Position numbers and translations under genes: made by a program. A DNA stretch of 64,000 bases, taken from Streptomyces sp. NBS 14/10 (GTDB lineage: Bacteria; Actinomycetota; Actinomycetes; Streptomycetales; Streptomycetaceae). The DNA is taken from NCBI RefSeq assembly GCF_002224125.1, contig NZ_NCSM01000057.1, positions 69,899 to 133,898 of the forward strand, read 5' to 3'. Below are positions 1-64,000 of this stretch, piece after piece. The notes beneath the pieces were generated by a model that ran no database searches, was not told the origin of the DNA, and was given only the letters and a program-made list of their open reading frames with translations. Numbering within the stretch: the stretch's first letter is position 1; each line of letters starts with the position of its first letter.

Positions 1-1
1 C

Positions 2-955
2 GCCGAACTGCTCGGCATGGAGGCCGCGGCCTTCTTCCCCACCGGCACCATGGCCCAGCAGATCGCGCTGCGCTGCTGGGCGGGGCGCACCGGCAATGCG
101 GCCGTGGCCGTGCATCCGCTCTCACATCTGGAGGTGCATGAGCGCGACGCCTGTCTGACGGTGAGCGGGCTGCGCGCGGTACACCCGACGAGCGAGCCGC
201 GGCTGCCCACGGCCGACGAGGTCCGGGAGCTGGACGAGCCCTTCGGGACGCTCGCCCTGGAGCTTCCGCTGCGCGACACGGGCTTCGCGCTGCCCACCTG
301 GGACGAACTGACCGCCGTGGTGGAGGCCGCGCGGGAGCGGGAGGCGGTGGTCCACTTCGACGGGGCGAGGCTGTGGGAGTGCACCGCGCACTTCGGGCGC
401 GAGCTGTCGGAGATCGCCGCCCTCGCGGACTCGGTGTACGTGTCGTTCTACAAGTCGCTGGACGGCATTTCGGGGGCCGCGCTGGCCGGGCCCGAGGCGC
501 TGGTGGCGGAGGCCAAGGCGTGGCGGCACCGGTACGGCGGGCAGGTATTCCAGCAGTGGCCCGCGGCGCTGGCCGCGCTGGCCGGCCTGGACCGCGAGCT
601 GCCCCGGCTGCCGTCGTACGTGGCGCACGCCCAGGTCGTGGCGCGGGCGCTGGACGAGGCGTTCACGGCCGCCGGGGTGCCCTGGTTCCGGGTGCATCCG
701 CACCAGCCGCACATCCATCGGTTCCAGGTGTGGCTGCCGTATCCGGCGGCTGACCTGGACGAGGCGGGGCTGCGGCTGGCGGAGGAGACCCGGACGACGC
801 TGTTCGGCCGGTGGTGGGAGTCGGGGCCGCCTGGCCTGGCCATGACCGAGGTGACGGTCGCCTCATCCGCACTGGAGTGGACGGCGGACGATGTCGCAGC
901 CGCCGTCGCCGCCTTCCTGAAGCGGCTTCCGGAGGGTGACCGGGCGGTCGGCTGA
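2..955 (+). CDS. Threonine aldolase / beta-eliminating lyase family protein (5' partial)
   Basis: The frame is open from base 2, so the N-terminus lies outside the window. The 318 visible residues look like a fold-type I PLP enzyme of the low-specificity threonine aldolase/beta-eliminating lyase family. Near the visible start is 'FFPTGTMAQQ'. The PLP-binding Asp is in 'HFDGARLWE', and the Schiff-base Lys should be the K of 'SFYKSLDGISGAAL'. Such enzymes cleave beta-hydroxy amino acids to glycine plus an aldehyde. The Asp-Gly-Ala-Arg and Lys motifs support the family; the substrate is inferred only. The last ~90 bp overlap the 3' end of a convergent small gene. Confidence 0.85.
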   Translation, partial: AELLGMEAAAFFPTGTMAQQIALRCWAGRTGNAAVAVHPLSHLEVHERDACLTVSGLRAVHPTSEPRLPTADEVRELDEPFGTLALELPLRDTGFALPTWDELTAVVEAAREREAVVHFDGARLWECTAHFGRELSEIAALADSVYVSFYKSLDGISGAALAGPEALVAEAKAWRHRYGGQVFQQWPAALAALAGLDRELPRLPSYVAHAQVVARALDEAFTAAGVPWFRVHPHQPHIHRFQVWLPYPAADLDEAGLRLAEETRTTLFGRWWESGPPGLAMTEVTVASSALEWTADDVAAAVAAFLKRLPEGDRAVG

Positions 956-1252
956 GCCGGTCGCCGCCGCGCCCGCCGCCGGGCGCCGGGCGAAGAGGGC
1001 GGCCAGCCGGGCACGTACGGTCAGCCGGGGGCGTACGGCCTGCCAGGTGTGTACGGCCTGCCGGGTACGTACGGTCAGCCGGGCCGCCCGGCTCTCGCGC
1101 GCCGGGCGCTCCTCGGCCACCGCGCGGAGGTCGCCGTACCGGCTCAGCTCTCGGATGGTGCGCCAGTCGCCGGGGCGGGGCGCGGGCGGGGCGGGTTCGC
1201 CGCGCCGGGCGGCGCGGTACAGGTCCAGTGCGTACTGCTCGGTGAGGCTCAT
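863..1252 (-). CDS. Conserved hypothetical small protein (Streptomyces type)
   Basis: 129 residues beginning 'MSLTEQYALDLYRAARRG', then 'PRPGDWRTIRELSRYGDLRAV'. I recognise this N-terminal pattern from small streptomycete proteins of unknown function, and it is the best coding signal in this interval. The C-terminal half is low-complexity, with the repeat 'TVRTRQAV.TWQAVRPRLTVR' encoded by imperfect ~18 bp repeats (about 1011-1085), so the true C-terminus may be a degenerated extension. It overlaps the convergent lyase gene by ~93 bp. No function can be assigned. Confidence 0.6.
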   Translation of the reverse strand: MSLTEQYALDLYRAARRGEPAPPAPRPGDWRTIRELSRYGDLRAVAEERPARESRAARLTVRTRQAVHTWQAVRPRLTVRARLAALFARRPAAGAAATGSADRPVTLRKPLQEGGDGGCDIVRRPLQCG

Positions 1253-1352
1253 GGCACGAGGCTGCGCCCGCCCCCCGCCGCTGGTCGTCCCGATTGACGA
1301 TCGCCGTCAAACGAGGTCGAAGGCCGTCGGTGCGGACCGCACCATAGGAGCC

Positions 1353-2447
1353 ATGGCCAGCGTCATCGACATCACCGGGCTGCCGTCCGAACGCATCGTC
1401 TTCACCCCCTCCCCGCTCGCCGAGCTGGGCGCCGCGCTGCATGTGCTGTCCGAGCCCGGCCACCACCCGGGGCTGCACGGCTGGGCCACCGCCACGGCCG
1501 CGGGCCTCAAGCCCGACCTCGCCGACCGGCTCCACGAGGCGGACTTCCTGTGGCGCTCCTCCCGCTCCGATCTGCTGCTGCCCGCCGAGCCCGGGGCGAC
1601 GCTCGCTGAGGAGCTGGACGCGCTGGACCGGATCGACGACGAGAGGTTCGTGGCGGCCGCCTTCGAGATCACCTGCTCCCTCACCTCGTACGCCCTTCCC
1701 TCGCCGTCGCCGCTGGTCGACGCGGGCGAGCGGGCGCGGGTACGAGAGCTGGCGGCGGCCCGCGGGCCGAAGCAGGCCGCATTCGTCGACCGGATGCTCG
1801 AGGACCCGGACGGGCTGCGGGTCTGGCTGCGCCGTCTGCTGGAGGACTGCGACCAGGCGTTCTTCGCGGACACCTGGCAGCGGGTGCGGGGCCAGCTGGC
1901 CGCCGACGCCCGCCACAAGGGGGAGCTGCTGCGGCGCAAGGGGCTCGAGGAGGCGCTGGCGGCGACGTCGGCCGCGTTGTCCGTGGTGCCGGGCGGAGGC
2001 GGCGTACGACGTATCCACGTGGACAAGCTCGCCGGGGGTGAGACGACGGCGGTCGGCCAGGGGCTCACCTTCGTCCCGACCGCCTTCGGCTGGCCGCATC
2101 TGCTCGTGCTGTACGCGCCCGGCTGGCCCCCGGTGATCCAGTACCCGGTCGCGGCCCCGGAGCTGCCGCAGCCCGCCGCGCTGGAGCTCGTCCAGCGCCG
2201 GATGGACGCGCTGGCCCACCCGATGCGGATGCGCATGTGCCTCAGCCTCGCCCGAGGCCCGCACACCACCGGCGAGCTGGCCGAGAGGTGCGGCATCAGC
2301 CCGCCGGAGGTCTCCCGCCATATCGCCGTCATGAAGAAGGCGGGGCTGCTGACCACCCGCCGCCGCGGCCGGTATGTGCTGCATCAGCTGGAGCTGACGG
2401 CGGTGGCGCGGCTGGGCAGCGACTTCCTGGAGAGCGTTCTGCGGTAG
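1353..2447 (+). CDS. ArsR-type transcriptional regulator with DUF5937-like N-terminal domain
   Basis: 364 residues. Start chosen at the ATG preceded by 'ATAGGAGCC'; the frame is open further upstream, but that stretch reads as out-of-frame noise. A long N-terminal domain ('ERIVFTPSPLAELGAALHVLSEPGHHPGLHGW') is typical of DUF5937 regulators. The C-terminal ~80 residues form a winged helix: 'MDALAHPMRMRMCLSLARG', 'TTGELAERCGISPPEVSRHIAVMKKAGLL' and wing 'TTRRRGRYVLHQL'. Probably a DNA-binding repressor; the ligand is unknown and no metal-site cysteines are evident. The stop codon lies in the first unit of a triple 21-bp tandem repeat. Confidence 0.85.
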   Translation: MASVIDITGLPSERIVFTPSPLAELGAALHVLSEPGHHPGLHGWATATAAGLKPDLADRLHEADFLWRSSRSDLLLPAEPGATLAEELDALDRIDDERFVAAAFEITCSLTSYALPSPSPLVDAGERARVRELAAARGPKQAAFVDRMLEDPDGLRVWLRRLLEDCDQAFFADTWQRVRGQLAADARHKGELLRRKGLEEALAATSAALSVVPGGGGVRRIHVDKLAGGETTAVGQGLTFVPTAFGWPHLLVLYAPGWPPVIQYPVAAPELPQPAALELVQRRMDALAHPMRMRMCLSLARGPHTTGELAERCGISPPEVSRHIAVMKKAGLLTTRRRGRYVLHQLELTAVARLGSDFLESVLR

Positions 2448-2489
2448 CTGGAGAGCGTTCTGAGGTAGCTGGAGAGCGTTCTGAGGTAG
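2427..2489. repeat. Three tandem 21-bp units spanning the regulator's stop codon
   Basis: Units at 2427-2447, 2448-2468 and 2469-2489, each of the form CTGGAGAGCGTTCTG(A/C)GGTAG. The first unit contains the real stop (TAG, 2445-2447). Because 21 is a multiple of three, each copy carries another in-frame TAG. Units 2 and 3 are identical; unit 1 differs at one base. Confidence 0.97.
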
Positions 2490-2514
2490 CGGGGCCCGGC
2501 AGGGGGAACCGGGG

Positions 2515-3213
2515 CTAGAGCCGGGAGCCGCCGCCCGGGCCCTGGGCGCGTACCAGCCCCGACTCGTACGCCATCACCACCACCTGCACCCGGTCGCGCA
2601 GCTCCAGCTTGGTGAGGATGCGGCCCACATGGGTCTTCACGGTCGCCTCGGAGAGCACCAGGCGCGCCGCTATCTCGCCGTTCGACAGCCCCTGCGCGAC
2701 CAGCAGCATGACCTCGCGTTCGCGGTCGGTCAGCCGCTCCAGCTCGGGGCGGGCTCCGCCGGGCCCGGTGCCGCCGGCCGCGCCCGGCAGCATCGGCGCG
2801 AAGCGGTCCAGCAGCCGGCGGGTGGTGCTGGGGGCGACGACCGCGTCGCCGCTGTGCACGGCGCGGATGGCGGCGAGCAGTTCGCCGGGCGGCACGTCCT
2901 TGAGCATGAAGCCGCCCGCTCCGGCCTTGAGCGCCGAGAACGCGTACTCGTCGAGGTCGAAGGTGGTCAGGATGAGCACCTTGGGCGCGTCCTCCTGCGC
3001 GCAGATGCGGCGGGTGGCCTCCACCCCGTCGAGCCTGGGCATCCGGACGTCCATGAGGACGACGTCCACCTCTGCGGTGCGCAGCACCTCCAGGGCCTCC
3101 GCGCCGTCGCCCGCCTCGGCGACGACCTCCATGTCGGGCTGGGCCGCGAGCACCATCCGGAAGCCGGTGCGCAGCAGCACTTGGTCGTCGACGAGCATGA
3201 CGCGGATCGGCAT
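2515..3213 (-). CDS. NarL/FixJ-family response regulator
   Basis: 232 residues. Receiver domain residues ~1-120 with acidic pair Asp9/Asp10, phospho-acceptor Asp55 ('VVLMDVRMPRLDG') and Lys105 ('GFMLKD'). C-terminal LuxR-type HTH ~165-220 ('LTDREREVMLLVAQGLSNGEIAARLVLSEATVKTHV'). It lies downstream of, and on the same strand as, the DesK-type kinase, which is its presumed phosphodonor; 202 bp separate them. The target genes cannot be read from the sequence. Confidence 0.95.
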   Translation of the reverse strand: MPIRVMLVDDQVLLRTGFRMVLAAQPDMEVVAEAGDGAEALEVLRTAEVDVVLMDVRMPRLDGVEATRRICAQEDAPKVLILTTFDLDEYAFSALKAGAGGFMLKDVPPGELLAAIRAVHSGDAVVAPSTTRRLLDRFAPMLPGAAGGTGPGGARPELERLTDREREVMLLVAQGLSNGEIAARLVLSEATVKTHVGRILTKLELRDRVQVVVMAYESGLVRAQGPGGGSRL

Positions 3214-3293
3214 CCGGTCGGGTCCCTTCCCTCAGCCCCTCAGAGAGCGTTTTCTCAGTGAGCGGGTCATGGTGTGCGTGGTGACACTACCGA

Positions 3294-3419
3294 TCGGCGC
3301 TGATCGGCACGGATCGGCATTGATCGGCCGCACGGCCGATCACGGGCCCAGCAGCGAGGCCCATCAGCAGGGCCCATCAGCACGGTCCATCAGCGGGCCC
3401 ATCAGACACAGCCCATCAG
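3294..3419. repeat. Short repeat clusters between kinase and response regulator genes, including kinase stop
   Basis: Two clusters. Around 3294-3333 four ~10-bp GATCGGC units follow one another. From 3355 to 3419 there are five 12-14 bp units ending in CCATCAG (3355-3367, 3368-3380, 3381-3393, 3394-3405, 3406-3419). On the minus strand each reads CTGATGG, and the kinase stop codon (TGA, complement of 3416-3418) is the TGA of the first unit. Confidence 0.9.
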
Positions 3420-4660
3420 CGGGGCCGCTCGGCCGACCGGCTGAGCGGCAGCAGCGCGCTGATGCGGAAGCCGCCGCCCGGCCGTGGGCCCGCGTCGAGG
3501 GTGCCCCCCACCATGCCGACCCGCTCCCGCATCCCGATCAGGCCGTGCCCCTGGCCGTCCGCGCCGCCGTCCTCGTACATCTCCTGCCGCGCGCCCCGCC
3601 CGTCGTCCTCGACGAGGAGGCCGAGCCCGTCGTCGAAGTAGGTCAGGCGCACACTGGCGCCGACGTCCGGGCCGCCGTGCTTACGGGTGTTGGTAAGCGC
3701 TTCCTGCACGATGCGGTAGGCGGTCAGCTCGACGCCGCTGGGCAGCGGGCGCGGACTGCCCACGATCTTGAAGTCCACGGGCAGCCCGGCGCCGCGCACC
3801 TGCTCCACGAGGTCGTCTATCTGCTCGACGTCCGGCTGCGGGACGTAGTCACTGTCGTCGCTGGGCGCCCCAGAGCGCAGCACGCCCAGCAGCCGCCGCA
3901 TCTCGGCGAGCGCCTGGCGGCCGGTGCCCGAGATCGTCTCCAGGGCCTGCCTGGCCTGATCGGGGGCGGCGTCCATGACATACGCGGCGCCGTCGGCCTG
4001 GACCACCATCACCGACACGTTGTGCGCGACGACGTCGTGCAGTTCGCGCGCGATCCGCGCCCGCTCGGCGGCCACAGCCACCTTGGCCTGCGCCTCGCGC
4101 TCCTTCTCCAGGCGCGCGGCGCGCTCCTCCAGCTGGGCGTAGTAGGCGCGGCGGGTGCGGATGGAGTCGCCGAGCACCCAGGCCAGGACGAACGGGATGG
4201 TGAGGAAGACCGTGCCGATGGCGGCGCCCCACCATGTCCGTTGCTCCGTCTCCGGGTGATCCGGGCCGGGCCAGCGGAGGGTGGAGACGATCGGCGCGAT
4301 CAGGGCCGCGATGAGCGCGAAGCGGGACGCCCAGCGCTTCCCCTCGGCCGCCACCGTGTAGACGACGACCAGCATCGCGAAGTCGGCGGGGTTCTGCTCG
4401 ACGTTCAGTACGACCTGGGCCACCCCGCACACCGTGACGAGGATCAGCATCTTCTCGGGCGCGCGACGGCGCAGCGCGACGGCGGCGCACAGCGCGAGGA
4501 CGACCGGCACGGCCGCGGCGCGCGGCACCGGGTGCATGGGCGCCTTGACCATCCACAGAAGCGAGAAACCGAAGAGGAGGACGGCCCAGAAGCTGTCCAC
4601 CCCTGTCGGGTGCCTGCGGAGGAAGTCGTAGAGGCGCTGCACGTCACCCAGCGTAGGCAT
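3416..4660 (-). CDS. DesK/NarX-type sensor histidine kinase (HisKA_3)
   Basis: 414 residues. Several hydrophobic segments lie within ~24-165. A coiled linker ('YYAQLEERAARLEKEREAQAKV') leads to the HisKA_3 box 'RARIARELHDVVAHNVSVMVVQADG' with phospho-acceptor His208. The C-terminal HATPase_c has the N box 'QEALTNTRKHGG' and G boxes 'VEDDGRG' and 'GHGLIGMRERVGMVGG'. It should phosphorylate the NarL-type regulator encoded downstream. No large extracytoplasmic sensor is visible, so the stimulus is probably perceived within the membrane. Confidence 0.95.
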   Translation of the reverse strand: MPTLGDVQRLYDFLRRHPTGVDSFWAVLLFGFSLLWMVKAPMHPVPRAAAVPVVLALCAAVALRRRAPEKMLILVTVCGVAQVVLNVEQNPADFAMLVVVYTVAAEGKRWASRFALIAALIAPIVSTLRWPGPDHPETEQRTWWGAAIGTVFLTIPFVLAWVLGDSIRTRRAYYAQLEERAARLEKEREAQAKVAVAAERARIARELHDVVAHNVSVMVVQADGAAYVMDAAPDQARQALETISGTGRQALAEMRRLLGVLRSGAPSDDSDYVPQPDVEQIDDLVEQVRGAGLPVDFKIVGSPRPLPSGVELTAYRIVQEALTNTRKHGGPDVGASVRLTYFDDGLGLLVEDDGRGARQEMYEDGGADGQGHGLIGMRERVGMVGGTLDAGPRPGGGFRISALLPLSRSAERPR

Positions 4661-4751
4661 GGTGGATACGTCCAGGGGTCAGCCGGACGGGCGATCCGTG
4701 AGCCGCCGCCCTACGACCCAAGGTGGATACGGCTCCGCTTAGCGTAGGCGT

Positions 4752-5972
4752 GTGGCGACTGAGACACGGGAATGGCTGGGGTGGCGTGACGCCGCCGAAC
4801 ACGCCCTCTACGGACCGGAAGGTTTCTTTCGGCGTACGGAAGGACCGGCCGGGCATTTCCGTACATCGGTGCACGCCTCGCCCCGGTACGCGGCGGCGGT
4901 CGCCGAGCTGCTGGCGCGGGTGGACCGGGCGCTGGGCCACCCTGACGAGCTGGCCTTGGTGGATGTCGGCGCGGGGCGGGGCGAGTTGCTGACGGGTGTG
5001 CTGGCGTGCGCGGCGGGGGTGGCCGAGGGGCAGGGCTCCGGGCTGGCTGAGCGGCTGCGCCCGTACGCCGTGGAGCGGGCGGCGCGCCCGCCCGGCCTCG
5101 ATCCCCGGATCACCTGGCTCGGGGACCTCGGTGAGCTGCCGCGCGACGGCCGCGACGGCCGCGACGGCTTCGACGGCTTCGACGGGCTCGACGGGCTCCT
5201 CTTCGCCAACGAATGGCTCGACAACGTCCCCGTCGACGTGGCGGAGACCGACGCGGACGGCGCCTGGCGCCGGGTCCTGGTCGCCCCCGAGGACGGCGCC
5301 GAACGGCTGGGCGAGCCGGTGAGCGGCGCGGACGCGGACTGGCTGGCGCGCTGGTGGCCGTCGGCGGGGGACTCGGCGGACGAGCCGGGGCTGCGGGCGG
5401 AGATCGGCCGGCCGCGGGACGAGGCGTGGGCGGAGGCGGTACGCGCCCTGCGGTCGGGGCTCGCGGTCGCCGTGGACTACGCGCACGAGCGCGGGGCGCG
5501 GCCCCCGTTCGGGACGCTGACCGGCTTCCGCGAGGGGCGTGAGGTGCGGCCCGTACCGGACGGCTCCTGCGATCTGACCGCCCATGTGGCGCTCGACGCG
5601 TGCGCGGCGGCGGGCGAGGCGGCCCTGCGGGGAGCGGCGACCCTACGGGGCGAGGCGACCCTGCGGCGGATGGCGGATCCCACGCACGAGGATCACTCGC
5701 CCGCGGATCCCTCGCTCGCCCCCGTCACCCTCCCCCAGCGCGACGCGCTACGCGCCCTCGGCGTCGAGGGGCGGCGGCCACCGCTGGCGCTGGCCACCGC
5801 CGACCCGGCGGCGTACGTACGCGCGCTGAGCGCGGCGGGCGAGGCGGCGGAGCTGCTGGACCCGGCGGGGCTCGGCGGCTTCACCTGGCTGCTGCAGCCG
5901 ACGGTCGCGGTGTGCGGCGGGCTGCTGGGGCCGGGGCGGCCGGGCGGGGAGACGGCGGCTGAGAGACGCTGA
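4752..5972 (+). CDS. SAM-dependent methyltransferase, MidA/NDUFAF7 (COG1565) family
   Basis: 406 residues from GTG. N-terminus '[44 protein letters not shown]' is the family's characteristic opening. The SAM motif I is '[14 protein letters not shown]', followed by '[15 protein letters not shown]', the post-I acidic/N-E-W-L-D region of COG1565. The mitochondrial member NDUFAF7 dimethylates an arginine of complex I subunit NDUFS2. The next gene encodes an NDUFS2 homologue, which suggests a matching role here; this is inference. Internal [18 protein letters not shown] repeats and a C-terminal Ala/Arg-rich region are low-complexity insertions. It shares its strand and probably its transcript with nuoD2. 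Confidence 0.85.
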
Positions 5973-6058
5973 GAGACCGGGCTCATGACGGAGGCCGCAA
6001 CATCCGAGCGGCCGGACCCAGGAAACAGCCCGGCTGAGAGACTGGGCTCATGACGGAG
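5968..6058. repeat. 26-bp direct duplication of the nuoD2 start region
   Basis: The block at 6033-6058, which holds the nuoD2 ribosome-binding region and its ATGACGGAG start, is almost exactly repeated at 5968-5993 (one C/T difference). The upstream copy begins at the methyltransferase stop and carries its own ATG at 5985. The spacing is 65 bp, so the two ATGs are in different frames. Confidence 0.95.
5985..6053 (+). CDS. Possible 22-codon upstream ORF overlapping nuoD2 start (ATGA)
   Basis: From the duplicated ATG at 5985 a 22-residue frame ([20 protein letters not shown], then GS) runs to TGA at 6051-6053, overlapping the nuoD2 ATG at 6050 in the arrangement ATGA. Its initiation region is a near-copy of that of nuoD2. 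It may act as a translationally coupled leader or may be a by-product of the duplication. There is no homology to lean on. Confidence 0.35.
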
Positions 6059-7192
6059 ACGACAGTCGGCATCGGCGGTGCCGCCGAGAGCACGGACATG
6101 GTGCTCAACATCGGCCCGCAGCACCCGTCCACCCACGGCGTGCTGCGGCTGCGCCTCGTCCTGGACGGGGAGCGGATCCAGAGCGCCGAGCCGGTGATCG
6201 GGTATATGCACCGCGGCGCGGAGAAGCTGTTCGAGGCGCGGGACTACCGCCAGATCATCATGCTCGCCAACCGCCACGACTGGCTCTCCGCCTTCTCCAA
6301 CGAGCTGGGCGTCGTCCTCGCCGTCGAGCGGATGCTGGGCATGGAGGTGCCCGAGCGCGCCGTATGGACCCGCACCCTGCTGGCCGAGCTGAACCGGGTG
6401 CTCAACCACCTGATGTTCCTGGGGTCCTATCCTCTGGAGCTGGGCGGCATCACGCCGATCTTCTACGCGTTCCGCGAGCGCGAGGACCTTCAGCACGTCA
6501 TGGAGGAGGTCTCCGGCGGCCGGATGCACTACATGTTCAACCGGGTGGGCGGCCTCAAGGAGGACCTTCCGGCGGGCTGGCTCGGCCGGGCCCGCCAGGC
6601 GGTGGCCGAGGTCCGCTCGCGCATGGACGTGTACGACCAGCTGGTCCTCGGCAACGAGATCTTCCGGGGGCGCACCCGCGGGGTGGGCGCGCTGGCGCGC
6701 GAGACGGTGCACGCCTACGGGGTCAGCGGACCCATCGCCCGCGCCTCGGGCGTCGACTTCGACCTGCGGCGCGACGAGCCGTATCTGGCGTACAGGGAGC
6801 TGCGCGACACCCTGAAGGTCGTCGTCCGCGAGGAGGGCGACTGCCTGGCCCGCTTCGAATGCCTGCTGGCGCAGACCCACAACTCCCTGGACCTCGCGGA
6901 CGCCTGCCTGGACCGGATCGCGGAGCTCCCGCCGGGTCCGATCAACCAGCGGCTGCCCAAGGTGCTCAAGGCGCCCGAGGGCCACACCTACGCCTGGACC
7001 GAGAACCCGCTCGGCCTCAACGGCTACTACCTCGTCTCGAAGGGCGAGAAGACGCCGTACCGGCTGAAGCTGCGGTCGGCGTCGTACAACAACATCCAGG
7101 CACTGACCGAGCTGCTGCCGGGCACGCTGGTCGCCGACATGGTGGCCATTCTCGGCTCGCTCTTCTTCGTCGTCGGCGACATCGACAAATAG
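6050..7192 (+). CDS. nuoD2: Orphan NADH-quinone oxidoreductase subunit D (NuoD2)
   Basis: 380 residues of the 49-kDa subunit family (NuoD/NDUFS2), which forms the quinone-site module of complex I. Landmarks: '[23 protein letters not shown]', '[12 protein letters not shown]' (Arg55), '[14 protein letters not shown]', '[17 protein letters not shown]', and C-terminal '[23 protein letters not shown]'. No other nuo gene is nearby, so this is the stand-alone second copy seen in streptomycetes rather than part of the 14-gene operon. Whether it enters complex I or another membrane hydrogenase-like complex cannot be read here. The stop codon is inside a 17-bp tandem duplication. Confidence 0.93.
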
Positions 7193-7209
7193 GCGACATC
7201 GACAAATAG
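7176..7209. repeat. 17-bp tandem duplication spanning nuoD2 stop
   Basis: GCGACATCGACAAATAG occurs at 7176-7192 and again, identically, at 7193-7209. The first copy includes the nuoD2 stop TAG. Confidence 0.97.
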
Positions 7210-7243
7210 CGGTACGAGGAGCCGACGGGCCGTTACGGCGGCC

Positions 7244-8473
7244 CTACGAGATCGCGCTGCGCAGCTTGGGCATCTCGATGTGCTCGGCCTCGTCGTGCTC
7301 CGTCAGGTCGATGACCTCGCCCACCGCGCCCTTCCCGGCCTCCTCCGCAAGCGTCTCCGCGCCGATCACATCGGCAAGGTCCTCGTCCGACGCCTCCGGG
7401 CGCTCGGCGGACTCGGTCGGCTCTGCGGGCTCGGCCAACTCCGCGGGCTCGACAGGTTCGGCGGGCTCGGCGAGTTCGGCGGGCTCCGGCTCCCGCTTCT
7501 TGGGCTGCTTCTTCTGCGTACCGAAGTAGTCGAAGCCGCCCTCCACTCGGGAGGCGGCCCGGCGCGCCGCGGCGTAGGGCACCACCGCGGAGGCGGCCGT
7601 ACGGGCGTGGGGCCGGGGCTCCCCGGCGCCGGGCGCGGCGGCAGCGGCCGGGTCCTCGCCCGGCTGGTCCGACCGAACCTCGCCCGACCGGTCCTCAACC
7701 AGCCGGTCCTCAACTGATCGGTCCTCAATCAGCCGGTCGTCTGCCGCGCGCTCACCGTCCGCGCGCTCACCGTCCGCCCGTTCGCCCGGTTCACCCTCCG
7801 CGCGCTCTTGGGCGCGCGGCTGGCGCGGGACGCGCTCGCGCTCCTCGCGCTGCCTGCGCGCATTGCGCACCAGGTGACGCAGCGCCTCGTCGGCCCGGGC
7901 GTACGCCTCGGCGGTCGGAGCACCCGCCACGGGGTTGCCGGGGGCGGGGGCGGCGGGGGCCTCGTGGGCCGGGAGCTCGGGGGCCGACGCTTCGGACTCC
8001 AACTCCCTGACCGGAGCCGCGGCCTCCAGCGCCAGCCGGCGGCGGCCCTCCAGGGCCCTGGCCCGCTCCGTTTCGGCCGTGGCGTAGCGGCGCAGCAGCG
8101 AGGCGTGCTCGTTGCGCAGCCGGGCCAGCTCGGCGCGCTTGGCGCGCAGCTTGGTGTTGAGCGCGGTCTGCAGCTCGGCGGTCTTCTCGGCATCCGCTTC
8201 GAGTTCGGCGATCCGATCCTCGTACTTCAGCTCCTGCCGCGCGTTCTCGCTCGCGACCTCGGCGACCCGCCGCCCGGCGGAGCGGTCCCAACTGCGCATC
8301 AGGACGCCACCGACGACCGCGGCGGCTGCCGCGGTCGCCGCCAGGCCACGGATCACGACCGTATCGCCGACCAGCCAGGCACCGGAGGCGCACGCTATTG
8401 ACGCGGCTGCGACCGACAAAGGGGGAAGTAGCCTGTGCAGAGGTGGGGATTGGCGGTGACGTCCACGTGGCAT
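7244..8473 (-). CDS. Membrane-anchored coiled-coil protein of unknown function
   Basis: 409 residues from the ATG of 'MPRGRHRQSPPLHRLLPPLSV'; the frame opens earlier, but that part is Gly/Arg noise. Two hydrophobic segments (about residues 20-35 and 42-60) precede a strongly predicted coiled coil ('ELKYEDRIAELEADAEKTAELQTALNTKLRAKRAELARLRNEHASLLRRYATAE', residues ~80-140). The rest is a disordered Ala/Pro/Glu/Arg tail with short repeats such as 'SVEDRLVEDRSGEVRS' and 'EPAELAEPAEPTES'. The C-terminus is 'LTEHDEAEHIEMPKLRSAIS'. This is a recognisable streptomycete conserved hypothetical; a scaffold or cell-envelope role is only a guess. Confidence 0.8.
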   Translation of the reverse strand: MPRGRHRQSPPLHRLLPPLSVAAASIACASGAWLVGDTVVIRGLAATAAAAAVVGGVLMRSWDRSAGRRVAEVASENARQELKYEDRIAELEADAEKTAELQTALNTKLRAKRAELARLRNEHASLLRRYATAETERARALEGRRRLALEAAAPVRELESEASAPELPAHEAPAAPAPGNPVAGAPTAEAYARADEALRHLVRNARRQREERERVPRQPRAQERAEGEPGERADGERADGERAADDRLIEDRSVEDRLVEDRSGEVRSDQPGEDPAAAAAPGAGEPRPHARTAASAVVPYAAARRAASRVEGGFDYFGTQKKQPKKREPEPAELAEPAEPVEPAELAEPAEPTESAERPEASDEDLADVIGAETLAEEAGKGAVGEVIDLTEHDEAEHIEMPKLRSAIS

Positions 8474-8559
8474 GGCCCGAAACTTACCGTGCGGGCGGCC
8501 CCTATGGGGCCCCGCCCCGCCAAATTCCGCGCCCGATCCGCCTTCAGCCCGGCACTTCA

Positions 8560-8587
8560 CTAGTCCTTCACGAGGCTAGTCCTTCAC
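8560..8587. repeat. Duplicated 12-bp unit spanning the binding-protein stop
   Basis: CTAGTCCTTCAC is present at 8560-8571 and 8576-8587 (16-bp period). On the minus strand the gene ends ...GTGAAGGACTAG and the same 12 bases recur 4 nt later, giving a second TAG. Confidence 0.93.
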
Positions 8588-9511
8588 CAGTCCCTTCTCC
8601 TTCAGGTAGTCCTTGGCGACGTCAGACGCCTTGAGCCGCTCCGCGTCCACCTTCTTGTTGAGTTCGGTGAGATCGGCAGTGGTCAACACCTTGTTGAGCT
8701 TGTTGAGCGCCTTAGCGATCTTCTCTGAGCCCGCGGACTTCGCATTCACGACGGGCAGGACGTTGTCGGCATTCTGCAGTTTCTTGTCGTCCGCCAGCAG
8801 GACGAGTCCGAATTGATCAAGGGTGGCGTCCGTGGACGTCGTCAGCAGCATCTGGTCCTTGCCGTCCTTGACCGCCTGCTTGGCCTGGACGCTGCCGATA
8901 TCCAGCGGGTCGATGCCGGTGATGTCTATCCCGTACGTCTTCTCCAGGCCGGGCTGGCAGAAGGGGCGCTTGGGGCATTCGTCGCCCGCCGCCAACTTGA
9001 TCTTCTGCTTGGACTTTCCGAGGTCGGAGAGCGTCTTGAGGCTGTGCTCCGAAGCGAAGTCCTTGCGCACCGCGAAGGCGTTCTGGTCGACGGCCTCGCC
9101 GGGCTCGAGCGCCTTCAGTCCGCGGGGCTCGGCGAGTTCGCGGAGCACCTTCACCGTGGCGTCGACGTCCGAGGAGGCGACGGGCTTGGCTTTCGGCCCG
9201 TTCTTCTTCAGATTCAGATATTCGGCCATCGTGGCCGCGTACTCCGGCACGACATCGATCTCGCCCTTCTCCAGGGAAGGTGCGTACAGTTCACGCGAGT
9301 CGACCGTCTTGATCGACGTCTTATAGCCGGCGTCCTCCAGCAGCCCTGTGTACAGCGCCGCCAGGATCTTCGACTCGGTGAAGTTGGCCGCCCCGACCAC
9401 CACCGAATCCTCGCTCTTCTCCTCCAGGCTGTCGCCGCCACACGCGGTGAGTCCGGCCGCCAGCGCCGTGACGGTCGCGGCCGCCCCGGCCACGCGGAAG
9501 ATCTTGCTCAT
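8576..9511 (-). CDS. Osmoprotectant (glycine betaine/choline) ABC transporter substrate-binding lipoprotein
   Basis: 311 residues from the ATG of 'MSKIFRVAGAAATVTALAAG'. This gives a lipoprotein signal with lipobox LTAC (Cys24), followed by 'GGDSLEEKSEDSVVVGAANFTESKILAALYTGLLEDAGY', the opening of OpuAC/OsmF-type binding proteins. It captures quaternary-amine osmolytes outside the membrane and delivers them to the two permeases encoded upstream on the same strand. The 116-bp gap from the last permease gene holds a hairpin and an inverted repeat, so it may have its own promoter or be expressed at a different level. Confidence 0.9.
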   Translation of the reverse strand: MSKIFRVAGAAATVTALAAGLTACGGDSLEEKSEDSVVVGAANFTESKILAALYTGLLEDAGYKTSIKTVDSRELYAPSLEKGEIDVVPEYAATMAEYLNLKKNGPKAKPVASSDVDATVKVLRELAEPRGLKALEPGEAVDQNAFAVRKDFASEHSLKTLSDLGKSKQKIKLAAGDECPKRPFCQPGLEKTYGIDITGIDPLDIGSVQAKQAVKDGKDQMLLTTSTDATLDQFGLVLLADDKKLQNADNVLPVVNAKSAGSEKIAKALNKLNKVLTTADLTELNKKVDAERLKASDVAKDYLKEKGLVKD

Positions 9512-9530
9512 TGGGATTCCCCGTCCATAG

Positions 9531-9547
9531 ATGACATGCGATGTCAT
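9531..9547. promoter_or_regulatory. 17-bp inverted repeat just upstream of the binding-protein gene
   Basis: ATGACATGCGATGTCAT is a perfect 7-bp inverted repeat with a 3-bp centre, ending 20 bp upstream of the lipoprotein start. A related half-site (GACGTCAC) follows at 9550-9557. It is placed like an operator; the binding protein is unknown. Confidence 0.45.
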
Positions 9548-9598
9548 GAGACGTCACGAATATTCAGCGCGCGCACATAGCGCATATGTATTCAGCAC

Positions 9599-9616
9599 GC
9601 CCACACCGTTGTGGGC
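9599..9616 (-). terminator. Short hairpin after the second permease gene
   Basis: GCCCACACCGTTGTGGGC folds with a 7-bp stem (GCCCACA/TGTGGGC) 12 nt past the permease stop on the minus strand. No U-tract follows. It may be an attenuator between permeases and binding protein rather than a full terminator. Confidence 0.4.
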
Positions 9617-9627
9617 CACGCGCCTGT

Positions 9628-10383
9628 TCACGAGGGCCGGCCTGCCGCGCCGGTCAGCGCCGGCGCCTTCGGCGCCTGGTCCGCGGGCGGGCGCTGCTCC
9701 GCGGCCGCGGACCGTACGCGCCTGCGGCGCATCGGGTCCAGCAGCCACTGCAGAGCGACGAGCACGCCCTCGACCGTCAGCGCGAGCGCCGCGACCAGCA
9801 CCGCCCCGGCCACCACCTGGGCGGTGTCGGTGACCCGGAAGCCCGCCGTGATGATCCGGCCGAGCCCGCCGCCGCCGGGCAGCGCCGCGAGCGTCGCCGT
9901 CGCCACCACCTGAACGGCGGCCGAGCGTACACCCGTCATGATCAGCGGGAAGGCGAGGGGCAACTCGACCCTGGCGACCAGCTGACCGCCGGTCATCCCC
10001 ATGCCGCGCGCCGCCTCGACGACCTCGCGGTCCGCCTCGCGCATGCCCACATAGGCGTTGGTGAGCAGCGGCGGGATGGCGAACAGCACCAGTGCGACGA
10101 TCGTGGGCCAGTCGCCGTGCGTCCCCAGCGGGCTGAGCAGCAGCAGGACCAGAACCGCGAAGGTGGGCACCGCACGGCCCGCGTTGGAGATGTTGACCGC
10201 GACGGCGCCGCCCTTGCCGATATGTCCGAGCACGACGGCGACCGGCAGGGCGATCGCGCACGAGATCGCCAGACAGGCGACGGTGAGGTACAGATGCTGG
10301 CCGAGCCGGTGCCATACGCCGTCGGTGCCCGACCAGTGCGACCCAGTGGTCAGCCATGTCCAGGCCTCGCCGATGACCCCCAT
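9628..10383 (-). CDS. Osmoprotectant ABC transporter permease (second)
   Basis: 251 residues starting 'MGVIGEAWTWLTTGSHWSGTDGVWHRLGQHLYLTVACL'. This start overlaps the preceding permease stop as TGATG, so translation is coupled. It has about six hydrophobic segments and the inner-membrane component signature 'EADREVVEAARGMGMTGGQLVARVELPLAFPLIMTGVRSAAVQVVATATLAA' that contacts the ATPase. C-terminal residues are charged and disordered. It forms the membrane channel with the upstream permease. Confidence 0.92.
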   Translation of the reverse strand: MGVIGEAWTWLTTGSHWSGTDGVWHRLGQHLYLTVACLAISCAIALPVAVVLGHIGKGGAVAVNISNAGRAVPTFAVLVLLLLSPLGTHGDWPTIVALVLFAIPPLLTNAYVGMREADREVVEAARGMGMTGGQLVARVELPLAFPLIMTGVRSAAVQVVATATLAALPGGGGLGRIITAGFRVTDTAQVVAGAVLVAALALTVEGVLVALQWLLDPMRRRRVRSAAAEQRPPADQAPKAPALTGAAGRPS

Positions 10384-11177
10384 CAGGCCGCCCCCGCCTT
10401 CTGCCGTGCCCTGTCCCGCGCTTGCTCCTGGGCCGGCTCCCGCGCCTGCCCCCGCGCGCTCTCGCGCGCTTGCTCCTGCGCCCTCTTCTGCGCCTTCCGC
10501 GCCTTCTTCGTTCCTCCTCGCGCCCACGGCGTGAGCAGCCGCTGCACGAAGAGCAGCAGCACATCAGCCACGACCGCCAGGGCCACGCACAGCACCGACG
10601 CGGTGAGCACCTGCGCCTTGAAGAAGCTGCGCATGCCCTCGTAGATCAGATTGCCGAGGCCGCCGTAGCCGACGATCGCGCCGACCGTGGTGAGCGAGAT
10701 GGTGGAGACCGTGGTGATCCGCAGCCCGGCCATCAGCGCGGGCAGCGCGAGCGGCAGTTCCACGCCGAACAGCAGGCGCAGCGGGCCGTAGCCCATGCCG
10801 CGGGCCGCCTCGCGGGCCTCCTCGGGGACCGAGGCGAGCCCGGCCATGATGTTGCGCACCAGGATCGTCAGCGAATACAGCACCAGGCCGGTGATCACCA
10901 CCGCGGCCGAGACCCCGAAGAAGGGCAGCAGCAGCGAGAACATCGCCAGCGAGGGCACCGTATAGAGGATCGTCGTCAGCCCCAGCACCGGGCCCGCCAC
11001 GGACCGCCATCGGCGGGCCAGCAGCGCCAGCGGAAAAGCGACCACGAAACCGATGGCGACCGACGCCACCGTGATCCACACATGCTGGACCGTCGCGTCC
11101 GTCAGCTCCTGACTGCGCGTACGTACATATTCCCCGCAGATCCAGTCATTGCTGATCAGGCAGCTCTGCCCGGCCAC
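10383..11177 (-). CDS. Osmoprotectant ABC transporter permease (first)
   Basis: 264 residues. The GTG at 11177 was chosen because it follows the strong Shine-Dalgarno GGAGGTGA and gives the normal opening 'VAGQSCLISNDWICGEYV'; an upstream ATG would add a Cys/Arg-rich stretch. Signature: 'EEAREAARGMGYGPLRLLFGVELPLALPALMAGLRITTVSTISLTTVGAIVGYGGLG'. The C-terminal tail ('RAQEQARESARGQAREPAQEQARDRARQ') is a repetitive charged extension. First gene of a minus-strand operon with the second permease and the binding protein, divergent from the ATPase gene. Confidence 0.92.
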   Translation of the reverse strand: MAGQSCLISNDWICGEYVRTRSQELTDATVQHVWITVASVAIGFVVAFPLALLARRWRSVAGPVLGLTTILYTVPSLAMFSLLLPFFGVSAAVVITGLVLYSLTILVRNIMAGLASVPEEAREAARGMGYGPLRLLFGVELPLALPALMAGLRITTVSTISLTTVGAIVGYGGLGNLIYEGMRSFFKAQVLTASVLCVALAVVADVLLLFVQRLLTPWARGGTKKARKAQKRAQEQARESARGQAREPAQEQARDRARQKAGAA

Positions 11178-11298
11178 TCGGTCACCTCCCCGTCGTCTCC
11201 GGTGACCTGGCGACCCTAACCCCGGGCACCGACAATCTCGTCGGCTCGCCACACAACAGCAACAATTGAAACCCGGAATGCGGCCACAATGGGGAGCC

Positions 11299-12501
11299 AT
11301 GATCCGCTTCGAGAACGTCACCAAGCGCTACGCCGACGGCACGACGGCCGTGGACGATCTGTCCTTCGAGGTCGCGGAGGGCGAGCTGGTCACGCTCGTC
11401 GGACCGTCGGGCTGCGGCAAGACCACCACCATGAAGATGGTCAACCGGCTCATCGAACCAACCTCGGGCCGGATCTTCCTGGACGGTGAGGACATCGCCG
11501 CGGTCGATCCGGTGAAGCTGCGCCGCCGCATCGGCTATGTCATCCAGCAGGTCGGCCTGTTCCCGCACAAGACCGTGCTGGAGAACACCGCCACCGTCCC
11601 CGCGCTGCTCGGCTGGCAACGCAAGAAGGCCCGGGACCGCGCCGCCGAACTCCTCGACCTGGTGGGCCTCGACCCCTCCGTCTACGGCGACCGCTACCCC
11701 GACCAGCTCTCCGGCGGCCAGCGCCAGCGGGTCGGCGTGGCCCGGGCGCTGGCCGCCGACCCGCCGGTGCTGCTGATGGACGAGCCGTTCGGGGCCGTGG
11801 ACCCGGTGGTCCGCGAGCGGCTGCAGACCGAGTTCCTGCGGCTTCAGTCCCAGGTCCGCAAGACGGTGCTGCTGGTGACCCACGACATCGAGGAGGCGGT
11901 CCGGCTCGGCGACCGCATCGCGGTGTACGGGGCGGGGCGGATCGAGCAGTTCGACACGCCCGCGTCGGTGCTGGGCGCGCCCGCCACGCCGTACGTCGCG
12001 GACTTCGTCGGCGCGGACCGCGGTCTGAAGCGGCTGTCCGTCACCCCCATCGAGCCGGGCGACCTCGAACAGCCCCCAGTGGTCCACCTCGACGACCCGC
12101 TGGCCAAGGCCGCCGCCCGGCTGTCTGCCGACGGGGCGCGCTGGGCCGTCGTACTGGACGACGCGGACCGGCTGCACGGCTGGATCCCGGCGGACGCGGC
12201 TGACGCGGTAGACGCAGCGGACGCGGCGGAGAAGCCCGGCAAGGAGGCGGCGGCCGGAGGGACCGTACGGGACCACGCCCGGCGCATGGAGGCGTGGCTG
12301 CCGGTCGGCTCCTCGCTCAAGCAGGCGTTCAGCACCATGCTTCAGCACGACGCGGGCTGGATAGCGGTCCTCGACGGCGACCGTTTCCTCGGCGTGCTCA
12401 CCCCCGCCCGCCTCCACGAGGCGCTGCGCCGCTCGATCGACGCCGACGCGGGCGGGATCGCCCGGGCGGAGGTGGAGCTGCAGACGGTCGCCGACGTATG
12501 A
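11299..12501 (+). CDS. Osmoprotectant ABC transporter ATP-binding protein with C-terminal CBS region
   Basis: 400 residues, ATG preceded by GGGGAG. Walker A 'GPSGCGKTT', Q-loop 'QQVGLFPH', signature 'LSGGQRQR', Walker B 'VLLMDEPFGAVDP', H-loop 'LVTHDIEEA'. After the ATPase domain the C-terminal ~130 residues contain a CBS-like segment ('AGWIAVLDGDRFLGVLTPARLHEALR'), as in OpuA/OpuC-type ATPases where CBS modules sense ionic strength. A low-complexity 'DAADAVDAADAAEKPGKEAAAG' linker interrupts it. It is divergent from the two permease genes (121-bp intergenic region), so a shared regulatory region probably drives both halves of the importer. Confidence 0.93.
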   Translation: MIRFENVTKRYADGTTAVDDLSFEVAEGELVTLVGPSGCGKTTTMKMVNRLIEPTSGRIFLDGEDIAAVDPVKLRRRIGYVIQQVGLFPHKTVLENTATVPALLGWQRKKARDRAAELLDLVGLDPSVYGDRYPDQLSGGQRQRVGVARALAADPPVLLMDEPFGAVDPVVRERLQTEFLRLQSQVRKTVLLVTHDIEEAVRLGDRIAVYGAGRIEQFDTPASVLGAPATPYVADFVGADRGLKRLSVTPIEPGDLEQPPVVHLDDPLAKAAARLSADGARWAVVLDDADRLHGWIPADAADAVDAADAAEKPGKEAAAGGTVRDHARRMEAWLPVGSSLKQAFSTMLQHDAGWIAVLDGDRFLGVLTPARLHEALRRSIDADAGGIARAEVELQTVADV

Positions 12502-12530
12502 GCGCGCGCGGCGGCTCGCCGCGCGCGCTC
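12500..12530 (+). terminator. Strong hairpin overlapping the ABC ATPase stop
   Basis: A perfect 14-bp stem (12500-12513 with 12517-12530, all GC-rich: GAGCGCGCGCGGCG and complement) with a 3-nt loop begins at the TGA stop of the ATPase gene. There is no U-tract, as is usual for Streptomyces terminators. Confidence 0.7.
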
Positions 12531-12677
12531 AGTGGCTGTGGCTCAGTAGCCGTCGCTCAGTGGCCGCGACTCAGCGGTCGCGGCCCGGCACGCGCTTCGG
12601 CGACCGCGGCCCGGCACGCGCCTCAACGATCGCGCTCAGCCATCGCGACTCAACAGCCGCGACTCAGCGGTCGCCGA
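12528..12677. repeat. Degenerate 14-bp tandem array ending across the esterase stop
   Basis: Units begin CTCA and resemble CTCAGTGGCCGCGA: 12528, 12542, 12556, 12570, then, after a 16-bp duplicated block (GCGGCCCGGCACGCGC, two copies), 12622, 12635, 12649 and 12663. On the minus strand each unit contains TGAG; the unit at 12663-12677 holds the real stop of the esterase gene (complement of 12664-12666). Confidence 0.88.
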
Positions 12678-13800
12678 GCCGGCCGCCCAGCCACTCCAGC
12701 GCGGCGGGCACCTCGCGCTTCCAGGTGTTGAAGTTGTGGCCGCCGGTCTTGAGGATGATGGAGGAGATCCTGATGGGCTCGCCCCGGCGGTTGAGCTCCT
12801 TGGCCTTCTCGATGAACTTCACGGTGTCCTTGTAGTTCTTCTCACCGTGCTCGCTGCTGGAGACCAGGAGGGACACCGGCGGCGCGGGCTTGTGGTCCAG
12901 CCGCCACATCAGGTTGTTCTCCCGCTCCAGCTGCTTGCTGCCGCCGAACAGATCGCCGGTGGTCGCGTCGATCGGGGCCTTGTACGAGGGGGAGAGACCG
13001 GCCGCGGCGGAGAAGGCCTCGGGGTGGCGCATGGCCATCTTCAACGCGCAGTAGCCGCCGGTGGAATTGCCGATGACACCCCAGTTTCGGGCGTGTTCAC
13101 CCACCCGGTAGTGACCGGCCACGGCGGTCGGCACGTCCTTGGTGAAGAACGTCTCGGTCTGCGGGCCCTGGGGCACGTCCACGCACTCGGTGTCGCGCGG
13201 CGGGGCGACGGTCGGACGCAGCATCACCAGGACCATCGGCTGCATCCTGCCGTCTTTGACCAGCTTATGGGCGTTCTGAGGGTATTTCAGGCCGTTGATC
13301 AGCGCCTCCGTGGTGCCCGGGTACCCGGTCAGCACCAGCACGGCCGGGAAGTCGCGCCGGGCATACTCCGGCTGGAAGTACTCCGGCGGCAGATAGACAT
13401 ACGCCGGGCTGGCCAGCCCGGACAGCGGCCCCTTGATGGTGACCTTCTCGATCCGCCCGGCGGCGGCCGGCTCCGAGCCGCCGGGCACGTTCACCCTCCG
13501 GATGTCGGTGACCTGCACCCGGGTGCTGCTGCTCGCGGCGTCGTGGTTCACGACGACGCCCGGGGTGGTCTCGGTGCCGAACAGGTCCGACCAGGAACCG
13601 TAGAAGCCGAAGGACTGGTTCGCGAACAGGCCGAGCGCGGCGAACAGCGACACCTGTGTGACCAACAGCATGCCGATCCGGCCGAGCACCGGGCCGACTC
13701 CGCGTCGGGCGAGCCGGGGCCAGACCCAGATCGTGGCGCCGAACAGCAGCACCGACGCGACGACTGACACCATCACGACGTTGTTGCTCGTAAGACCCAT
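12664..13800 (-). CDS. Membrane-anchored alpha/beta-hydrolase esterase (PF00756 type)
   Basis: 378 residues. N-terminal hydrophobic segments (~7-25, ~40-62) anchor the protein; the rest is probably extracytoplasmic. Nucleophile elbow 'WGVIGNSTGGYCALKMAMRHPEAFSAAAGLSPSYK' fits the GxSxGG serine of antigen-85/S-formylglutathione-hydrolase-like esterases; the C-terminal His is probably in 'KTGGHNFNTWKREVPAALEWL'. Upstream the oxyanion region 'FPAVLVLTGYPGTTEA' is clear. It is divergent from the DUF2156 gene, so it may act on a lipid or cell-wall ester, but the substrate is unknown. Confidence 0.88.
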   Translation of the reverse strand: MGLTSNNVVMVSVVASVLLFGATIWVWPRLARRGVGPVLGRIGMLLVTQVSLFAALGLFANQSFGFYGSWSDLFGTETTPGVVVNHDAASSSTRVQVTDIRRVNVPGGSEPAAAGRIEKVTIKGPLSGLASPAYVYLPPEYFQPEYARRDFPAVLVLTGYPGTTEALINGLKYPQNAHKLVKDGRMQPMVLVMLRPTVAPPRDTECVDVPQGPQTETFFTKDVPTAVAGHYRVGEHARNWGVIGNSTGGYCALKMAMRHPEAFSAAAGLSPSYKAPIDATTGDLFGGSKQLERENNLMWRLDHKPAPPVSLLVSSSEHGEKNYKDTVKFIEKAKELNRRGEPIRISSIILKTGGHNFNTWKREVPAALEWLGGRLGDR

Positions 13801-13940
13801 GACTATCTTTCTGTCGGGCGGCCGGCTCCCCCGTGCCGCGCGATGGAACCCCGCCCCGTCAAACGCCGTCTTGGTAGGCGCGATATGTCCAGATACCGCG
13901 TCAGAGACGGATCTCTAGGCCGGAGCGACGGGAAAGACGA

Positions 13941-15776
13941 ATGTCTGACAGTCAAGATGCCGAAAAGTCCGGAAGGGTTGCTTCCAGGGTGCCGAGGCTG
14001 CCCCGCGGACCCCGGCCGGAGGCTGTGCCGACCGCCGTGGGCACCGCCTGCACGCTGATCGGGCTGCTGAACATCGTTTTCCCACGACTCCGCTACAGCA
14101 GGGTGCACGCCCTCGCCGACGTGCTGCCCGGCGCGGTGAGTTCGCTGGCCGCCGCCGCGTCCATCGTGGTGGGGCTGTTGTTGCTGATGCTGGCGCACGG
14201 GCTGAAGCGGCGTAAGCGGCGCGCCTGGGTCGCCGCCGTGGGGCTGCTGCCTGTCGGGGCGGCCGCCCAGCTGCTGTACCGGCACTCGATATGCGGGGCG
14301 GTGCTCTCGCTGGTGCTGCTCGGCGTCATGATCCGCTATCGCCGGGAGTTCGCGGCGCTGCCGGATCCGCGCAGCCGCTGGATGGCGCTGGCCAACTTCG
14401 TGGTGCTGGGCGCGGTGAGCGTCGGGATCGGGCTGCTGATCGTACGGTCGGACCCCGACGACATCGTGGGCCGGCCGTCGTTCGGCCAGCAGCTGGACCA
14501 TGTGCTGTGGGGGCTGATCGGCTTCGAGGGGCCGGTCGGCTACCGGGACGGTACGGACTACACCGTCGGCTACTCCCTCGGCGCGCTCGGCCTGCTGACC
14601 GTCGCGACGACCGCCTACCTCGCCTTCCGCCCCGAACACCCCGCCGCCCGGCTGACCCCCGCGGACGAGGAGCGGCTGCGCGACCTGCTCGCCGCGCACG
14701 GGCGCCGCGACTCGCTGGGCCACTTCGCCCTCCGCCGCGACAAGGGCGTGGTCTTCTCGCCGAGCGGCAAGGCCGCCGTCTGCTACCGGGTCGTCTCCGG
14801 GGTGATGCTCGCCAGCGGCGACCCGGTCGGCGATGTGGAGGCCTGGCCGGGCGCCATCTCCCGCTTCATGGAGGAGGCGCGGGCGCACTCCTGGACCCCG
14901 GCGGTCATGGGGTGCAGCGAGACCGGGGGCGAGGTGTGGACCCGGGAGACCGGCCTCGACGCGCTGGAGCTGGGCGACGAGGCCATCGTGCACGTGGCGG
15001 ACTTCACCCTGTCCGGGCGCGCCATGCGCAACGTCCGCCAGATGGTCAAGCGCATCGAGCGGGCCGGGTACGAGACCCGGGTACGGCGCGCCGGTGACCT
15101 GAGCGAGGACGAGCTGGAGACCATCCGGCAGGCCGCCGCGGGCTGGCGGGGCACCGACACCGAGCGGGGCTTCTCCATGGCGCTGGGCCGGATCGGCGAC
15201 CCGGCGGACGGGGACTCGGTCATCGCCACCGCCCACAAGGCCCCCGAGGAGGGCGCCGAGCCCGGCCCGTACGGGGACCTCAAGGCCGTACTGCACTTCG
15301 TGCCGTGGGGCCGGGACGGGATGTCGCTGGACCTCATGCGCCGCGACCGCAGCGCCGACCCGGGCATGAACGAACTGCTGATCGTCGCCTCCCTGCAGGC
15401 CGCCGGGGGGCTCGGGGTCAGCCGGGTGTCGCTGAACTTCGCGATGTTCCGCTCCGCGCTGGCGCGCGGCGAGAAGCTGGGCGCGGGGCCGGTGCTGCGG
15501 GGCTGGCGGGGGCTGCTGGTGTTCCTGTCGCGCTGGTTCCAGATCGAGTCGCTGTACAAGTTCAACGCCAAGTTCCAGCCGCGCTGGGAGCCGCGCTTCG
15601 TGGTCTTCCGCAACACCCGCGATCTGCCGCGCATCGGGTTGGCGGCGATGCAGGCCGAGGGCTTCGTCTCGCTGGCCCTGCCCCGGCTGCTGCGCCGCGG
15701 GCGGCGCCCCGAGCCGAGGCCCTGCGCCCACCAGGGCGCGGCCGCCTCGCGCGGCGGCCTCGAACAGGCCGCGTGA
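13941..15776 (+). CDS. DUF2156 / phosphatidylglycerol lysyltransferase-like membrane protein
   Basis: 611 residues. The N-terminal ~210 residues contain six or so hydrophobic segments. The C-terminal domain begins near 'ERLRDLLAAHGRRDSLGHFALRRDKGVVFSPSGKAAVCYRV' and contains 'KRIERAGYETRVRRAGDL' and 'GMSLDLMRRDRSADPGMNELLIVASLQAA', the GNAT-like fold of MprF/LysX aminoacyl-phosphatidylglycerol synthases. It would transfer an amino acid from aminoacyl-tRNA to phosphatidylglycerol at the inner leaflet, reducing surface negative charge. The amino acid cannot be predicted. Only the synthase half plus a short membrane region is present, so flippase function is doubtful. Confidence 0.88.
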   Translation: MSDSQDAEKSGRVASRVPRLPRGPRPEAVPTAVGTACTLIGLLNIVFPRLRYSRVHALADVLPGAVSSLAAAASIVVGLLLLMLAHGLKRRKRRAWVAAVGLLPVGAAAQLLYRHSICGAVLSLVLLGVMIRYRREFAALPDPRSRWMALANFVVLGAVSVGIGLLIVRSDPDDIVGRPSFGQQLDHVLWGLIGFEGPVGYRDGTDYTVGYSLGALGLLTVATTAYLAFRPEHPAARLTPADEERLRDLLAAHGRRDSLGHFALRRDKGVVFSPSGKAAVCYRVVSGVMLASGDPVGDVEAWPGAISRFMEEARAHSWTPAVMGCSETGGEVWTRETGLDALELGDEAIVHVADFTLSGRAMRNVRQMVKRIERAGYETRVRRAGDLSEDELETIRQAAAGWRGTDTERGFSMALGRIGDPADGDSVIATAHKAPEEGAEPGPYGDLKAVLHFVPWGRDGMSLDLMRRDRSADPGMNELLIVASLQAAGGLGVSRVSLNFAMFRSALARGEKLGAGPVLRGWRGLLVFLSRWFQIESLYKFNAKFQPRWEPRFVVFRNTRDLPRIGLAAMQAEGFVSLALPRLLRRGRRPEPRPCAHQGAAASRGGLEQAA

Positions 15777-15808
15777 CGCGCCCGCTCAGCCCGCGTGACG
15801 CGCCCGCT
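15769..15808. repeat. 18-bp duplication spanning the DUF2156 stop
   Basis: CCGCGTGACGCGCCCGCT occurs at 15769-15786 and, identical, at 15791-15808 (22-bp period). The first copy contains the stop TGA (15774-15776). Confidence 0.96.
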
Positions 15809-15868
15809 GTCCTGGGCGCGGGCGGGCGCGGGCGAGGCAGCGCCTGCTCGTACGCCTAGGCTGGGGTC

Positions 15869-16744
15869 ATGAGGACGTTGCGTGAACGGGGCCGGGTGGC
15901 CGGACTGCCGGAGTGGGACCGGTGCGCGGTGATGGGCGTGGTCAATGTCACGCCCGACTCGTTCTCCGACGGCGGTCAGTGGTTCGACACCGAGCTGGCC
16001 GTCAAGCACGGCCTGGACCTGGCCGCGGCCGGGGCGGACCTGGTGGACGTCGGGGGCGAGTCGACCCGCCCGGGCGCGCCGCGCGTCGACGAGGCCGAGG
16101 AGCTGCGCCGGGTGGTCCCGGTGGTGCGCGAGCTGGCCGCCGCGGGGCTCGTGGTCAGCGTGGACACCATGCGCGCATCGGTCGCCGAGCGCGCGGTCGA
16201 GGCCGGGGCGCGGCTGGTCAACGATGTGAGCGGGGGCGGCGCCGACCCGGCGATGGTCCCGATGGTGGCCGCCGCCGGGGTGCCCTTCGTGGTGATGCAC
16301 TGGCGCGGCCAGTCGATCGACATGAACAACCGCGCGGTCTACGGGGATGTGGTCGGCGAGGTCGTCGCGGAGCTGCGGACGAGCCTGGAGCGGGCGGTGG
16401 CCGGCGGCGTCGATCCGGAGCGGATCGTGATCGACCCCGGCCTCGGCTTCGCGAAGGACGCCGAGCACGACTTGGCGCTCGTCGCCCGGCTGGGCGCACT
16501 GCGGGAGCTGGGCCGGCCGCTGCTGGTGGCGGCCTCGCGGAAGCGGTTCCTGGGGCGCGTACTGGCCGGGGACGGCGGCAGCCCGCCCCGCGCCCGGGAG
16601 CGGGACGCGGCGACGGCGGCGGTCTCGGCGATCGCGGCGCGGGAAGGCGCATGGGCGGTACGGGTGCACGAGGTGCGCGCGAGCGCCGACGCGGTGCGCG
16701 TGGCCCGGGCGATCGAAGCGGCGGACACGGCGGGAGCGGTGTGA
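15869..16744 (+). CDS. folP: Dihydropteroate synthase
   Basis: 291 residues. It joins p-aminobenzoate to dihydropterin pyrophosphate in folate synthesis and is the sulfonamide target. Signature 'MGVVNVTPDSFSDGGQWFD', then 'GADLVDVGGESTRPGAPRV', 'VVSVDTMRASVAERAVEAGARLVNDVSGG', 'FVVMHWRGQSIDMN' and 'ERIVIDPGLGFAKDAEHDLALVARL', 'PLLVAASRKRFLGRVL' cover all conserved loops. First gene of a folP-NTF2-folB-folK-DUF3180 run; its stop overlaps the next start as GTGA. Confidence 0.96.
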   Translation: MRTLRERGRVAGLPEWDRCAVMGVVNVTPDSFSDGGQWFDTELAVKHGLDLAAAGADLVDVGGESTRPGAPRVDEAEELRRVVPVVRELAAAGLVVSVDTMRASVAERAVEAGARLVNDVSGGGADPAMVPMVAAAGVPFVVMHWRGQSIDMNNRAVYGDVVGEVVAELRTSLERAVAGGVDPERIVIDPGLGFAKDAEHDLALVARLGALRELGRPLLVAASRKRFLGRVLAGDGGSPPRARERDAATAAVSAIAAREGAWAVRVHEVRASADAVRVARAIEAADTAGAV

Positions 16745-17232
16745 CTTCCCTGACGGACAGCGAGCGGGTGGCACTGGCCAACACCGCGCTGTACGAGGCC
16801 ATGGAGCAGGGCGACCACGGGGCGATGTCGCGGCTGTGGCTCGACGACCCGGACACCGAGGTCTCCTGTGTGCACCCGGGCTGGCCGGTGCTGCGCGGGC
16901 GCGGCGAGGTGCTCCGTTCCTATGCGCTGATCATGGCGAACACCGACTACATCCAGTTCTTTCTGACGGATGTGGAGGTGTCGATCATGTCCGACACCGC
17001 GATGGTGACCTGCACGGAGAACATCCTCAGCGGCGCCCCGGCCGAGGAAGAGGGCCAGCTCGGCCCGCTGGTGGGGCAGCTGGTGGTGGCCACGAACGTC
17101 TTCCGGCGGACCGAGGACGGCTGGAAGGTGTGGGCGCACCACGGATCGCCGGTGCTGGCGGAGCAGGACGAAAACGATGCCGCGGCCGAGCCCGAGGGCC
17201 CGGACGACGACCCGGATCAGCTGCTGCCCTGA
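16741..17232 (+). CDS. NTF2-like / SnoaL-like family protein
   Basis: 163 residues from GTG 16741, overlapping the folP stop by 4 bp (GTGA), which fixes the start. 'NTALYEAMEQGDHGAMSRLWLDDPDTEVSCVHPGWPVLRGRGEVLRSY' and 'TNVFRRTEDGWKVWAHHGSPVL' are characteristic of the cone-shaped NTF2/DUF4440 fold. The acidic C-terminus is disordered. The translational coupling to folP is conserved in streptomycetes; a folate-related role is plausible but unproven. Confidence 0.88.
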   Translation: MTSLTDSERVALANTALYEAMEQGDHGAMSRLWLDDPDTEVSCVHPGWPVLRGRGEVLRSYALIMANTDYIQFFLTDVEVSIMSDTAMVTCTENILSGAPAEEEGQLGPLVGQLVVATNVFRRTEDGWKVWAHHGSPVLAEQDENDAAAEPEGPDDDPDQLLP

Positions 17233-17339
17233 GCGCCGTACCCACAACGTCATATCGCGTACCCCGCCCGTAAAACCGTGCGTGAGATCTGCGCCAAGGG
17301 CGGGTAGGGGGAAGTGGCGCGGGGGCTCCTGGAGCGCGC

Positions 17340-17417
17340 GCCACGGGCCCCCGTGGGCGAGTGCTGTCCTTGCTCGCAGGTAGATTCGAAGGAGGTGCCC
17401 CCGCCGACGGCGGGGGA
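17340..17417 (+). promoter_or_regulatory. folB leader: two hairpins around a perfect Shine-Dalgarno-like block
   Basis: Hairpin 1 near 17341-17357 (CCACGGG/CCCGTGG). Then AAGGAGGTG at 17389-17397, a near-perfect anti-16S match without a correctly spaced start codon. Hairpin 2 at 17399-17417 (CCCCCGCCG/CGGCGGGGG around one A). It sits inside the 246-bp gap before folB. Function is not known. Confidence 0.4.
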
Positions 17418-17478
17418 CGGGTGGTGCGTTCCGGGCAGATCGGACGTGCCCCGACCGACGACAGCAGGAGTGATTCGG

Positions 17479-17838
17479 GTGGATCGTGTCGCGCTGCGCG
17501 GCCTGAAGGCCCGCGGGCACCACGGGGTTTTCCCTCATGAGCGCGAGGAGGGCCAGACCTTCGTCGTGGACCTGGTGCTCGGCCTGGACACCCGGCCCGC
17601 CGCGGCCACCGACGACCTCACCAAGACCGTCCACTACGGCGTGGTGGCCGAGGAGGTCGTGGAGGTGGTGGAGGGGGAGCCGGTCGCCCTGATCGAAACC
17701 CTCGCCGACCGGATCGCCGAGCGGTGCCTCAAGCACGAGCAGGTGCGGGAGGTCGAGGTCGTGGTGCACAAGCCGGAGGCCCCGATCACCGTGCCCTTCG
17801 ACGACGTGACCATCACCATCACCCGGAGCCGAGCATGA
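17479..17838 (+). CDS. folB: Dihydroneopterin aldolase
   Basis: 119 residues from GTG 17479, placed 9 nt after GGAG, giving 'VDRVALRGLKARGHHGVFPHEREEGQTFVVDLVLGLD', the standard FolB opening with the Tyr/His-bearing substrate loop. 'DDLTKTVHYGVVAEEVVEVVEGEPVALIETLADRIAERCL' includes the catalytic-site Glu region and 'VEVVVHKPEAPI' the Lys. It converts dihydroneopterin to 6-hydroxymethyl-dihydropterin. An in-frame GTG lies three codons upstream but is too close to GGAG. Stop overlaps folK start (ATGA). Confidence 0.94.
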   Translation: MDRVALRGLKARGHHGVFPHEREEGQTFVVDLVLGLDTRPAAATDDLTKTVHYGVVAEEVVEVVEGEPVALIETLADRIAERCLKHEQVREVEVVVHKPEAPITVPFDDVTITITRSRA

Positions 17839-18428
17839 GCAGCAGCGACCCGACCGTGCAGCCCGTCCCAGCCTCCGTCGTGGAGCGGGTGGACGCGGCC
17901 GATGTGACGTTGTCGAATCCGAAATGGGCGGTGATCTCGCTCGGCAGCAATCTGGGCAATCGCCTGGAGACCCTGCAGGGCGCGGTCGACGCGCTGGAGG
18001 ACACCCCGGGCCTGCGGGTCAAGGCGGTCTCTCCGGTGTACGAGACCGAGCCGTGGGGGGTGGAACCGGGCACCCAGGCGACGTATTTCAACGCCGTGGT
18101 GCTGATCAAAACGACGCTGCCGCCCTCCTCGCTGCTGGAGCGGGGACACGCCATCGAGGAGGCGTTCGAGCGGGTGCGCGATGAGCGCTGGGGCCCCCGG
18201 ACGCTGGATGTGGACATCGTCACGTACCAGGACGTGATCTCCGACGACCCGGTGCTCACCCTGCCGCACCCCCGCGCCCACGAGCGCGCCTTCGTGCTCG
18301 TCCCCTGGCACGACGTGGACCCGGGGGCCGAGGTCCCGGGGCTCGGGGCGGTCTCGCGGCTGCTGGCCGAGGTGGGCCAGGAGGGCGTACAGGCGCGGGC
18401 GGACCTGGAACTGCGGCTGCCCGAATAG
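17835..18428 (+). CDS. folK: 2-amino-4-hydroxy-6-hydroxymethyldihydropteridine diphosphokinase
   Basis: 197 residues from ATG 17835 in a 4-bp overlap with folB. Core 'WAVISLGSNLGNRLETLQGAVDAL', 'VSPVYETEPWGV' and 'RWGPRTLDVDIVTY' with 'LTLPHPRAHERAFVLVPW' are the HPPK signature elements. It pyrophosphorylates the pterin made by FolB to give the FolP substrate. An N-terminal extension of ~30 residues precedes the usual start of the fold. Confidence 0.95.
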   Translation: MSSSDPTVQPVPASVVERVDAADVTLSNPKWAVISLGSNLGNRLETLQGAVDALEDTPGLRVKAVSPVYETEPWGVEPGTQATYFNAVVLIKTTLPPSSLLERGHAIEEAFERVRDERWGPRTLDVDIVTYQDVISDDPVLTLPHPRAHERAFVLVPWHDVDPGAEVPGLGAVSRLLAEVGQEGVQARADLELRLPE

Positions 18429-18535
18429 ACGTTGATCTCGTGGGTTCCGAATCACATGGATTCCACGGATCCCGTAGATTCCGCGCGACTGCGTACGACT
18501 TCGCGATTACGTACGACTTGAGGGGCGACCGCTCG

Positions 18536-19030
18536 GTGAAGCAACTTCGGATCAGGGTGCTGCTCGGGCTGTTCGTCGTGGCCGGTGTGGTGTCATGGGC
18601 GGGCGCCCGGCTGTGGGACACGGTGGGCTCGCTGCCCAGCGTGCCGGTGGCCGCGCCGATCGTGCTGGCCCTGATCGCGGTCGTGCTGGCCGCGACCGCC
18701 CTGTCCCTGCGGGCCCGGCTGCGCGCCCAGCGCGAGCGCCGGCCCGGTGCGAAGGGCGTGGATCCGCTGGTGGCCGCCCGCGCGGTGGTCTTCGGCCAGG
18801 CGAGCGCGCTGGTGGCGGCGCTGGTCTCGGGGATGTACGGCGGGGTCGGGGTGTTTCTGCTGCTGGAGCAGTTGGATGTGCCCGCCCGTAAGGACCAGGC
18901 GATCTACGCGGCGGCTTCGGTGCTGGCGGGGGCGGCCGTGGTCGCCGCCGCGTTCTTCCTGGAGCGGGTCTGCAAACTGCCCGAGGACGACGACACGGGG
19001 AACGGGCCGGGCGCTGCGGCCCGGGCGTAG
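18536..19030 (+). CDS. DUF3180 family membrane protein
   Basis: 164 residues from GTG 18536 ('VKQLRIRVLLGLFVVAGVVSWAGARLW'), the usual start in this family; the frame extends upstream but without family-like sequence. Four hydrophobic segments at about 8-25, 40-58, 85-105 and 120-142 suggest a small tetraspanning membrane protein. It follows folK in all streptomycetes I recall; function unknown. Confidence 0.88.
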   Translation: MKQLRIRVLLGLFVVAGVVSWAGARLWDTVGSLPSVPVAAPIVLALIAVVLAATALSLRARLRAQRERRPGAKGVDPLVAARAVVFGQASALVAALVSGMYGGVGVFLLLEQLDVPARKDQAIYAAASVLAGAAVVAAAFFLERVCKLPEDDDTGNGPGAAARA

Positions 19031-19086
19031 CTCGGCACGGCGGCAGCACAGCAGCAGTACGGCAGCGGCAGTAATACGGCGCGCGG

Positions 19087-19692
19087 CTAGCGCGCCATGA
19101 TGAGGCTCATCGCCTCGGCGCGGGTCGCCGGGTCGCGCAGCTGACCGCGTACGGCCGAGGTGAGCGTCTTGGCCCCGGGCTTGCGCACCCCGCGCATGGT
19201 CATGCACATGTGCTCGCATTCGACGACCACGATCACACCGCGCGGCTCCAGGATCCGCATCAGGGAGTCGGCGATCTGCGTGGTCAGCCGCTCCTGGACC
19301 TGCGGGCGGCGGGCGAAGACATCGACCAGCCGGGCCAGCTTGGACAGCCCGGTGATCTTGCCGTCGTTGGACGGGATATAGCCGACGTGGGCGACGCCCA
19401 CGAAGGGCACCAGGTGGTGCTCGCACGAGGACATCACCTCGATGTCCTTCACCAGCACCATCTCGTCATGGCCCAGGTCGAAGGTCGTGGTCAGGACCTC
19501 CTCGGGCTTCTGCCGCAGCCCCGCGAATATCTCCCGGTAGGCACGGGCCACCCGCCCCGGGGTCTCCCGCAGCCCCTCCCGGTCCGGGTCCTCGCCGACG
19601 GCGATGAGCAGCTCGCGGATCGCCTGCTCGGCGCGCTTTTCGTCGAACACGCCGACGGGGCCCTGGCCGTCCAGCGAGATGGGGTCGGTCAT
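19087..19692 (-). CDS. folE: GTP cyclohydrolase I
   Basis: 201 residues. It converts GTP to dihydroneopterin triphosphate, the first step of folate synthesis. Zinc ligands and active site: '[21 protein letters not shown]' (Cys and His), '[27 protein letters not shown]', and '[20 protein letters not shown]' (second Cys plus His). It is convergent with the folK-DUF3180 genes and the next gene after ftsH on the minus strand; together with folP/B/K the window holds most of the pterin branch. Confidence 0.96.
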
Positions 19693-19729
19693 GGAGCTGC
19701 CTCGTTCCTCATGCGCACCGAAAAGACGT

Positions 19730-19760
19730 GAAACCTCAAAACGCGAAACCTCAAAAACGC
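19730..19760. repeat. Tandem 15/16-bp repeat between ftsH and folE
   Basis: GAAACCTCAAAACGC at 19730-19744 is followed by GAAACCTCAAAAACGC at 19745-19760. It lies between the ftsH terminator hairpin and the folE start; the T-rich minus-strand reading supplies U-tracts after the hairpin. Confidence 0.9.
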
Positions 19761-19762
19761 GG

Positions 19763-19803
19763 ATGCCGCGCCCCCCAGGCTACAAACCTGAGGGGCGCGG
19801 CAT
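19763..19803 (-). terminator. ftsH transcription terminator
   Basis: A 12-bp stem (ATGCCGCGCCCC with GGGGCGCGGCAT) encloses an inner CAGG/CCTG stem; on the minus strand it is followed by TTTTT after a short CCGCG. It is about 60 nt beyond the ftsH stop and upstream of folE. Confidence 0.8.
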
Positions 19804-19865
19804 TCATTCCGGGTCGGTTTGGGCCGCTACGGGCCTCTACGGCCCGCGGACGACCCTCCGCCGGG

Positions 19866-21902
19866 TCAGCTCTCGGGACCCGCCTCTTCCGGGCGCTCCG
19901 CGCTGTCCTCGGGGGTGGTGGCCTTCGCGAGACCGGCCGCCGAGGGGGGCTGGGCACCGTTGGCCGGGGCGAGCTCCCGGGGGGAGAGCACCGGCGGGCG
20001 GGTGGAGGGCATGCGCCGCGAGGAACCGGTCCAGGCCGGGCGGGCCGGGCGCCTGACGATCGGGGCGAAGATCTCGGCGATCTCCTCCTTGTTGAGCGTC
20101 TCCTTCTCCAGCAGCGCCAGGACCAGGTTGTCCAGGACGTCGCGGTTCTCGACGAGGATTTCCCACGCCTCGTTGTGCGCGGACTCGATGAGCTTCTTGA
20201 CCTCTTCGTCGACCAGCGCGGCGACCTCTTCGGAGTAGTCGCGCTGGTGAGCCATCTCACGGCCCAGGAACGGCTCGGAGTTGTCGGAGCCGAACTTGAT
20301 CGCGCCCAGCCGCTCGGTCATGCCGTACTGCGTGACCATCGCGCGGGCGGTGGCCGTGGCCTTCTCGATGTCGTTGGACGCGCCCGTGGTCGGGTCGTGG
20401 AAGACGAGCTCCTCGGCGGCGCGGCCACCCATCATGTAGGCGAGCTGGTCCAGCATCTCGTTGCGCGTGGTCGAGTACTTGTCCTCGTCGGGCAGGACCA
20501 TGGTGTAACCCAGGGCCCGGCCGCGGGAGAGGATGGTGACCTTGTGCACCGGGTCGCTGTTCGGAGAGGCCGCCGCGACCAGGGCGTGACCGCCCTCGTG
20601 GTACGCGGTGATCTTCTTCTCCTTCTCGCTCATGATCCGGGTCCGCTTCTGCGGACCGGCCACGACGCGGTCGATCGCCTCGTCCAGGAAGTGGTTGTCG
20701 ATCAGCTTCTTGTCGCTGCGGGCCGTCAGCAGCGCGGCCTCGTTCAGCACATTGGACAGATCGGCACCGGTGAAGCCGGGGGTGCGGCGGGCGACGGCCG
20801 AGAGGTCGACGTCCGGAGCGACCGGCTTGCCCTTCTGGTGGACCTTGAGGATCTCCAGGCGGCCCTGCATATCCGGGCGGTCCACGGCGATCTGCCGGTC
20901 GAAGCGGCCCGGGCGCAGCAGCGCCGGGTCCAGGATGTCGGGCCGGTTGGTGGCGGCGATCAGGATGACGCCGCCCTTCACATCGAAGCCGTCCATCTCG
21001 ACCAGCAACTGGTTCAGGGTCTGCTCGCGCTCGTCGTGACCGCCGCCCATGCCGGCGCCGCGGTGGCGACCGACGGCGTCGATCTCGTCGACGAAGACGA
21101 TCGCCGGAGCGTTCGCCTTGGCCTGCTCGAACAGGTCGCGGACGCGGGAGGCACCCACACCCACGAACATCTCGACGAAGTCGGAGCCGGAGATCGAGTA
21201 GAAGGGGACACCCGCCTCGCCCGCGACGGCGCGCGCGAGCAGCGTCTTACCGGTGCCGGGCGGGCCGTACAGCAGCACGCCCTTGGGAATCTTGGCGCCC
21301 ACGGCCTGGAACTTCGCCGGCTCCTGCAGGAACTCCTTGATCTCCTGGAGCTCCTCGACCGCCTCGTCCGCCCCGGCCACGTCCGAGAACGTCGTCTTCG
21401 GGGTGTCCTTGGTGATCAGCTTGGCCTTCGACTTCCCGAAGTTCATCACTCGGGAGCCGCCGCCCTGCATCTGGTTCATCAGGAACAGGAAGACCACGAC
21501 GATCAGCACGAACGGGAGCAGCGACAGCAGGATCCCGACGAACGGGTTCTGCTTCGACGTCGAGACGTTGTACCCGTCCGGGATCCCGCCCTGCTTCTGA
21601 GCATTGGCCTGCAAGGTCCGGGCGATGTCGAGGCCCTGGTCACCGATGTAGGTGGCCTGGAGCTTCCTGCTGCCCGAGATCTTGGCGACGTTGTCCTTGA
21701 GCTCGATCTTGATCTTGTGCTCGTCGCCGGTCGTCAGCTCGGCGGACTGGACCTGGTTCCGGTTGATCGCCTTGACGACCTGGCTGGTGTCCACCGACTT
21801 GTAGCCGCCGGACGAGCCGACGACCTGCATCAACACGACCACGGCGAGGACGGCCAGCACGATCCACATGACCGGCCCACGGAAGTAGCGCTTCACGTCC
21901 AT
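19866..21902 (-). CDS. ftsH: ATP-dependent zinc metalloprotease FtsH
   Basis: 678 residues from the ATG of '[25 protein letters not shown]'; a GTG 12 codons upstream is the alternative. Membrane segments at ~10-28 and ~122-142 flank a short extracytoplasmic domain. AAA module: Walker A 'GPPGTGKT' (213-220), Walker B '[11 protein letters not shown]', SRH '[22 protein letters not shown]'. Protease: zinc motif HEGGH (around residue 440). Hexameric membrane protease degrading misfolded membrane proteins and short-lived regulators. The C-terminal ~60 residues are low-complexity. Confidence 0.96.
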
Positions 21903-21973
21903 CCATACGGGGCGATGCCGCCCCGTCCCTCCTGCCACAGTGAGGCACGGCAGCCCTGGAGGGGCGCCTGTGC

Positions 21974-22017
21974 GTGCGGTGTATTGCGGTGTATTAGCGG
22001 TGTATGAGCTGTGTAAT
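21974..22017 (-). promoter_or_regulatory. Helically phased direct repeats upstream of ftsH
   Basis: On the minus strand TACACAGC, TACACCGC, TACACCGC, TACACCGC recur with 10-11 bp spacing, one turn of DNA apart, 70-115 bp upstream of the ftsH start. Just upstream at 22021-22038 is a small 6-bp-stem hairpin (CAGTCT/AGACTG). This may be an activator or repressor site array. Confidence 0.4.
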
Positions 22018-22193
22018 CCTCAGTCTCAAAAAAGACTGACCTTCGGACGGTACCCCAGCATTGTCACCCGACGCCGCCGTGGACTGTTAACAAATCCGCC
22101 TTCCCCTGCTCCAACGGCGGGAAACCGCGCCAGGTTCCCAGGCGGTTCCCGCACCATCCGAGAAGGGGCTCAGCCGCCCTCCGGGAAGGGCGC

Positions 22194-22757
22194 TCAGCCG
22201 CCGTACACGTGCGGGGCGAGCGTGCCGACGAAGCGCAGGTTGCGGTACTTCTCGGCGTAGTCGAGGCCGTAGCCGACGACGAACTCGTTGGGGATGTCGA
22301 ACCCGACCCATTTCACATCGATGGCGACCTTGGCCGCCTCCGGCTTGCGCAGCAGGGTGCACACGTTCAGCGAGGCGGGCTCGCGCGAGCCCAGGTTGGA
22401 CAGCAGCCACGACAGGGTCAGGCCGGAGTCGATGATGTCCTCGACGATCAGGACGTGCTTGCCCTTGATGTCGGTGTCCAGGTCCTTGAGGATGCGCACC
22501 ACGCCGGAGGACTGGGTGCCCGCGCCGTACGAGGACACGGCCATCCAGTCCATGGTGACCGGGGTGGACAGGGCGCGTGCCAGGTCCGCCATGACCATCA
22601 CCGCGCCCTTGAGGACTCCGACGATCAGCAGATCCTTGCCCGCGTACTCCGCGTCGATCTTGGCGGCCAGTTCGGCCAGCTTCGCGTTGATCTCTTCCTC
22701 GGTGATGAGGACCGACTTGAGGTCGGTGCCCATGTCCTTGTCGTCCACCCGCGCCAC
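22194..22757 (-). CDS. hpt: Hypoxanthine phosphoribosyltransferase
   Basis: 187 residues from GTG 22757 ('[23 protein letters not shown]'), matching the usual length; another GTG lies 8 codons upstream and an ATG 8 codons downstream, and none has a clear Shine-Dalgarno. PRPP-binding loop '[22 protein letters not shown]', flexible loop '[17 protein letters not shown]', and purine-binding '[26 protein letters not shown]'. It salvages hypoxanthine and guanine to IMP and GMP. The tilS-hpt-ftsH order is conserved in many bacteria. Confidence 0.94.
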
Positions 22758-22793
22758 TCTCGTTAGGTTTACCGGCTTCACTGGCTGGGCGCG

Positions 22794-23984
22794 TCAGCCC
22801 TGCCGGATGACCAGTCTGCCACCCTCCCGGCGGACCTCCACGCGGCCCGGGAGGTTGAGGGCCCGCTGACCGCGCCAGCCGGTGATCAGGCGGTCCACCT
22901 CTTCGATGTGGCGGGCGAAGAGCGAACCGGCGGGGGCACCCGCGGCGATCGCGGCGCGGCGCAGCACCCGACGGCGGACGGCGGGAGGCAGCGCGTGCAG
23001 CCCGACGGCGTCGAGCTCGACAGCGGCGGGCCCCACAGCGGCGGGCTCGGCGGTACGGGATTCGGCGGCGGATTGGGCGGCGGCCGGCCCCACAGCGGCG
23101 GGCTCGGCGGTACGGGATTCGGCAGCGGATTGGGCGGCGGCGGGTGCGGCGGGGGCCTCGGCGCCGGCCGGAGCGGCCCCGGCGGGCCGTACATCGGTGC
23201 GCACCTCCGCCTCCGCCCGGGCGGCCCAGGCGTCGAGCGCGTCGGCGTCGTCGCGCGAGAGCTGGGCGGTGCGGGCCAGCGCCTCGACGACGCCCTTGCC
23301 GAGGGCCTTCTCCAGGATGGGCAGCGCCTCGTGGCGGACCCGGGAGCGGGTGTAGGCCGGGTCCACGTTGTGCGGGTCGTCCCATACGGGCAGCGACTGG
23401 GCCAGGCACGCCCGGCGGACGGTCTGCCGGTCGAGCCGCAGGAAGGGGCGACGGTAGCGGCCGCCCGCCCCGGAGACCTGGGCCATACCGGACAGCGAGC
23501 GGATACCGGAGCCGCGGGCCAGCCCCAGCAGGACCGTCTCGGCCTGGTCGTCGCGGGTGTGGCCGAGCAGCACGGCGACCGCGCCATGGCGCTCGGCCGC
23601 GGCGTCGAGGGCGGCGTAGCGCGCGTCACGGGCGGCGGCCTCGGGGCCGCCGTCCCGGCCGACGGACACGCCGATGCACTCGACCGGCTCGAGCCCGAGC
23701 AGCCGCAGCCGCTCGGCGACCTCGGCCGCGCGCGCCTCGGAGCCGTCCTGCAGACCGTGGTCGACGGTGACCCCTCCGGCGCGCACCCCGAGCTTGGGGG
23801 CTTCGAAGGCGAGGGCGGAGGCGAGCGCCATGGAGTCGGCGCCGCCGGAGCAGGCGACGAGCACCAGGGGCGCCGCGGCGGGGGCGGGGGGCGAGGGCGG
23901 CGAGGTCGAGCGGTTGACGAGTACGTCGTGGAGGACGCGGCGGACCGCCAGGCGTATCGCGGCGACCGCTGGATGGGGACCCAT
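22794..23984 (-). CDS. tilS: tRNA(Ile)-lysidine synthase
   Basis: 396 residues. PP-loop '[17 protein letters not shown]' (residues ~43-55) binds ATP; 'VTVDHGLQ' and '[22 protein letters not shown]' are standard TilS N-type features. It modifies C34 of tRNA-Ile(CAU) to lysidine so that AUA is read as Ile. An Ala-rich insertion between the catalytic and C-terminal regions contains a 19-residue unit ([19 protein letters not shown]) twice in tandem. Its stop lies 36 bp before the hpt start. Confidence 0.94.
23029..23142. repeat. In-frame 57-bp tandem duplication inside tilS
   Basis: Two 57-bp copies, 23029-23085 and 23086-23142, are nearly identical (two base differences seen), encoding a duplicated 19-residue Ala-rich unit. 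The high identity points to a recent duplication. Confidence 0.95.
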
Positions 23985-24162
23985 GTCCGTTTCCCATCTG
24001 TCGTTCGAGGGGGTGCCTCGGGGCCGTTACGAGGGTTTCGTCACACAGAGTTCGTCACGCTGAGTACGTCGATGGTGACAGAAGTGCGCCGTTCCCCGAG
24101 CATCGCACGCCTACCCGTCGCTCACGGTCCCTCGGACGGGTGATTAAGAGGGCATAGCTCCC

Positions 24163-25296
24163 CTATGACTCCGTCCTACGGTGCACCCGCGCGACCCAGT
24201 CCGCGGGTTTGCTGATCTCCGTTTTGGTCGGAAGCGTGTTCGGAGAGGTCCAGACGCGGTTGAAGCCGTCCATCCCGACCTGGTCCACGACGGACCGTAC
24301 GAACCGCTCCCCGTCCCGGTACTGGCGCAGCTTGGCGTCGAGCCCCAGCAGCTTGCGCAGCGCCTGGTCCAGCCGGCCCGCGCCGCTGGCCCGGCGCTTC
24401 TGGAACTTCTCGCGGATCTCCGCGACGGACGGCACGACCTCGGGCCCCACCCCGTCCATCACATAGTCCGCATGCCCCTCGAGCAGCGACATCACGGCGG
24501 TCAGCCGGCCCAGAATCTCCCGCTGGGCCGGGGTCTGCACCAGCTCGATGATGCTGGGCGTGCTGCCCTCCCGGTCGCCGTCCGCCTCCGGTCGGCCGCC
24601 GCCCAGCGACTGCACGGCCTCACGGAACCGCTCCAGGAGGGTGGCCGGGTCCACCTCGGTCTCGCCGAGGAAGGCCTGGATCTCGGACTCGATGTGGTCG
24701 CGCAGCCAGGGCACCGCGGTGAACTGCGTACGGTGCGTCTCCTCGTGCAGACACACCCACAGCCGGAAGTCGTGCGGGGCGACGTCCAGCTCGCGCTCGA
24801 CATGCACCACGTTGGGCGCCACCAGCAGCAGCCGCCCGCCGCCCGAGGAGGCGGGCAGGTCGCGGCTCGGCGGCGCGAAGGTCTCGTACTGGCCGAGCAC
24901 CCGGGAGGCCAGGAAGGACAGCAGCATCCCCAGCTCCACCCCGGTGACCTTGCCGCCGACCGCGCCGAGCACCGCACCGCCCGGCAGCCCTCCGCGCCGC
25001 TCCTGCACCTTGCCCAGCAGCGGCTTCAGCACCTCGCGGAAGCCCGCCACGTTCGCCTTGATCCAGCCCGCGCGGTCCACGACGAGAACCGGGGTGTCCG
25101 AGCCCGGTCCGCCCGCCGGGGCCATTCGGGTGAACGCCCGGACGTGCTCCTCCGACGACTTGGCGTACCGGCGCAGCTCCGCGACGACGGCGCGCGCCTC
25201 GTCCCGGCTCACGTCGGGGCCCGGCCGCACCAGCCGGGTCGCGGTCGCGACCGCGAGGTTCCAGTCGACCATCTCCGCACCACCGATGCTCGTCAT
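24163..25296 (-). CDS. DUF2342 zinc-dependent metalloprotease-like protein
   Basis: 377 residues. 'MVDWNLAVATATRLVRPGPDVSRDEARAVVAELR' and 'VVDRAGWIKANVAGFREVL' are typical of the DUF2342/'F420 biosynthesis-associated' family. Zinc motif HExxH is present in 'LWVCLHEETHRTQFTAVPWLRDH', and a downstream Glu (in 'LEGHADYVMDGVG') could be the third ligand. It sits between tilS and dacB on the same strand. No signal peptide, so cytoplasmic; substrate unknown. Confidence 0.88.
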   Translation of the reverse strand: MTSIGGAEMVDWNLAVATATRLVRPGPDVSRDEARAVVAELRRYAKSSEEHVRAFTRMAPAGGPGSDTPVLVVDRAGWIKANVAGFREVLKPLLGKVQERRGGLPGGAVLGAVGGKVTGVELGMLLSFLASRVLGQYETFAPPSRDLPASSGGGRLLLVAPNVVHVERELDVAPHDFRLWVCLHEETHRTQFTAVPWLRDHIESEIQAFLGETEVDPATLLERFREAVQSLGGGRPEADGDREGSTPSIIELVQTPAQREILGRLTAVMSLLEGHADYVMDGVGPEVVPSVAEIREKFQKRRASGAGRLDQALRKLLGLDAKLRQYRDGERFVRSVVDQVGMDGFNRVWTSPNTLPTKTEISKPADWVARVHRRTES

Positions 25297-25344
25297 GGCT
25301 TCACGGTACGTGGCGCGCGGTCCTTCCGGGAGGCGACGAGGTCA

Positions 25345-26940
25345 TCAGCGGCAGCCGCAGTTCGCGAGTGCGGACGCCATGCGGTCCAGCGCGCGCTGTG
25401 CGCCCTGGGGGTCGGTGGTTCCGTTCGTCATAAACGCGAAGACCAGAAGGCGGCCGTCCGCGTCGACGACGGTGCCCGCGAGCGTGTTGACGCCCGTCAG
25501 GGTCCCGGTCTTCGCCCGGACCACGCCACGGCCGACCGCCTCCTGCGCATAGCGGCCGCGCAGCGTCCCGGTGAAGCCGGCCACCGGCAGACCGGTGAGG
25601 ACCGAGCGCAGCTCGGGGTGGTCGGGGTCGGCGGCGCGCACCAGGACCTGGGCGAGCAGGGCCGCGGACACATGGTCGGCCCGGTTCAGGCCGCTGCCGT
25701 CGACGATACGGGCGCCCGACAGCGGCAGCCGGAGCTTGTTCAGCCGGTCCATGACGGCCCGCCCCGCGCCGTCGAAGCTGGCGGGTTCGCCGGCGGCGAT
25801 GGCGGTCTGCCGGGCGAGGGCCTCGGCGATGTCGTTGTCGCTGTTGGTCAGCGCCCGCTCGACCAGGGAGGACAGCGGCTGGGAGCGGACGGTGGCGAGC
25901 GGCCGCGTCTTCTTCCCGGCCTTGCCGGCTTTTACGGACCGCGGCTCGCCCTTCACGTCGATCCCGCGGTCGCGCAGCATCGTGGCGAACTCCTCCGCCG
26001 CGTCGGCGGCGGGGTCGTGGGAGCGGGCGGCCGGGCCGTGGTCGCTGTCGTCCAGGCGGCCCTCGTCGACCATGAGGGGGGTGACGGGGGAGATGTTCTC
26101 GTTGGGGCCGATCGGGTGCAGGACCGGGCCGGAGTAGAGCGAGGTGTCGTAGCCCAGCCGGACGCTTTCGGTGCCGCTCTTCTTGAGCGCGGACGCCGTC
26201 TTGTCAGCCAGTTTGCGCAGGCTGGCCGGGGCGTCGGCGCCCTTGGTCTCGCGGGCGGTGAGGGTGGGGTCGCCGCCGCCGACCAGCACGATGCGGTCCT
26301 CGTCCTTGGCCTTGCCCTTCGCGCCGCCCTTCGCACCGTCTCCGTCTCCGCCTCCGTCTCCGGGGGCGATGACGGTGGTCTCGATGCGGTGGTCGGGTCC
26401 GAGGGCGGAGAGCGCGGCGACGCCGGTCGCCAGCTTGATGATCGAGGCGGGCACCGCCTGGGTGTCCGCCTGCGTCCCGTACAGCTGCCGCCCGGTCGCC
26501 GAGTCCACGACGGACACCGAGCGCGGTTTGCCCAGCGCCCCGTCGTCCAGCAGCGGCTCCAGCGCGTCGGCCAGGCCCGCCCGGGTGGGCTGCGGGACCG
26601 CGTCGTCGCCGCTGTCCGGGGAGGGCGCGACGGCGGCCGTGCCCAGGGGGGCCAGCACCGGCGAGGCGCTGGGCACGGACCGCCCGGGGCCCTCGCCGTG
26701 ACGCTCGCCACCTGTGCCGGGACTCCCGGCGGCGCGGGCCCGCTCGGCCGTACGCTGCCCGGAGTCCCACGGCCCGGCCGCGAACACCGTCGCGACCGCC
26801 ACCACCAGGCCGACGACGGCGGAGATCGCCGACAGTCGCCACGTCAGCCGCTGCTCCACCGTGGCGCTCCGCCACCGGCCCGTGGCGCTCTGCCACTGGC
26901 TCTGCCACCACCTGACCTGCCACGATCTGGCTTCAGGCAC
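25345..26940 (-). CDS. dacB: D-alanyl-D-alanine carboxypeptidase/endopeptidase, PBP4 (S13) family
   Basis: 531 residues from GTG 26940, 10 nt after AAAGGGG. One signal-anchor helix (~35-60, '[21 protein letters not shown]') precedes the extracellular domain. The three penicillin-binding motifs are present: SIIK in '[15 protein letters not shown]', SDN in '[16 protein letters not shown]', KTG in '[17 protein letters not shown]'. It trims peptidoglycan stem peptides or cross-bridges. A Gly/Lys/Asp-rich linker ('[20 protein letters not shown]') interrupts the domain. Divergent from ppa. Confidence 0.94.
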
Positions 26941-27026
26941 GTCGGACCAGCCCCTTTCGCCACCACACACCTGCGTGGGGGACACTTAATCACCAGACGT
27001 ATGTGTTGATCATGGAGGAGCCACCC

Positions 27027-27521
27027 GTGGAGTTCGACGTCACCATCGAGATCCCCAAGGGTTCGCGCAACAAGTACGAGGTGGACCACGAGACGGGGCG
27101 CATCCGTCTCGACCGTCGACTCTTTACTTCGACCAGCTACCCGGCTGACTACGGCTTTGTGGAGAACACCCTCGGCGAGGACGGCGACCCGCTGGACGCG
27201 CTGGTCATTCTGGACGAGCCGACCTTCCCGGGCTGTCTGATCAAGTGCCGCGCGATCGGCATGTTCCGGATGACGGACGAGGCCGGCGGCGACGACAAGC
27301 TGCTGTGCGTGCCCGCGTCCGACCCGCGGGTCGAGCACCTGCGTGATATTCACCACGTTTCGGAGTTCGACCGCCTGGAGATCCAGCACTTCTTCGAGGT
27401 CTACAAGGACCTGGAGCCGGGCAAGTCGGTCGAGGGGGCCAACTGGGTGGGCCGCGCCGAGGCCGAGGCCGAGGTCGAGGCGTCCGTGAAGCGGCTGGAG
27501 GCCGCGGGCGGCGGGCACTGA
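27027..27521 (+). CDS. ppa: Inorganic pyrophosphatase (family I)
   Basis: 164 residues from GTG 27027, which follows GGAGGAG by 6 nt. '[24 protein letters not shown]', '[24 protein letters not shown]' (metal-binding Asp cluster) and '[12 protein letters not shown]' are diagnostic. It hydrolyses PPi to drive biosynthetic reactions in the cytoplasm. It faces dacB across a 86-bp divergent region. Confidence 0.96.
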
Positions 27522-27564
27522 GCGTGCCGGCTTTTCTCTTCTTGAGTTGCGCTGAGCCTTAAAA

Positions 27565-27604
27565 GCACAGAGGGCGGACCGGTTTTCCGGCCCGCCCTCT
27601 GTGC
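27565..27604. terminator. Bidirectional terminator between ppa and the ThrE gene
   Basis: 13-bp stem GCACAGAGGGCGG (27565-27577) with its complement ending at 27604, loop ACCGGTTTTCCGG also self-complementary. AAAA precedes and ...TGTGC follows; positioned between convergent genes. Confidence 0.9.
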
Positions 27605-27615
27605 TGTGCGGGGTC

Positions 27616-29412
27616 TCAGAAACCGCGGGTGCGCTTGGCGGCGCGGCGGCCCGACGCCTCGGTCTCGGGCCGCGGGGCCTTCAGGAACAGGCGCGCGGCC
27701 TCGTTGCCCAGGTTCACCCCGATGGCGATGGCCAGGGCCAGCGCCGCCGCCTGGGTGAGGTGCGCGATCCCGCGGTCCAGATTGCCCTGGGCCAGCGCCA
27801 GCAGACCGAAGTACGTGGCGCTACCGGGCAGCAGCGGCCCGATCGCGGCCGTGACGTACGGCAGGGCGGACGCGTAGCGATAGCGGGACAGCATCTGCCC
27901 GAAGAGCCCCACCAGCCCGGCGGCGACCGTCGTGGCGGCGACCGCGGGGACGCCCGCGGTGTTGTGCAGCGCTCCGTAGACGACCCAGGCGACCCCGCCG
28001 TTGAGGGTCACGAACAGCACGGTGTGACGTTCCTGCTGGAGCAGGATGGAGAAGGTCAGCGCGAGCAGCATCGCCGCGACGATCTGCACCGCCGGCCGGT
28101 CCACCTGGCGCAGCGCCGCCTCCGGGTTGAGCTTCGCGTCCAGTTGGAGGCCCCCGTACAGCACGGTCAGCACGCCGCACACGATCCCGACGATCAGATA
28201 GACGACCTCCAGGAGCCGGGCCGCGGCGGTGATGTAATAGCCGGTCAGCCCGTCCTGGACGCCCGCCACCAGCGCCCGCCCGGGGATCAGTGCGAACAGC
28301 CCGCCGGTGATCACCGCGGAGGACTGCAGCCCCACCCCGGCCAGGCTGAGCGCGACGCCCATCGCGGCGGGCGGCATCGCCGCGGCCACGAACTGGTAGA
28401 ACTCCGGCAGCCCGCGCCCCGAGGCCAGCCAGGCCAGCCGGTCGCCGAGCATCGCGCCGACCGCCGCCGCGAAGAAGACCGGCCAGTCGCCGCCGACCAG
28501 CATGCTCGCCGCGCCGGCCAGCGCGCCGCCGGCCAGGGTGAGCGCCCATCCGGGGTAGGGGTGGCGGTTACGGCGGATCTCGGCGAGGCGGCGGTACGCC
28601 TCCTCCAGGGTGAAGTCCTCGCCGGAGGTGATGTCGTCGACCAGCCGGAAGACGGCGGACAGCCGGGTGTAGTCGGTGCCCCGGCGGCGTACGGTCCGGC
28701 TGGCGGTGACCGGGTCGTCGACGAGCGAGGGCTGGTAGCTGACCGACAGCAGGGTGAAGGTGACGGTCGGCTCGCAGCGGTCGAGCCCGTACGCATGCGC
28801 CACGCCGAACATCGCCGCCTCGACGTCCTCCGCCCCCTCCCCGCCCGCGAGCAGCAGTTCGCCGATGCGCAGGATCAGGTCCAGTACGCGCGGCACGGCG
28901 GGCCCCGCCTCGTCCTGCCGCTCCTGGCGCTCGGGGACCGGGCGCTCGCTGATCGGCATGCGCAGCATGGCGCGCATCCGGTCCTGCCAGGGGCCCTCAT
29001 TGGTGAGCTGGATGGCGGGGATGCCGTTGGGCGGGGTGAACGCCGGGAAGTTCGCGGCCTGGCCGTTCTGCGGGCCGGTCTTGACCCCGGCGGGCGGTAC
29101 GAAGGCCGAGCCCTCGGTGTCGGTTTCGGTGGCGGACTCGGACCGGCCGGAGCCCAGCCCCTCGGGGACGGCGAACTCGGAGGTGGGGTGGTCGTCCTCG
29201 GGTACGGGCGGCAACGGCATCCCGAGCGGCGGGGTGAAGGCGCTGTGCGCCTCGTCCGACTGCGGCTTGCGGCTCCCCGCCGCCTCCGCCTCCGGCACGC
29301 TCGCACCGCGCTGACCGCGCTGTCGTTCGGACCCCACGTCGCTTCGCTCCTCACCCGCCTCTGTGCCTGATGTGCGCCGGCCGCCATGCAGCATGGCGGC
29401 CACCGAGCCCAT
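27616..29412 (-). CDS. Threonine/serine exporter family protein (ThrE)
   Basis: 598 residues. A disordered N-terminal ~165 residues (three 'AFTPPLGMPLP'-like Pro repeats) precedes the ThrE catalytic-like cytosolic domain ('VLDLILRIGELLLAGGEGAEDVEAAMFGVAHAYGL', 'VTFTLLSVSYQPS') and about ten membrane segments in two blocks ('PGWALTLAGGALAGAASMLVGGD' through 'ALALAIAIGVNLGNEAARLFL'). Family members export L-threonine and L-serine. Convergent with ppa, sharing its terminator. Confidence 0.92.
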   Translation of the reverse strand: MGSVAAMLHGGRRTSGTEAGEERSDVGSERQRGQRGASVPEAEAAGSRKPQSDEAHSAFTPPLGMPLPPVPEDDHPTSEFAVPEGLGSGRSESATETDTEGSAFVPPAGVKTGPQNGQAANFPAFTPPNGIPAIQLTNEGPWQDRMRAMLRMPISERPVPERQERQDEAGPAVPRVLDLILRIGELLLAGGEGAEDVEAAMFGVAHAYGLDRCEPTVTFTLLSVSYQPSLVDDPVTASRTVRRRGTDYTRLSAVFRLVDDITSGEDFTLEEAYRRLAEIRRNRHPYPGWALTLAGGALAGAASMLVGGDWPVFFAAAVGAMLGDRLAWLASGRGLPEFYQFVAAAMPPAAMGVALSLAGVGLQSSAVITGGLFALIPGRALVAGVQDGLTGYYITAAARLLEVVYLIVGIVCGVLTVLYGGLQLDAKLNPEAALRQVDRPAVQIVAAMLLALTFSILLQQERHTVLFVTLNGGVAWVVYGALHNTAGVPAVAATTVAAGLVGLFGQMLSRYRYASALPYVTAAIGPLLPGSATYFGLLALAQGNLDRGIAHLTQAAALALAIAIGVNLGNEAARLFLKAPRPETEASGRRAAKRTRGF

Positions 29413-29456
29413 TGTGCGGGTCGATGGCCGCCAGCCGAAGGGTGGGGGTTGTGAGG

Positions 29457-29516
29457 TTTGTGGGTGTGGGATTTGTGCGTGCGGGGTTTGTGAATGCGGG
29501 GTTGGTGAATGCGGGG
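29457..29516. repeat. Four tandem 15-bp units after the DedA gene
   Basis: Units at 29457, 29472, 29487 and 29502, of the form TTTGTGAATGCGGGG; a more degenerate unit continues to the DedA stop at 29531. The repeats lie in the 118-bp gap between dedA and the ThrE gene. Confidence 0.9.
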
Positions 29517-29530
29517 CTGGCTGCTGGGCG

Positions 29531-30298
29531 TCAGCGCTTGGCGTGACGGCCGCGCGACGCCGGGCCCGGGGGCTGCTGCGCCTGGTAGCGCGCTTCGGGG
29601 CCGGCTCCCGGCCCGGCCGGGCCCGCCGCGGGGCCCTGGGCGCCCATCGGCTCCGCCGGGCCCGCCGCGGCCTCCTTCTTGGCCTTGCCGCGGGCGCGCA
29701 GGAACTCGATGGCGATCGGGATCACCGACAGCAGCACGATGCCGACCAGGATCAGCTCGATGTGCGCGTGGACGAAGTCGACCTTCCCCAGAGCGGCCCC
29801 GAGCAGGGTGACCCCCGAACCCCACAGCACGCCGCCGATGATGTTGAAGATGATGAAGGAGCGGTAGTTCATCCGGCTCACGCCCGCGATGATCGGCGTG
29901 AACGTGCGCACGATGGGCACGAAGCGGGCCAGGATCAGCGACTTGGGCCCGTGCTGCTCGAAGAACTCATGGGCTTTCTCCACGTTCTCCTGTTTGAAGA
30001 GCTTGGAGTCCGGGCGGCGGAAGAGCGAGGGGCCGACCTTCCGGCCGAAGAGATACCCGACCTGGTCACCGATGACCGCGGCGGCGGCGACCGCGACACA
30101 GACCAGCCACAGGTCCTGCTTGATCACGTCCGTGGTGACCAGCAGGCCCGTGGTGAACAGCAGCGAGTCGCCCGGCAGGAAGAAGCCGATGAGCAGGCCG
30201 GACTCCGCGAAGACGATCGCCATGACGCCGAGCAGGCCGAAGGTGTTGATCAGATGGTCGGGGTCCAGCCAACTGGGGCCGAGCGCGAGATTGGTCAC
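29531..30298 (-). CDS. DedA family membrane protein
   Basis: 255 residues, ~4-5 membrane segments. 'VFAESGLLIGFFLPGDSLLFTTGLL' and 'ARFVPIVRTFTPIIAGVSRMNYRSFIIFNIIGGVLWG' are the two conserved DedA/VTT motifs, including the Glu and Arg residues of the re-entrant regions. DedA proteins act as undecaprenyl-phosphate or phospholipid flippase-like transporters. The C-terminal 40 residues are Ala/Gly/Pro-rich. Confidence 0.93.
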   Translation of the reverse strand: MTNLALGPSWLDPDHLINTFGLLGVMAIVFAESGLLIGFFLPGDSLLFTTGLLVTTDVIKQDLWLVCVAVAAAAVIGDQVGYLFGRKVGPSLFRRPDSKLFKQENVEKAHEFFEQHGPKSLILARFVPIVRTFTPIIAGVSRMNYRSFIIFNIIGGVLWGSGVTLLGAALGKVDFVHAHIELILVGIVLLSVIPIAIEFLRARGKAKKEAAAGPAEPMGAQGPAAGPAGPGAGPEARYQAQQPPGPASRGRHAKR

Positions 30299-30432
30299 GG
30301 GTGACAGGCTCCTGGGTCGAGGGGTGCAGGCTCGTGCGAGGCCCGGCCGCAGGGTGGGGGCGGACAGGGTGGGGTCATCACAGTGTGCCGCCCAAAGCTA
30401 TCAACGCCGTGTGCCTTCCCTCGGTTCCCGCT

Positions 30433-30462
30433 GGCCGTACGCCCGGGGCGAGGCGTACGGCC
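30433..30462 (-). terminator. Hairpin downstream of the tipA homologue
   Basis: Perfect 11-bp stem GGCCGTACGCC/GGCGTACGGCC with an 8-nt loop, 34 nt past the tipA-like stop on the minus strand; no U-run. Confidence 0.6.
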
Positions 30463-30495
30463 TAGCCGCAGGGCGATGCGGGCACGCGGCGCGGG

Positions 30496-31254
30496 CTAGC
30501 CGTGGCGGGCGGTGTTGGCTGCGATCGCCTCGCGCAGGAATTCGGCGGCCCCGGACCGGATCGAGTCGTAGAACTCCCGGAACCGCTCGTCGGTCACATA
30601 CATCTCGCCGAGCCCCTGGTGCATCTCGAAGGTGCACTCGTAGAACCACGTGGAGATATGGCCCCGGTGCTCCTCGGCCATGTCCATCGCCCGCTCGCCC
30701 GAAGCCGGCTCGCCCTCCTCCATGAGCGCGGCGAACCGGGCGCTCCAGTCGGCGACCTCGGCCTGCATCCGCTGCCAGTCCTCCTTGGTGTACTCGGCGG
30801 CGCGCCGCTGGCTCTCGGCGTAGGTCTCGGTGCCGCCCCAGCGCTGCTCGGCCTCCTCCGCGTAGGCCTCGGGGTCTTTGTCCCCGAAGACCTCGAACTT
30901 CTCCTCCGGCGTGAGGTTGATGCCCATCTTCCGTGCCTCCATGGCGTGTTCGACGGCGGCGGCCATCTTCCGGAGCTTTTCGATCCGCTCGGTCAGCACG
31001 GCGTGCTGCCGGCGCAGATGCTCCTGCGGATCCACCTCCGGGTCGTCCAGCAGGGCCGCCACCTCGTCGAGCGGAAAGCCGAGCTCCCGGTAGAACAGGA
31101 TCTGCTGGAGCCGGTCCAGGTCGGCGTCGTCGTAACGCCGGTGCCCGGCCCGGCTGCGGGCGCTCGGGCTCAGCAGCCCGATCTCGTCGTAGTGGTGCAG
31201 CGTGCGCACCGTGACCCCGGCGAAGCCCGCCACCTGTCCCACGGAGTAGCTCAT
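30496..31254 (-). CDS. tipA: TipA-type MerR regulator (thiopeptide sensor homologue), Cys214 replaced by Gly
   Basis: 252 residues, colinear with classical TipAL. N-terminal MerR winged helix 'MSYSVGQVAGFAGVTVRTLHHYDEIGLL', coiled coil ~75-110, then the TipAS domain 'MGINLTPEEKFEVFGDKDPEAY'. Met110 (codon at 30927) has GGAGG 8 nt upstream, so the short independent TipAS form should also be made. In S. lividans TipAS, Cys207 and Cys214 lie in the antibiotic pocket and Cys214, as I recall, forms the thioether to thiostrepton. Here Cys207 is kept ('WFYECTF') but position 214 is Gly ('MHQGLGEMYV'). Divergent from a LysE-type exporter. Confidence 0.93.
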   Translation of the reverse strand: MSYSVGQVAGFAGVTVRTLHHYDEIGLLSPSARSRAGHRRYDDADLDRLQQILFYRELGFPLDEVAALLDDPEVDPQEHLRRQHAVLTERIEKLRKMAAAVEHAMEARKMGINLTPEEKFEVFGDKDPEAYAEEAEQRWGGTETYAESQRRAAEYTKEDWQRMQAEVADWSARFAALMEEGEPASGERAMDMAEEHRGHISTWFYECTFEMHQGLGEMYVTDERFREFYDSIRSGAAEFLREAIAANTARHG

Positions 31255-31289
31255 GGCCCGTCCGCTCCTTCTTCCTCGGTACGCGCTCC

Positions 31290-31320
31290 ACGGTGCGTCC
31301 TCACGCGACGTGAGGTGCAA
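31290..31320 (-). promoter_or_regulatory. ptipA-like promoter with TipA operator
   Basis: Minus strand: -35 TTGCAC (complement of 31315-31320), 19-bp spacer, -10 CACCGT (complement of 31290-31295). The spacer carries the inverted repeat CCTCACGTCGCGTGAGG (31299-31315, 7-bp arms). The overlong spacer and centred palindrome are the MerR-type activator arrangement, and the sequence nearly matches the classical ptipA as I remember it (CCTCACGTCACGTGAGG). Confidence 0.85.
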
Positions 31321-31377
31321 GTCCGTATCCCGGAAACTCGGTGGGAGGTGTCCGGGGCGGCTGGCATCCTGCCTGCT

Positions 31378-32085
31378 GTGCTGGGAATAACAGATCTTTC
31401 GACGTATCTGGCGGGTCTCGCCCTGATCATCCTGCTGCCGGGGCCGAACTCGCTCTATGTGGTCTCCGTCGCCGCCCGCAGCGGCGCGCGCACCGGCTAC
31501 CGTGCGGCGCTGGGCGTGGTGTGCGGGGACACGGCGCTGATGGTGCTGTCGGCGGGCGGGGTGGCCTCGCTGCTGCAGGCGAGCCCGACGCTCTTCGCCG
31601 TGGTGAAGTTCACCGGCGCCGGCTATCTGAGCTGGCTGGCGGTGGGCATGCTGCGCGGGGCGTGGCGGCTGTGGCGGACGCGGGGCTCCCACGGGGCGGA
31701 GGGCCTGGGCGGCCCGGACGGCCCGGCGGTGGCCGGAGCCGGGGCTGGGGCCGTGGCTGGGGCCGGAGGCGCCAAGGCGGCGGAGCGGCCGTACCGCAAG
31801 GCGCTGGTGATCAGCTTGCTGAACCCGAAGGCGATTCTGTTCTTCATTTCCTTCTTTGTGCAGTTCGTGGACCCGGACTACGCCCACCCGGTGCTGTCCT
31901 TTGTGGCGCTGGGCGCCTGGGTGCAGCTGTTCAGCCTGACGTATCTGTCGGTGCTGATCTTCACCGGCGCGCATCTGGCGGCGGCCTTCCGGCGGCGGAA
32001 GCGGCTGACCGCCGGGCTGTCGGCGGCGGCGGGCACGGCGTTCCTGGGGTTCGCGGTGAAGCTGTCGCTGAGCAGCGCGGGGTAG
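31378..32085 (+). CDS. LysE-family amino acid exporter, LeuE-like
   Basis: 235 residues from GTG 31378 ('VLGITDLSTYLAGLALIILLPGPNSLYVVSVAARSGARTGYRAALGV'). The PGPN motif and six hydrophobic segments mark the LysE/RhtB family; the start resembles LeuE-type leucine exporters. A Gly/Ala-rich loop ('AVAGAGAGAVAGAGGA') follows segment 3. It lies back-to-back with the tipA homologue, sharing a 123-bp region containing the TipA operator, so TipA may affect its expression. Confidence 0.9.
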   Translation: MLGITDLSTYLAGLALIILLPGPNSLYVVSVAARSGARTGYRAALGVVCGDTALMVLSAGGVASLLQASPTLFAVVKFTGAGYLSWLAVGMLRGAWRLWRTRGSHGAEGLGGPDGPAVAGAGAGAVAGAGGAKAAERPYRKALVISLLNPKAILFFISFFVQFVDPDYAHPVLSFVALGAWVQLFSLTYLSVLIFTGAHLAAAFRRRKRLTAGLSAAAGTAFLGFAVKLSLSSAG

Positions 32086-32222
32086 CGGCGCGGGGCCTGC
32101 GGTTCGGGGGCGGCGAGGGGATCGGGGGGAGCGGCGCGGGAACGGGATATTCGACTGATACACCCGTATTGTCACCAAGGTCAGCCGACGGCTCTCATAC
32201 GACCGAGGGGACTGGGCGGCCC

Positions 32223-33647
32223 ATGACGCTCCACACCGGCAGACACGCCAAGCGGGACGACGGCAGGCGGCGGCGCAGTGTCGCCCTCAACCCCTTCTAC
32301 GGGGCGGCCGACCCGGTCGGCGTCATGACCGACGAGGTGCCGCGCAACCGGCTGCCCGACGGCCCGATGGCGCCCCACACCGCCCATCAGCTCGTACACG
32401 ACGAGCTGATGCTGGACGTCAACGCCCGGCTCAACCTCGCCACCTTCGTCACCACCTGGATGGAGCCGCAGGGCGACCAGGTGCTGTTCGAGTGCCGCGA
32501 CAAGAACCTGATCGACAGGGACGAGTACCCGCGCACCGCCGAGCTGGAGCGACGCTGCGTCGCGATGCTGGCCCATCTGTGGCACGCCCCCGACCCGGAC
32601 TCGGTCATGGGCTGTTCCACCACCGGTTCGAGCGAGGCGTGCATGCTCGCCGGAATGGCCTTCAAGCGCCGCTGGGCCAAGCGCAACCCGGCACGCTATC
32701 CGGGGGCGGCCCGGCCCAACCTGGTCATGGGGGTCAACGTCCAGGTCTGCTGGGAGAAGTTCTGCAACTTCTGGGAGGTCGAGGCGCGCCAGGTGCCCAT
32801 GGAGGGCGACCGGTTCCACCTCGACCCCCAGGCGGCCGCCGACCTGTGCGACGAGAACACCATCGGCGTCGTCAGCGTCCTCGGGTCCACCTTCGACGGC
32901 TCGTACGAACCCGTCGCGGAGGTTTGCGCGGCACTTGACGACCTACAGGAGCGCACCGGACTGGACATCCCGGTCCATGTGGACGGCGCGTCGGGCGCGA
33001 TGGTGGCGCCCTTCCTCGATACGGACCTGGTGTGGGACTTCCGGCTGCCCCGGGTCGCCTCCATCAACACCTCCGGGCACAAGTACGGCCTGGTCTACCC
33101 CGGCGTGGGATGGGCGCTGTGGCGCACGGTCGAGAACCTTCCCGAGGAGCTCGTCTTCCGCGTCAACTATCTGGGCGGCGAACTGCCGACCTTCGCGCTG
33201 ACCTTCTCCCGGCCCGGCTCCCAGGTGGCCGCCCAGTACTACACCTTTCTACGGCTGGGGCGCGAGGGCTACCGCGCGGTGCAGCAGACCACCCGGGACG
33301 TGGCGCGTTCGCTGGCCGAGCGGATCGAGGCGCTGGGCGACTTCAGGCTGCTGACGCGCGGGGACGAACTGCCGGTCTTCGCCTTCACCACGGCCGAGGG
33401 TGTGCGGAACTTCGATGTGTTCGATGTGTCGCGGCGGCTGCGCGAACACAACTGGCTGGTGCCCGCCTACACCTTCCCGCCGAACCGGCAGGACCTGTCC
33501 GTGCTGCGGGTGGTGTGCCGCAACGGATTCACGACGGACCTATCCGACCTCTTCCTGGAGGACCTGGAGACGCTGCTGCCCGAACTGCGGAGCCAGCCGC
33601 ATCCGCTGGACCGGCCCGAGAACCTGGCCACGGCCTTCCACCACTGA
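32223..33647 (+). CDS. Glutamate decarboxylase
   Basis: 474 residues, PLP-dependent. 'SVALNPFYGAADPVG', 'LDVNARLNLATFVTTWMEPQ', 'VMGCSTTGSSEACMLAGMAFKRRW', 'IPVHVDGASGAMVAPF' (PLP-binding Asp) and 'ASINTSGHKYGLVYPGVGWALWR' (Lys) give a clear GAD alpha/beta family identity. It converts glutamate to GABA with proton consumption, usually acid response or GABA supply. No antiporter gene is adjacent, though a LysE-type exporter precedes it on the same strand (137-bp gap). Confidence 0.94.
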   Translation: MTLHTGRHAKRDDGRRRRSVALNPFYGAADPVGVMTDEVPRNRLPDGPMAPHTAHQLVHDELMLDVNARLNLATFVTTWMEPQGDQVLFECRDKNLIDRDEYPRTAELERRCVAMLAHLWHAPDPDSVMGCSTTGSSEACMLAGMAFKRRWAKRNPARYPGAARPNLVMGVNVQVCWEKFCNFWEVEARQVPMEGDRFHLDPQAAADLCDENTIGVVSVLGSTFDGSYEPVAEVCAALDDLQERTGLDIPVHVDGASGAMVAPFLDTDLVWDFRLPRVASINTSGHKYGLVYPGVGWALWRTVENLPEELVFRVNYLGGELPTFALTFSRPGSQVAAQYYTFLRLGREGYRAVQQTTRDVARSLAERIEALGDFRLLTRGDELPVFAFTTAEGVRNFDVFDVSRRLREHNWLVPAYTFPPNRQDLSVLRVVCRNGFTTDLSDLFLEDLETLLPELRSQPHPLDRPENLATAFHH

Positions 33648-33711
33648 GCCGGGGCGGGAGCCGGGCCGGATGCCGGGGCGGGGGCCGGGCCGGATGCCGG
33701 GCCGGGTGCCC

Positions 33712-33795
33712 GCCGTCGGCCCGTCCGGGGCGCGGCAGCCCGTACACGGCTCGGCCGTCGGCCCGTCCAGGGCGCGGCCATCAGCCCGTCTGCGA
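33712..33795. repeat. Imperfect 42-bp tandem duplication spanning the stop of the caspase-like unknown gene
   Basis: Units 33712-33753 and 33754-33795 both begin GCCGTCGGCCCGTCC and share the following GGGCGCGGC block; the second, differing by a few bases and a 3-bp shift, contains the stop (complement of 33781-33783). A separate GCCGGGCCGGATGCCGGG duplication at ~33659-33702 follows the gad stop. Confidence 0.75.
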
Positions 33796-35154
33796 GGTCT
33801 CCTGCAGGAACTCGGCCCTGCGCCGGACCGCCTCCAGGGCGCCGGGCCTGCGGCCGGGCACCCGTCCGCGCAGCGATATCAGGAACGGGGCGAGGGAGCC
33901 GGCCCTGGCCGAGTCCTGGACGTACTGCCACTGGTGGTGGGCCCGGTCCACCGCCCCTTCGACGTCCGGGTCGTCGGCGGCCTGGCCGTTGCCCAGCCGG
34001 GCGTCCGCCACCGACATCCACAGCTCACAGGCGCGGGCGGGATCGTCGGCGAGGCGCGCGAGGTCGGCCCGTACCTCCAGCCAGTGGATGGCCTCGCCGG
34101 AGCGCGGACCGGTCGCGCGAAGGGCCTCCTGCTCCCAGGCCGCCGCCATGGAGGCGGCCTCGCTGTGCCGCCCGGCGTGCGCGGCCTCGAAGATCGCGGC
34201 GTGCGGATCCGTCGCGGGCGCGGGTGGCAGGGTCTGTTCCCACTCGGGGGGCGGCGGCGGGGGCGGCAGCGCGGCGAAGGGTTCGGGCACCACCCCGTCC
34301 GGGAGGCGGTCCTGCGGGCGGGGCGCCGGGGCGTCGCCCTCCGCCTCCGCCTGCGCCTGCGCCTGCGTCAGGCCGTCCGCAACGCGCGTCACTATGCCGT
34401 TCGCACCGGCGGCCTGGGGCTGGTGCGGGAGGCCCGCGGGAGGGGCCGCCGGGACGTAGGCATGGACGGCGGACCCGTCGAACAGCAGCTCCGGGCCGCC
34501 GCCCAGACCCGCCTCGGCGACCGCACGCTCATGCAGCAGCGCGAACGATGCGTCCTCAGCCGCGCCCCGCAGAGCCGCGGCGAACGCCCGGCTGTAGAGC
34601 GGCGCCGCGGTCTGCCGCTTGGGCGGAGCGGGCGCGACAGAGCCGTAGAGGGTGAGCCCGGCCGTCAGCAACCGCCCGGCCTGTACGGGGTCGGACGACA
34701 GCCGCGGCCACGCCGTCTCGTCGGCCACCAGATCGACGAGCACCGTGGACCTGCCCGCCGGCCGCCGCGCGAGCTCGGCCGCCAGCCAGTGCCAGGGCAG
34801 CGCGGTGTAGCGGGCGGTCCTCGGCGTCGTACGGGCCAGCGCGAAGTGCGGCAGCCGCTGCTTGGCGTCAAAGGTGAGCTGACCGGCGAGATAGATCAAC
34901 ACCGGCCCCTCGTGGGCAGCCGCGGTCCGCAGATGCGTCAACACCGTCTGCGGATCGGCCGGATCCACCAGCTGTACGACGCTCGCCCCGCCCGCGGTCC
35001 CCAGTAACGCGGCGGGCGGTACGGCCGCGAGCTGGTGCAGTGCCCCGGCCGCGTCCATCAGCCGCTGTCTGCCACCCGGGGCGGCGGCGACGAGCAGTGC
35101 GTAACCGACCCCGCCCGTCGCCCTCGCGTCCGTGTCCCCCCTGTCGTTCACCAT
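33781..35154 (-). CDS. Unknown protein with degenerate caspase-like N-terminal domain
   Basis: 457 residues, start at 'MVNDRGDTDARATGG'. The N-terminal ~230 residues follow a caspase/EAD-like pattern: beta-strand 'YALLVAAAPGG', 'GPVLIYLAGQLTFDAKQRLPHFALARTTPRTARYTALPWHWLAAELA', and 'STVLVDLVADETAW'. In active caspase-like proteins the equivalent spots read G-H-G and D-x-C; here they read A-G-Q and D-L-V, so no catalytic dyad. The C-terminal region has TPR-like helices ('EAAHAGRHSEAASMAAAWEQEAL'). I recognise the type from other streptomycetes but know no function. Confidence 0.75.
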   Translation of the reverse strand: MVNDRGDTDARATGGVGYALLVAAAPGGRQRLMDAAGALHQLAAVPPAALLGTAGGASVVQLVDPADPQTVLTHLRTAAAHEGPVLIYLAGQLTFDAKQRLPHFALARTTPRTARYTALPWHWLAAELARRPAGRSTVLVDLVADETAWPRLSSDPVQAGRLLTAGLTLYGSVAPAPPKRQTAAPLYSRAFAAALRGAAEDASFALLHERAVAEAGLGGGPELLFDGSAVHAYVPAAPPAGLPHQPQAAGANGIVTRVADGLTQAQAQAEAEGDAPAPRPQDRLPDGVVPEPFAALPPPPPPPEWEQTLPPAPATDPHAAIFEAAHAGRHSEAASMAAAWEQEALRATGPRSGEAIHWLEVRADLARLADDPARACELWMSVADARLGNGQAADDPDVEGAVDRAHHQWQYVQDSARAGSLAPFLISLRGRVPGRRPGALEAVRRRAEFLQETSQTG

Positions 35155-35230
35155 GTCAGCACCGTATCCGGAACCACCCACGACGGGTGATGGTGTGGCT
35201 CACGCGGCATTCGGGCGTGTTGGACTCGTT

Positions 35231-36052
35231 TCAGCGGCTGAGGCGCTGGTAACGGCCCACGGCGAAGGGGAAGAAGACCGCGAGCAGCGCCAGCGGCCAG
35301 CAGACGGCGAGCAGTTGGGCGTGGTCCGCGGGCCAGGAACCGCCGTCCTGCCCCGGGCGCCCGAACAGCTCGCGGACCGCGGTGGCCGTCGCCGACATCG
35401 GGTTCCAGTCCGCGATCGCGCCGAGCCAGCCCGGCATGGACTCGGGCGAGGCGAAGACGTTCGACAGAAATCCGACCGGCCAGATCAGGACCTGCACCGC
35501 CTGCACCATCTCGGGGCGCCCGGCCACCATGGCGAGGTGGATACCGAGCCACAGCATGGAAAAGCGCAGCAGGAGCAGCAGCCCGACCGCGGCCACCGCC
35601 TCCCCGGGACCGCCGTGCCAGCGCCAGCCCATCGCGTACCCGGTCCCGATGAGGATCAGCAGACCCAGCGCCGACTGCAGCATGTCCAGGACGCTGCGGC
35701 CGACCAGCACCGCCGAGGGGGCGATCGGCATGGACCGGAAGCGGTCGATGACGCCTTTGTTGAGGTCCTGGGTGACGGCGATCATCGTGGACTCGAGGCC
35801 GAACGCCATGGTCAGCGTCAGCATGCCCGGCACCAGATACTCCTTGTAGTCGCCACCGCCCGGGACGGTCATACCGCCGCCGAGGAAGTAGGCGAACATC
35901 AGCAGCAGCATCACCGGGAAGACCAGGCCGACCGCCAACTGAGCGGGCTGCCGCGCCCAGTGGGCGAGGCCGCGCCGGGTCATGGTCCATGAGTCGGTGG
36001 CCGCCCGGCCGAGGCGGCTCCGGGCGGCCGCGGGGTATGTCGCGGTGGTCAT
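35231..36052 (-). CDS. ABC-2 type exporter permease (DrrB-like)
   Basis: 273 residues with six hydrophobic segments typical of ABC2_membrane proteins ('[32 protein letters not shown]', '[28 protein letters not shown]', '[45 protein letters not shown]'). The DrrB daunorubicin-resistance subfamily is the closest I recognise. Start ATG overlaps the ATPase stop by 4 bp. The substrate is unknown; likely a lipophilic toxin or natural product. Confidence 0.92.
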
Positions 36053-37062
36053 ACGGCCGCGCCCTCTTTCTGCTTGGTGTCCGTGGCTTTGGTGTCCGTG
36101 GTGCTGGCGCGCTCCCCGGTGAGATGCAGAAAGACCTCGTCGAGGGTGGGGCGGCGCAGTGCGATGTCCTCCGCCTCGATCCGGGCCGTCGCCAGGGCCC
36201 GTACGGTCTCGGTGAGCGCGGACATCCGGTCGGCGACCGGCACGCTGATCCGCCGACTGTCGGGGTCGGACTCGACGGCGTCGGCGCGGGCCGCGGCGGC
36301 GATCAGAGAGGCGGCGGCGTCCAGTTGACCGGTGTGGCGCACCACCACCTCGAGCCGGTCCCCGCCGAGCCGGGCCTTGAGCTCATCGGCCGTGCCCTCC
36401 GCGATCACCCGGCCGGTGTCGATCACGGAGATACGGTCCGCCAACTGGTCGGCCTCCTCCAGGTACTGGGTGGTGAGCAGCACGGTGGTGCCGCCACCGA
36501 CCAGCGACCGGACCGCGGCCCACACCTCGGCGCGGCCACGCGGATCGAGCCCGGTGGTCGGCTCGTCCAGGAACAGCACCCGGGGCCGGGTGATCAGACC
36601 GGCCGCCAGGTCGAGCCTGCGCCGCATGCCTCCGCTGTACTGGCCGACCGGTTTACGGCCGGTGCCGGTGAGGCCGAACCGCTCCAGGAGCTCGTCCGCA
36701 CGGCGCGCGGCTCCCCGCGCTCCCAGGTGGTAGAGGCGGCCGAACATCTCCAGGTTCTGCCGCCCGCTCAGGCCCTCGTCGAGAGCCGCGTGCTGGCCGA
36801 GGAGCCCGATGCGGTAGCGAACCTCGTCGGGGTGGCGCCGCACATCGAATCCGGCGACCTCCGCCCGCCCGCCGTCGTGGCGCAGCAGCGTGGACAGGAT
36901 CCGTACGGAGGTGGTCTTGCCCGCGCCATTGGGCCCCAGCAGTGCGTGGACCATGCCGTACGGAACGATCAGGTCGAGCCCGGCGAGCGCCGCCCGGCCC
37001 CGATATGCCTTCCGCAGCCCCTCGACGACGATGGCGGGTTGGTTGCTGACGCTGTCGGCCAA
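36049..37062 (-). CDS. ABC exporter ATPase (DrrA-like)
   Basis: 337 residues from TTG 37062; GAGGAG lies 6 nt upstream and no better ATG exists, although the frame is open to another TTG at 37098 inside the operator. Walker A 'GPNGAGKTT', signature 'YSGGMRRRL', Walker B '[20 protein letters not shown]', H-loop '[12 protein letters not shown]'. The C-terminal ~90 residues match DrrA's extended regulatory tail ('[30 protein letters not shown]...'). It powers the DrrB-like permease. Confidence 0.93.
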
Positions 37063-37085
37063 GGTCTTCTCCTCTCCCCTCAGTA

Positions 37086-37113
37086 GCGCAGTAGTCAAAT
37101 TTGACTACTGCGC
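37086..37113. promoter_or_regulatory. 28-bp perfect palindrome, probable PadR operator
   Basis: Centre AAATTT at 37097-37102 with arms GCGCAGTAGTC / GACTACTGCGC; perfect over 28 bp. It lies 24-51 bp upstream of the drrA-like TTG start, directly downstream of the padR gene. PadR regulators typically bind AT-centred palindromes before the exporter genes they control. Confidence 0.8.
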
Positions 37114-37142
37114 GGCGGGAAAGGTACTCCCCGAACGGGGGC

Positions 37143-37158
37143 TAGTCAAACTTGATTA
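37143..37158. promoter_or_regulatory. Second, imperfect copy of the PadR palindrome overlapping padR stop
   Basis: TAGTCAAACTTGATTA repeats the core TAGTCAAA-TTTGACTA with one arm mismatch and overlaps the padR stop (37156-37158). Its centre lies 51 bp (about five helical turns) from that of the first palindrome. Confidence 0.6.
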
Positions 37159-37833
37159 GTGACCATTCTGCTCAGCCTCGGTATCGCCCTCGCCACTCGG
37201 CGGCGCGCATGGCCCCTCGGCGCCGACCGCGCTCTCCACGCTGTCCATCAGCACGTCGACCGAGCGCTTCCCCTCGCCGGCCATCACATACGCCCCGCCC
37301 TCAAGCCGCTCGATCAACCCGCGCGTCCACTGCGCCCCGCCGTCGGCCGAGTGCACCCAGAGCTTCATGATCTCGCCGATATGGCCCCAGGCGTCGGGGG
37401 TGGCCTCCGGGGGCATCCAGTGCGCGGTGACCGCGGCCCGCCACTCCTCCAGGCCCGCGACCCGCTCCTTCAGCAGGGAGATCGCCTCGGCACGCGGAAG
37501 GTCGACGATAAAGCCCACCCCGGCCGTCAGCTCGTCGATCTTCTGGTCATGGCGGACCAATGACTCGCGGAGCAGCCGGAAGTACTCCTCCTCCCCCGCG
37601 TCGGTCAGCTCGTACTCGGTGCGCGGCGGTCCGCCGGCCGTGCTCGGCGCGACGTCATGAGCGACCATCAGGCCTTGTTTGGCCATCTGCTTGAGCGCGT
37701 GGTAGATCGATCCGGGCTTGGCGTTGGACCACTCGTGGGCGCCCCAGAACTCCAGGTCGTTACGGACCTGGTAGCCATGGGCCCGCCCATGCTGGCGCAC
37801 CGCCCCCAGCACCAGCAGCCGGATCGCTGACAT
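37156..37833 (-). CDS. PadR family transcriptional regulator
   Basis: 225 residues. Winged helix 'MSAIRLLVLGAVRQHGRAHGYQVRNDLEFWGAHEWSNAKPGSIYHALKQMAKQGLM' followed by PadR C-terminal helices ('AISLLKERVAGLEEWRAAVTAHW'). It is immediately upstream of, and cotranscribable with, the DrrAB-type exporter; a perfect palindrome between them is the likely operator, so the system is probably substrate-induced derepression. Confidence 0.93.
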   Translation of the reverse strand: MSAIRLLVLGAVRQHGRAHGYQVRNDLEFWGAHEWSNAKPGSIYHALKQMAKQGLMVAHDVAPSTAGGPPRTEYELTDAGEEEYFRLLRESLVRHDQKIDELTAGVGFIVDLPRAEAISLLKERVAGLEEWRAAVTAHWMPPEATPDAWGHIGEIMKLWVHSADGGAQWTRGLIERLEGGAYVMAGEGKRSVDVLMDSVESAVGAEGPCAPPSGEGDTEAEQNGH

Positions 37834-37985
37834 CGCCCGTCTTCTCTCCCTCCCGGACCCTCCGAGGGCCCGCCGCTGTCCAGGCTAGACGGCCCCCTCT
37901 CGACCGTGGTCAGCCCCATCCCGCCGGTAGCCGACCCTCTCCCCCCGCCACAAGCCAGTCCCCACGGCGTTTGGGTAGGCAGGAC

Positions 37986-38017
37986 CTGGAGGCAAGGCCT
38001 GCTGGAGGCAGGGCCTA
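37986..38017. repeat. Tandem 16-bp repeat spanning the response regulator stop
   Basis: CTGGAGGCAAGGCCTG (37986-38001) and CTGGAGGCAGGGCCTA (38002-38017) are adjacent; the second contains the stop of the gene read on the minus strand (complement of 38015-38017). Confidence 0.9.
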
Positions 38018-38674
38018 CGCCCGGAGGAACGTCAGGACCGCGAGGACGCGGCGGTGGGTGTCCTCGCCAGGCGGCAGATCGAGCTTGCCCAGGATGTTGC
38101 CGATGTGCTTGCCCACCGCGGCCTCGGAGACGACCAACTCACGGGCGATGGCCGCATTGGACTTGCCCTCGGCCACCAGGGCCAGCACCTCCCGCTCACG
38201 CGAGGTGAGGCGGTCCAGGGGGTCGCGCCGGCGGCGGAACAGCTGCCGTACGACCTCCGGGTCGACGACCGTGCCGCCGTCGGCCACCCGGCGCAGCGCG
38301 TCCATGAACTCCTCGACCTGCCCGACCCGGTCCTTGAGCAGATAGCCCACCGCCGTGCCGTCGCCGGAGTCCAGCAGCTCGGTCGCATAGGTCCGCTGCA
38401 CATACTGGCTCAGCACCAGGATCGGCAGCCCCGGCCGTTCCTTGCGCAGGGCGACCGCCGCCCGCAGCCCCTCGTCGCTCTGCCCCGGCGGCATCCGTAC
38501 ATCGGTGACCACCAGGTCCGGGGAGTGTTCGGCGACCGCGTCCCGCAGCGCGGGAGCGTTGCCGACGGCCGCGGCGACCTCGTGCCCGAAGCGGGCCAGC
38601 AGCCCCACCAGACCCTCACGCAGCAGCACGCTGTCCTCGGCCAGGACTAGCCGAAGACTTCGATCGGCTCGCAC
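38015..38674 (-). CDS. NarL/FixJ-family response regulator
   Basis: 219 residues. Acidic pair Glu13/Asp14 ('[11 protein letters not shown]'), phospho-acceptor Asp58 ('[12 protein letters not shown]'), Lys114 ('YLLKDRVG'), C-terminal LuxR HTH ('[40 protein letters not shown]'). Its start overlaps the 3' end of the kinase gene by 28 bp, so the two are co-translated. Presumably regulates the adjacent ABC exporter genes. Confidence 0.94.
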
Positions 38675-39957
38675 GGTATCTCCACGGTCAGAATCGTCGG
38701 CCCGCCGGGCGGGCTGGAAAGCCTCAGTGTCCCATCGAGCGCCGCCACCCGGTCCGAAAGCCCGGTCAGCCCGCTGCCTCCTGCCCGGCCTCCCGAGCCG
38801 CCCGGCAGCAGGACCGCACCACCCACCCCGTCGTCCAGGACGGTTACGAACAGCGAGCCCTCCCGTACCTCGGCCCCGACCTCGGCCAGCCCCGCCGCGC
38901 TGTGCTTGGCGACATTGGCCAGCGCCTCGCAGACCACGAAGTACGCGGCCTTCTCGACCGGTTCGGGCAGCCGCCCCAGCCCTGAGGCGTTCACCAGAAC
39001 GGGGACCGGCGAACGGTCGGCGGCGTCCCCCAGCGCCGCCTCCAGGCCCCGGTCGGCCAACACCTGGGGGTGTATTCCATGAATCAACTCCCTCAGCTCC
39101 GCCAGCACCTTGCCCGCCTCGCCATGCGCCTTGGCGAGCTGGTCGGCCAGCGGCCCCGGCGGGGCGTCCAGCCGCGCCAGGCCCAGCGTCATGGTCAGCG
39201 CCACCAGCCGCTGCTGGGCGCCGTCGTGCAGATCCCGCTCTATGCGCCGGCGCTCCGCCTCAAAGGCATGCACCAGCCGGGCACGCGACCGGGCCACCTC
39301 CCCGAGCTCCTCGCGCAGCTCTCCCTCGGGGCCCACGAGGAGCACATGGGCGAACGCGGCGCGCAGCGCGGCGAAGACACCCAGGCAGTAGAGGCCAACC
39401 GGCAACAGCAGCACCCCCGCCAGGAACCACGCGGACGCCTCGGGATAGGAGGTGACCGACCAGTACTTGAGGGCCTGGGCCTGGCCGCCGCCGTCCAGAG
39501 CCAGCAGTATCGGAGTGGCCATCATCGCCAAGGACGCCCCCAGCGCTCCCAGCAGGGCCAACGCGTCCGCCACCCACAGGCCGAAGGCGAACAGCACCGT
39601 GTACGCCAGCTCGTACCAGGTCGTCCGCTCCTGATACCGCACGCGCGCCCAGGCGAGGAGCCCCGGCTCGTCCGGTGTGCGGTGCGGGTTGCGGACCGGG
39701 CTGTTGTCCACCAGCCGCAGCCGGCGGCGCTCGATCGCGCCGACCGGCACCCCGGCCAGCCCCAGCGCGACCAGCACCGGCAGCCCGATCACGAGGATCG
39801 TCAACGCCCCGCCGACCAGGGCGACGGCGACGATGCCGAGCAGCGCGAGCGCCCCGACGGGCGCGCTGCTCATCAGATACAGCACCGCGCGCCAGGGCCA
39901 GGCGGATCGCAGATAGCCGGGCTGATACAGCGCCTGCCGGACATTTCGTGTGGACAT
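38647..39957 (-). CDS. Sensor histidine kinase with N-terminal membrane domain
   Basis: 436 residues from ATG 39957 ('[33 protein letters not shown]'). Hydrophobic blocks ~25-75 and ~118-210 form the sensor domain of the DUF2154/'sensor domain-containing' DesK-like kinases. HisKA_3 box '[28 protein letters not shown]' with His244; HATPase N box '[13 protein letters not shown]' and G boxes 'VLDDGVGG', '[16 protein letters not shown]'. Divergent from the ABC exporter genes with 132 bp between, a frequent arrangement for antibiotic-peptide sensing. Confidence 0.93.
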
Positions 39958-40089
39958 GCAAGAACGGTACGGTCCGGCACCCCTCGCCACAGTCGGTCCA
40001 GTAGGCGTCTTGGGGGTATGGCTGGCCATACCCCGGAACTATGCCCAGTGGTCGTGAACGGGCGGGCCGGGGCCGGTTGTCTGGAAGGC

Positions 40090-40848
40090 ATGACACGAAC
40101 TGATCTGGACACCGCGGCGGTCCGGCTCTCGCGGGTGAGCCGGCGCTATGACTCAGGCTCCGGAGCGGGCGGGGTGACGGCGCTCGACGACGTCAGCCTC
40201 TCCTTTCCCGCGGGGAGCTTCACCGCGGTCATGGGCCCCTCCGGCTCCGGCAAGTCCACGCTTCTGCAGTGCGCGGCGGGCCTGGACCGGCCCGACTCCG
40301 GCTCGGTGTCGGTCGGCGGCACCCCGCTGGAGGGGCTGAGCCAGACCCGGCTGACGCGGCTGCGCCGGGAGCGGATCGGCTTCGTCTTCCAGTCCTTCAA
40401 TCTGCTGCCCTCGCTGACCGCCGCGCAGAACGTGGCCCTGCCGCTGCGGCTGGCCGGCCGCGCCCCCGCGCGCGCGGAGATACAGGAGGCGCTGGCCCGG
40501 GTGGGGCTGGCGGACCGGGCCGGACACCGGCCCAGTCAGCTGTCGGGCGGCCAGCAGCAGCGGGTGGCGCTCGCCCGTGCCCTGATCACCCGGCCCCAGG
40601 TGCTGTTCGGCGATGAGCCGACCGGCGCCCTGGACTCCGCCACCAGCCGCGATGTCCTGCGGCTGCTCCGGGAGCTGGTCGACGCCGAGCGGCAGACCGT
40701 CGTCATGGTCACCCATGACCCGGTGGCCGCCTCGTATGCCGACCGGGTGGTCTTCCTCGTCGACGGGCGGGTGAGCGGAGAGCTCCAGCAGCCGACCGCC
40801 GAGCAGGTGTCCGCCCGGATGACGCGGCTGGAGACGGTCCCGTGCTGA
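40090..40848 (+). CDS. MacB/LolD-type ABC transporter ATPase
   Basis: 252 residues from ATG 40090, after GGAAGG. Walker A 'GPSGSGKST', Q-loop 'FVFQSFNLLPSLTAAQNV', signature 'LSGGQQQR', Walker B 'VLFGDEPTGALDS', H-loop 'VTHDPVAASYADRVVFLVDGR'. The FQSFNLLPSLTAxQNV run marks the FtsE/MacB/LolD class that works with FtsX-like permeases. Its stop overlaps the permease start by 7 bp. Confidence 0.95.
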   Translation: MTRTDLDTAAVRLSRVSRRYDSGSGAGGVTALDDVSLSFPAGSFTAVMGPSGSGKSTLLQCAAGLDRPDSGSVSVGGTPLEGLSQTRLTRLRRERIGFVFQSFNLLPSLTAAQNVALPLRLAGRAPARAEIQEALARVGLADRAGHRPSQLSGGQQQRVALARALITRPQVLFGDEPTGALDSATSRDVLRLLRELVDAERQTVVMVTHDPVAASYADRVVFLVDGRVSGELQQPTAEQVSARMTRLETVPC

Positions 40849-43313
40849 GGATGACGCTCGGCGGTCTGCGGACCCGATGGATCACACTCGTCGGCACATT
40901 TGTCGCGCTGGGCCTCGGGGTCGCGCTGATCGCCACCATGTGCCTGGCTCTGGCTTCCACGCTGGACGCCCCCCGGCAGGGCCCGGAGCGGTTCGCCGCC
41001 GCGCCCGTGGTGGTGCGCGGCGCCGACACCCTCACCGTTCCCGTACGACGCGGCCCGGACACCGAGAAGGTGTCGGCGCCGCTGGCCCACCCCCGCCCGG
41101 TGCCGCCCGAGCTGGTGGCCCGGCTCGGGCGGCTGGGCCCCGTGACACCGGACCGCACCTTCCCCGTGCGCTCGGCCGCGCTCCCCCAGGGCACCGTCGG
41201 CCACCCCTGGTCCGCCGCGGCCTTCACCCCGTACCGGCTGACCGCCGGGCGGGCGCCGCACAAGGCCGCGGAAGTGGTCGTCGCGGGGAGCGAGGTGAAG
41301 GCCGGCGACCGGATCCGCGTCGGGACCGCTTCGGGGGACCAGACCCGCGTCGTGGTGGGCACGGTCCCCAGGTCGGCCTTCGAGAGCGCGGTGTTCTTCA
41401 CCGACGACGAGGCCGCCCGCCTCTCGCCCCGGATCGACGCGCTGGTGGTACGCGCCCCCGCCGCCGAAGTACGCGAGGCGGTGGCGGGGACGGCCGGGGT
41501 GCGGGTCCTCACCGGCGCGGACCGGCGGCGGGCCGACCCCGATCCGGACCGCGACAGCCGGGCCCTGCTCACGGTCAACGCGCTGCTCGGCACTGCGGCC
41601 GGGGTGACCGGCTTCGTCTCCGTCTTCGTGGTCGCCTCCACCTTCGCCTTCGCGGTGGCCCAGCGGCGCCGGGAGTTCGGCCTGCTGCGCATGGCGGGGG
41701 CCACCCCCGGCCAGCTCAGGCGGGTGGTCCTCGCGGAGGCAGCGGTGGTGGGGGTGCTCGCCTCGGCCGCGGGCTGCGCGCTGGGGACCTGGGGCGCGCC
41801 ATGGCTCGCGCGCCGGCTGGTGGAGGGCGGGGTGGCGCCCGAATGGTTCACCGTCGGCGATCACTTCTGGCCGCTTCCCGTGGCCTTCTCGACCGGCCTG
41901 CTGGTGGCGCTCGCGGGGGTGTGGGCCGCGGCGCGGCGTGCCGGGCGGGTCGAGCCGGCCGAGGCGCTGCGCGAGGCCGCCGTGGACAGCCGGACCATGC
42001 CGCTCACCCGACGGCTGCTGGGCGCCGGGCTACTGATGGCCGGGGTGGCGACGCTGGGGTGGACGCTGGCCGACGACCCGGGAGCGCTGCTCAAGCGGAA
42101 GACCTACACCACCGAGCCCATGGTGCTGATCACCGCGGTCGGCCTGCTGGCGCCCCTGCTGGTACGGCCGGTGGTGCGGGCGCTGGGCCGGCTGCCGGCC
42201 CGGCTGCCCGGTGCGACGGGGATCCTGGCCCGGGAAAGCGCCTCGGCCGGGGTGCGACGGACCGCGTCCGTCGCCGCGCCGGTGCTGATCACGGTCGCGC
42301 TCACCGGATCCCTGCTGGGCGCGGCCGCGACGGTGAGCCAGGCGAAGGCGGCCGAGCTGCGCGCCCAGACCCGCGCCGACTTCGTGGTCAGCGCGGGGGC
42401 GGGCTCCGAGGGGCTGAGCGCGGGCGCGGTGCGGCGGGTGTCCGATGTCCCTGGGGCGCTGGTGTCCGCGTCCGCGACCACCGCCGTGTTCTTCCGTGAC
42501 GGAGAGTCGGCACTGGTCAAGTCGGCGGCGCAGGCGGTGGATCCGGCGCGGCTCGCGGCCGTCGGGCGGCTGCCCGTGGTCTCCGGCTCGGTCCGTGACC
42601 TGGACGACCGGGGCATCGTGGTGAACGAGGAATGGGAGCGGCCCACGGTCGGCCGCCGGGTCACCGTCTGGCTGGGCGACGGCCGGAAGGCGACGCTGCG
42701 GATCGTCGCCGTCCTGCGGACCGGCACCGGCGACAACGGCGCGTATGTCACCTGGCGGAACGCGCGCGGCGCCGCGGTGGACCGGATCGAGGTGCGGCTG
42801 CGGCCCGGGGCCGACGCGGCCGCCGTCGCCGAGGGGTTGCGGGCGGCGGTGCGGTCGGAGGGCGGGCGGGTGCTCACCCGGGACGCCTGGGTGGCGGCCG
42901 TCCATCCCCGGACGAGTCCACAGACCCGGCTGGGCCTGCTGGTGGTGGTCGGCATCGCCCTGGTCTACGCGGGCATTGCGCTCGCCGGGACGCTGGTCAT
43001 GGCCACCTCCGACCGAATACCCGAGCTGAGGGCTCTGCGGCTGGCCGGGGCCACCACCTTCCAGGTGCTGCGGGCCGTGGCGGCGGAGGGGCTGCTGACC
43101 GTGGCCGTGGGCGCGCTGCTCGGGGCGGCGGTGGCCGGGGTCCAACTGCTCGGTCTGTGGGGTGCGCTGGGGCGACTGTCGGTCCCGGCCTCGCTCGCGG
43201 TGCCCTGGGGCGAGGTGGGCGCGGCGGTGGCCGCCTGCGCGCTGCTGGCGGTGGTCTCCTCCGTCCTGCCCGCCTGGTGCGCGCTGCGGCCCCGGCTCAC
43301 CCCGCGGCGGTGA
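40842..43313 (+). CDS. FtsX-domain ABC transporter permease
   Basis: 823 residues, about ten membrane segments in a duplicated FtsX architecture: TM1 at ~13-35, periplasmic domain, TM2-4 around 245-375 ('LLTVNALLGTAAGVTGFVSVFVVASTFAFAVAQRRREFGLLRMAGATPGQLRRVV'), then a second copy from ~440 with 'ATSDRIPELRALRLAGATTFQVLRAVAAEGLL'. Such systems extrude hydrophobic molecules or transduce mechanical force, and in Gram-positives often confer resistance to cell-envelope antibiotics. The adjacent two-component system supports inducible control. Confidence 0.93.
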   Translation: MLRMTLGGLRTRWITLVGTFVALGLGVALIATMCLALASTLDAPRQGPERFAAAPVVVRGADTLTVPVRRGPDTEKVSAPLAHPRPVPPELVARLGRLGPVTPDRTFPVRSAALPQGTVGHPWSAAAFTPYRLTAGRAPHKAAEVVVAGSEVKAGDRIRVGTASGDQTRVVVGTVPRSAFESAVFFTDDEAARLSPRIDALVVRAPAAEVREAVAGTAGVRVLTGADRRRADPDPDRDSRALLTVNALLGTAAGVTGFVSVFVVASTFAFAVAQRRREFGLLRMAGATPGQLRRVVLAEAAVVGVLASAAGCALGTWGAPWLARRLVEGGVAPEWFTVGDHFWPLPVAFSTGLLVALAGVWAAARRAGRVEPAEALREAAVDSRTMPLTRRLLGAGLLMAGVATLGWTLADDPGALLKRKTYTTEPMVLITAVGLLAPLLVRPVVRALGRLPARLPGATGILARESASAGVRRTASVAAPVLITVALTGSLLGAAATVSQAKAAELRAQTRADFVVSAGAGSEGLSAGAVRRVSDVPGALVSASATTAVFFRDGESALVKSAAQAVDPARLAAVGRLPVVSGSVRDLDDRGIVVNEEWERPTVGRRVTVWLGDGRKATLRIVAVLRTGTGDNGAYVTWRNARGAAVDRIEVRLRPGADAAAVAEGLRAAVRSEGGRVLTRDAWVAAVHPRTSPQTRLGLLVVVGIALVYAGIALAGTLVMATSDRIPELRALRLAGATTFQVLRAVAAEGLLTVAVGALLGAAVAGVQLLGLWGALGRLSVPASLAVPWGEVGAAVAACALLAVVSSVLPAWCALRPRLTPRR

Positions 43314-43376
43314 GCCGGTCGCCCTCCCGGGCAGTTGCCTCCGACCGGAGCGACTACCCCCGATCGGCTGCCCCGG

Positions 43377-43482
43377 CCTGCTACACCCCGACCTGCTACG
43401 GCCCCCGCCTGCTACACCCCGAACTGCTACACCCCCGTCGGCTACACCCCGGCCTGCTACACCCCCGGCGGCTACTGCTCCG
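43377..43482. repeat. Seven ~15-bp tandem units spanning the DinB gene stop
   Basis: Units starting at 43377, 43392, 43408, 43423, 43438, 43453 and 43468, consensus CCTGCTACACCCCGA. On the minus strand each has TAG; the first unit after the coding end (43468-43482) includes the real stop (complement of 43472-43474). At 15-bp spacing many of these TAGs are in frame with the gene. Confidence 0.96.
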
Positions 43483-44017
43483 CCGCGACCTCGTCGATGA
43501 GCTCGAAGGCGGTCTTGCCGTCGATGGTCTCGCGGACGATGTCGGCGTGGCCGGCGTGGCGGGCGAACTCCTGGATCAAGGTGAGCAGCAGGAAGCGCAT
43601 GGAGCGCTTACTGCCCTCGGGGAACCACGGCGCCGGGGGCAACGGGAAGGTTACGTTCAGGTCGGGCAGCGAGCGGATGAACTTCTCGGTCTCGGCCGCC
43701 ACCTCGTCCCAGAAGGCCAGCACCTCCTTGACCGTCGCCCGCCCCTCCTCGGGCTCGAAGCCCATGTTCCAGTTGGAGTGGTCGCGCGGGATGGCGTGCG
43801 GCACCTGCTTGGCGTCCTCGACCCAGCTCTGCTCGACCTCGGCGACATGCTTGAGCACGGCGAACAGCGACAGCTCGCTCGCCGACGGCTTGAGAAGCGC
43901 CTGCTCGTCGGTGAGGCCGTGCAGCGTCCGGCGGACGGCGCCGCGCTGGGCGTCGAGGAAGCCCAGAAGGGCTCCGGCCTCGTCGCCGTGGGCTTCCTGG
44001 TTCACCAGAGTGGGCAT
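43472..44017 (-). CDS. DinB-family protein (mycothiol transferase-like, DUF664)
   Basis: 181 residues from 'MPTLVNQEAHGDEAGALLGFLDAQRGAVRRTLHGL'; GGAAGG lies ~8 nt upstream of this ATG. Four-helix DinB fold with three His candidate metal ligands: 'VLKHVAEVEQSWVED', and the 'FARHAGHADIVRETIDG' motif near the end (H-x-G-H-x-D), diagnostic of the DUF664/MST group that uses mycothiol or bacillithiol for thiol transfer. Cytoplasmic; substrate unknown. Confidence 0.9.
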   Translation of the reverse strand: MPTLVNQEAHGDEAGALLGFLDAQRGAVRRTLHGLTDEQALLKPSASELSLFAVLKHVAEVEQSWVEDAKQVPHAIPRDHSNWNMGFEPEEGRATVKEVLAFWDEVAAETEKFIRSLPDLNVTFPLPPAPWFPEGSKRSMRFLLLTLIQEFARHAGHADIVRETIDGKTAFELIDEVAAEQ

Positions 44018-44130
44018 GGGTCCGCCTTCCATCGGTCCATCGGGAGTTCCGTCTCCCGATGTCTCCGACACTACGGACCCTTGCGGTCAGCCTTTGTCCT
44101 CAACGACACGTCAACCAACCACACCGCAGC

Positions 44131-45588
44131 TCAGAACGGGAACTGACTGCGGCCGTACTGAATGGAGATCCACTTGGTGGTGGTGAAGTCCTCGACGAAG
44201 GAGTCGCCGTTGAGCCGTCCGAGCCCGGAGTTCCCCTCTCCGCCGAAGGGCACGATCGGCTCGTCGTGGACCGTGCTGTCGTTGACGTGGATCATGCCGG
44301 TGCGCACGCGCTTGGCGAAGCTCACCCCGCGCTCGATATCGCCGGTGTGCACGGCGCCGCTCAGCCCGTACTCCGTGGCGTTGGCGAGCCGGATGGCGTC
44401 CTCGTCCCCGTCGAAGGGGATCAGCAGGACCACCGGGCCGAAGATCTCCTGGCTGAGGATCGCGGCGTCCTCCGCGACCCCGGTGAGCACACTGGGGGCG
44501 ACGAGGGTGCCCTCGGTCCGGCCGCGCACCAGCGCGGTGGCGCCCTCGGCGACGGCCTGGTCGACGAGGGAGCTGATGGCCTCGGCCTGGCCCTCGTTGA
44601 TCAGCGGGCCGATATGTGTCGTCAGGTCACTCGGGTCGCCGACCCTCAGCGACTCGACCTTGGCCACGAACTTCTCGGTGAACTCGCGCTCGATCCGGCG
44701 GTCCACGAGCACCCGGTTCGCGGCCATACAGACCTGGCCCTGGTGGACGAAGCGGCTGAAGACGGCGGCGTTCACCGCGTAGTCCACATCGGCGTCGTCG
44801 AGGACGACCAGGGCGCTGTTGCCGCCCAGTTCCAGGATGGAGCGCTTGAAGTGGGAGGCCGCGACGGTGGCGACATGGCGGCCGACCTTGTCCGAGCCGG
44901 TGAAGGAGATGACCTTCGGCACCGGGTGCTCGATCAGGGCGTCACCGATCTCGGCGATGTCGGTGACCACCACATTGAGCAGCCCGGCGGGCAGCCCGGC
45001 GTCCTCGAAGACCTTGGCGACCAGCCCGCCACCGCAGATCGGAGTGTTCTGATGCGGTTTGAGCACGACGGAGTTGCCCAGCGCGAGCGCCGGGGCGACC
45101 GACTTGATCGACAGCAGAAAGGGGAAGTTGAACGGGCTGATGACCCCGACCACACCGACCGGCAGCCGGTAGAGGCGGTTCTCCTTGCCGTCGACCGGCG
45201 AGGGCAGGATGCGCCCCTCGGGCCGCAGCGCCAGCTGGATCGACTCGCGAAGGAACTCCTTGGCGAGGTGCAGCTCGAACCCCGCCTTCACATGCGTGCC
45301 ACCGCACTCCGCGATGATCGCCTCCGTGAGCTCCTTCTCACGGTCCTCGATGATCCGCAGGGCCCGCTCGAAGACCAGGCGCCGGGTGTACGGATTGGTA
45401 CCGCCCCACTCCGGCTGCGCCCGCTCGGCGGCGCGGTAGGCCAGGTCGATCTCCTGGACGGTGGCCACGGTGATGGAGGCGAGCTTCTCCCCGTTATAGG
45501 GGTTGAAATCGACGATGTCCCAGGAACCGCTGCCGGTCCGCCACTCACCATCGATGTACTGAAAGGCCAGCTCGGAGAAGTAGGACAT
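44131..45588 (-). CDS. Aldehyde dehydrogenase (benzaldehyde/vanillin dehydrogenase-like)
   Basis: 485 residues. NAD(P)-binding 'GVISPFNFPFLLSIKSVAPALALGNSVVLKPHQNTP', 'SFTGSDKVGRHVA', catalytic Glu in 'ILELGGNSALVVLDDADVD', catalytic Cys in 'HQGQVCMAANRVLVD', and 'EIFGPVVLLIPFDGDEDAIRLANATEYGLSGAVHT'. Aromatic-aldehyde dehydrogenases share this pattern; exact substrate unknown. A direct repeat lies in the promoter region upstream (45645-45680). Confidence 0.94.
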   Translation of the reverse strand: MSYFSELAFQYIDGEWRTGSGSWDIVDFNPYNGEKLASITVATVQEIDLAYRAAERAQPEWGGTNPYTRRLVFERALRIIEDREKELTEAIIAECGGTHVKAGFELHLAKEFLRESIQLALRPEGRILPSPVDGKENRLYRLPVGVVGVISPFNFPFLLSIKSVAPALALGNSVVLKPHQNTPICGGGLVAKVFEDAGLPAGLLNVVVTDIAEIGDALIEHPVPKVISFTGSDKVGRHVATVAASHFKRSILELGGNSALVVLDDADVDYAVNAAVFSRFVHQGQVCMAANRVLVDRRIEREFTEKFVAKVESLRVGDPSDLTTHIGPLINEGQAEAISSLVDQAVAEGATALVRGRTEGTLVAPSVLTGVAEDAAILSQEIFGPVVLLIPFDGDEDAIRLANATEYGLSGAVHTGDIERGVSFAKRVRTGMIHVNDSTVHDEPIVPFGGEGNSGLGRLNGDSFVEDFTTTKWISIQYGRSQFPF

Positions 45589-45644
45589 GCCATCCCTATC
45601 TGGAGGACGGGGCGCCGTTCAACGACACCGCGTACGCGTGGGGG

Positions 45645-45680
45645 ATTGCTGACAGAACATGTATTGCTGACAGAACGTCA
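45645..45680. repeat. 18-bp direct repeat upstream of the aldehyde dehydrogenase gene
   Basis: ATTGCTGACAGAAC recurs at 45645-45658 and 45663-45676, i.e. two adjacent 18-bp units, 57-92 bp upstream of the gene start. TTGCTGACAG-N-TGTATTG could also supply promoter elements. A candidate regulator site. Confidence 0.6.
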
Positions 45681-45699
45681 TCTTACTGGCGTGTCAAGG

Positions 45700-46557
45700 T
45701 CATTGAAGGAGGCCCCGCAGCAAGTCACGGCTCTTTTCCACGGACAGGCTGTCCTCGCTCAGCCGCTCCAACACCCGCCGGTACTGCCCCACTTCCTCGG
45801 GTTTGTCGAGGTAGAGCGCGCTGGTCAGCTGTTCCAGATAGACGATGTCCGGCAGGTCGGACTCGGGAAAGCGCAGCAGGGTGAACGCACCGCTCTCCCC
45901 GGCGTGTCCGCCGAAGGAGAAGGGCATCACCTGGAGCGTGACATTGGGCTGCTCGGAGACCGTGATGAGGTGCTGGATCTGGGCCCGCATCACGGCCTGT
46001 CCGCCGTAGGGCCGGTGCAGCGCCGCCTCGTCGATCACCACCTGAAAGGCCGGCCCCCGCTCGGAGACCAGCAGTTTCTGCCGCTCCAGCCGCAGCGCGA
46101 CCCGGCGGTCCACCTCGGAGTGGCAGGCCTGCGGCTGACCGCGGGTGACGACGGCGTGGGCATAGCCCTCGGTCTGCAGCAGACCGTGTACGAACTGCAC
46201 CTCGTAGCAGGAGATATGCGAGGCGGCGCCCTCCAGACCGACATAGGTCTGGAACCAGCTCGGCAGCACATCGCCGTAACTGTGCCACCAGCCCGCGACA
46301 TTGGCCTCGCGCGCCAGACCCAGCAGGGACGCGCGCTCGGTCTCGTCCGCGACCCCATAGAGCGTGAGCAGGTCCTCGATGTCGCGCGCCTTGAAGCTCA
46401 CCCGGCCCAACTCCATCCGGCTGATCTTGGATTCGGAGGCCCGGATGGAATAACCAGCCGCTTCCCGCGTGATACCACGGGACTCGCGCAACCGCCTGAG
46501 CTGAGAGCCCAGGAGAATCCGGCGCACCACCGATCCGCTCGACTCGCTAGCGCTCAT
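45700..46557 (-). CDS. XRE-family HTH regulator with DUF5753 domain
   Basis: 285 residues from ATG 46557. HTH 'GSQLRRLRESRGITREAAGYSIRASESKISRMELGRVSFKARDIEDLLTLYGV' followed by the DUF5753 domain ('LPSWFQTYVGLEGAASHISCYEVQFVHGLLQTEGYAHAVV', 'ERGPAFQVVIDEAALHRPYGG', 'ANVTLQVMPFSFGGHAGESGAFTLLRFPE'-like). Streptomycetes carry many such regulators, usually paired with DUF397 proteins and HATPase anti-sigma-like proteins; this locus has all three. WhiJ is the best-studied relative. Confidence 0.94.
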   Translation of the reverse strand: MSASESSGSVVRRILLGSQLRRLRESRGITREAAGYSIRASESKISRMELGRVSFKARDIEDLLTLYGVADETERASLLGLAREANVAGWWHSYGDVLPSWFQTYVGLEGAASHISCYEVQFVHGLLQTEGYAHAVVTRGQPQACHSEVDRRVALRLERQKLLVSERGPAFQVVIDEAALHRPYGGQAVMRAQIQHLITVSEQPNVTLQVMPFSFGGHAGESGAFTLLRFPESDLPDIVYLEQLTSALYLDKPEEVGQYRRVLERLSEDSLSVEKSRDLLRGLLQ

Positions 46558-46862
46558 GTCTGCGACCCTCCCTGTACGGAACGCACCCTTCCGAAGGCGA
46601 CCCCCGCAGCCCTGAGGCCGAAGTCTGCCACTATTCGGGCTCCGCCCTGTGCACATGTCGTTACTCAAGTGTGAGACGTACGCAAGAGGACGTAGGGAGA
46701 ATCTGTGTCGAAGTTGGGTACATGGCCCCAAAAAAATCTGCGTGCACGTGCATCTGCCCTTGCATCCGTTGTGCGCATTCGGAACCATAGGTCTTGCGCA
46801 CGTGCAAGCTCGTACGAGATCTGGCCAGGATTCGTCAGGGCCACGGATGCAGGAGTGCTCGC
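46558..46862. promoter_or_regulatory. 305-bp divergent region with two GCACGTGC palindromes
   Basis: Between the XRE gene and the HATPase gene. Contains TGCACGTGCA at 46743-46752 and TTGCGCACGTGCAA-like GCACGTGC at 46798-46805, centres 54 bp apart, and an A-run at 46730-46736. No coding signal. The palindromes are candidate operators of the XRE regulator. Confidence 0.55.
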
Positions 46863-47366
46863 ATGGGGACCGAAGGCTCGACCATGCTGGAGCCCGTGTG
46901 GCTGGGGCTCCCCTCGATCGACGCTCCCGGCGTCTCCGGTTCCGCCTCCTGCTCGCTGCCCGCCCGCTTCGAAGCGGTCCAAGGAGCCCGGCGGTTCACC
47001 GGCGCCACGCTCGCACAGTGGGAACTCCCGGAGATGTTCGACGAGGTCGCCCTGGTCGTCTCCGAGCTGGTCACCAACGCCCTGCGCCATGCCTGCCCCG
47101 GCGTCCGCCCGGACGGCCCGCCGGGTACGGAGGCCGAGGCGCAGGTGCGGCTGCACCTGATGCGCTGGCGCTCACGGCTGGTGTGCGCGGTCCGGGACCC
47201 GAGCGAGAAGAGCCCGGTGGCCGGCGAGGCCGACTTCAGCCAGGAGTCGGGAAGAGGGCTCTATCTCGTGGAGTCCTTCACCGACGACTGGGGCTGGCAT
47301 CCGCTGGCCGGGACGCTGCGCGGCAAGGTCGTCTGGGCGCTGTTCCTGCTGCCGCGACCGCGATAG
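46863..47366 (+). CDS. HATPase (anti-sigma/SpoIIAB-like) ATP-binding protein
   Basis: 167 residues from ATG 46863 (GGAG 7 nt upstream). Histidine-kinase-like ATPase fold: N box 'EVALVVSELVTNALRHACPG', G1 'LVCAVRDPSEKSP', G2 'ESGRGLYLVESFTDDWGWHPL', 'GKVVWALFLL'. No phosphotransfer His domain, so an anti-sigma-type kinase. Divergent from the XRE-DUF5753 gene, the common streptomycete arrangement. The stop lies in a duplicated 13-bp unit. Confidence 0.93.
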   Translation: MGTEGSTMLEPVWLGLPSIDAPGVSGSASCSLPARFEAVQGARRFTGATLAQWELPEMFDEVALVVSELVTNALRHACPGVRPDGPPGTEAEAQVRLHLMRWRSRLVCAVRDPSEKSPVAGEADFSQESGRGLYLVESFTDDWGWHPLAGTLRGKVVWALFLLPRPR

Positions 47367-47380
47367 GTGCCGCGACCGCG
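47350..47380. repeat. Duplicated 13-bp unit flanking the HATPase stop
   Basis: TGCCGCGACCGCG occurs at 47350-47362 and 47368-47380 (18-bp period); the stop TAG (47364-47366) lies between the copies, at the end of the first 18-bp period. Confidence 0.85.
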
Positions 47381-47409
47381 CTACGCGCCAGGCGTTCCGT
47401 CCCGACCAC

Positions 47410-48561
47410 TCATAGGGGGCTGGACTTCGGCGGGGCGGCCGTCGCGTCCAGCGCATGCAGCTGGAAGAGCCGCGTCACATCGTGGGCGGTGACGATCCCC
47501 TCCAGATGGCCATGGTCGACGACCAGGATCGGCATACCGCCCCCGGGCCGCGCCCCCCGGTCCATGACCTCGTTCAGAAGATCGCCCGGCACGGCGAGCG
47601 TGCACCTGGAGAGCGGCGTGGCCACATCGCGTACCCGCTGCATCCCCCGGTTCCCGGACGGCACCGCCGCGAGGCCGCGCAGACTCACCAGCCCGCTCGG
47701 CCGGCCCTCGAAGTCGAGAACCGGCAGCACCGAATGCCGGGCCGGCGCCGCCACCTCGTCGATGAAGCGGTCCACGGTCAGCCAGTCGGCCCCGGCGGCC
47801 ACCGGATGGGACATGGCATCGGCCACCCGCACCCCGCGCAGGGTCTCGGTGAGGGTGGCGTGCTGCCGCTCCGCGTTGGCGATGATCACCATGAAGAGAC
47901 CGATGAGCGAGAACCACAAACCGCCCGTGGCCCCCCGGATGAACGCCACCCAGCCGAAGGCGATCATCGCCATGCCGAAGATCTGGCCGCTGCGGCCCGC
48001 CGCCCGTTCGGCCCGCTCCCGGTCCCCCGTGCGCCACCACATCACGGCCTGCACCACCCGCCCCCCGTCCAGCGGCGCGGCGGGCAGCAGATTGAAGACA
48101 CCCAGCAGCAGATTGGCCCACCCCAGCCACAGCAGCAGCGCCGCGGGTATCCCCCAGCCGATCAGACCGTGCGCCCCGATCCCCGCCCCGATCGCGGCGC
48201 CCCCGATCACCAGGCTGGTGATCGGGCCGCTGACGGCCACCAACAGCGCCACGCCCGCGGTCCGCGGCCGTCCCATCTTGGTCATGCCGCCCAGCGCCCA
48301 CAGCGTCACATCCTCGACCGAGACGCCTTTCCTGCGGGCGGTGACCGCATGCGCGGCCTCGTGCAGCAGCAGGCTCCCCATCAGCAGCGCCGCTCCGATC
48401 ACGCTGGCGGCGGCGTAGACGACGTTCGAATGGCCCGGGGTCCAGGCCGGGAGCGTCTCATGGCCCAGGCCGTAGGCGAGCAGGGCCACCAGCACCGGGA
48501 CGCTCCAGTGCATCCGCAGTGGCACTCCGAGAACATGTCCGACGCGCATCGACCCGTTCAT
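47410..48561 (-). CDS. Site-2 protease family (M50) membrane metalloprotease with CBS domains
   Basis: 383 residues, six or so hydrophobic segments. Zinc motif HEAAH at His66-His70 ('SLLLHEAAHAVTARRKG'); second motif 'NLLPAAPLDGGRVVQAVMWW' supplies the Asp ligand. C-terminal ~120 residues hold two CBS repeats ('VADAMSHPVAAGADWLTVDRFIDEV', 'VRDVATPLSRCTLAVPGDLLNEVMDRG'). Intramembrane proteases of this type cleave anti-sigma factors or signal peptides; the CBS part may sense nucleotides. No partner gene is adjacent apart from the HATPase regulator. Confidence 0.93.
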   Translation of the reverse strand: MNGSMRVGHVLGVPLRMHWSVPVLVALLAYGLGHETLPAWTPGHSNVVYAAASVIGAALLMGSLLLHEAAHAVTARRKGVSVEDVTLWALGGMTKMGRPRTAGVALLVAVSGPITSLVIGGAAIGAGIGAHGLIGWGIPAALLLWLGWANLLLGVFNLLPAAPLDGGRVVQAVMWWRTGDRERAERAAGRSGQIFGMAMIAFGWVAFIRGATGGLWFSLIGLFMVIIANAERQHATLTETLRGVRVADAMSHPVAAGADWLTVDRFIDEVAAPARHSVLPVLDFEGRPSGLVSLRGLAAVPSGNRGMQRVRDVATPLSRCTLAVPGDLLNEVMDRGARPGGGMPILVVDHGHLEGIVTAHDVTRLFQLHALDATAAPPKSSPL

Positions 48562-48640
48562 AGCCGTATCTCCCCAGCCGTCTCATCCAGCCGGGCATCG
48601 CACCCACCTACCAGTGTCGCTCACCGCGGCGGGGCCGGAA

Positions 48641-48730
48641 CGGGATGAATCAGACCGGGCCGAATCAGACTGCGACGAATCGGACCGGGATAGGCCAGGA
48701 CGGTTCAGGCCGGAACAGATCAGGCCAGGT
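48641..48730. repeat. Six tandem 15-bp units spanning the DUF397 stop
   Basis: Units start at 48641, 48656, 48671, 48686, 48701 and 48716 (e.g. CGGGCCGAATCAGAC, CAGATCAGGCCAGGT). The last unit contains the real stop (complement of 48720-48722). 15-bp spacing keeps the TGA of several units in frame with the gene. Confidence 0.9.
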
Positions 48731-48980
48731 CGCGCACCAAGTGGTCGAATTCGCCGCCCTTGATGCCGAGCAGCATCGCCTCGACCTCGGCCGGGGTGTA
48801 AATGAGGGCCGGGCCGTCCGGGTAGCGGGAGTTCCGTACGGCGACATGTCCGCCCGGCAGCTTGGCGAACTCCACACACGAGCCCTGGGAATTGCTGTGG
48901 CTGCTCTTCTGCCAGGCGGCCTCTTGCAGGTCCGCGGCCGCCATGCCGTTGTACGGGTGGTCGCGCACAGGGCTCTCCAC
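48720..48980 (-). CDS. DUF397 domain protein
   Basis: 86 residues: 'AAWQKSSHSNSQGSCVEFAKLPGGHVAVRNSRYPDGPALIYTPAEVEAMLLGIKGGEFDHLV'. The W-x-K-S-S-x-S and V-A-V-R-x-S-x-x-P-x-G motifs are definitive. DUF397 proteins are the small partners of XRE-DUF5753 regulators (WhiJ-type systems), as here within 2.2 kb. The upstream region carries the same TGCACGTGCA palindrome as the XRE/HATPase divergent region. Confidence 0.92.
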   Translation of the reverse strand: MESPVRDHPYNGMAAADLQEAAWQKSSHSNSQGSCVEFAKLPGGHVAVRNSRYPDGPALIYTPAEVEAMLLGIKGGEFDHLVRDLA

Positions 48981-49349
48981 TGGTTAGTGCAGCTGTCAAC
49001 TGACCCGGATCATAACGCTGTTGGGCTGCAAATGCATGAGCATTCGAACGAGCAAATGCATTCGCATATGCATCAGCAGATGCACGTGCACCATGTGTAT
49101 CCAGACGATCACCCGATGATCACCGGGAAGCGTAGGGCAACGGCGATCCGTACGGTCGACATATACGGTCGATAGAGGTGACGCAGGAGACGCCCGACAG
49201 GTTCTCCCACACCTGGAAATTCTTCCGGAATTACGCATTCCGGGCATGGCATCCAAAAGCCGCCGCATACGCACGATCTCCCGGACAGCAAAAACCGCAG
49301 GCCAGTGGCGTGGCCTGCGGTTTTCGCGCTCGTCTCGTAGCGGCGGGGG
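48981..49349. promoter_or_regulatory. 369-bp gap with TGCA-rich palindromes and a terminator
   Basis: Upstream of the DUF397 gene. 49026-49095 is unusually AT-rich, with repeated ATGCAT, GCATATGC and AAATGCA motifs and TGCACGTGCA at 49081-49090. Nothing coding is seen. The GH43 terminator lies at 49292-49325. Confidence 0.55.
49292..49325 (-). terminator. Terminator of the GH43 gene
   Basis: 13-bp stem AAAACCGCAGGCC/GGCCTGCGGTTTT with an 8-nt loop, ~25 nt past the GH43 stop; A and T ends make it usable from either side. Confidence 0.9.
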
Positions 49350-50543
49350 TCAGCGCACAGCGGCGGCCGGCGTCCCGGAGGGCTCGGCCAGGGCGGTGGA
49401 CGTGGAGACGGGCGCACCGAAGTTCGGGGTGCCGTCGGCGTTCCAGTTCACCTTCTGGGCCCGGGTGGTCCGGGTTCCGCTGCAGCCGTCCGTGGCCTTG
49501 GAGTTCGCGTGGTAGGCCATCCAGACCTCCTTCCCGTCGGGTGACGGGAAGAAGAAGTTGTGGCCGGGCCCGTAGACCCCGTTCGCGTCATTGCGCTGGA
49601 AAACCGGGTTGGCGAACTTCTTCCACGCGCCCGCCGCCAGCGGGTCGCTTCCGGTCAGCTCCATCAGCCCCAGTTTGTAGTCGGGGGTGTCGCAGTGCGA
49701 GGCGGAGAAGGTCAGGAAGGTCCGCCCGCCGTGCTGGAGGATGGTCGGCCCCTCATTGACCCCGGAGCCCACCTTCTCCCAGCTGTAGGTGGGGCTCGCG
49801 ATGCGGACGGCGCCGCCGGTCGGGGTCCATGGGTTGCTCATCCGGACCGCGTACAGGTTCTGCGTGCCGCCCTCCCAGAAGGAGTAGAGCAGGTAGAGGC
49901 GGCCGTCGGGCATGGACAGATAGCTGCTGTCGATCATCCAGCGGTTGTCGCCGTACGGATCGACCTGGCCCTTGTACGTGTACGGGCCCAGCGGGTTGTT
50001 CCCGGCGCTCTCCAGGACGTGGACGTGCTGGTGGTCGATGTTCGCGGAGACGCCCGCGCTGTAGGTCAGATACCAGCGCAGACCGTTGGGGCCGTTGAGG
50101 CGGTGCAGCTCGGGCGCCCAGAAGTTGCAGCAGCGGGACGCGACGGTCTCGCTGTAGATCGTCGTCGGGGCCGCGGTCTTCAGGCCGCCGAGCGTGGGCG
50201 ATCTGCGCATCTCCCAGTGGGAGGCCCAGGTGGTGCCGAGGTGGTAGTAGTACCCGGCATAACGGATGATCGTCGGGTCCGCGCCGTTCTGCGTCACGAT
50301 CGGGTTGGTGAACGTCCCGGCCACCACGGCGGAGTCGGCAGCGGTGGTGGGCGAGCCGGCACCGGCGGTGGGCGAGCCGGCACCGGCGGCGGGCGAATCA
50401 GCTTCGGTGGCGGGCGAATCAGCTTCGGCAGCAGCGGGCGAGTCGGCCCTGGCCGTGGGTGCGCCGCCCGTCTGAGTTAAGGCGAGGAGCGCGAGGAGAG
50501 CCGCCGCGAGGAGCGGCAGCGCTCTGGTGCGGATACGGGTCAT
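49350..50543 (-). CDS. Secreted glycoside hydrolase family 43 protein
   Basis: 397 residues from ATG 50543 (GGAG 6-7 nt upstream). Signal peptide 'MTRIRTRALPLLAAALLALLALTQTGG', then a repetitive linker (AEADSPATEADSPAAG...). GH43 five-blade propeller: catalytic base Asp in 'NGADPTIIRYAGYYYHLGTTW', the pKa-modulating Asp in 'WMIDSSYLSMPDGRLYL', acid Glu in 'GVNEGPTILQHGGRTFLTFSAS'. The family cleaves arabinan/xylan side chains; arabinanase or arabinofuranosidase is the best guess. Secreted for plant-polymer use. Confidence 0.92.
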   Translation of the reverse strand: MTRIRTRALPLLAAALLALLALTQTGGAPTARADSPAAAEADSPATEADSPAAGAGSPTAGAGSPTTAADSAVVAGTFTNPIVTQNGADPTIIRYAGYYYHLGTTWASHWEMRRSPTLGGLKTAAPTTIYSETVASRCCNFWAPELHRLNGPNGLRWYLTYSAGVSANIDHQHVHVLESAGNNPLGPYTYKGQVDPYGDNRWMIDSSYLSMPDGRLYLLYSFWEGGTQNLYAVRMSNPWTPTGGAVRIASPTYSWEKVGSGVNEGPTILQHGGRTFLTFSASHCDTPDYKLGLMELTGSDPLAAGAWKKFANPVFQRNDANGVYGPGHNFFFPSPDGKEVWMAYHANSKATDGCSGTRTTRAQKVNWNADGTPNFGAPVSTSTALAEPSGTPAAAVR

Positions 50544-50687
50544 TGACGGCTCCAAGGTTCGAGATTTCGAACACCATTCGTCACTCCGGACGGAAAGTAG
50601 GGGCGCCGCGCCTCAGGGTCAACCCCTTTCACAGCCGTGGCCTCACCTCCGCCGGTTTTGTCAGACCCCCCTGTCACACTCACCAAC

Positions 50688-52409
50688 ATGAGATGGGCGC
50701 TGGCTGAGACGGGTGACGGGGGCGCTCGTCTCTGCCCGCTGGACCCCGCGGGGCGGGCCGCCGGTCCGATCGTCGAGGTCACGGCCGCGGCCGGGGGCGC
50801 CGTCGAGGCCGTACGGTCCCGGCCGGAGGTCGAGCGCTGGGTGTGGCGGTCGACCGCCGAGCTCTACCCGCGGCTGCTCGCCGCGGGCGTCCGCGTCGAG
50901 CGGTGCTACGACCTGGAGGCCGCCGAGGCCCTGCTGCTCGGCCACGAAGGGCGGTGCGGCGAGCCGCGTTCGCTGACCGCGGCGTGGGCGCGGCTGCGCC
51001 GGCTGCCGGTCCCCGAGGACCCGCCGGTGCGAGCTGCCGAGACACAGCCGTCGCTCTTCGAGCCCGGCCCGGTGCCGCTGCCGCCCGGCACCGACCCCCT
51101 CGACGCGCTGCTGGCGGTCTACGCCGGACAGCTGACCCGTACCGAGGCGGCCGAGCACCCCGGCCGGATGCGGCTGCTGACCGCGGCCGAGTCGGCCGGG
51201 ACCCTGGTGGCGGCCGAGCTGCGCCGGGCCGGGGTGCCCTGGCGGGCCGACCGCCACCGCGAGCTGCTGGACGAACTGCTCGGCGAGCGTTACCCGGGCG
51301 GTCTGGAACCGCGGCGGCTGGCCGAGCTGGCCGACGAGGTGTCCCGCGCTTTCGGGGGCGTACGGGTGCGGCCCGATCTGCCGGCCGAGGTCCTCAAGGC
51401 GTTCGCGCGCGCGGGCATCTCGCTCAGCTCCACCCGTGCCTGGGAGCTGCGGGACATCGACCACCCCGCCGTGGAGCCGCTGCTGCGCTACAAGAAGCTC
51501 TACCGTCTGCACACCGCGCACGGCTGGGCGTGGCTGCAGTCCTGGGTGCGGGACGGCCGCTTCCGCCCCGAGTATGTGCCCGGCGGCACGGTCTCCGGCC
51601 GCTGGACCACCAACGGCGGCGGAGCGCTGCAGATCCCCAAGGTGGTGCGGCGGGCGGTGGTCGCCGACGAGGGGTGGCGGCTGGTGGTCGCCGACGCCGA
51701 CCAGATAGAGCCACGTGTCCTGGCGGCCGTCTCCCGCGATCCGGGCCTGATGGAGATAGCGGGCAGCGGGCGGGATCTGTACGCGACGCTGTCCGACCGC
51801 GCCTTCTCCGGCCGGCGCGACCAGGCCAAGCTCGCACTCCTCGGCGCGATCTACGGCCAGACCTCGGGCGACGGCCTCAAGCACCTCGCGGCCCTGCGGC
51901 GCCGCTTCCCGGCCGCCGTGGCGTACGTGGACGAGGCGGCCCGGGCCGGTGAGGAGGGGCGGCTGGTGCGCACCTGGCTGGGCCGCACCTGCCCGCCCGC
52001 CTCCGCGGGCGGCGACCCGGCCGACGAGGCGGGCCTGCCGCGCGACCAGGACGAGGAGCCGACGTACGGCAGCACGGCCGGCGCCCGCGCCCGCGGGCGG
52101 TTCACCCGTAACTTCGTCGTCCAGGGCAGCGCCGCCGACTGGGCGGTGCTGGTGCTCGCCGCGCTGCGGCAGTCGCTGGCCGGGGCGGGGCTCCGCGCTG
52201 AGCTGGTGTTCTTCCAACACGACGAGGTCATCGTGCACTGCCCGGCCGAGGAGGTCCCGCAGGTGCGGGAGGCGATCGCGGCGGCGGGCGAGACGGCGGG
52301 GCGGATCGCCTTCGGCGAGACGCCCGTGCGGTTCTCGCTCACCGCGGCCGCCGTGCAGTGCTACGCCGACGCCAAGGACAACCCGGACGTCGGCGAGTAC
52401 GGCGAATAA
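50688..52409 (+). CDS. Pol I-like 3'-5' exonuclease/DNA polymerase without 5' nuclease
   Basis: 573 residues from 'MRWALAETGDGGARL'. The C-terminal ~350 residues form a family A polymerase palm: motif A 'VVADADQIEPRVLAAVSRD', motif B 'RDQAKLALLGAIYGQTSGDGL' (Lys and Tyr), motif C 'LVFFQHDEVIVHCPAEE'. Usual Pol I motif A is DYSQIELR and motif C is VHDE, so both show conservative changes. The N-terminal region is exonuclease-like but reduced. This is a streptomycete-specific second polymerase; substrate and role are not known. The stop is in a tandem repeat. Confidence 0.92.
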   Translation: MRWALAETGDGGARLCPLDPAGRAAGPIVEVTAAAGGAVEAVRSRPEVERWVWRSTAELYPRLLAAGVRVERCYDLEAAEALLLGHEGRCGEPRSLTAAWARLRRLPVPEDPPVRAAETQPSLFEPGPVPLPPGTDPLDALLAVYAGQLTRTEAAEHPGRMRLLTAAESAGTLVAAELRRAGVPWRADRHRELLDELLGERYPGGLEPRRLAELADEVSRAFGGVRVRPDLPAEVLKAFARAGISLSSTRAWELRDIDHPAVEPLLRYKKLYRLHTAHGWAWLQSWVRDGRFRPEYVPGGTVSGRWTTNGGGALQIPKVVRRAVVADEGWRLVVADADQIEPRVLAAVSRDPGLMEIAGSGRDLYATLSDRAFSGRRDQAKLALLGAIYGQTSGDGLKHLAALRRRFPAAVAYVDEAARAGEEGRLVRTWLGRTCPPASAGGDPADEAGLPRDQDEEPTYGSTAGARARGRFTRNFVVQGSAADWAVLVLAALRQSLAGAGLRAELVFFQHDEVIVHCPAEEVPQVREAIAAAGETAGRIAFGETPVRFSLTAAAVQCYADAKDNPDVGEYGE

Positions 52410-52467
52410 CCGGCGAGTACACCGAATAAGCCGCGTAGCCGAATACGCCGAATACGCCGAATAGGCC
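52391..52467. repeat. 20-bp and 9-bp tandem units spanning the polymerase stop
   Basis: CGGCGAGTACGGCGAATAAC (52391-52410) is followed by a near-copy (52411-52430), then three 9-bp GAATACGCC-like units at 52441-52467. The first 20-mer contains the stop TAA (52407-52409); the second repeats it. Confidence 0.85.
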
Positions 52468-52660
52468 GGGTAACGGGATCGGTCGGCAGCGGTGAGGGCC
52501 GTTCCTCGCCCGACCGGCGCAGCACCGCAGGCGAGGCGGGCGGTCCGGCCCACACGATGATCACAGGGCCGCCGGGCCGACGGCCCCACCACCCCGCCCG
52601 CACGGGAAACCTGACCGCACGGGAGACCCGGCCACACAGGAGACCTGCAGGAGGCCTGAC

Positions 52661-53704
52661 ATGACCATCAGCCTCGATCGGTTGCGCCGCTGCTCCATCG
52701 CCGTCGACCTCGGCGCCGCCAGGACCCGGGTCTATCTCAGGCGCACCGGCCTCGTCGTCGACGAGCCGAGCGTCGCCGCCGTGAACACCCGCACCGGGGG
52801 GCTGATCGCGGTGGGGGCGCTCGCCGAGCGGATGATGGGCCGCACCCCCGACCATATCCGGGTCGTACGGCCCGTATCCGGTGGCCGGGTCGTCGACATC
52901 GCCATGGCCCAGCGCATGTTGCGGTTCCTCGTCGGCAACAAGGTGCGCCGGGCCTGGCGGCGCAAGCCGCTGCTGAGCGCCGCCGTGTGCGTCCCGCACG
53001 ACGCGGACCCGCTGGCGGAGCGCGCCGCCGTCGAGACGCTGACCGGGCTCGGTGCCCGGCGGGTGGAGCTGGTCGACACCCTGATCGCCGCCGCCGTGGG
53101 CTGCGGTCTGCCGGTCGAACGGCCCGAGGCGACGATGATCGTGGTGTGCGGGGCGGCCACCACCCAGGTCGCGGTGTTGTCGCTGGGCTCGATCGTCGCC
53201 GCCGAGCAGGTGGCGGTCGGCGGGGAGACGATCGACCACGCCCTCGTCCAACATATGCGCAACGAGCACGCGTTGATGCTGCCGAGCCAGGCCGTCCGCC
53301 CGCTGCACCTGGCCCTGAGCCGCACCGGTGCGGCCGCGGACGACACCGAGGTGCACGGCCCCGAGGTGCACGGCCGGGACGTGGCCACCGGACTCGCCCG
53401 CTCGGTGCAGATCGACATCGAGGGCATCCGGGCCGTGGTGCAGACCCCGCTGACCGGAGTGCTCGACGCGGTCGGCACGGTGCTCCGCCGCTGCCCGCCC
53501 GATCTGGTCGCCGACCTCGCCGAGCGCGGCATCATGCTGGCGGGCGGCAGCGCGGGGCTCCCCGGTTTCGACGATCTCCTGCGGGAGGCGACCGGTATGC
53601 CGCTGCATATCGCCGAACACCCCGACACCTGCGCCGTCGAGGGGCTTGGCGCCATGATCGAAGGCTCGGTGCGGCCCGTCGTCCTGGACCCCCTGGCCTC
53701 CTGA
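52661..53704 (+). CDS. MreB/Mbl-like actin family protein
   Basis: 347 residues, strong AGGAGG before ATG. Phosphate-1 'CSIAVDLGAARTRVYLRRTG', 'VRPVSGGRVVDIAMAQRMLRFLV', 'VELVDTLIAAAVGCGLPV', phosphate-2 'MIVVCGAATTQVAVLSLGSIV', adenosine motif 'GIMLAGGSAGLPGFDDLLREATGMPLHIAE'. Compared with MreB, phosphate-2 (normally DIGGGTTE) is changed to CGAATTQ, as in streptomycete Mbl proteins I recall. Mbl supports spore-wall synthesis in Streptomyces; whether this is the sole Mbl or a paralogue cannot be told. Confidence 0.88.
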   Translation: MTISLDRLRRCSIAVDLGAARTRVYLRRTGLVVDEPSVAAVNTRTGGLIAVGALAERMMGRTPDHIRVVRPVSGGRVVDIAMAQRMLRFLVGNKVRRAWRRKPLLSAAVCVPHDADPLAERAAVETLTGLGARRVELVDTLIAAAVGCGLPVERPEATMIVVCGAATTQVAVLSLGSIVAAEQVAVGGETIDHALVQHMRNEHALMLPSQAVRPLHLALSRTGAAADDTEVHGPEVHGRDVATGLARSVQIDIEGIRAVVQTPLTGVLDAVGTVLRRCPPDLVADLAERGIMLAGGSAGLPGFDDLLREATGMPLHIAEHPDTCAVEGLGAMIEGSVRPVVLDPLAS

Positions 53705-53892
53705 AGGCCACGACAGCGCAGGTGTCGGGGAGTTCGGCAGAGCCCGGCGGCCGGTGCGGAACGGCGGCGTCCGCGGCCACTTCAAGAAACTTCGCCACGA
53801 GTTGAGCGGCGCTCCCGCCCCGTCCGTAGTGATGGAGGAAGAGGCCGTCCGGGCCACACAACCCCCGGCCAACACACCGGGAGTGTCTGCTG

Positions 53893-54489
53893 ATGATGTC
53901 CAACTCGGGTTCCGTCCTGGAGGTTCTGGTGCGCGACGACGCCGCCGTGACCGATGCACATCGGTCGAGATCCCAGCGCGGTACGCCGGACGAGGAGCTG
54001 ATGCGCGCGCTCTACCAGGAGCACGCCGGACCGCTGCTCGCCTTCGTACTGCGCCTGGTGGCAGGCGACCGGCACCGGGCCGAGGACGTCGTCCAGGAAA
54101 CCCTCGTCCGCGCCTGGCGCAACGCCGACCAGCTCAGCAGGGCCACCGGCTCGATCCGGCCCTGGCTGGTCACCGTGGCCCGGCGGATCGTCATCGACGG
54201 ACACCGCAGCCGCCAGGCCCGTCCGCAGGAAGTCGACCCCTCCCCGCTGGAGCTCATGCCCGCCGAGGACGAGATCGACCGGGCCCTGCGGCTGATGACC
54301 CTCTCGGACGCGATGCACGACCTCAGCGACGCGCACCGCGAGGTGCTCGTCGAGACGTACTTCAAGGGCCGCACGGTCAACGAGGCGGCCCAGACGCTCG
54401 GCATACCCAGCGGGACCGTGCGGTCCCGGGTCTTCTACGCGCTGCGCTCCATGAAGCTCGCGCTTGAGGAAAGAGGAGTGACGGCATGA
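53893..54489 (+). CDS. ECF-type RNA polymerase sigma factor (first pair)
   Basis: 198 residues. Region 2: 'LMRALYQEHAGPLLAFVLRLVAGDRHRAEDVVQETLVRAWRNADQL' with 'RPWLVTVARRIVIDGHRSRQ'; region 4: 'AMHDLSDAHREVLVETYFKGRTVNEAAQTLGIPSGTVRSRVFYALRSMK'. It directs RNA polymerase to specific promoters. Its stop overlaps the anti-sigma gene start by 4 bp (ATGA), so the anti-sigma is co-translated. Confidence 0.94.
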   Translation: MMSNSGSVLEVLVRDDAAVTDAHRSRSQRGTPDEELMRALYQEHAGPLLAFVLRLVAGDRHRAEDVVQETLVRAWRNADQLSRATGSIRPWLVTVARRIVIDGHRSRQARPQEVDPSPLELMPAEDEIDRALRLMTLSDAMHDLSDAHREVLVETYFKGRTVNEAAQTLGIPSGTVRSRVFYALRSMKLALEERGVTA

Positions 54490-55298
54490 CCGCGCAGGCG
54501 CACCACGCCGGGCACGACGCCGTCGCCGCGTACGTACTCGGCGTGCTCGACGACGCGGACGCCACCTATTTCGAGCAGCACCTCGCCGGTTGTGACGACT
54601 GCGGACGCCGCCTCGACGAGCTGGCAGGCATTGAGCCCATGCTGGCGGAGCTGGCCTCCGGCGTCCCCGGCATCCACGGCGCCCCCGGCCGGCCCGGGCT
54701 CACAGGCGTCCCGCACTCCTTCACCGCCACCCCCAACGGCATCGACACGCTCACCGCGAGCCCCAGCCCGGGGCTGCTGGACAACATGATCGGCGAGGTC
54801 GCCGTGGTCCGGCGCAAGCGGCGCCGCCGGCACCTCTCCCTGGTGGCCGCGGCCGCTGTGCTGATCATCGGCGGACCGCTCGGCGCGGTGGCCCTCACCT
54901 CCGACGACGGCTCGTCCACGACCATCAGCGCCGAGACCACCGCGAGCAAGACCTTCGAAGCGATGCCCACCAAGGTCCAGGCCACCGACCCGGACACCAA
55001 GGTGAACGCCACGATCGCCCTGAAGGACAAGATGTGGGGCACCGACGCCATGCTGCGGCTGAAGAACGTCAAGGGCCCCCTGGCGTGCAGCATGATCGCG
55101 GTCTCCAAGAGCGGTGAGAAGCAGGTCATGACGACCTGGTCGGTGCCGCCTCAGGGGTACGGCATCGCGGACAGCCCGGACAAGAGCGCCCAGGCTCCCC
55201 TGTTCACCCAGGGCGGCGCGGCCTTCAAGGCGGCCGACATCGACCACTTCGAGATCCGCACGCTCGACGGAAAGCTCCTGGTCTCTGTGAGTGCCTGA
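54486..55298 (+). CDS. Membrane anti-sigma factor with ZAS zinc domain (partner of first ECF)
   Basis: 270 residues. ZAS motif H-x3-C-x2-C at His32-Cys36-Cys39 ('FEQHLAGCDDCGRRLDEL') binds zinc and the sigma factor. One transmembrane segment ~118-137 ('HLSLVAAAAVLIIGGPLGAVAL') separates the cytoplasmic part from an extracellular domain of ~130 residues. It should hold the sigma factor until an envelope signal triggers release; the nearby site-2 protease is a possible but unlinked processor. The stop falls in an 18-bp tandem repeat. Confidence 0.92.
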   Translation: MTAQAHHAGHDAVAAYVLGVLDDADATYFEQHLAGCDDCGRRLDELAGIEPMLAELASGVPGIHGAPGRPGLTGVPHSFTATPNGIDTLTASPSPGLLDNMIGEVAVVRRKRRRRHLSLVAAAAVLIIGGPLGAVALTSDDGSSTTISAETTASKTFEAMPTKVQATDPDTKVNATIALKDKMWGTDAMLRLKNVKGPLACSMIAVSKSGEKQVMTTWSVPPQGYGIADSPDKSAQAPLFTQGGAAFKAADIDHFEIRTLDGKLLVSVSA

Positions 55299-55358
55299 GT
55301 CGACGTGAAGGTCTGAGTCTCCGTGAATGCCTGAGTTTCTGCGAAGGCCTGAGCCCGA
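55287..55358. repeat. Four tandem 18-bp units spanning the anti-sigma stop
   Basis: Units 55287-55304, 55305-55322, 55323-55340 and 55341-55358, e.g. GTGAGTGCCTGAGTCGAC. The first contains the real TGA (55296-55298); each of the others has TGAG at the same place, so an in-frame TGA repeats every six codons. Confidence 0.96.
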
Positions 55359-55494
55359 GCAGCCTCCTCCCTCACCCCCACCCCCACCATCACTCGAACC
55401 GCCGATCATGGCGTGCGCCGATGTGAGCGCGGTGTTACACAGAGTGTGACAGTCGTCACCGCGTCCCGGGGGGTCAGGATCCGAGGAGGCACCC

Positions 55495-56061
55495 GTGGCT
55501 GACCCGGACGCCCGTCAAGAGCGCATGTTCGCCCAGTACGTGCTGCCCGAGGTGGAGGTGCTGCTGCGGGTGGCGATGTCGCTGACCGCGCAGCCCGCCG
55601 ACGCCGAGGACCTGGTGCAGGACACCCTGCTCAGGGCCTACCGGGCGGTCGGCCGGTTCGACGGCCGCCATCCGCGCGCCTGGCTGCTGACGATCATGCG
55701 GCATGCGGAGGTGAGCCGGCGCCGGCAGCGCAGACCGCGTCTGCTCGACGACCCGGACACCGAACTCGACCGGCTCGCGTCCGCCCCGGGCGCGACACCC
55801 GCCGCCTCGGGCGCGACACCCGAGGAGCTGGTGGTCGACACGGCCTTCGACGAGGCCGTGGACGCCGCGTTCACCGCGCTGCCGCTGCGCGATCAGCAGG
55901 TGGTGCGGCTGGTGCATGTGGACGGGCTGTCGTACGCGGAGGCCGCGCGGGTGCTGGGCGTGCCCAAGGGGACGGTGATGAGCCGACTGCACCGGGCGCG
56001 CAAGCGGATCCGGGATCGATTGGTGGCCGCGGGACCTCAAGGACAGCGAGGTGGGGCATGA
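55495..56061 (+). CDS. ECF-type RNA polymerase sigma factor (second pair)
   Basis: 188 residues from GTG 55495, AGGAGG upstream. Region 2 'FAQYVLPEVEVLLRVAMSLTAQPADAEDLVQDTLLRAYRAVGRFDGRHPRAWLLTIMRHAEVSRRR'; region 4 'ALPLRDQQVVRLVHVDGLSYAEAARVLGVPKGTVMSRLHRARKRIRDRL'. A 'GATPAASGATPEE' repeat lies in the linker. ATGA overlap with the following anti-sigma gene. Confidence 0.94.
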   Translation: MADPDARQERMFAQYVLPEVEVLLRVAMSLTAQPADAEDLVQDTLLRAYRAVGRFDGRHPRAWLLTIMRHAEVSRRRQRRPRLLDDPDTELDRLASAPGATPAASGATPEELVVDTAFDEAVDAAFTALPLRDQQVVRLVHVDGLSYAEAARVLGVPKGTVMSRLHRARKRIRDRLVAAGPQGQRGGA

Positions 56062-56543
56062 GCAGCAGGTGGTGGATGTGGTGGCGGAGCGCCGAGCGCC
56101 AACAGGCCAGCGAGTGTCTTGCGGACGGCGCCGAGCTCCAGTCGTATCTGGACGGTGAGCTGGACGCGCCGGCCGCGGGCCGGGTCCGGGCGCATGTGGC
56201 ACGGTGCCACCGCTGCGCCCGGGAGCTGGCCGCGTATCAACGGATCACGAACGCGCTGACCTCCCGCGGGGCCCGCGAGGGCCCGGACGAAGCGGCGCTC
56301 GGACGGCTGCGCGACCTCGTGGGCTCCCTCGACTCCTTCGCGGACCCGGCCGGAAGCCGGGCCGAGGAGCGGCCCCAGGACCGGACCCCGGACCAGCCCC
56401 AGCACCAGCACCAGCACCAGCCCCAGCACCAGCACCAGCACCAGCACCAGGACGAGGTTCCGAACCTGGCGCCTGAAGAGGCGACGCTGCCGCCCGGAGA
56501 GCCGGACGCCAGTGAGAGCGCGGTCCCCAAAGCGGGAGCGTGA
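56058..56543 (+). CDS. Soluble ZAS anti-sigma factor with His-Gln tract (partner of second ECF)
   Basis: 161 residues. 'LQSYLDGELDAPAAGRVRAHVARCHRCARELAAYQRITNAL' contains the ZAS H-x3-C-x2-C (His46, Cys50, Cys53). No transmembrane segment, so likely a cytoplasmic redox- or metal-responsive anti-sigma. Residues ~114-131 are a tract of alternating Gln and His (QPQHQHQHQ...), which could bind Ni/Zn/Cu. The 3' half overlaps the lspA frame on the opposite strand by ~300 bp. Confidence 0.88.
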   Translation: MSSRWWMWWRSAERQQASECLADGAELQSYLDGELDAPAAGRVRAHVARCHRCARELAAYQRITNALTSRGAREGPDEAALGRLRDLVGSLDSFADPAGSRAEERPQDRTPDQPQHQHQHQPQHQHQHQHQDEVPNLAPEEATLPPGEPDASESAVPKAGA

Positions 56544-57021
56544 GGTCGCGCAGCAGGACGACGACGAGCAGACAGGCGCCGACCGCCAGGGCGGCGTCGG
56601 CGAGATTGAACACCGGGCCGCGGGCCGTGACCATGATCCAGTCGATGACCGCGCCCCGCAGCGGCCCGGGGTGTCGTACGGCCCGGTCGGCGCCGTTGCC
56701 GAGCGCGCCCCCGGCGATCAGCCCGAGCGCCAGCGCCCGGGCCCGGCTGCGGACCCGCAGCCCCGCGCCCGCGGCGGCCAGTGTCGCGACCGCCCCGGCG
56801 AGGGTGATCAGGACGATCAGCAGGGGCCGGCCCCGCCCAAGACCGAAGGCCACCCCGGTGTTGCGCACCAGCAGGGTGTGCACCGGCCCGAACGCGCCCT
56901 GCGGCCCCACGGTGCCGTCGAGGGCCGCCACCGCCCAGGCCTTGCTCACCTGGTCGGCCGCCACCACCGCGAATACGGCCAGCGGGAAGAGTACGCGGCC
57001 GGTGCGCTGCTGGGGCTTCAT
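56245..57021 (-). CDS. lspA: Lipoprotein signal peptidase II with long low-complexity tail
   Basis: 258 residues. Core of four membrane segments with the two catalytic aspartates in 'GGALGNGADRAVR' (N-x-x-D-R) and 'PVFNLADAALAVG' (F-N-x-A-D), plus 'LLVRNTGVAFGLGRGRPLL' and 'ADQVSKAWAVAAL'. LspA cleaves lipoprotein precursors such as the OpuAC-type binding protein above. Usual LspA is 160-200 residues; here ~75 extra residues run as Gly-Ala repeats, antisense to the anti-sigma His-Gln tract. The real stop could be earlier in a shorter product. Confidence 0.9.
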   Translation of the reverse strand: MKPQQRTGRVLFPLAVFAVVAADQVSKAWAVAALDGTVGPQGAFGPVHTLLVRNTGVAFGLGRGRPLLIVLITLAGAVATLAAAGAGLRVRSRARALALGLIAGGALGNGADRAVRHPGPLRGAVIDWIMVTARGPVFNLADAALAVGACLLVVVLLRDLTLPLWGPRSHWRPALRAAASPLQAPGSEPRPGAGAGAGAGAGAGAGAGAGPGSGPGAAPRPGFRPGPRRSRGSPRGRAAVRAPLRPGPRGPRGRSARS

Positions 57022-57169
57022 CGTCGGCCTCCTCGCGGCCGGCCTCCGCGCGCCTTCGGGGTCGGCGCGGAAAGCGGGCCCGGACAGGAAACCCGGCGAG
57101 GTGACGTATCGCTTCCGCCTGGGCCCGCGTTTTTGCCGAGGCCGCGCTTCTTTGCCGTACGCGGGCCCA

Positions 57170-57254
57170 TACGCGGTTACGGTCCGTACGCGGTTACGGT
57201 CCGTACGCGGTTACGGTCCGTACGCGCGCACAGCCCGTACGCGTGCACGGCCGG
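57170..57254. repeat. Five tandem 17-bp units upstream of lspA
   Basis: TACGCGGTTACGGTCCG occurs three times exactly (57170, 57187, 57204), followed by two degenerate copies (57221 TACGCGCGCACAGCCCG, 57238 TACGCGTGCACGGCCGG). The spacing of 17 bp is 1.6 turns, so not simply helix-phased. Confidence 0.95.
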
Positions 57255-57272
57255 CCGTACTCGGGTACGACG

Positions 57273-57306
57273 GAGGGCCCGCAGGCGCCATTGCCTGCGG
57301 GCCCTC
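57273..57306 (-). terminator. GH5 gene terminator
   Basis: Perfect 14-bp stem GAGGGCCCGCAGGC/GCCTGCGGGCCCTC with a 6-nt loop, ~40 nt downstream of the GH5 stop on the minus strand. Confidence 0.88.
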
Positions 57307-57345
57307 GCTGTCCACCGCCGGGGTGCGGCGGCCGTGCCAAAGGGA

Positions 57346-58632
57346 TTACTCCGACGTCTTCCCCTTCGCCGACAGAAGCGGCGCCTGGTACTTGGACAGC
57401 ATCTTCATCTTGTTCTTGTCGATCGACTTCCAGTCGTTCTTGAGGACACCACCGGTGTCACCCGAGTTCGGGTTCAGGGACCAGTAGGTGTAGCTGATCT
57501 GGTTCTTCTTGAGGTAGTCCATCAGGGCGTTCTGCCACACGGCCTCGGAGCTGTTGCCCGCGGTCTTGCGGCCACCGAACTCACCGAGCAGCACCGGAGC
57601 GATGTTCTGCTTCTTGATGTAGGCCCAGTGCTTCTCCCAGATCGCCGGCATGTTCTTCGGGAAGTCCTTGGCCATGAACCAGTTCTGGTTGTAGACACCC
57701 GGGCCGTAGTCGTGCGCCGAGTAGACGACCTTGTTGGCTTCCTTCAGCTTGACCGGGTACTTCTTCACACCCTGGAGGTCGCCGCCCCACCAGAACTGCT
57801 CGTTCTTGTGACGGTCGGTGCCCTCGACGAAGATCAGCCAGTTTTTGTTGACGGAGTGGATCGCGTTACCGGCCTTCTCGCTCGCCAGGCGCCAGTCGGT
57901 CTTCGGGTTGCCGTCGCCCCACGTGGCCTGGCCACGCGGCTCATTGTGCAGGTCGGCGCCGATCACCCGGGGGTTGTCCTTGTAGCGCTTGGCCAGCTGG
58001 GTCCAGTCGTCCAGCCACTGCTTCTCGGTGAGGTTCTGGCTGTACCACAGCTCGCTCTGGCCGTACTGGTCAGGACGGTGCTGGTCCAGGATCACCATCA
58101 TGCCGCGGTCGGTGGCACCCTTGACGATCTTGTCCATGATCTGCTGGCCGGTGAGGCCCTTGAGGTCCGGGTTCTGCTTGAAGTCGATCCCGTTGGGCTT
58201 GCTCTTGGCCGCGAACATCTCGTTGGAGTACGGCAGCCGGATCGTGTTGAAGCCGTTGTGCGCGATCTGGTCGAGCATGCTCTTCCAGTTACGGGTCCAC
58301 AGGCCGTGCGGCGCGAAGCTGCCGGTCTCGGCACCGAACCAGTTGATACCGGTCAGCACGACCTTGTGCCCCTTGGAGTCCACGATGTCGCCACCGCGGG
58401 TGGACAGCGGACCGTCGACGGCCCCGCCCTTGGCCGTCGCGGCTGAGGCGGAAGAGCCGGACGAAGAATCAGAATCGGAATTCAGAGCGAACGCGGTCAC
58501 GGTGCCACCGATGGCAGCAGCCACGACAACTCCGGCCGCGATACCGACACGCAGCCGGTAGGAACGCGGCCCACGCTTCGACTCAGCGGTTTCGGAAACG
58601 GTCGGAACGTTGTTGTCCATGGGGGAATTCAT
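57346..58632 (-). CDS. Secreted/anchored glycoside hydrolase family 5 (cellulase-type)
   Basis: 428 residues from ATG 58632 (AGGAG upstream). N-terminal signal-anchor 'YRLRVGIAAGVVVAAAIGGTVTAFAL', Ser-rich linker, then a (beta/alpha)8 GH5 domain: 'VVLTGINWFGAETGSFAPHGLWTRNWKSMLDQIAHNGFNTIRLPYSNEMF', acid/base Glu in 'GADLHNEPRGQATWG', 'VVYSAHDYGPGVY', nucleophile Glu in 'PVLLGEFGGRKTAG'. It hydrolyses beta-1,4-glucan or a related polymer. Its ATG overlaps the stop of the pseudo-receiver gene (ATGA), so the two are translationally coupled. Part of a GH5/GH6/GT2 neighbourhood. Confidence 0.93.
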   Translation of the reverse strand: MNSPMDNNVPTVSETAESKRGPRSYRLRVGIAAGVVVAAAIGGTVTAFALNSDSDSSSGSSASAATAKGGAVDGPLSTRGGDIVDSKGHKVVLTGINWFGAETGSFAPHGLWTRNWKSMLDQIAHNGFNTIRLPYSNEMFAAKSKPNGIDFKQNPDLKGLTGQQIMDKIVKGATDRGMMVILDQHRPDQYGQSELWYSQNLTEKQWLDDWTQLAKRYKDNPRVIGADLHNEPRGQATWGDGNPKTDWRLASEKAGNAIHSVNKNWLIFVEGTDRHKNEQFWWGGDLQGVKKYPVKLKEANKVVYSAHDYGPGVYNQNWFMAKDFPKNMPAIWEKHWAYIKKQNIAPVLLGEFGGRKTAGNSSEAVWQNALMDYLKKNQISYTYWSLNPNSGDTGGVLKNDWKSIDKNKMKMLSKYQAPLLSAKGKTSE

Positions 58633-58976
58633 TCGGTGAGACTCCTGAGAAATTGGGGGATGGCTGTTTTCAGGACGCTGGGGGTATTCGTCGGAGGGTC
58701 CAGACATTCCACTCGCGGGTCGGAGACTGCGGTCAGCCGGACTAGCCGCGCGCGAGGAAGGAGATCTGCGACCAACAGGTCGAGTCGGAGCCATTTCCAG
58801 CTCGACTTGTCCACGTCGATGAGCACCACGTCCGGCTGCCTCCGCTCGGCCAGCGAAATTGCTTCGCGTACCGATCTGGCGGCGCCGACCAGTTCCAGTC
58901 CGGGTGTTTCGTCGACCAGGTCGGCGATCGCACTCGAAACCAGATGGTGGTGCTCCACGACGAGAACTCTTTTCAT
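58629..58976 (-). CDS. Stand-alone receiver-like protein lacking the acidic pocket
   Basis: 115 residues, AAGGAG upstream of ATG. Folded like a response-regulator receiver: beta1 'KRVLVVEHHHLVSSAIADLVDETPGLELVG', beta3 'PDVVLIDVDKSSWKWLRLDLLVADLLPRARLVRLTA'. The usual DD pair is Glu-His, the Asp of 'LIDVD' is kept, but the switch Thr/Ser and Lys regions ('RLTAVSDPRVECLDPPTNTPS') are weak, and there is no output domain. Probably an unphosphorylated pseudo-receiver. It is first in a two-gene unit with GH5 (4-bp overlap). Confidence 0.8.
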   Translation of the reverse strand: MKRVLVVEHHHLVSSAIADLVDETPGLELVGAARSVREAISLAERRQPDVVLIDVDKSSWKWLRLDLLVADLLPRARLVRLTAVSDPRVECLDPPTNTPSVLKTAIPQFLRSLTE

Positions 58977-59310
58977 CGGTGGAGCTCCTTCAGGCGGCTT
59001 TCCCTTTCGTTCAACGACATTAGGGAATCCACCGGGGCCGAATCACCGTACGCACGACTGAAATCTCGCTACCTCAATTGCGGGAATGCCGGGCACGCCA
59101 AACGGCCGAATTCCGCCTACCTCGATTGAGGTAGGCGGAATTCGGCCGCCTTGATGGCTTTATGTCCGATTTTGGGCGTCGATTTCGCTCCGCTGCGCGC
59201 TGGATCAGTGACAGTGAGTAACGTTCGAAGGCCGCAGAAGGCCCAGGAAGCGGATCAGGAGGTCAGTGGATCAGGAGGTCAGTGGACCAGGCGCTCAGTG
59301 GACCAGGCGC
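58977..59310. promoter_or_regulatory. 334-bp gap with a 46-bp perfect hairpin
   Basis: Between the GH6 gene and the pseudo-receiver/GH5 unit, both on the minus strand. Contains the long hairpin (separate entry), the half-site CTACCTCAATTG at 59070-59081 resembling the hairpin centre TACCTCGATTGAGGTA, and the 16-bp repeat array at its GH6 end. Must include the receiver/GH5 promoter. Confidence 0.55.
59103..59148 (-). terminator. 46-bp perfect inverted repeat (21-bp stem, GATT loop)
   Basis: Arms 59103-59123 (CGGCCGAATTCCGCCTACCT plus C) and 59128-59148, no mismatch, loop GATT. On the minus strand the right side is followed by TTT. It is 160 nt past GH6 and 127 nt upstream of the pseudo-receiver start, so it may terminate GH6 transcripts, act as an operator, or both. 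Stem length exceeds every other hairpin in this window. Confidence 0.75.
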
Positions 59311-59315
59311 TCAGT
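59252..59315. repeat. Four 16-bp units spanning the GH6 stop
   Basis: GGATCAGGAGGTCAGT (59252, 59268) and GGACCAGGCGCTCAGT (59284, 59300): two pairs of identical units. The last includes the GH6 stop (complement of 59311-59313); each unit contains the same TCAGT (minus strand ACTGA). Confidence 0.96.
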
Positions 59316-60510
59316 GGGTGAGCCGGAAGGCGTAGCCCGGGACGAAGAGCCCCGCGGTCGCCGCACAGCCGTCGGCCTGCCCCGGCTGCTTGACCCAGAG
59401 ATAGGCGTCGATCCCGGGGATCCCGGTACGGGCGGTGGGCGGCGTGCCCAGCTTGCGCCCCGGCGGATCGCAGAACCGGTGGTCGTGGGTGGGCCCGGCG
59501 CCGTTGCGGCTGGTGTCGATCACGGCCCCCAGCCGGGGCAGGCGCAGCTCTCTGAGGACGGACAGGCCGTAGCGGACCTCGTCGCGCGTGGCGTTGAAGT
59601 TGGAGACGTTGAGGGCGATGCCGTCCCCGTACCGGTCGATCCCCGCGCGCTCCAGCCGCTCGGCCATGACGGGGGAGGGAAGCCACCCGGAGTTCCCGGC
59701 GTCGTAATAGATACGGGCGTGCGCGGCCTGCCCCCGCAGCGTCCGCGCGGCGTGGGACAGCGCCTCGTACCGCTCGGCCTGCTGTCGCCGCTTGAGGCAG
59801 GTCAGATGCGCCAGGGCGTCCGGTTCCAGGATGACGACGGCGCGCGAGGCGCCGATCCCCCGGGCGAAGCCGCCGATCCAGTTCCGGTAGCCGGACAGGT
59901 CGGCCATGCCCCCGGAGCTGTGCTTTCCGCAGTCGCGGTGCGGGATGGCGTACGCGACCAGCACCGGCAGCCGCCCACGGGCCCGGGCACTCCGCACCAC
60001 CTGGCGCACCTGCGCCTCGACCCGGCCCTGGTCGGTGTCCGTGAACCAGGCGGCCTGCGGCTGATCGGCGATGCGCTTGCGGATGACCGTCGCCCGGCGG
60101 TCGTGGGGGTTGCCGCGCACCCACTGGGCCGCGGGGTTGTCGGGGTCGGTGTAGAACCGGGTCGAGACCGGGAAGTACGGCTTGGGCAGGGGGAAGGCGG
60201 ACTCGTCGACGGACCGGCCCACCGGTGGATGGAGCGTCGTCGCGGCCGTCGCGACCTCGGCCATCAGGGCCAGGGCCAGCAGCTGAACGATGCCTCTGCG
60301 GGTCCGCAGCGGGGACCGACGGCCCTGGCGCCGCTCCCGCCGCCTCCTCCATTGGGGCTGCGTCGACCGTTTCGGCAGCGTCCCTAGCCCCAGCCACCTC
60401 GGCAGACCTATCAGCCCCAGCAGCAGCACCTGAAGCCGCAGCCGTTGCCAGAACCCCAGCCGCCCGCGCGTCCCCGCCGTCCCCGCCGTCACGGGGGTCT
60501 TCTCGTTCAC
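59311..60510 (-). CDS. Glycoside hydrolase family 6 (endoglucanase/cellobiohydrolase type), membrane-anchored
   Basis: 399 residues from GTG 60510. A hydrophobic stretch ~22-40 is followed by a basic region and a second segment ~75-92, so the enzyme is anchored or exported by an uncleaved signal. GH6 core: 'AQVRQVVRSARARGRLPVLVAYAIPHRDCGKHSSGG', 'AVVILEPDALAHLTCLKRRQQAERYEAL' (acid Asp in 'LEPDALAH'), 'GIALNVSNFNATRDEVRYG', 'AVIDTSRNGAGPTHDHRFCDPPGRKLG' and 'IDAYLWVKQPGQADG'. It cleaves beta-1,4-glucan. Confidence 0.93.
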   Translation of the reverse strand: MNEKTPVTAGTAGTRGRLGFWQRLRLQVLLLGLIGLPRWLGLGTLPKRSTQPQWRRRRERRQGRRSPLRTRRGIVQLLALALMAEVATAATTLHPPVGRSVDESAFPLPKPYFPVSTRFYTDPDNPAAQWVRGNPHDRRATVIRKRIADQPQAAWFTDTDQGRVEAQVRQVVRSARARGRLPVLVAYAIPHRDCGKHSSGGMADLSGYRNWIGGFARGIGASRAVVILEPDALAHLTCLKRRQQAERYEALSHAARTLRGQAAHARIYYDAGNSGWLPSPVMAERLERAGIDRYGDGIALNVSNFNATRDEVRYGLSVLRELRLPRLGAVIDTSRNGAGPTHDHRFCDPPGRKLGTPPTARTGIPGIDAYLWVKQPGQADGCAATAGLFVPGYAFRLTH

Positions 60511-60524
60511 GCCGGGCCCGCCGT

Positions 60525-61757
60525 TCAGCTGTCCGAGTTGTTCGGCGGGGGCTTACGGCGGCTGATCAGGAAGACCGCGATGACGGCGAGCACCACCAGG
60601 GCCCCCGCCACCGCTCCTATCGCCACCAGCGCCGATCCCTCCTCGGACCGGGCCGCGGAGTGCTCGCGGTCCGACTTGGGGGCCGTCCGCGCGGAGCCGG
60701 GCGGGCTGGTGGAGGCGGGTGGTGCGGCGCGGTCCGCCAGCGCCTTGGCCGGGGCGATCAACCCGAAGCCATAGCGCGGATCACGCCCCGAGGCCCCCTT
60801 GCGGTCGGCCGTGTCGATCAGCTTCTGTACGACCTGGCCCGCGGTCCAGCGCGGGTGCTCCGAGCGCACCAGCGCGGCGCCGGCCGCGACCCACGGCGCG
60901 GCGTAGCCGGTGCCCGCGCCGGTCCAGTAGTCCTTGTTCGGGGCGGTGGTCAGGATGGAGACACCGGGCGCGGCCAGGGTCACGCCCCCGCCGTGGTGCG
61001 AGTCGGTCCACACGGCGCCCTTCTCGTCAGTCGCCACGACGGAGACCACCCCGGGGTAGGCGGCGGGGTAGGTGGGGCGGTTGCCGTCCTTGCCGTTGTC
61101 GCCGGCGCCCGCGACCACCACGGCGTCCTCGCCGATCGCGTACGTCACCGCCGACCGCAGCGCGGCGTTCGGCTTCTTGAAGGACACCGCCACATCGATG
61201 ACCTTCGCGCCGCGGCCCACCGCGTGGCGGATGGCCCTGGCGGTGGCGTCGACCTGCGGCTTCCGGTCCTCGTACACCCCGAGCGGCAGCACCCGGGCCT
61301 GGGGTGCGAGACCCAGCAGCCCGTTGCCCCGGTAGTTGCGGCCGGTCCCCACGATGATCCCGGCCGCGTGGGTGGCCTGCTCCATCGCGTCCCCCTGGTC
61401 GCGGGTGCCGGTGCCGCTGGGGCCGTCCCCGAAGTCCTTGCCGGCCAGGACCCGCCCGCGCAGATCCGGGTGGGAGGCGTCGACGCCGGTGCCGATGACC
61501 GCGACGGTCACCCCGGCGCCCTTGCTGATTTTCCATGCCTTCTTGGCCTGCAGCGCGGTCAGCGCCCATTCGGAATCGTGCATCGCTCCGGAATCGGAAT
61601 CCTGAGGAACGTCCTGAGAAACGTCCTGAGAAACGTCCTGAGAAACGTCCTGAGGAACACCGATCGCCGCCGAGGGGGCGAGTGAGAGCGCCATCAGGGC
61701 GATAACGGCCCCGGTCCGGGCGGCAAATGAACGGTGCAACATCACGTGACCTGACAT
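60525..61757 (-). CDS. Mycosin-like S8 pseudoprotease (all three catalytic residues lost)
   Basis: 410 residues from 'MSGHVMLHRSFAARTGAVIALMALSLAPSAAIG' (AGGTGA upstream), with signal peptide and C-terminal anchor 'SALVAIGAVAGALVVLAVIAVFLISRRKPPPN', as in type VII mycosins. In place of D-T-G the Asp site reads 'AVIGTGVDASHPDL' (Gly89); H-G-T-H reads 'MEQATHAAG' (Gln127); oxyanion Asn is Asp220; G-T-S reads 'GTGYAAPWVAAG' (Gly284). The fold is intact but catalysis is not expected. N-terminal SQDV repeats come from 12-bp repeats (61601-61658). Confidence 0.92.
   Translation of the reverse strand: MSGHVMLHRSFAARTGAVIALMALSLAPSAAIGVPQDVSQDVSQDVSQDVPQDSDSGAMHDSEWALTALQAKKAWKISKGAGVTVAVIGTGVDASHPDLRGRVLAGKDFGDGPSGTGTRDQGDAMEQATHAAGIIVGTGRNYRGNGLLGLAPQARVLPLGVYEDRKPQVDATARAIRHAVGRGAKVIDVAVSFKKPNAALRSAVTYAIGEDAVVVAGAGDNGKDGNRPTYPAAYPGVVSVVATDEKGAVWTDSHHGGGVTLAAPGVSILTTAPNKDYWTGAGTGYAAPWVAAGAALVRSEHPRWTAGQVVQKLIDTADRKGASGRDPRYGFGLIAPAKALADRAAPPASTSPPGSARTAPKSDREHSAARSEEGSALVAIGAVAGALVVLAVIAVFLISRRKPPPNNSDS
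61601..61658. repeat. 12-bp repeats inside the pseudoprotease N-terminus
   Basis: GTCCTGAGAAAC three times exactly (61611, 61623, 61635), preceded by a partial unit and followed by GTCCTGAGGAAC at 61647; encodes SQDV repeats just after the signal peptide. Confidence 0.96.
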
Positions 61758-61868
61758 TACGTCACCTACCTTCATCCCAGTGGGACGCGAGGCCGTGGGC
61801 GGACGCCTGGCCGTCTCATCTTCTGCGGGTCTCCGCGGTGCGGACACCCGCGGGCGGGTGACCTACCG

Positions 61869-61952
61869 CTCCCCTTTTTGGGGGACCAGTTGCAGGCGCG
61901 GTTTCCGGGCCTCCCCAAAACGGGGGAGAAGGCCGCTCCACCGAAGGTGGAG
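61869..61952 (+). promoter_or_regulatory. Three consecutive hairpins in the leader of the GtrA/GT2 unit
   Basis: 61870-61885 TCCCC-TTTTT-G-GGGGA; 61911-61928 CTCCCC-AAAACG-GGGGAG; 61936-61952 CTCCACC-GAA-GGTGGAG. They lie 95-180 bp upstream of the GtrA start. No match to a riboswitch class I know. Confidence 0.5.
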
Positions 61953-62046
61953 TCCACCCTCCCCCGAAGGCGTGATGTCCTCCGAAATCCCGGGGAGCAC
62001 TCTTGGACTGACATCGGCGAAAGAGCCTCCTGCGTAGGGAGTCGCG

Positions 62047-62550
62047 ATGCAGCGTTTCGGAACGTTCAGCGATCGCACCAGCGACCGCGACCCGAGCGAA
62101 CGGGTGGGCAACACCCGTAAGCGAAAAGGAATGTTCTCTCGAACGCGCTCGATGAGCGGCCCGCTGGCCGCCCTGAGCGGTCTGGTTCTGCGATTCGCGG
62201 TCGTCGGCGTGGGTGGCGTGCTGGTGAACACGGTCGCTCTCTTCGCCCTCTACCACTGGGCCCACTGGCCGCTGCTCGCGGCGTCCCCGGTCGCGGTGGA
62301 GCTCGCCGTGGTCCACAACTATCTGCTCAACGACCGATGGACCTTCGCGGTTTCCACCCCGTCGCTCCGGCGGTTTCTGAAATTCAATGTGTCCGTACTC
62401 GGCGGGCTCGCGGTCAACGTCCTGGCGGTCTGGCTGCTGGAACGCTTGGGAATCCATCTCCTGCTGGCGAACGGCATCGGTATCGCCGCCGCGTTCGCGG
62501 CCAATTTCGCCGCCAGCGCGGGCTGGGTCTGGGGGAGGCGGGGCCGATGA
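62047..62550 (+). CDS. GtrA-family membrane protein
   Basis: 167 residues from ATG 62047 (GGGAG upstream). After a basic N-terminus, four membrane segments: 'GLVLRFAVVGVGGVLVNTVALFALYHWAHW', 'ASPVAVELAVVHNYLLNDRWTF', 'FLKFNVSVLGGLAVNVLAVWLLERLG', 'LLLANGIGIAAAFAANFAASAGWVWG'. 'NYLLNDRWTF' is the family signature. GtrA proteins move polyprenyl-linked sugars or help a partner GT. It overlaps the GT2 gene as ATGA, indicating a functional pair. Confidence 0.94.
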   Translation: MQRFGTFSDRTSDRDPSERVGNTRKRKGMFSRTRSMSGPLAALSGLVLRFAVVGVGGVLVNTVALFALYHWAHWPLLAASPVAVELAVVHNYLLNDRWTFAVSTPSLRRFLKFNVSVLGGLAVNVLAVWLLERLGIHLLLANGIGIAAAFAANFAASAGWVWGRRGR

Positions 62551-63839
62551 TCCCCATCATCTATCTGGGCCTCGTCCTGGTCTCCGTACTGCTGACCGTT
62601 CAGTCGGCCCATGTGCTCTATCTGATGCTCTACACCTGGGACCGGACAGACGCCGAGCGAAAAGCCAGGGCTCCGGACCGCTTTGTCCGCCCGCGTCTCT
62701 CCTTCAGCGTGCTGCTGCCCGCACGGCATGAGGAGGACGTCATCCAGACCACCATCGAGCGGGTGGTGCGGGCCGACTATCCGGCCGAACTGCTGGAGGT
62801 CTTCGTGATCTGTTCGCAGGACGACACCGGCACCATCAAAAAGGCGGAAGAGAAAATCGCCGAGCTGGACCGGGAAGGTCTGGAGAACGTCCAGGTCGTG
62901 GTCTTCGACGACAAGCCCGTCAACAAACCCCACGGGCTCAACGTGGCCCTGCCGCACACCACTCACGACGTGGTGACGATCTTCGACGCCGAGGACGACA
63001 TCCACCCCGAGATCTTTCTGCTGGTCAACACGGTCATGCTCAAGGAGCGGGTGCGGGTGGTGCAGGCGGGCGTCCAGCTGATGAACTTCGACTCCAACTG
63101 GTACTCCACGCTCAACGTCCTGGAGTACTTCTTCTGGTTCAAGAGCCGGCTGCACTACCACGCCCACTTCGGATCCATTCCGCTCGGCGGCAACACCGTC
63201 TTCTTCGCCCGCGAGCTGCTGATCCAGCTCGGCGGCTGGGACGACCGCAACCTCACCGAGGACGCCGACCTGGGCCTGCGGGTGTCGGCCAGCGGCGAGC
63301 GGGTGCGCGTGGTCTACGACGACCGCTATGTCACCAAGGAGGAGACGCCACCGACCCTCGGCCACTTCATCCGGCAGCGCACCCGGTGGAGCCAGGGGTT
63401 CATGCAGACCCTCAAGAAGGGCACCTGGAAACAGATGCCCACCCGCAAACAGCGGTGGCTCGCCTTCTACGTCCTCGCGTTCCCGCACGGCCAGGCGCTG
63501 CTCGGCCTGTATCTGCCGATCTCCCTGGGGATGATCCTCGTCCTCAAGGTGCCCGTGCTGATCGCGCTCTTCTCCTATCTGCCGGTCCTGCTGCTGTGCG
63601 CGCACTTCTTGGTCCAGGCGGTCGGACTGTACGAGTTCACCGGGGCCCATGGGCTCGAAGCCACACCGGGGACGCTCGTGAAGATGGCGCTCTCCTGGTT
63701 CCCCTTCCAAATGGTCCTCGCCTACGCCGCGGTGCGCGCCATGCGGCGAGAACTGCTCGGCCGCCACGACTGGGAGAAGACCCAGCACATCGGCGCCCAC
63801 CGGGCCGCTACGGAGGAGGCGGACTCCCGTGTCGCATGA
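62547..63839 (+). CDS. Processive-type glycosyltransferase family 2
   Basis: 430 residues. One N-terminal segment (~3-25), then GT-A domain: 'LSFSVLLPARHEEDVIQTTIERVVRADYPAELLEVFVICSQDD', DxD-type 'VTIFDAEDDIHPEIF', 'LTEDADLGLRVSASG' (TED), 'IRQRTRWSQGFMQTLKKGTW' (Q-x-x-R-W). C-terminal three or four membrane segments. The D,D,D,QxxRW set is that of cellulose, hyaluronan and beta-glucan synthases; product is not determined. With GtrA upstream and GH5/GH6 nearby, a beta-glucan or envelope glycan is likely. Confidence 0.93.
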   Translation: MIPIIYLGLVLVSVLLTVQSAHVLYLMLYTWDRTDAERKARAPDRFVRPRLSFSVLLPARHEEDVIQTTIERVVRADYPAELLEVFVICSQDDTGTIKKAEEKIAELDREGLENVQVVVFDDKPVNKPHGLNVALPHTTHDVVTIFDAEDDIHPEIFLLVNTVMLKERVRVVQAGVQLMNFDSNWYSTLNVLEYFFWFKSRLHYHAHFGSIPLGGNTVFFARELLIQLGGWDDRNLTEDADLGLRVSASGERVRVVYDDRYVTKEETPPTLGHFIRQRTRWSQGFMQTLKKGTWKQMPTRKQRWLAFYVLAFPHGQALLGLYLPISLGMILVLKVPVLIALFSYLPVLLLCAHFLVQAVGLYEFTGAHGLEATPGTLVKMALSWFPFQMVLAYAAVRAMRRELLGRHDWEKTQHIGAHRAATEEADSRVA

Positions 63840-64000
63840 CCCCACGCCTCCGCTGCACCCGCAGCCCCCGGAGCCCCCGGAGCCCCCGGAGCCTCCAAAG
63901 CCTCCGGAACCCGTTCGCCTGGAGCGGACCGATCGGCCTGCGCGGCCCGCGCGTCCGGAGGGACCTGCGCGTCCTGAGCGGCCTGCGCGTCCGGAGGGAC
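63829..64000 (+). CDS. Proline-rich N-terminus of the next gene (3' partial)
   Basis: GTG 63829 is 9 nt after GGAGGAGG and overlaps the GT2 stop by 11 bp. The frame is open to the window end: 'VSHDPTPPLHPQPPEPPEPP', then 'EPPKPPEPVRLERTDRP' and 'ARPEGPARPERPARPEG'. 9-bp CCCCCGGAG repeats encode the PPE units. Only the disordered start is visible; likely a third gene of the GtrA-GT2 operon. Confidence 0.65.
   Translation, partial: MSHDPTPPLHPQPPEPPEPPEPPKPPEPVRLERTDRPARPARPEGPARPERPARPEG

Follow-up and report, generated by a model that had tools for sequence, protein, structure and literature searches.

Tandem arrays at gene ends in the window

The window, the whole 64,000-nucleotide stretch of Streptomyces sp. 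NBS 14/10 DNA analysed here, carries tandem arrays at many of its gene ends, and by structure these are of the minisatellite (VNTR) type, with head-to-tail units of about 10-60 bp (TRF and self-match scan). Arrays were called by TRF with a score of at least 30 and a period of 9-60. On the forward strand, a 21-bp unit in 3.0 copies (2427..2490) spans the stop codon at 2445-2447 and copies its TAG in frame; a 10-bp unit in two copies (5958..5977) spans the stop at 5970-5972; a 17-bp unit in 2.1 copies (7175..7209) spans the stop of a complex I 49-kDa-like gene (7190-7192); a 22-bp unit in 2.0 copies (15765..15808) spans that of a phosphatidylglycerol lysyltransferase-like gene (15774-15776); and a 13-bp unit in 1.9 copies (32071..32095) spans the stop at 32083-32085. 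Further along the same strand lie a 20-bp unit in 2.0 copies (52391..52429) over the stop at 52407-52409, whose gene has an extended C-terminal tail relative to its orthologues, and an 18-bp unit (TRF period 36) in four copies (55277..55353) with TGA in frame. On the reverse strand, a 13/26-bp array (3330..3423) spans the stop of a HisKA_3 sensor kinase gene (3416-3418), and other stops are spanned by a 24-bp unit in two copies (22157..22202; stop 22194-22196), a 23-bp unit in 2.4 copies (33736..33790; stop 33781-33783), a 15/30-bp array (43371..43475; stop 43472-43474) and a 16-bp unit in 4.1 copies (59252..59317; stop 59311-59313), while a 14-bp unit in 3.6 copies (12617..12666) and a 16-bp unit in 1.9 copies (37986..38016) reach the stops at 12664-12666 and 38015-38017.

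A sequence-only reading of this DNA had listed 14 gene ends at which a tandem repeat copies the last codons and the stop into the 3' flank. Eleven of these 14 stops do lie inside an array, but those at 8576, 47366 and 48720 do not: the first two have only a two-copy repeat without a TRF call, namely 12 bp at a shift of 16 (8560..8587, reverse strand), in which the copy at 8576-8587 ends in the stop at 8576-8578, and 13 bp at 47350-47362 and 47368-47380 (47350..47380, forward strand), which flanks the stop at 47364-47366 in copies without it; at the third, a 15-bp unit in 3.3 copies (48641..48690, reverse strand) starts about 30 bp past the stop at 48720-48722 and thus lies beside it. Judged by eye, the exact stop was not always copied (33781, 47366 and 48720). 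TRF added three array-covered stops that were absent from the list (5972, 22194 and 32085).

The units in the window are distinct from gene to gene, which bears out the earlier claim that this is not one transposed element. A dispersed mobile family of the MIRU or REP kind was rejected on the same ground, and none was seen in the own-genome search, which queried one of the 17 listed repeats and scored 40 of 934 first-look candidates: for the segment 936-2600, containing the array at 2427-2490, no further match covered the array except a paralogue of the gene, which reaches the array's first bases. That array was also not seen in the flanks shown for five clade relatives. At the stop ending at 7192, a related 17-bp copy is present in relatives G400 and G071 and has decayed in G181, and G112 carries a separate 23-bp duplication; the orthologue of the gene ending at 33781 has its own 29-bp array in G112. 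The array at 52391..52429 is common to Streptomyces milbemycinicus and absent in S. violaceusniger and S. rugosispiralis, and that at 55277..55353 has no counterpart in S. sparsogenes, S. violaceusniger or S. rugosispiralis. Its copy number differs between close relatives, with four copies here and six in S. milbemycinicus, a difference shown for this gene end out of four in the alignment; such arrays might be used to tell strains apart. Neither G071 nor G400 had a complete equivalent of a second syntenic block, at 7.5 Mb of G181. In these alignments, the compared arrays are lineage-specific, each with its own unit, and relatives either lack them or have their own.

Extent of the excess downstream of genes

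In the 64-kb window, 14 of the 55 called stop codons lie inside a TRF array, and one start codon is touched by an array, with an overlap of a single base. Over 1000 random shifts of the arrays, covered stops averaged 4.15 and never exceeded 11 (p about 0.001). The genome-level test covered 845 kb out of 12.1 Mb, with 689 genes. The stop excess, which a permutation might have erased, survived the shift null there at a TRF score of at least 50 (33 of 689 stops; null mean 16.0, s.d. 3.9, maximum 30), and starts were not equally affected (6 of 689); at a score of at least 30, the counts were 51 stops and 12 starts, and 51 falls within the null range (mean 32.4, s.d. 5.3, maximum 55). The window is an unusually array-rich sample: 25% of its stops (14/55) bear an array, versus 5.8% (37/634) in the remainder of the 845 kb (Fisher p about 1e-5). 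Across stretches of 11 genomes, strict arrays lie on 69 of 1648 stops versus 9 of 1648 starts. Markov resamples contained one array, compared with 271 in the real sequence. The pattern of tandem arrays at gene ends is real.

The sequence-only reading took position at the gene end as the common feature, but the enriched zone is the first ~100 bp past the stop rather than the stop itself. Array density is 1.29/kb in the 3' flank, 0.71/kb in convergent, 0.27/kb in distal codirectional and 0.18/kb in divergent DNA; missed genes were rejected as the cause of the low distal density, since the contrast remains after removal of coding-like DNA. Similar repeats had also been described as far rarer within genes, which is correct per kilobase (0.18/kb in coding DNA versus 1.88/kb within 100 bp of a stop) but not by number (291 versus 155, ten genomes). 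Strict arrays make up 8.8% of the first 100 bp past stops in six genomes, and loose arrays of at least one of three genomes cover 43-45% of the alignment columns up to 100 bp from a stop; a sizeable share of the clade's 3' flank DNA is thus repeat-derived. Among non-clade Streptomyces, arrays lie on 7 of 444 stops and 6 of 444 starts (46 loci), and a Nocardia sample of 68% GC has almost no arrays. Lineages probably differ in duplication frequency, and the contrast between Nocardia and Streptomyces points to some repair or replication factor.

Position, frame and copied stops

We compared array positions with a model that permits any duplication extending beyond the stop, since its first copy preserves the protein. 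Over the final 50 coding bases, binned from the stop inwards after arrays more than 95% inside genes were dropped, left edges numbered 30, 19, 8, 0 and 0 versus 28.9, 18.1, 8.7, 3.2 and 1.6 expected, and at a stricter score 18, 9, 4, 0 and 0 versus 18.3, 12.2, 5.5, 1.2 and 0.9; the misfit is that both coding bins more than 30 bp from the stop are empty against 4.8 expected. Left-edge density stays flat across this boundary, at 2.23/kb immediately inside the gene and 2.5/kb immediately beyond it. Because left edges in coding ends occur about as often as the model predicts, the stops themselves are not targeted. Stop-spanning arrays can mislead gene-end annotation. Arrays were rejected as a source of C-terminal tails, as tails diverged from those of orthologues to a similar extent in the 12 array genes that could be scored and in 37 other genes (p = 0.40).

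Selection for tandem stops, one of the proposals of the sequence-only reading, would maintain arrays as extra termination codons against read-through, and the 18-bp array ending the gene at 55298 has the appearance of such a device, with TGA in frame in every copy both here and in S. milbemycinicus. We consider this explanation most improbable. Only 17 of the 55 arrays that copy a stop have a period divisible by three, which is no excess (p = 0.78), whereas 296 of 301 arrays inside genes do (97% in the ten-genome count). The copied stop is often identical (42/55), but this retention is not above that of other triplets (819/1220, p = 0.19), and in-frame (14/19) and out-of-frame (30/41) copies carry a stop at the same rate. 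Stops in any frame are slightly commoner in array flanks (1.73 versus 1.33, p = 0.04), as copying alone would yield, while in-frame stops in the next 80 bases are not significantly so (0.53 versus 0.40, p = 0.24).

The location of the arrays in the 3' flank also invites a role in the mRNA, for example as a terminator, as a Rho site or as a hairpin that stabilizes the transcript, and 3'UTR swaps in staphylococci are reported to change expression (PMC7821165). This second proposal of the earlier reading is very unlikely here: mean folding z is -0.45 in 150 array flanks versus -0.57 in 116 sampled unrepeated 3' flanks (p = 0.90), G/C skew is no different (p = 0.74), the window has no Rfam match at gathering thresholds, units differ by gene and many orthologues lack the arrays.

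Constraint and origin of the duplications

Substitution and indel rates were estimated from three relatives that are 96-97% identical. The first 50 bp past stops are the fastest-changing class measured, at 0.134 substitutions per site, or 0.096 in columns clear of gaps and loose arrays, while fourfold sites have 0.080 and the 200 bp upstream of starts 0.033-0.051; at 50-100 bp past stops, clean-column substitution is 0.070, below the fourfold 0.080, yet arrays are still dense. Indels other than tandem copies number 74 over the 7.7 kb lying within 100 bp of stops, versus 9 over the 8.3 kb lying equally close to starts. Most 3' indels adjoin loose arrays (in the first 50 bp, 39 of 47 lie at or beside one) and so give no clean, independent gauge of tolerance, and for this reason an explanation of array density by independent indel tolerance was rejected even though zone agreement looked good. 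With array-free indels only (19 events), the zone correlation was not significant (Spearman 0.18; Pearson 0.66, p = 0.10). As a control, indel-array overlap in the first 50 bp was 48 of 65, slightly above the 64% given by local array coverage.

Besides a 3' excess of arrays with separate origins at the compared loci, our data show a fit to silent duplication and no detectable preference in frame, stop retention or folding. The likely explanation is that silent, locus-private and recent duplications pile up in weakly constrained 3' flanks and have no special stop-signal function. Tandem duplications, mostly with units of 9-30 bp (the unit length in 238 of 305 noncoding or stop-spanning arrays), would form recently and locus by locus and would build up in the first ~100 bp past genes because no other class of DNA measured here is under so little constraint. 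Copying any segment that reaches past a stop would keep the upstream copy whole, and arrays may include the stop codon because the upstream copy, and hence the protein, stays unchanged; a duplication over a start or inside a gene would alter the protein or its expression and mostly be removed. The near-equal array counts on stops and starts in the non-clade Streptomyces loci speak against this reading. It amounts to a simple quantitative rule, whereby tandem duplications survive in compact genomes wherever the upstream copy keeps the gene whole. Of the earlier suggestion that slippage is tolerated only at gene ends, the tolerance thus stands, but slippage as the birth mechanism fits poorly with fresh two-copy arrays that have only chance junction homology (a small, selected sample). 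The duplications presumably start without homology seeds and then grow or shrink.

A mutational hotspot would instead have duplications born more often just past genes, for example through breaks or stalled forks at transcription termination followed by end joining, and then tolerated. Noncoding DNA far from starts and stops is poorer in arrays than 3' flanks, and near-perfect, presumably young, arrays already have 2.2 times the density within 100 bp of a stop that they have within 100 bp of a start, so a difference in birth rate may contribute. Near stops they also reach about 4.6 times the density in distal codirectional and divergent DNA (20, 11 and 7 arrays), but selection against promoter insertions would give an identical pattern. 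Substitution in the first 50 bp past stops, which exceeds that at fourfold sites, would suit a hotspot too, but in a 71% GC genome fourfold sites could be under constraint of their own. Clean tandem copies are no larger a share of indels in 3' flanks (5/79) than elsewhere (8/54). The lack of junction homology in fresh arrays would suit end joining, and Ku was found in 11 of 11 genomes examined, but array density does not track the number of Ku matches: G007 has three matches (two over the cut-off) and arrays on 0 of 50 stops, G376 has two and arrays on 9 of 70, and Ku gene number was rejected as a driver after no relation was seen by eye in the 11 genomes. We regard a hotspot as unlikely; most of the 3'/5' difference probably stems from purifying selection and not from more frequent births. 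It is a similarly doubtful conjecture that Streptomyces and some other actinobacteria make 10-30 bp duplications by a process that needs no homology seeds and favours the first 100 bp after genes, and that their 3' flanks are thereby continually rebuilt from the gene's own end.

A search of titles and abstracts, with subscription papers mostly outside it, found no report of bacterial stop codons covered by tandem duplications private to their locus; the closest case described is one shared heptamer overlapping 13 stops in Beggiatoaceae (PMC4679880). Those TAACTGA repeats are likewise short, head-to-tail and contain stop codons, but as presented there one heptamer occupies many loci, mostly oriented towards the downstream start codon, whereas the Streptomyces units are longer, specific to their locus and placed by the end of the upstream gene. 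In bacterial 3'UTRs, sequence conservation breaks off at the stop codon (Menendez-Gil et al. 2020, as summarized in the review PMC7821165), and orthologous 3' flanks here also diverge abruptly at the stop while coding sequence is conserved; rearrangements, local nucleotide changes and insertion sequences are the processes given in the passages concerned of that review, which do not name tandem duplication. The VNTR/MIRU loci of Mycobacterium tuberculosis, as treated in PMC2734929, are also actinobacterial intergenic minisatellites of varying copy number, and one begins 40 bp past the rnc stop codon, but MIRU is a dispersed repeat family, whereas each Streptomyces array has its own unit. Archaeal Borg repeats, in the account of PMC9879509, share private, fast-evolving units, and some arrays start within gene ends; they are perfect, A-rich, extrachromosomal and of at least three units, unlike the chromosomal, GC-rich Streptomyces arrays, many of which are imperfect or two-copy (the window is 71% GC). 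In Borgs, according to the same account, in-gene units are all multiples of three and intergenic units mostly are not, and the arrays described here behave likewise.

Stop codons, starts and the proximal 3' flank

The window has a GC content of 71% and sits in contig 81 of a 12.1 Mb Streptomyces genome, whose closest named relatives, judged from a single protein, were S. milbemycinicus (97%), S. sparsogenes (91%) and the S. violaceusniger group with its neighbours (84-86%). Genes were called with a purpose-written simple codon-model caller, which returned 55 or, with a different training set, 56 genes and whose ends include all 14 that the sequence-only reading had placed in or beside short tandem repeats (arrays). 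TRF arrays (score >=30, period 9-60) covered 14 of 55 stop codons and touched one start codon, whereas 1000 shifts of the same arrays covered a mean of 4.15 stops and a maximum of 11; the claimed excess at stops, not equalled at starts, therefore holds in the window. The list of gene ends stood only in part: 11 of its 14 stops are TRF-covered, the repeats at 8576, 47366 and 48720 are shorter or lie alongside, and covered stops at 5972, 22194 and 32085 had been missed. Elsewhere in the 845 kb scanned, 37 of 634 stops are covered, a rate against which the window is exceptionally rich in stop-covering arrays (p about 1e-5).

A stricter scan (self-match score >=14; 80-845 kb taken from each genome; genes <200 bp from a stretch end dropped) placed 26 stops and 4 starts of 687 in arrays in the host genome, 34 and 3 of 661 in five clade genomes, 7 and 1 of 248 in four other Streptomyces, and 2 and 1 of 52 in one genome of another family. 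At the strict threshold, stop-spanning arrays were found in 17 of 236 called genes on contig 81 and in 1 of 178 on contig 73 (220 kb) of the host genome. We further sampled 80 named loci surrounding one gene, and stops and starts in arrays numbered 6 and 0 of 87 in nine clade loci and 1 and 0 of 227 in 25 Nocardia loci; 46 loci from other Streptomyces, at 7 and 6 of 444, ran contrary to the stop-over-start rule, although arrays still covered 8.8% of their 100-bp flanks at stops versus 1.9% at starts. Chance self-similarity is a negligible source of arrays, since first-order Markov resamples of 340 kb of noncoding DNA yielded 1 array versus 271 real ones.

Density was measured in ten genomes using only periods not divisible by 3, which excludes contamination by in-frame coding repeats. 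Arrays per kb numbered 1.40 at 0-50 bp after stops, 0.99 at 50-100 and 0.55 at 100-200, compared with 0.26-0.32 in the 200 bp upstream of starts, 0.17 at greater distances and 0.006 within coding sequence. Removal of coding-like noncoding DNA kept the contrast (1.29 in the 100-bp 3' flank, 0.29 in the 5' flank; distal DNA 0.71 when convergent, 0.27 codirectional and 0.18 divergent). Because density is highest next to the gene end and the contrast survives filtering, the enriched feature is the proximal 3' flank.

An 18-bp unit in 4.7 copies at 1000-1084 lies between a gene end at 955 and a called start at 1353, and a longer reading frame (936-2447) crosses it, so that the true start is uncertain. 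A 57-bp unit in 2.1 copies at 23023-23141, the top score among 150 of the 179 TRF rows, lies inside a called gene (22794-23864, minus strand) and has a period that is a multiple of 3.

The stop codon itself

A segment that starts in a gene and ends past its stop would, on tandem duplication, leave the first copy intact. If this were the sole rule, left-edge density at a distance x inside the gene would be the flank density multiplied by the fraction of units exceeding x. Observed left-edge density is about even between 10 bp before the gene end and 30-40 bp past it, and falls farther out. From flank density (0-40 bp) and the unit lengths of noncoding arrays in six clade genomes, with arrays >95% inside genes dropped, the predicted left edges per 10-bp bin from the stop into the gene were 28.9, 18.1, 8.7, 3.2 and 1.6, and those counted were 30, 19, 8, 0 and 0; no attraction of arrays to the stop is needed to explain them.

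Selection for tandem stops, one of the explanations first offered, found no support. Periods were divisible by 3 in 17 of 55 stop-copying arrays versus 296 of 301 arrays inside genes; the repeats of Borg elements divide likewise, in frame within genes and free of frame between them, and some start in gene ends (accessible text of PMC9879509). Of the copied triplets, 14 of 19 in frame and 30 of 41 out of frame were still stops (60 arrays, overlapping ones kept, unlike the set of 55), and stops were retained no more often than other triplets (42/55 versus 819/1220, p = 0.19). Array flanks resembled other flanks in G/C skew, in the number of in-frame stops and in folding, the last giving no support to a selected 3' mRNA structure; stops in any frame were slightly commoner in array flanks, which copying by itself would yield.

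Birth and probable tolerance of duplications

The birth of arrays was examined in exact arrays of period >=14, in 32 of which the match spanned roughly the unit length or more. In 21 of them homology ran <=3 bases past the unit and averaged 0.71 bases versus 0.84 from base composition, a result that speaks against slippage between pre-existing repeats having been the first step; the average omits 11 arrays with >=5 extra bases (mostly >2 copies) and 20 with an exact match shorter than the unit, which could hide a minority with microhomology. Ku was found in 11 of 11 genomes, making end joining a possible origin.

Conservation is reported to drop abruptly at the stop codon in several bacterial groups (accessible text of PMC7821165). 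We compared three relatives, 96-97% identical pairwise (first 80 kb), across 103 intergenic regions from 133 conserved adjacent pairs, the others being too short or too long. Sites differing in at least one genome made up 13.4% of the first 50 bp after stops, 3.9% of the 50 bp before starts and 8.0% of fourfold sites; away from gaps and loose arrays, the values were 9.6% after stops versus 3.3% before starts, and 7.0%, under fourfold sites, at 50-100 bp after stops. Indels >=4 bp numbered 10.2 per kb in the first 50 bp after stops versus 1.45 before starts. Clean tandem copies were 13 of 133 indels >=6 bp, a lower bound given the strict definition and low gap penalty, and their share was 5 of 79 within the 3' flanks versus 8 of 54 outside them. 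Since the tandem share is no larger after stops, indels generally accumulate there, which favours the claim that duplications are tolerated at gene ends; against this, 39 of 47 indels in the first 50 bp lie at or beside loose arrays, so that indels and arrays are not independent, and array-free indels (19 events) are too few for a test. A higher birth rate of duplications near gene ends would look similar, and the 2.2-fold excess of near-perfect arrays fits either reading. Tolerance is thus the better-supported reading, short of proof.

Spread and age of arrays

Strict arrays covered 6-22% of the 100 bp directly following stops in eight of the ten Streptomyces genomes, 0 and 0.7% in the remaining two, 0.6% in one Streptomyces megaplasmid stretch, 11% in Nonomuraea (100 kb), 9% in one Arthrobacter plasmid stretch (50 kb) and zero in Rhizobium and E. 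coli (50 kb each). The 25 Nocardia loci (68% GC) gave 0.05%, unlike most Streptomyces stretches and Nonomuraea, which suggests, from small samples and Nocardia loci around one gene, that lineages differ in the frequency of new duplications. Elsewhere, one heptamer repeat common to many loci overlaps 13 stops in Beggiatoaceae (PMC4679880), and one mycobacterial VNTR is similarly placed (PMC2734929), according to the accessible text of both papers; among the titles and abstracts listed by literature searches, which covered few subscription papers, none dealt with stop-spanning duplications private to single loci in Streptomyces. Real and neat as the pattern is, its explanation is ordinary.

Alignment of 3' ends across orthologues, suggested earlier for timing the duplications, revealed that most window arrays are absent from the flanks compared in five clade genomes, which bear different arrays. 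One clade genome (G112) carries four copies of a 29-30 bp unit at the orthologue of the gene ending at 33781 and a 23-bp duplication at that of 7192, where the host genome and two others (G400, G071) have 17-bp copies; orthologues assigned for 38015 and 43472 were <54% identical and were set aside. Arrays at 52409 and 55298 are common to the host genome and S. milbemycinicus, the latter array having four and six copies, respectively, and being absent from S. sparsogenes, S. violaceusniger and S. rugosispiralis. The gene at 50637-52409 has a C-terminal tail in the host and S. milbemycinicus that differs in S. sparsogenes and is missing from S. violaceusniger and S. rugosispiralis; its stop codon has shifted position, beside repeat-rich 3' DNA.
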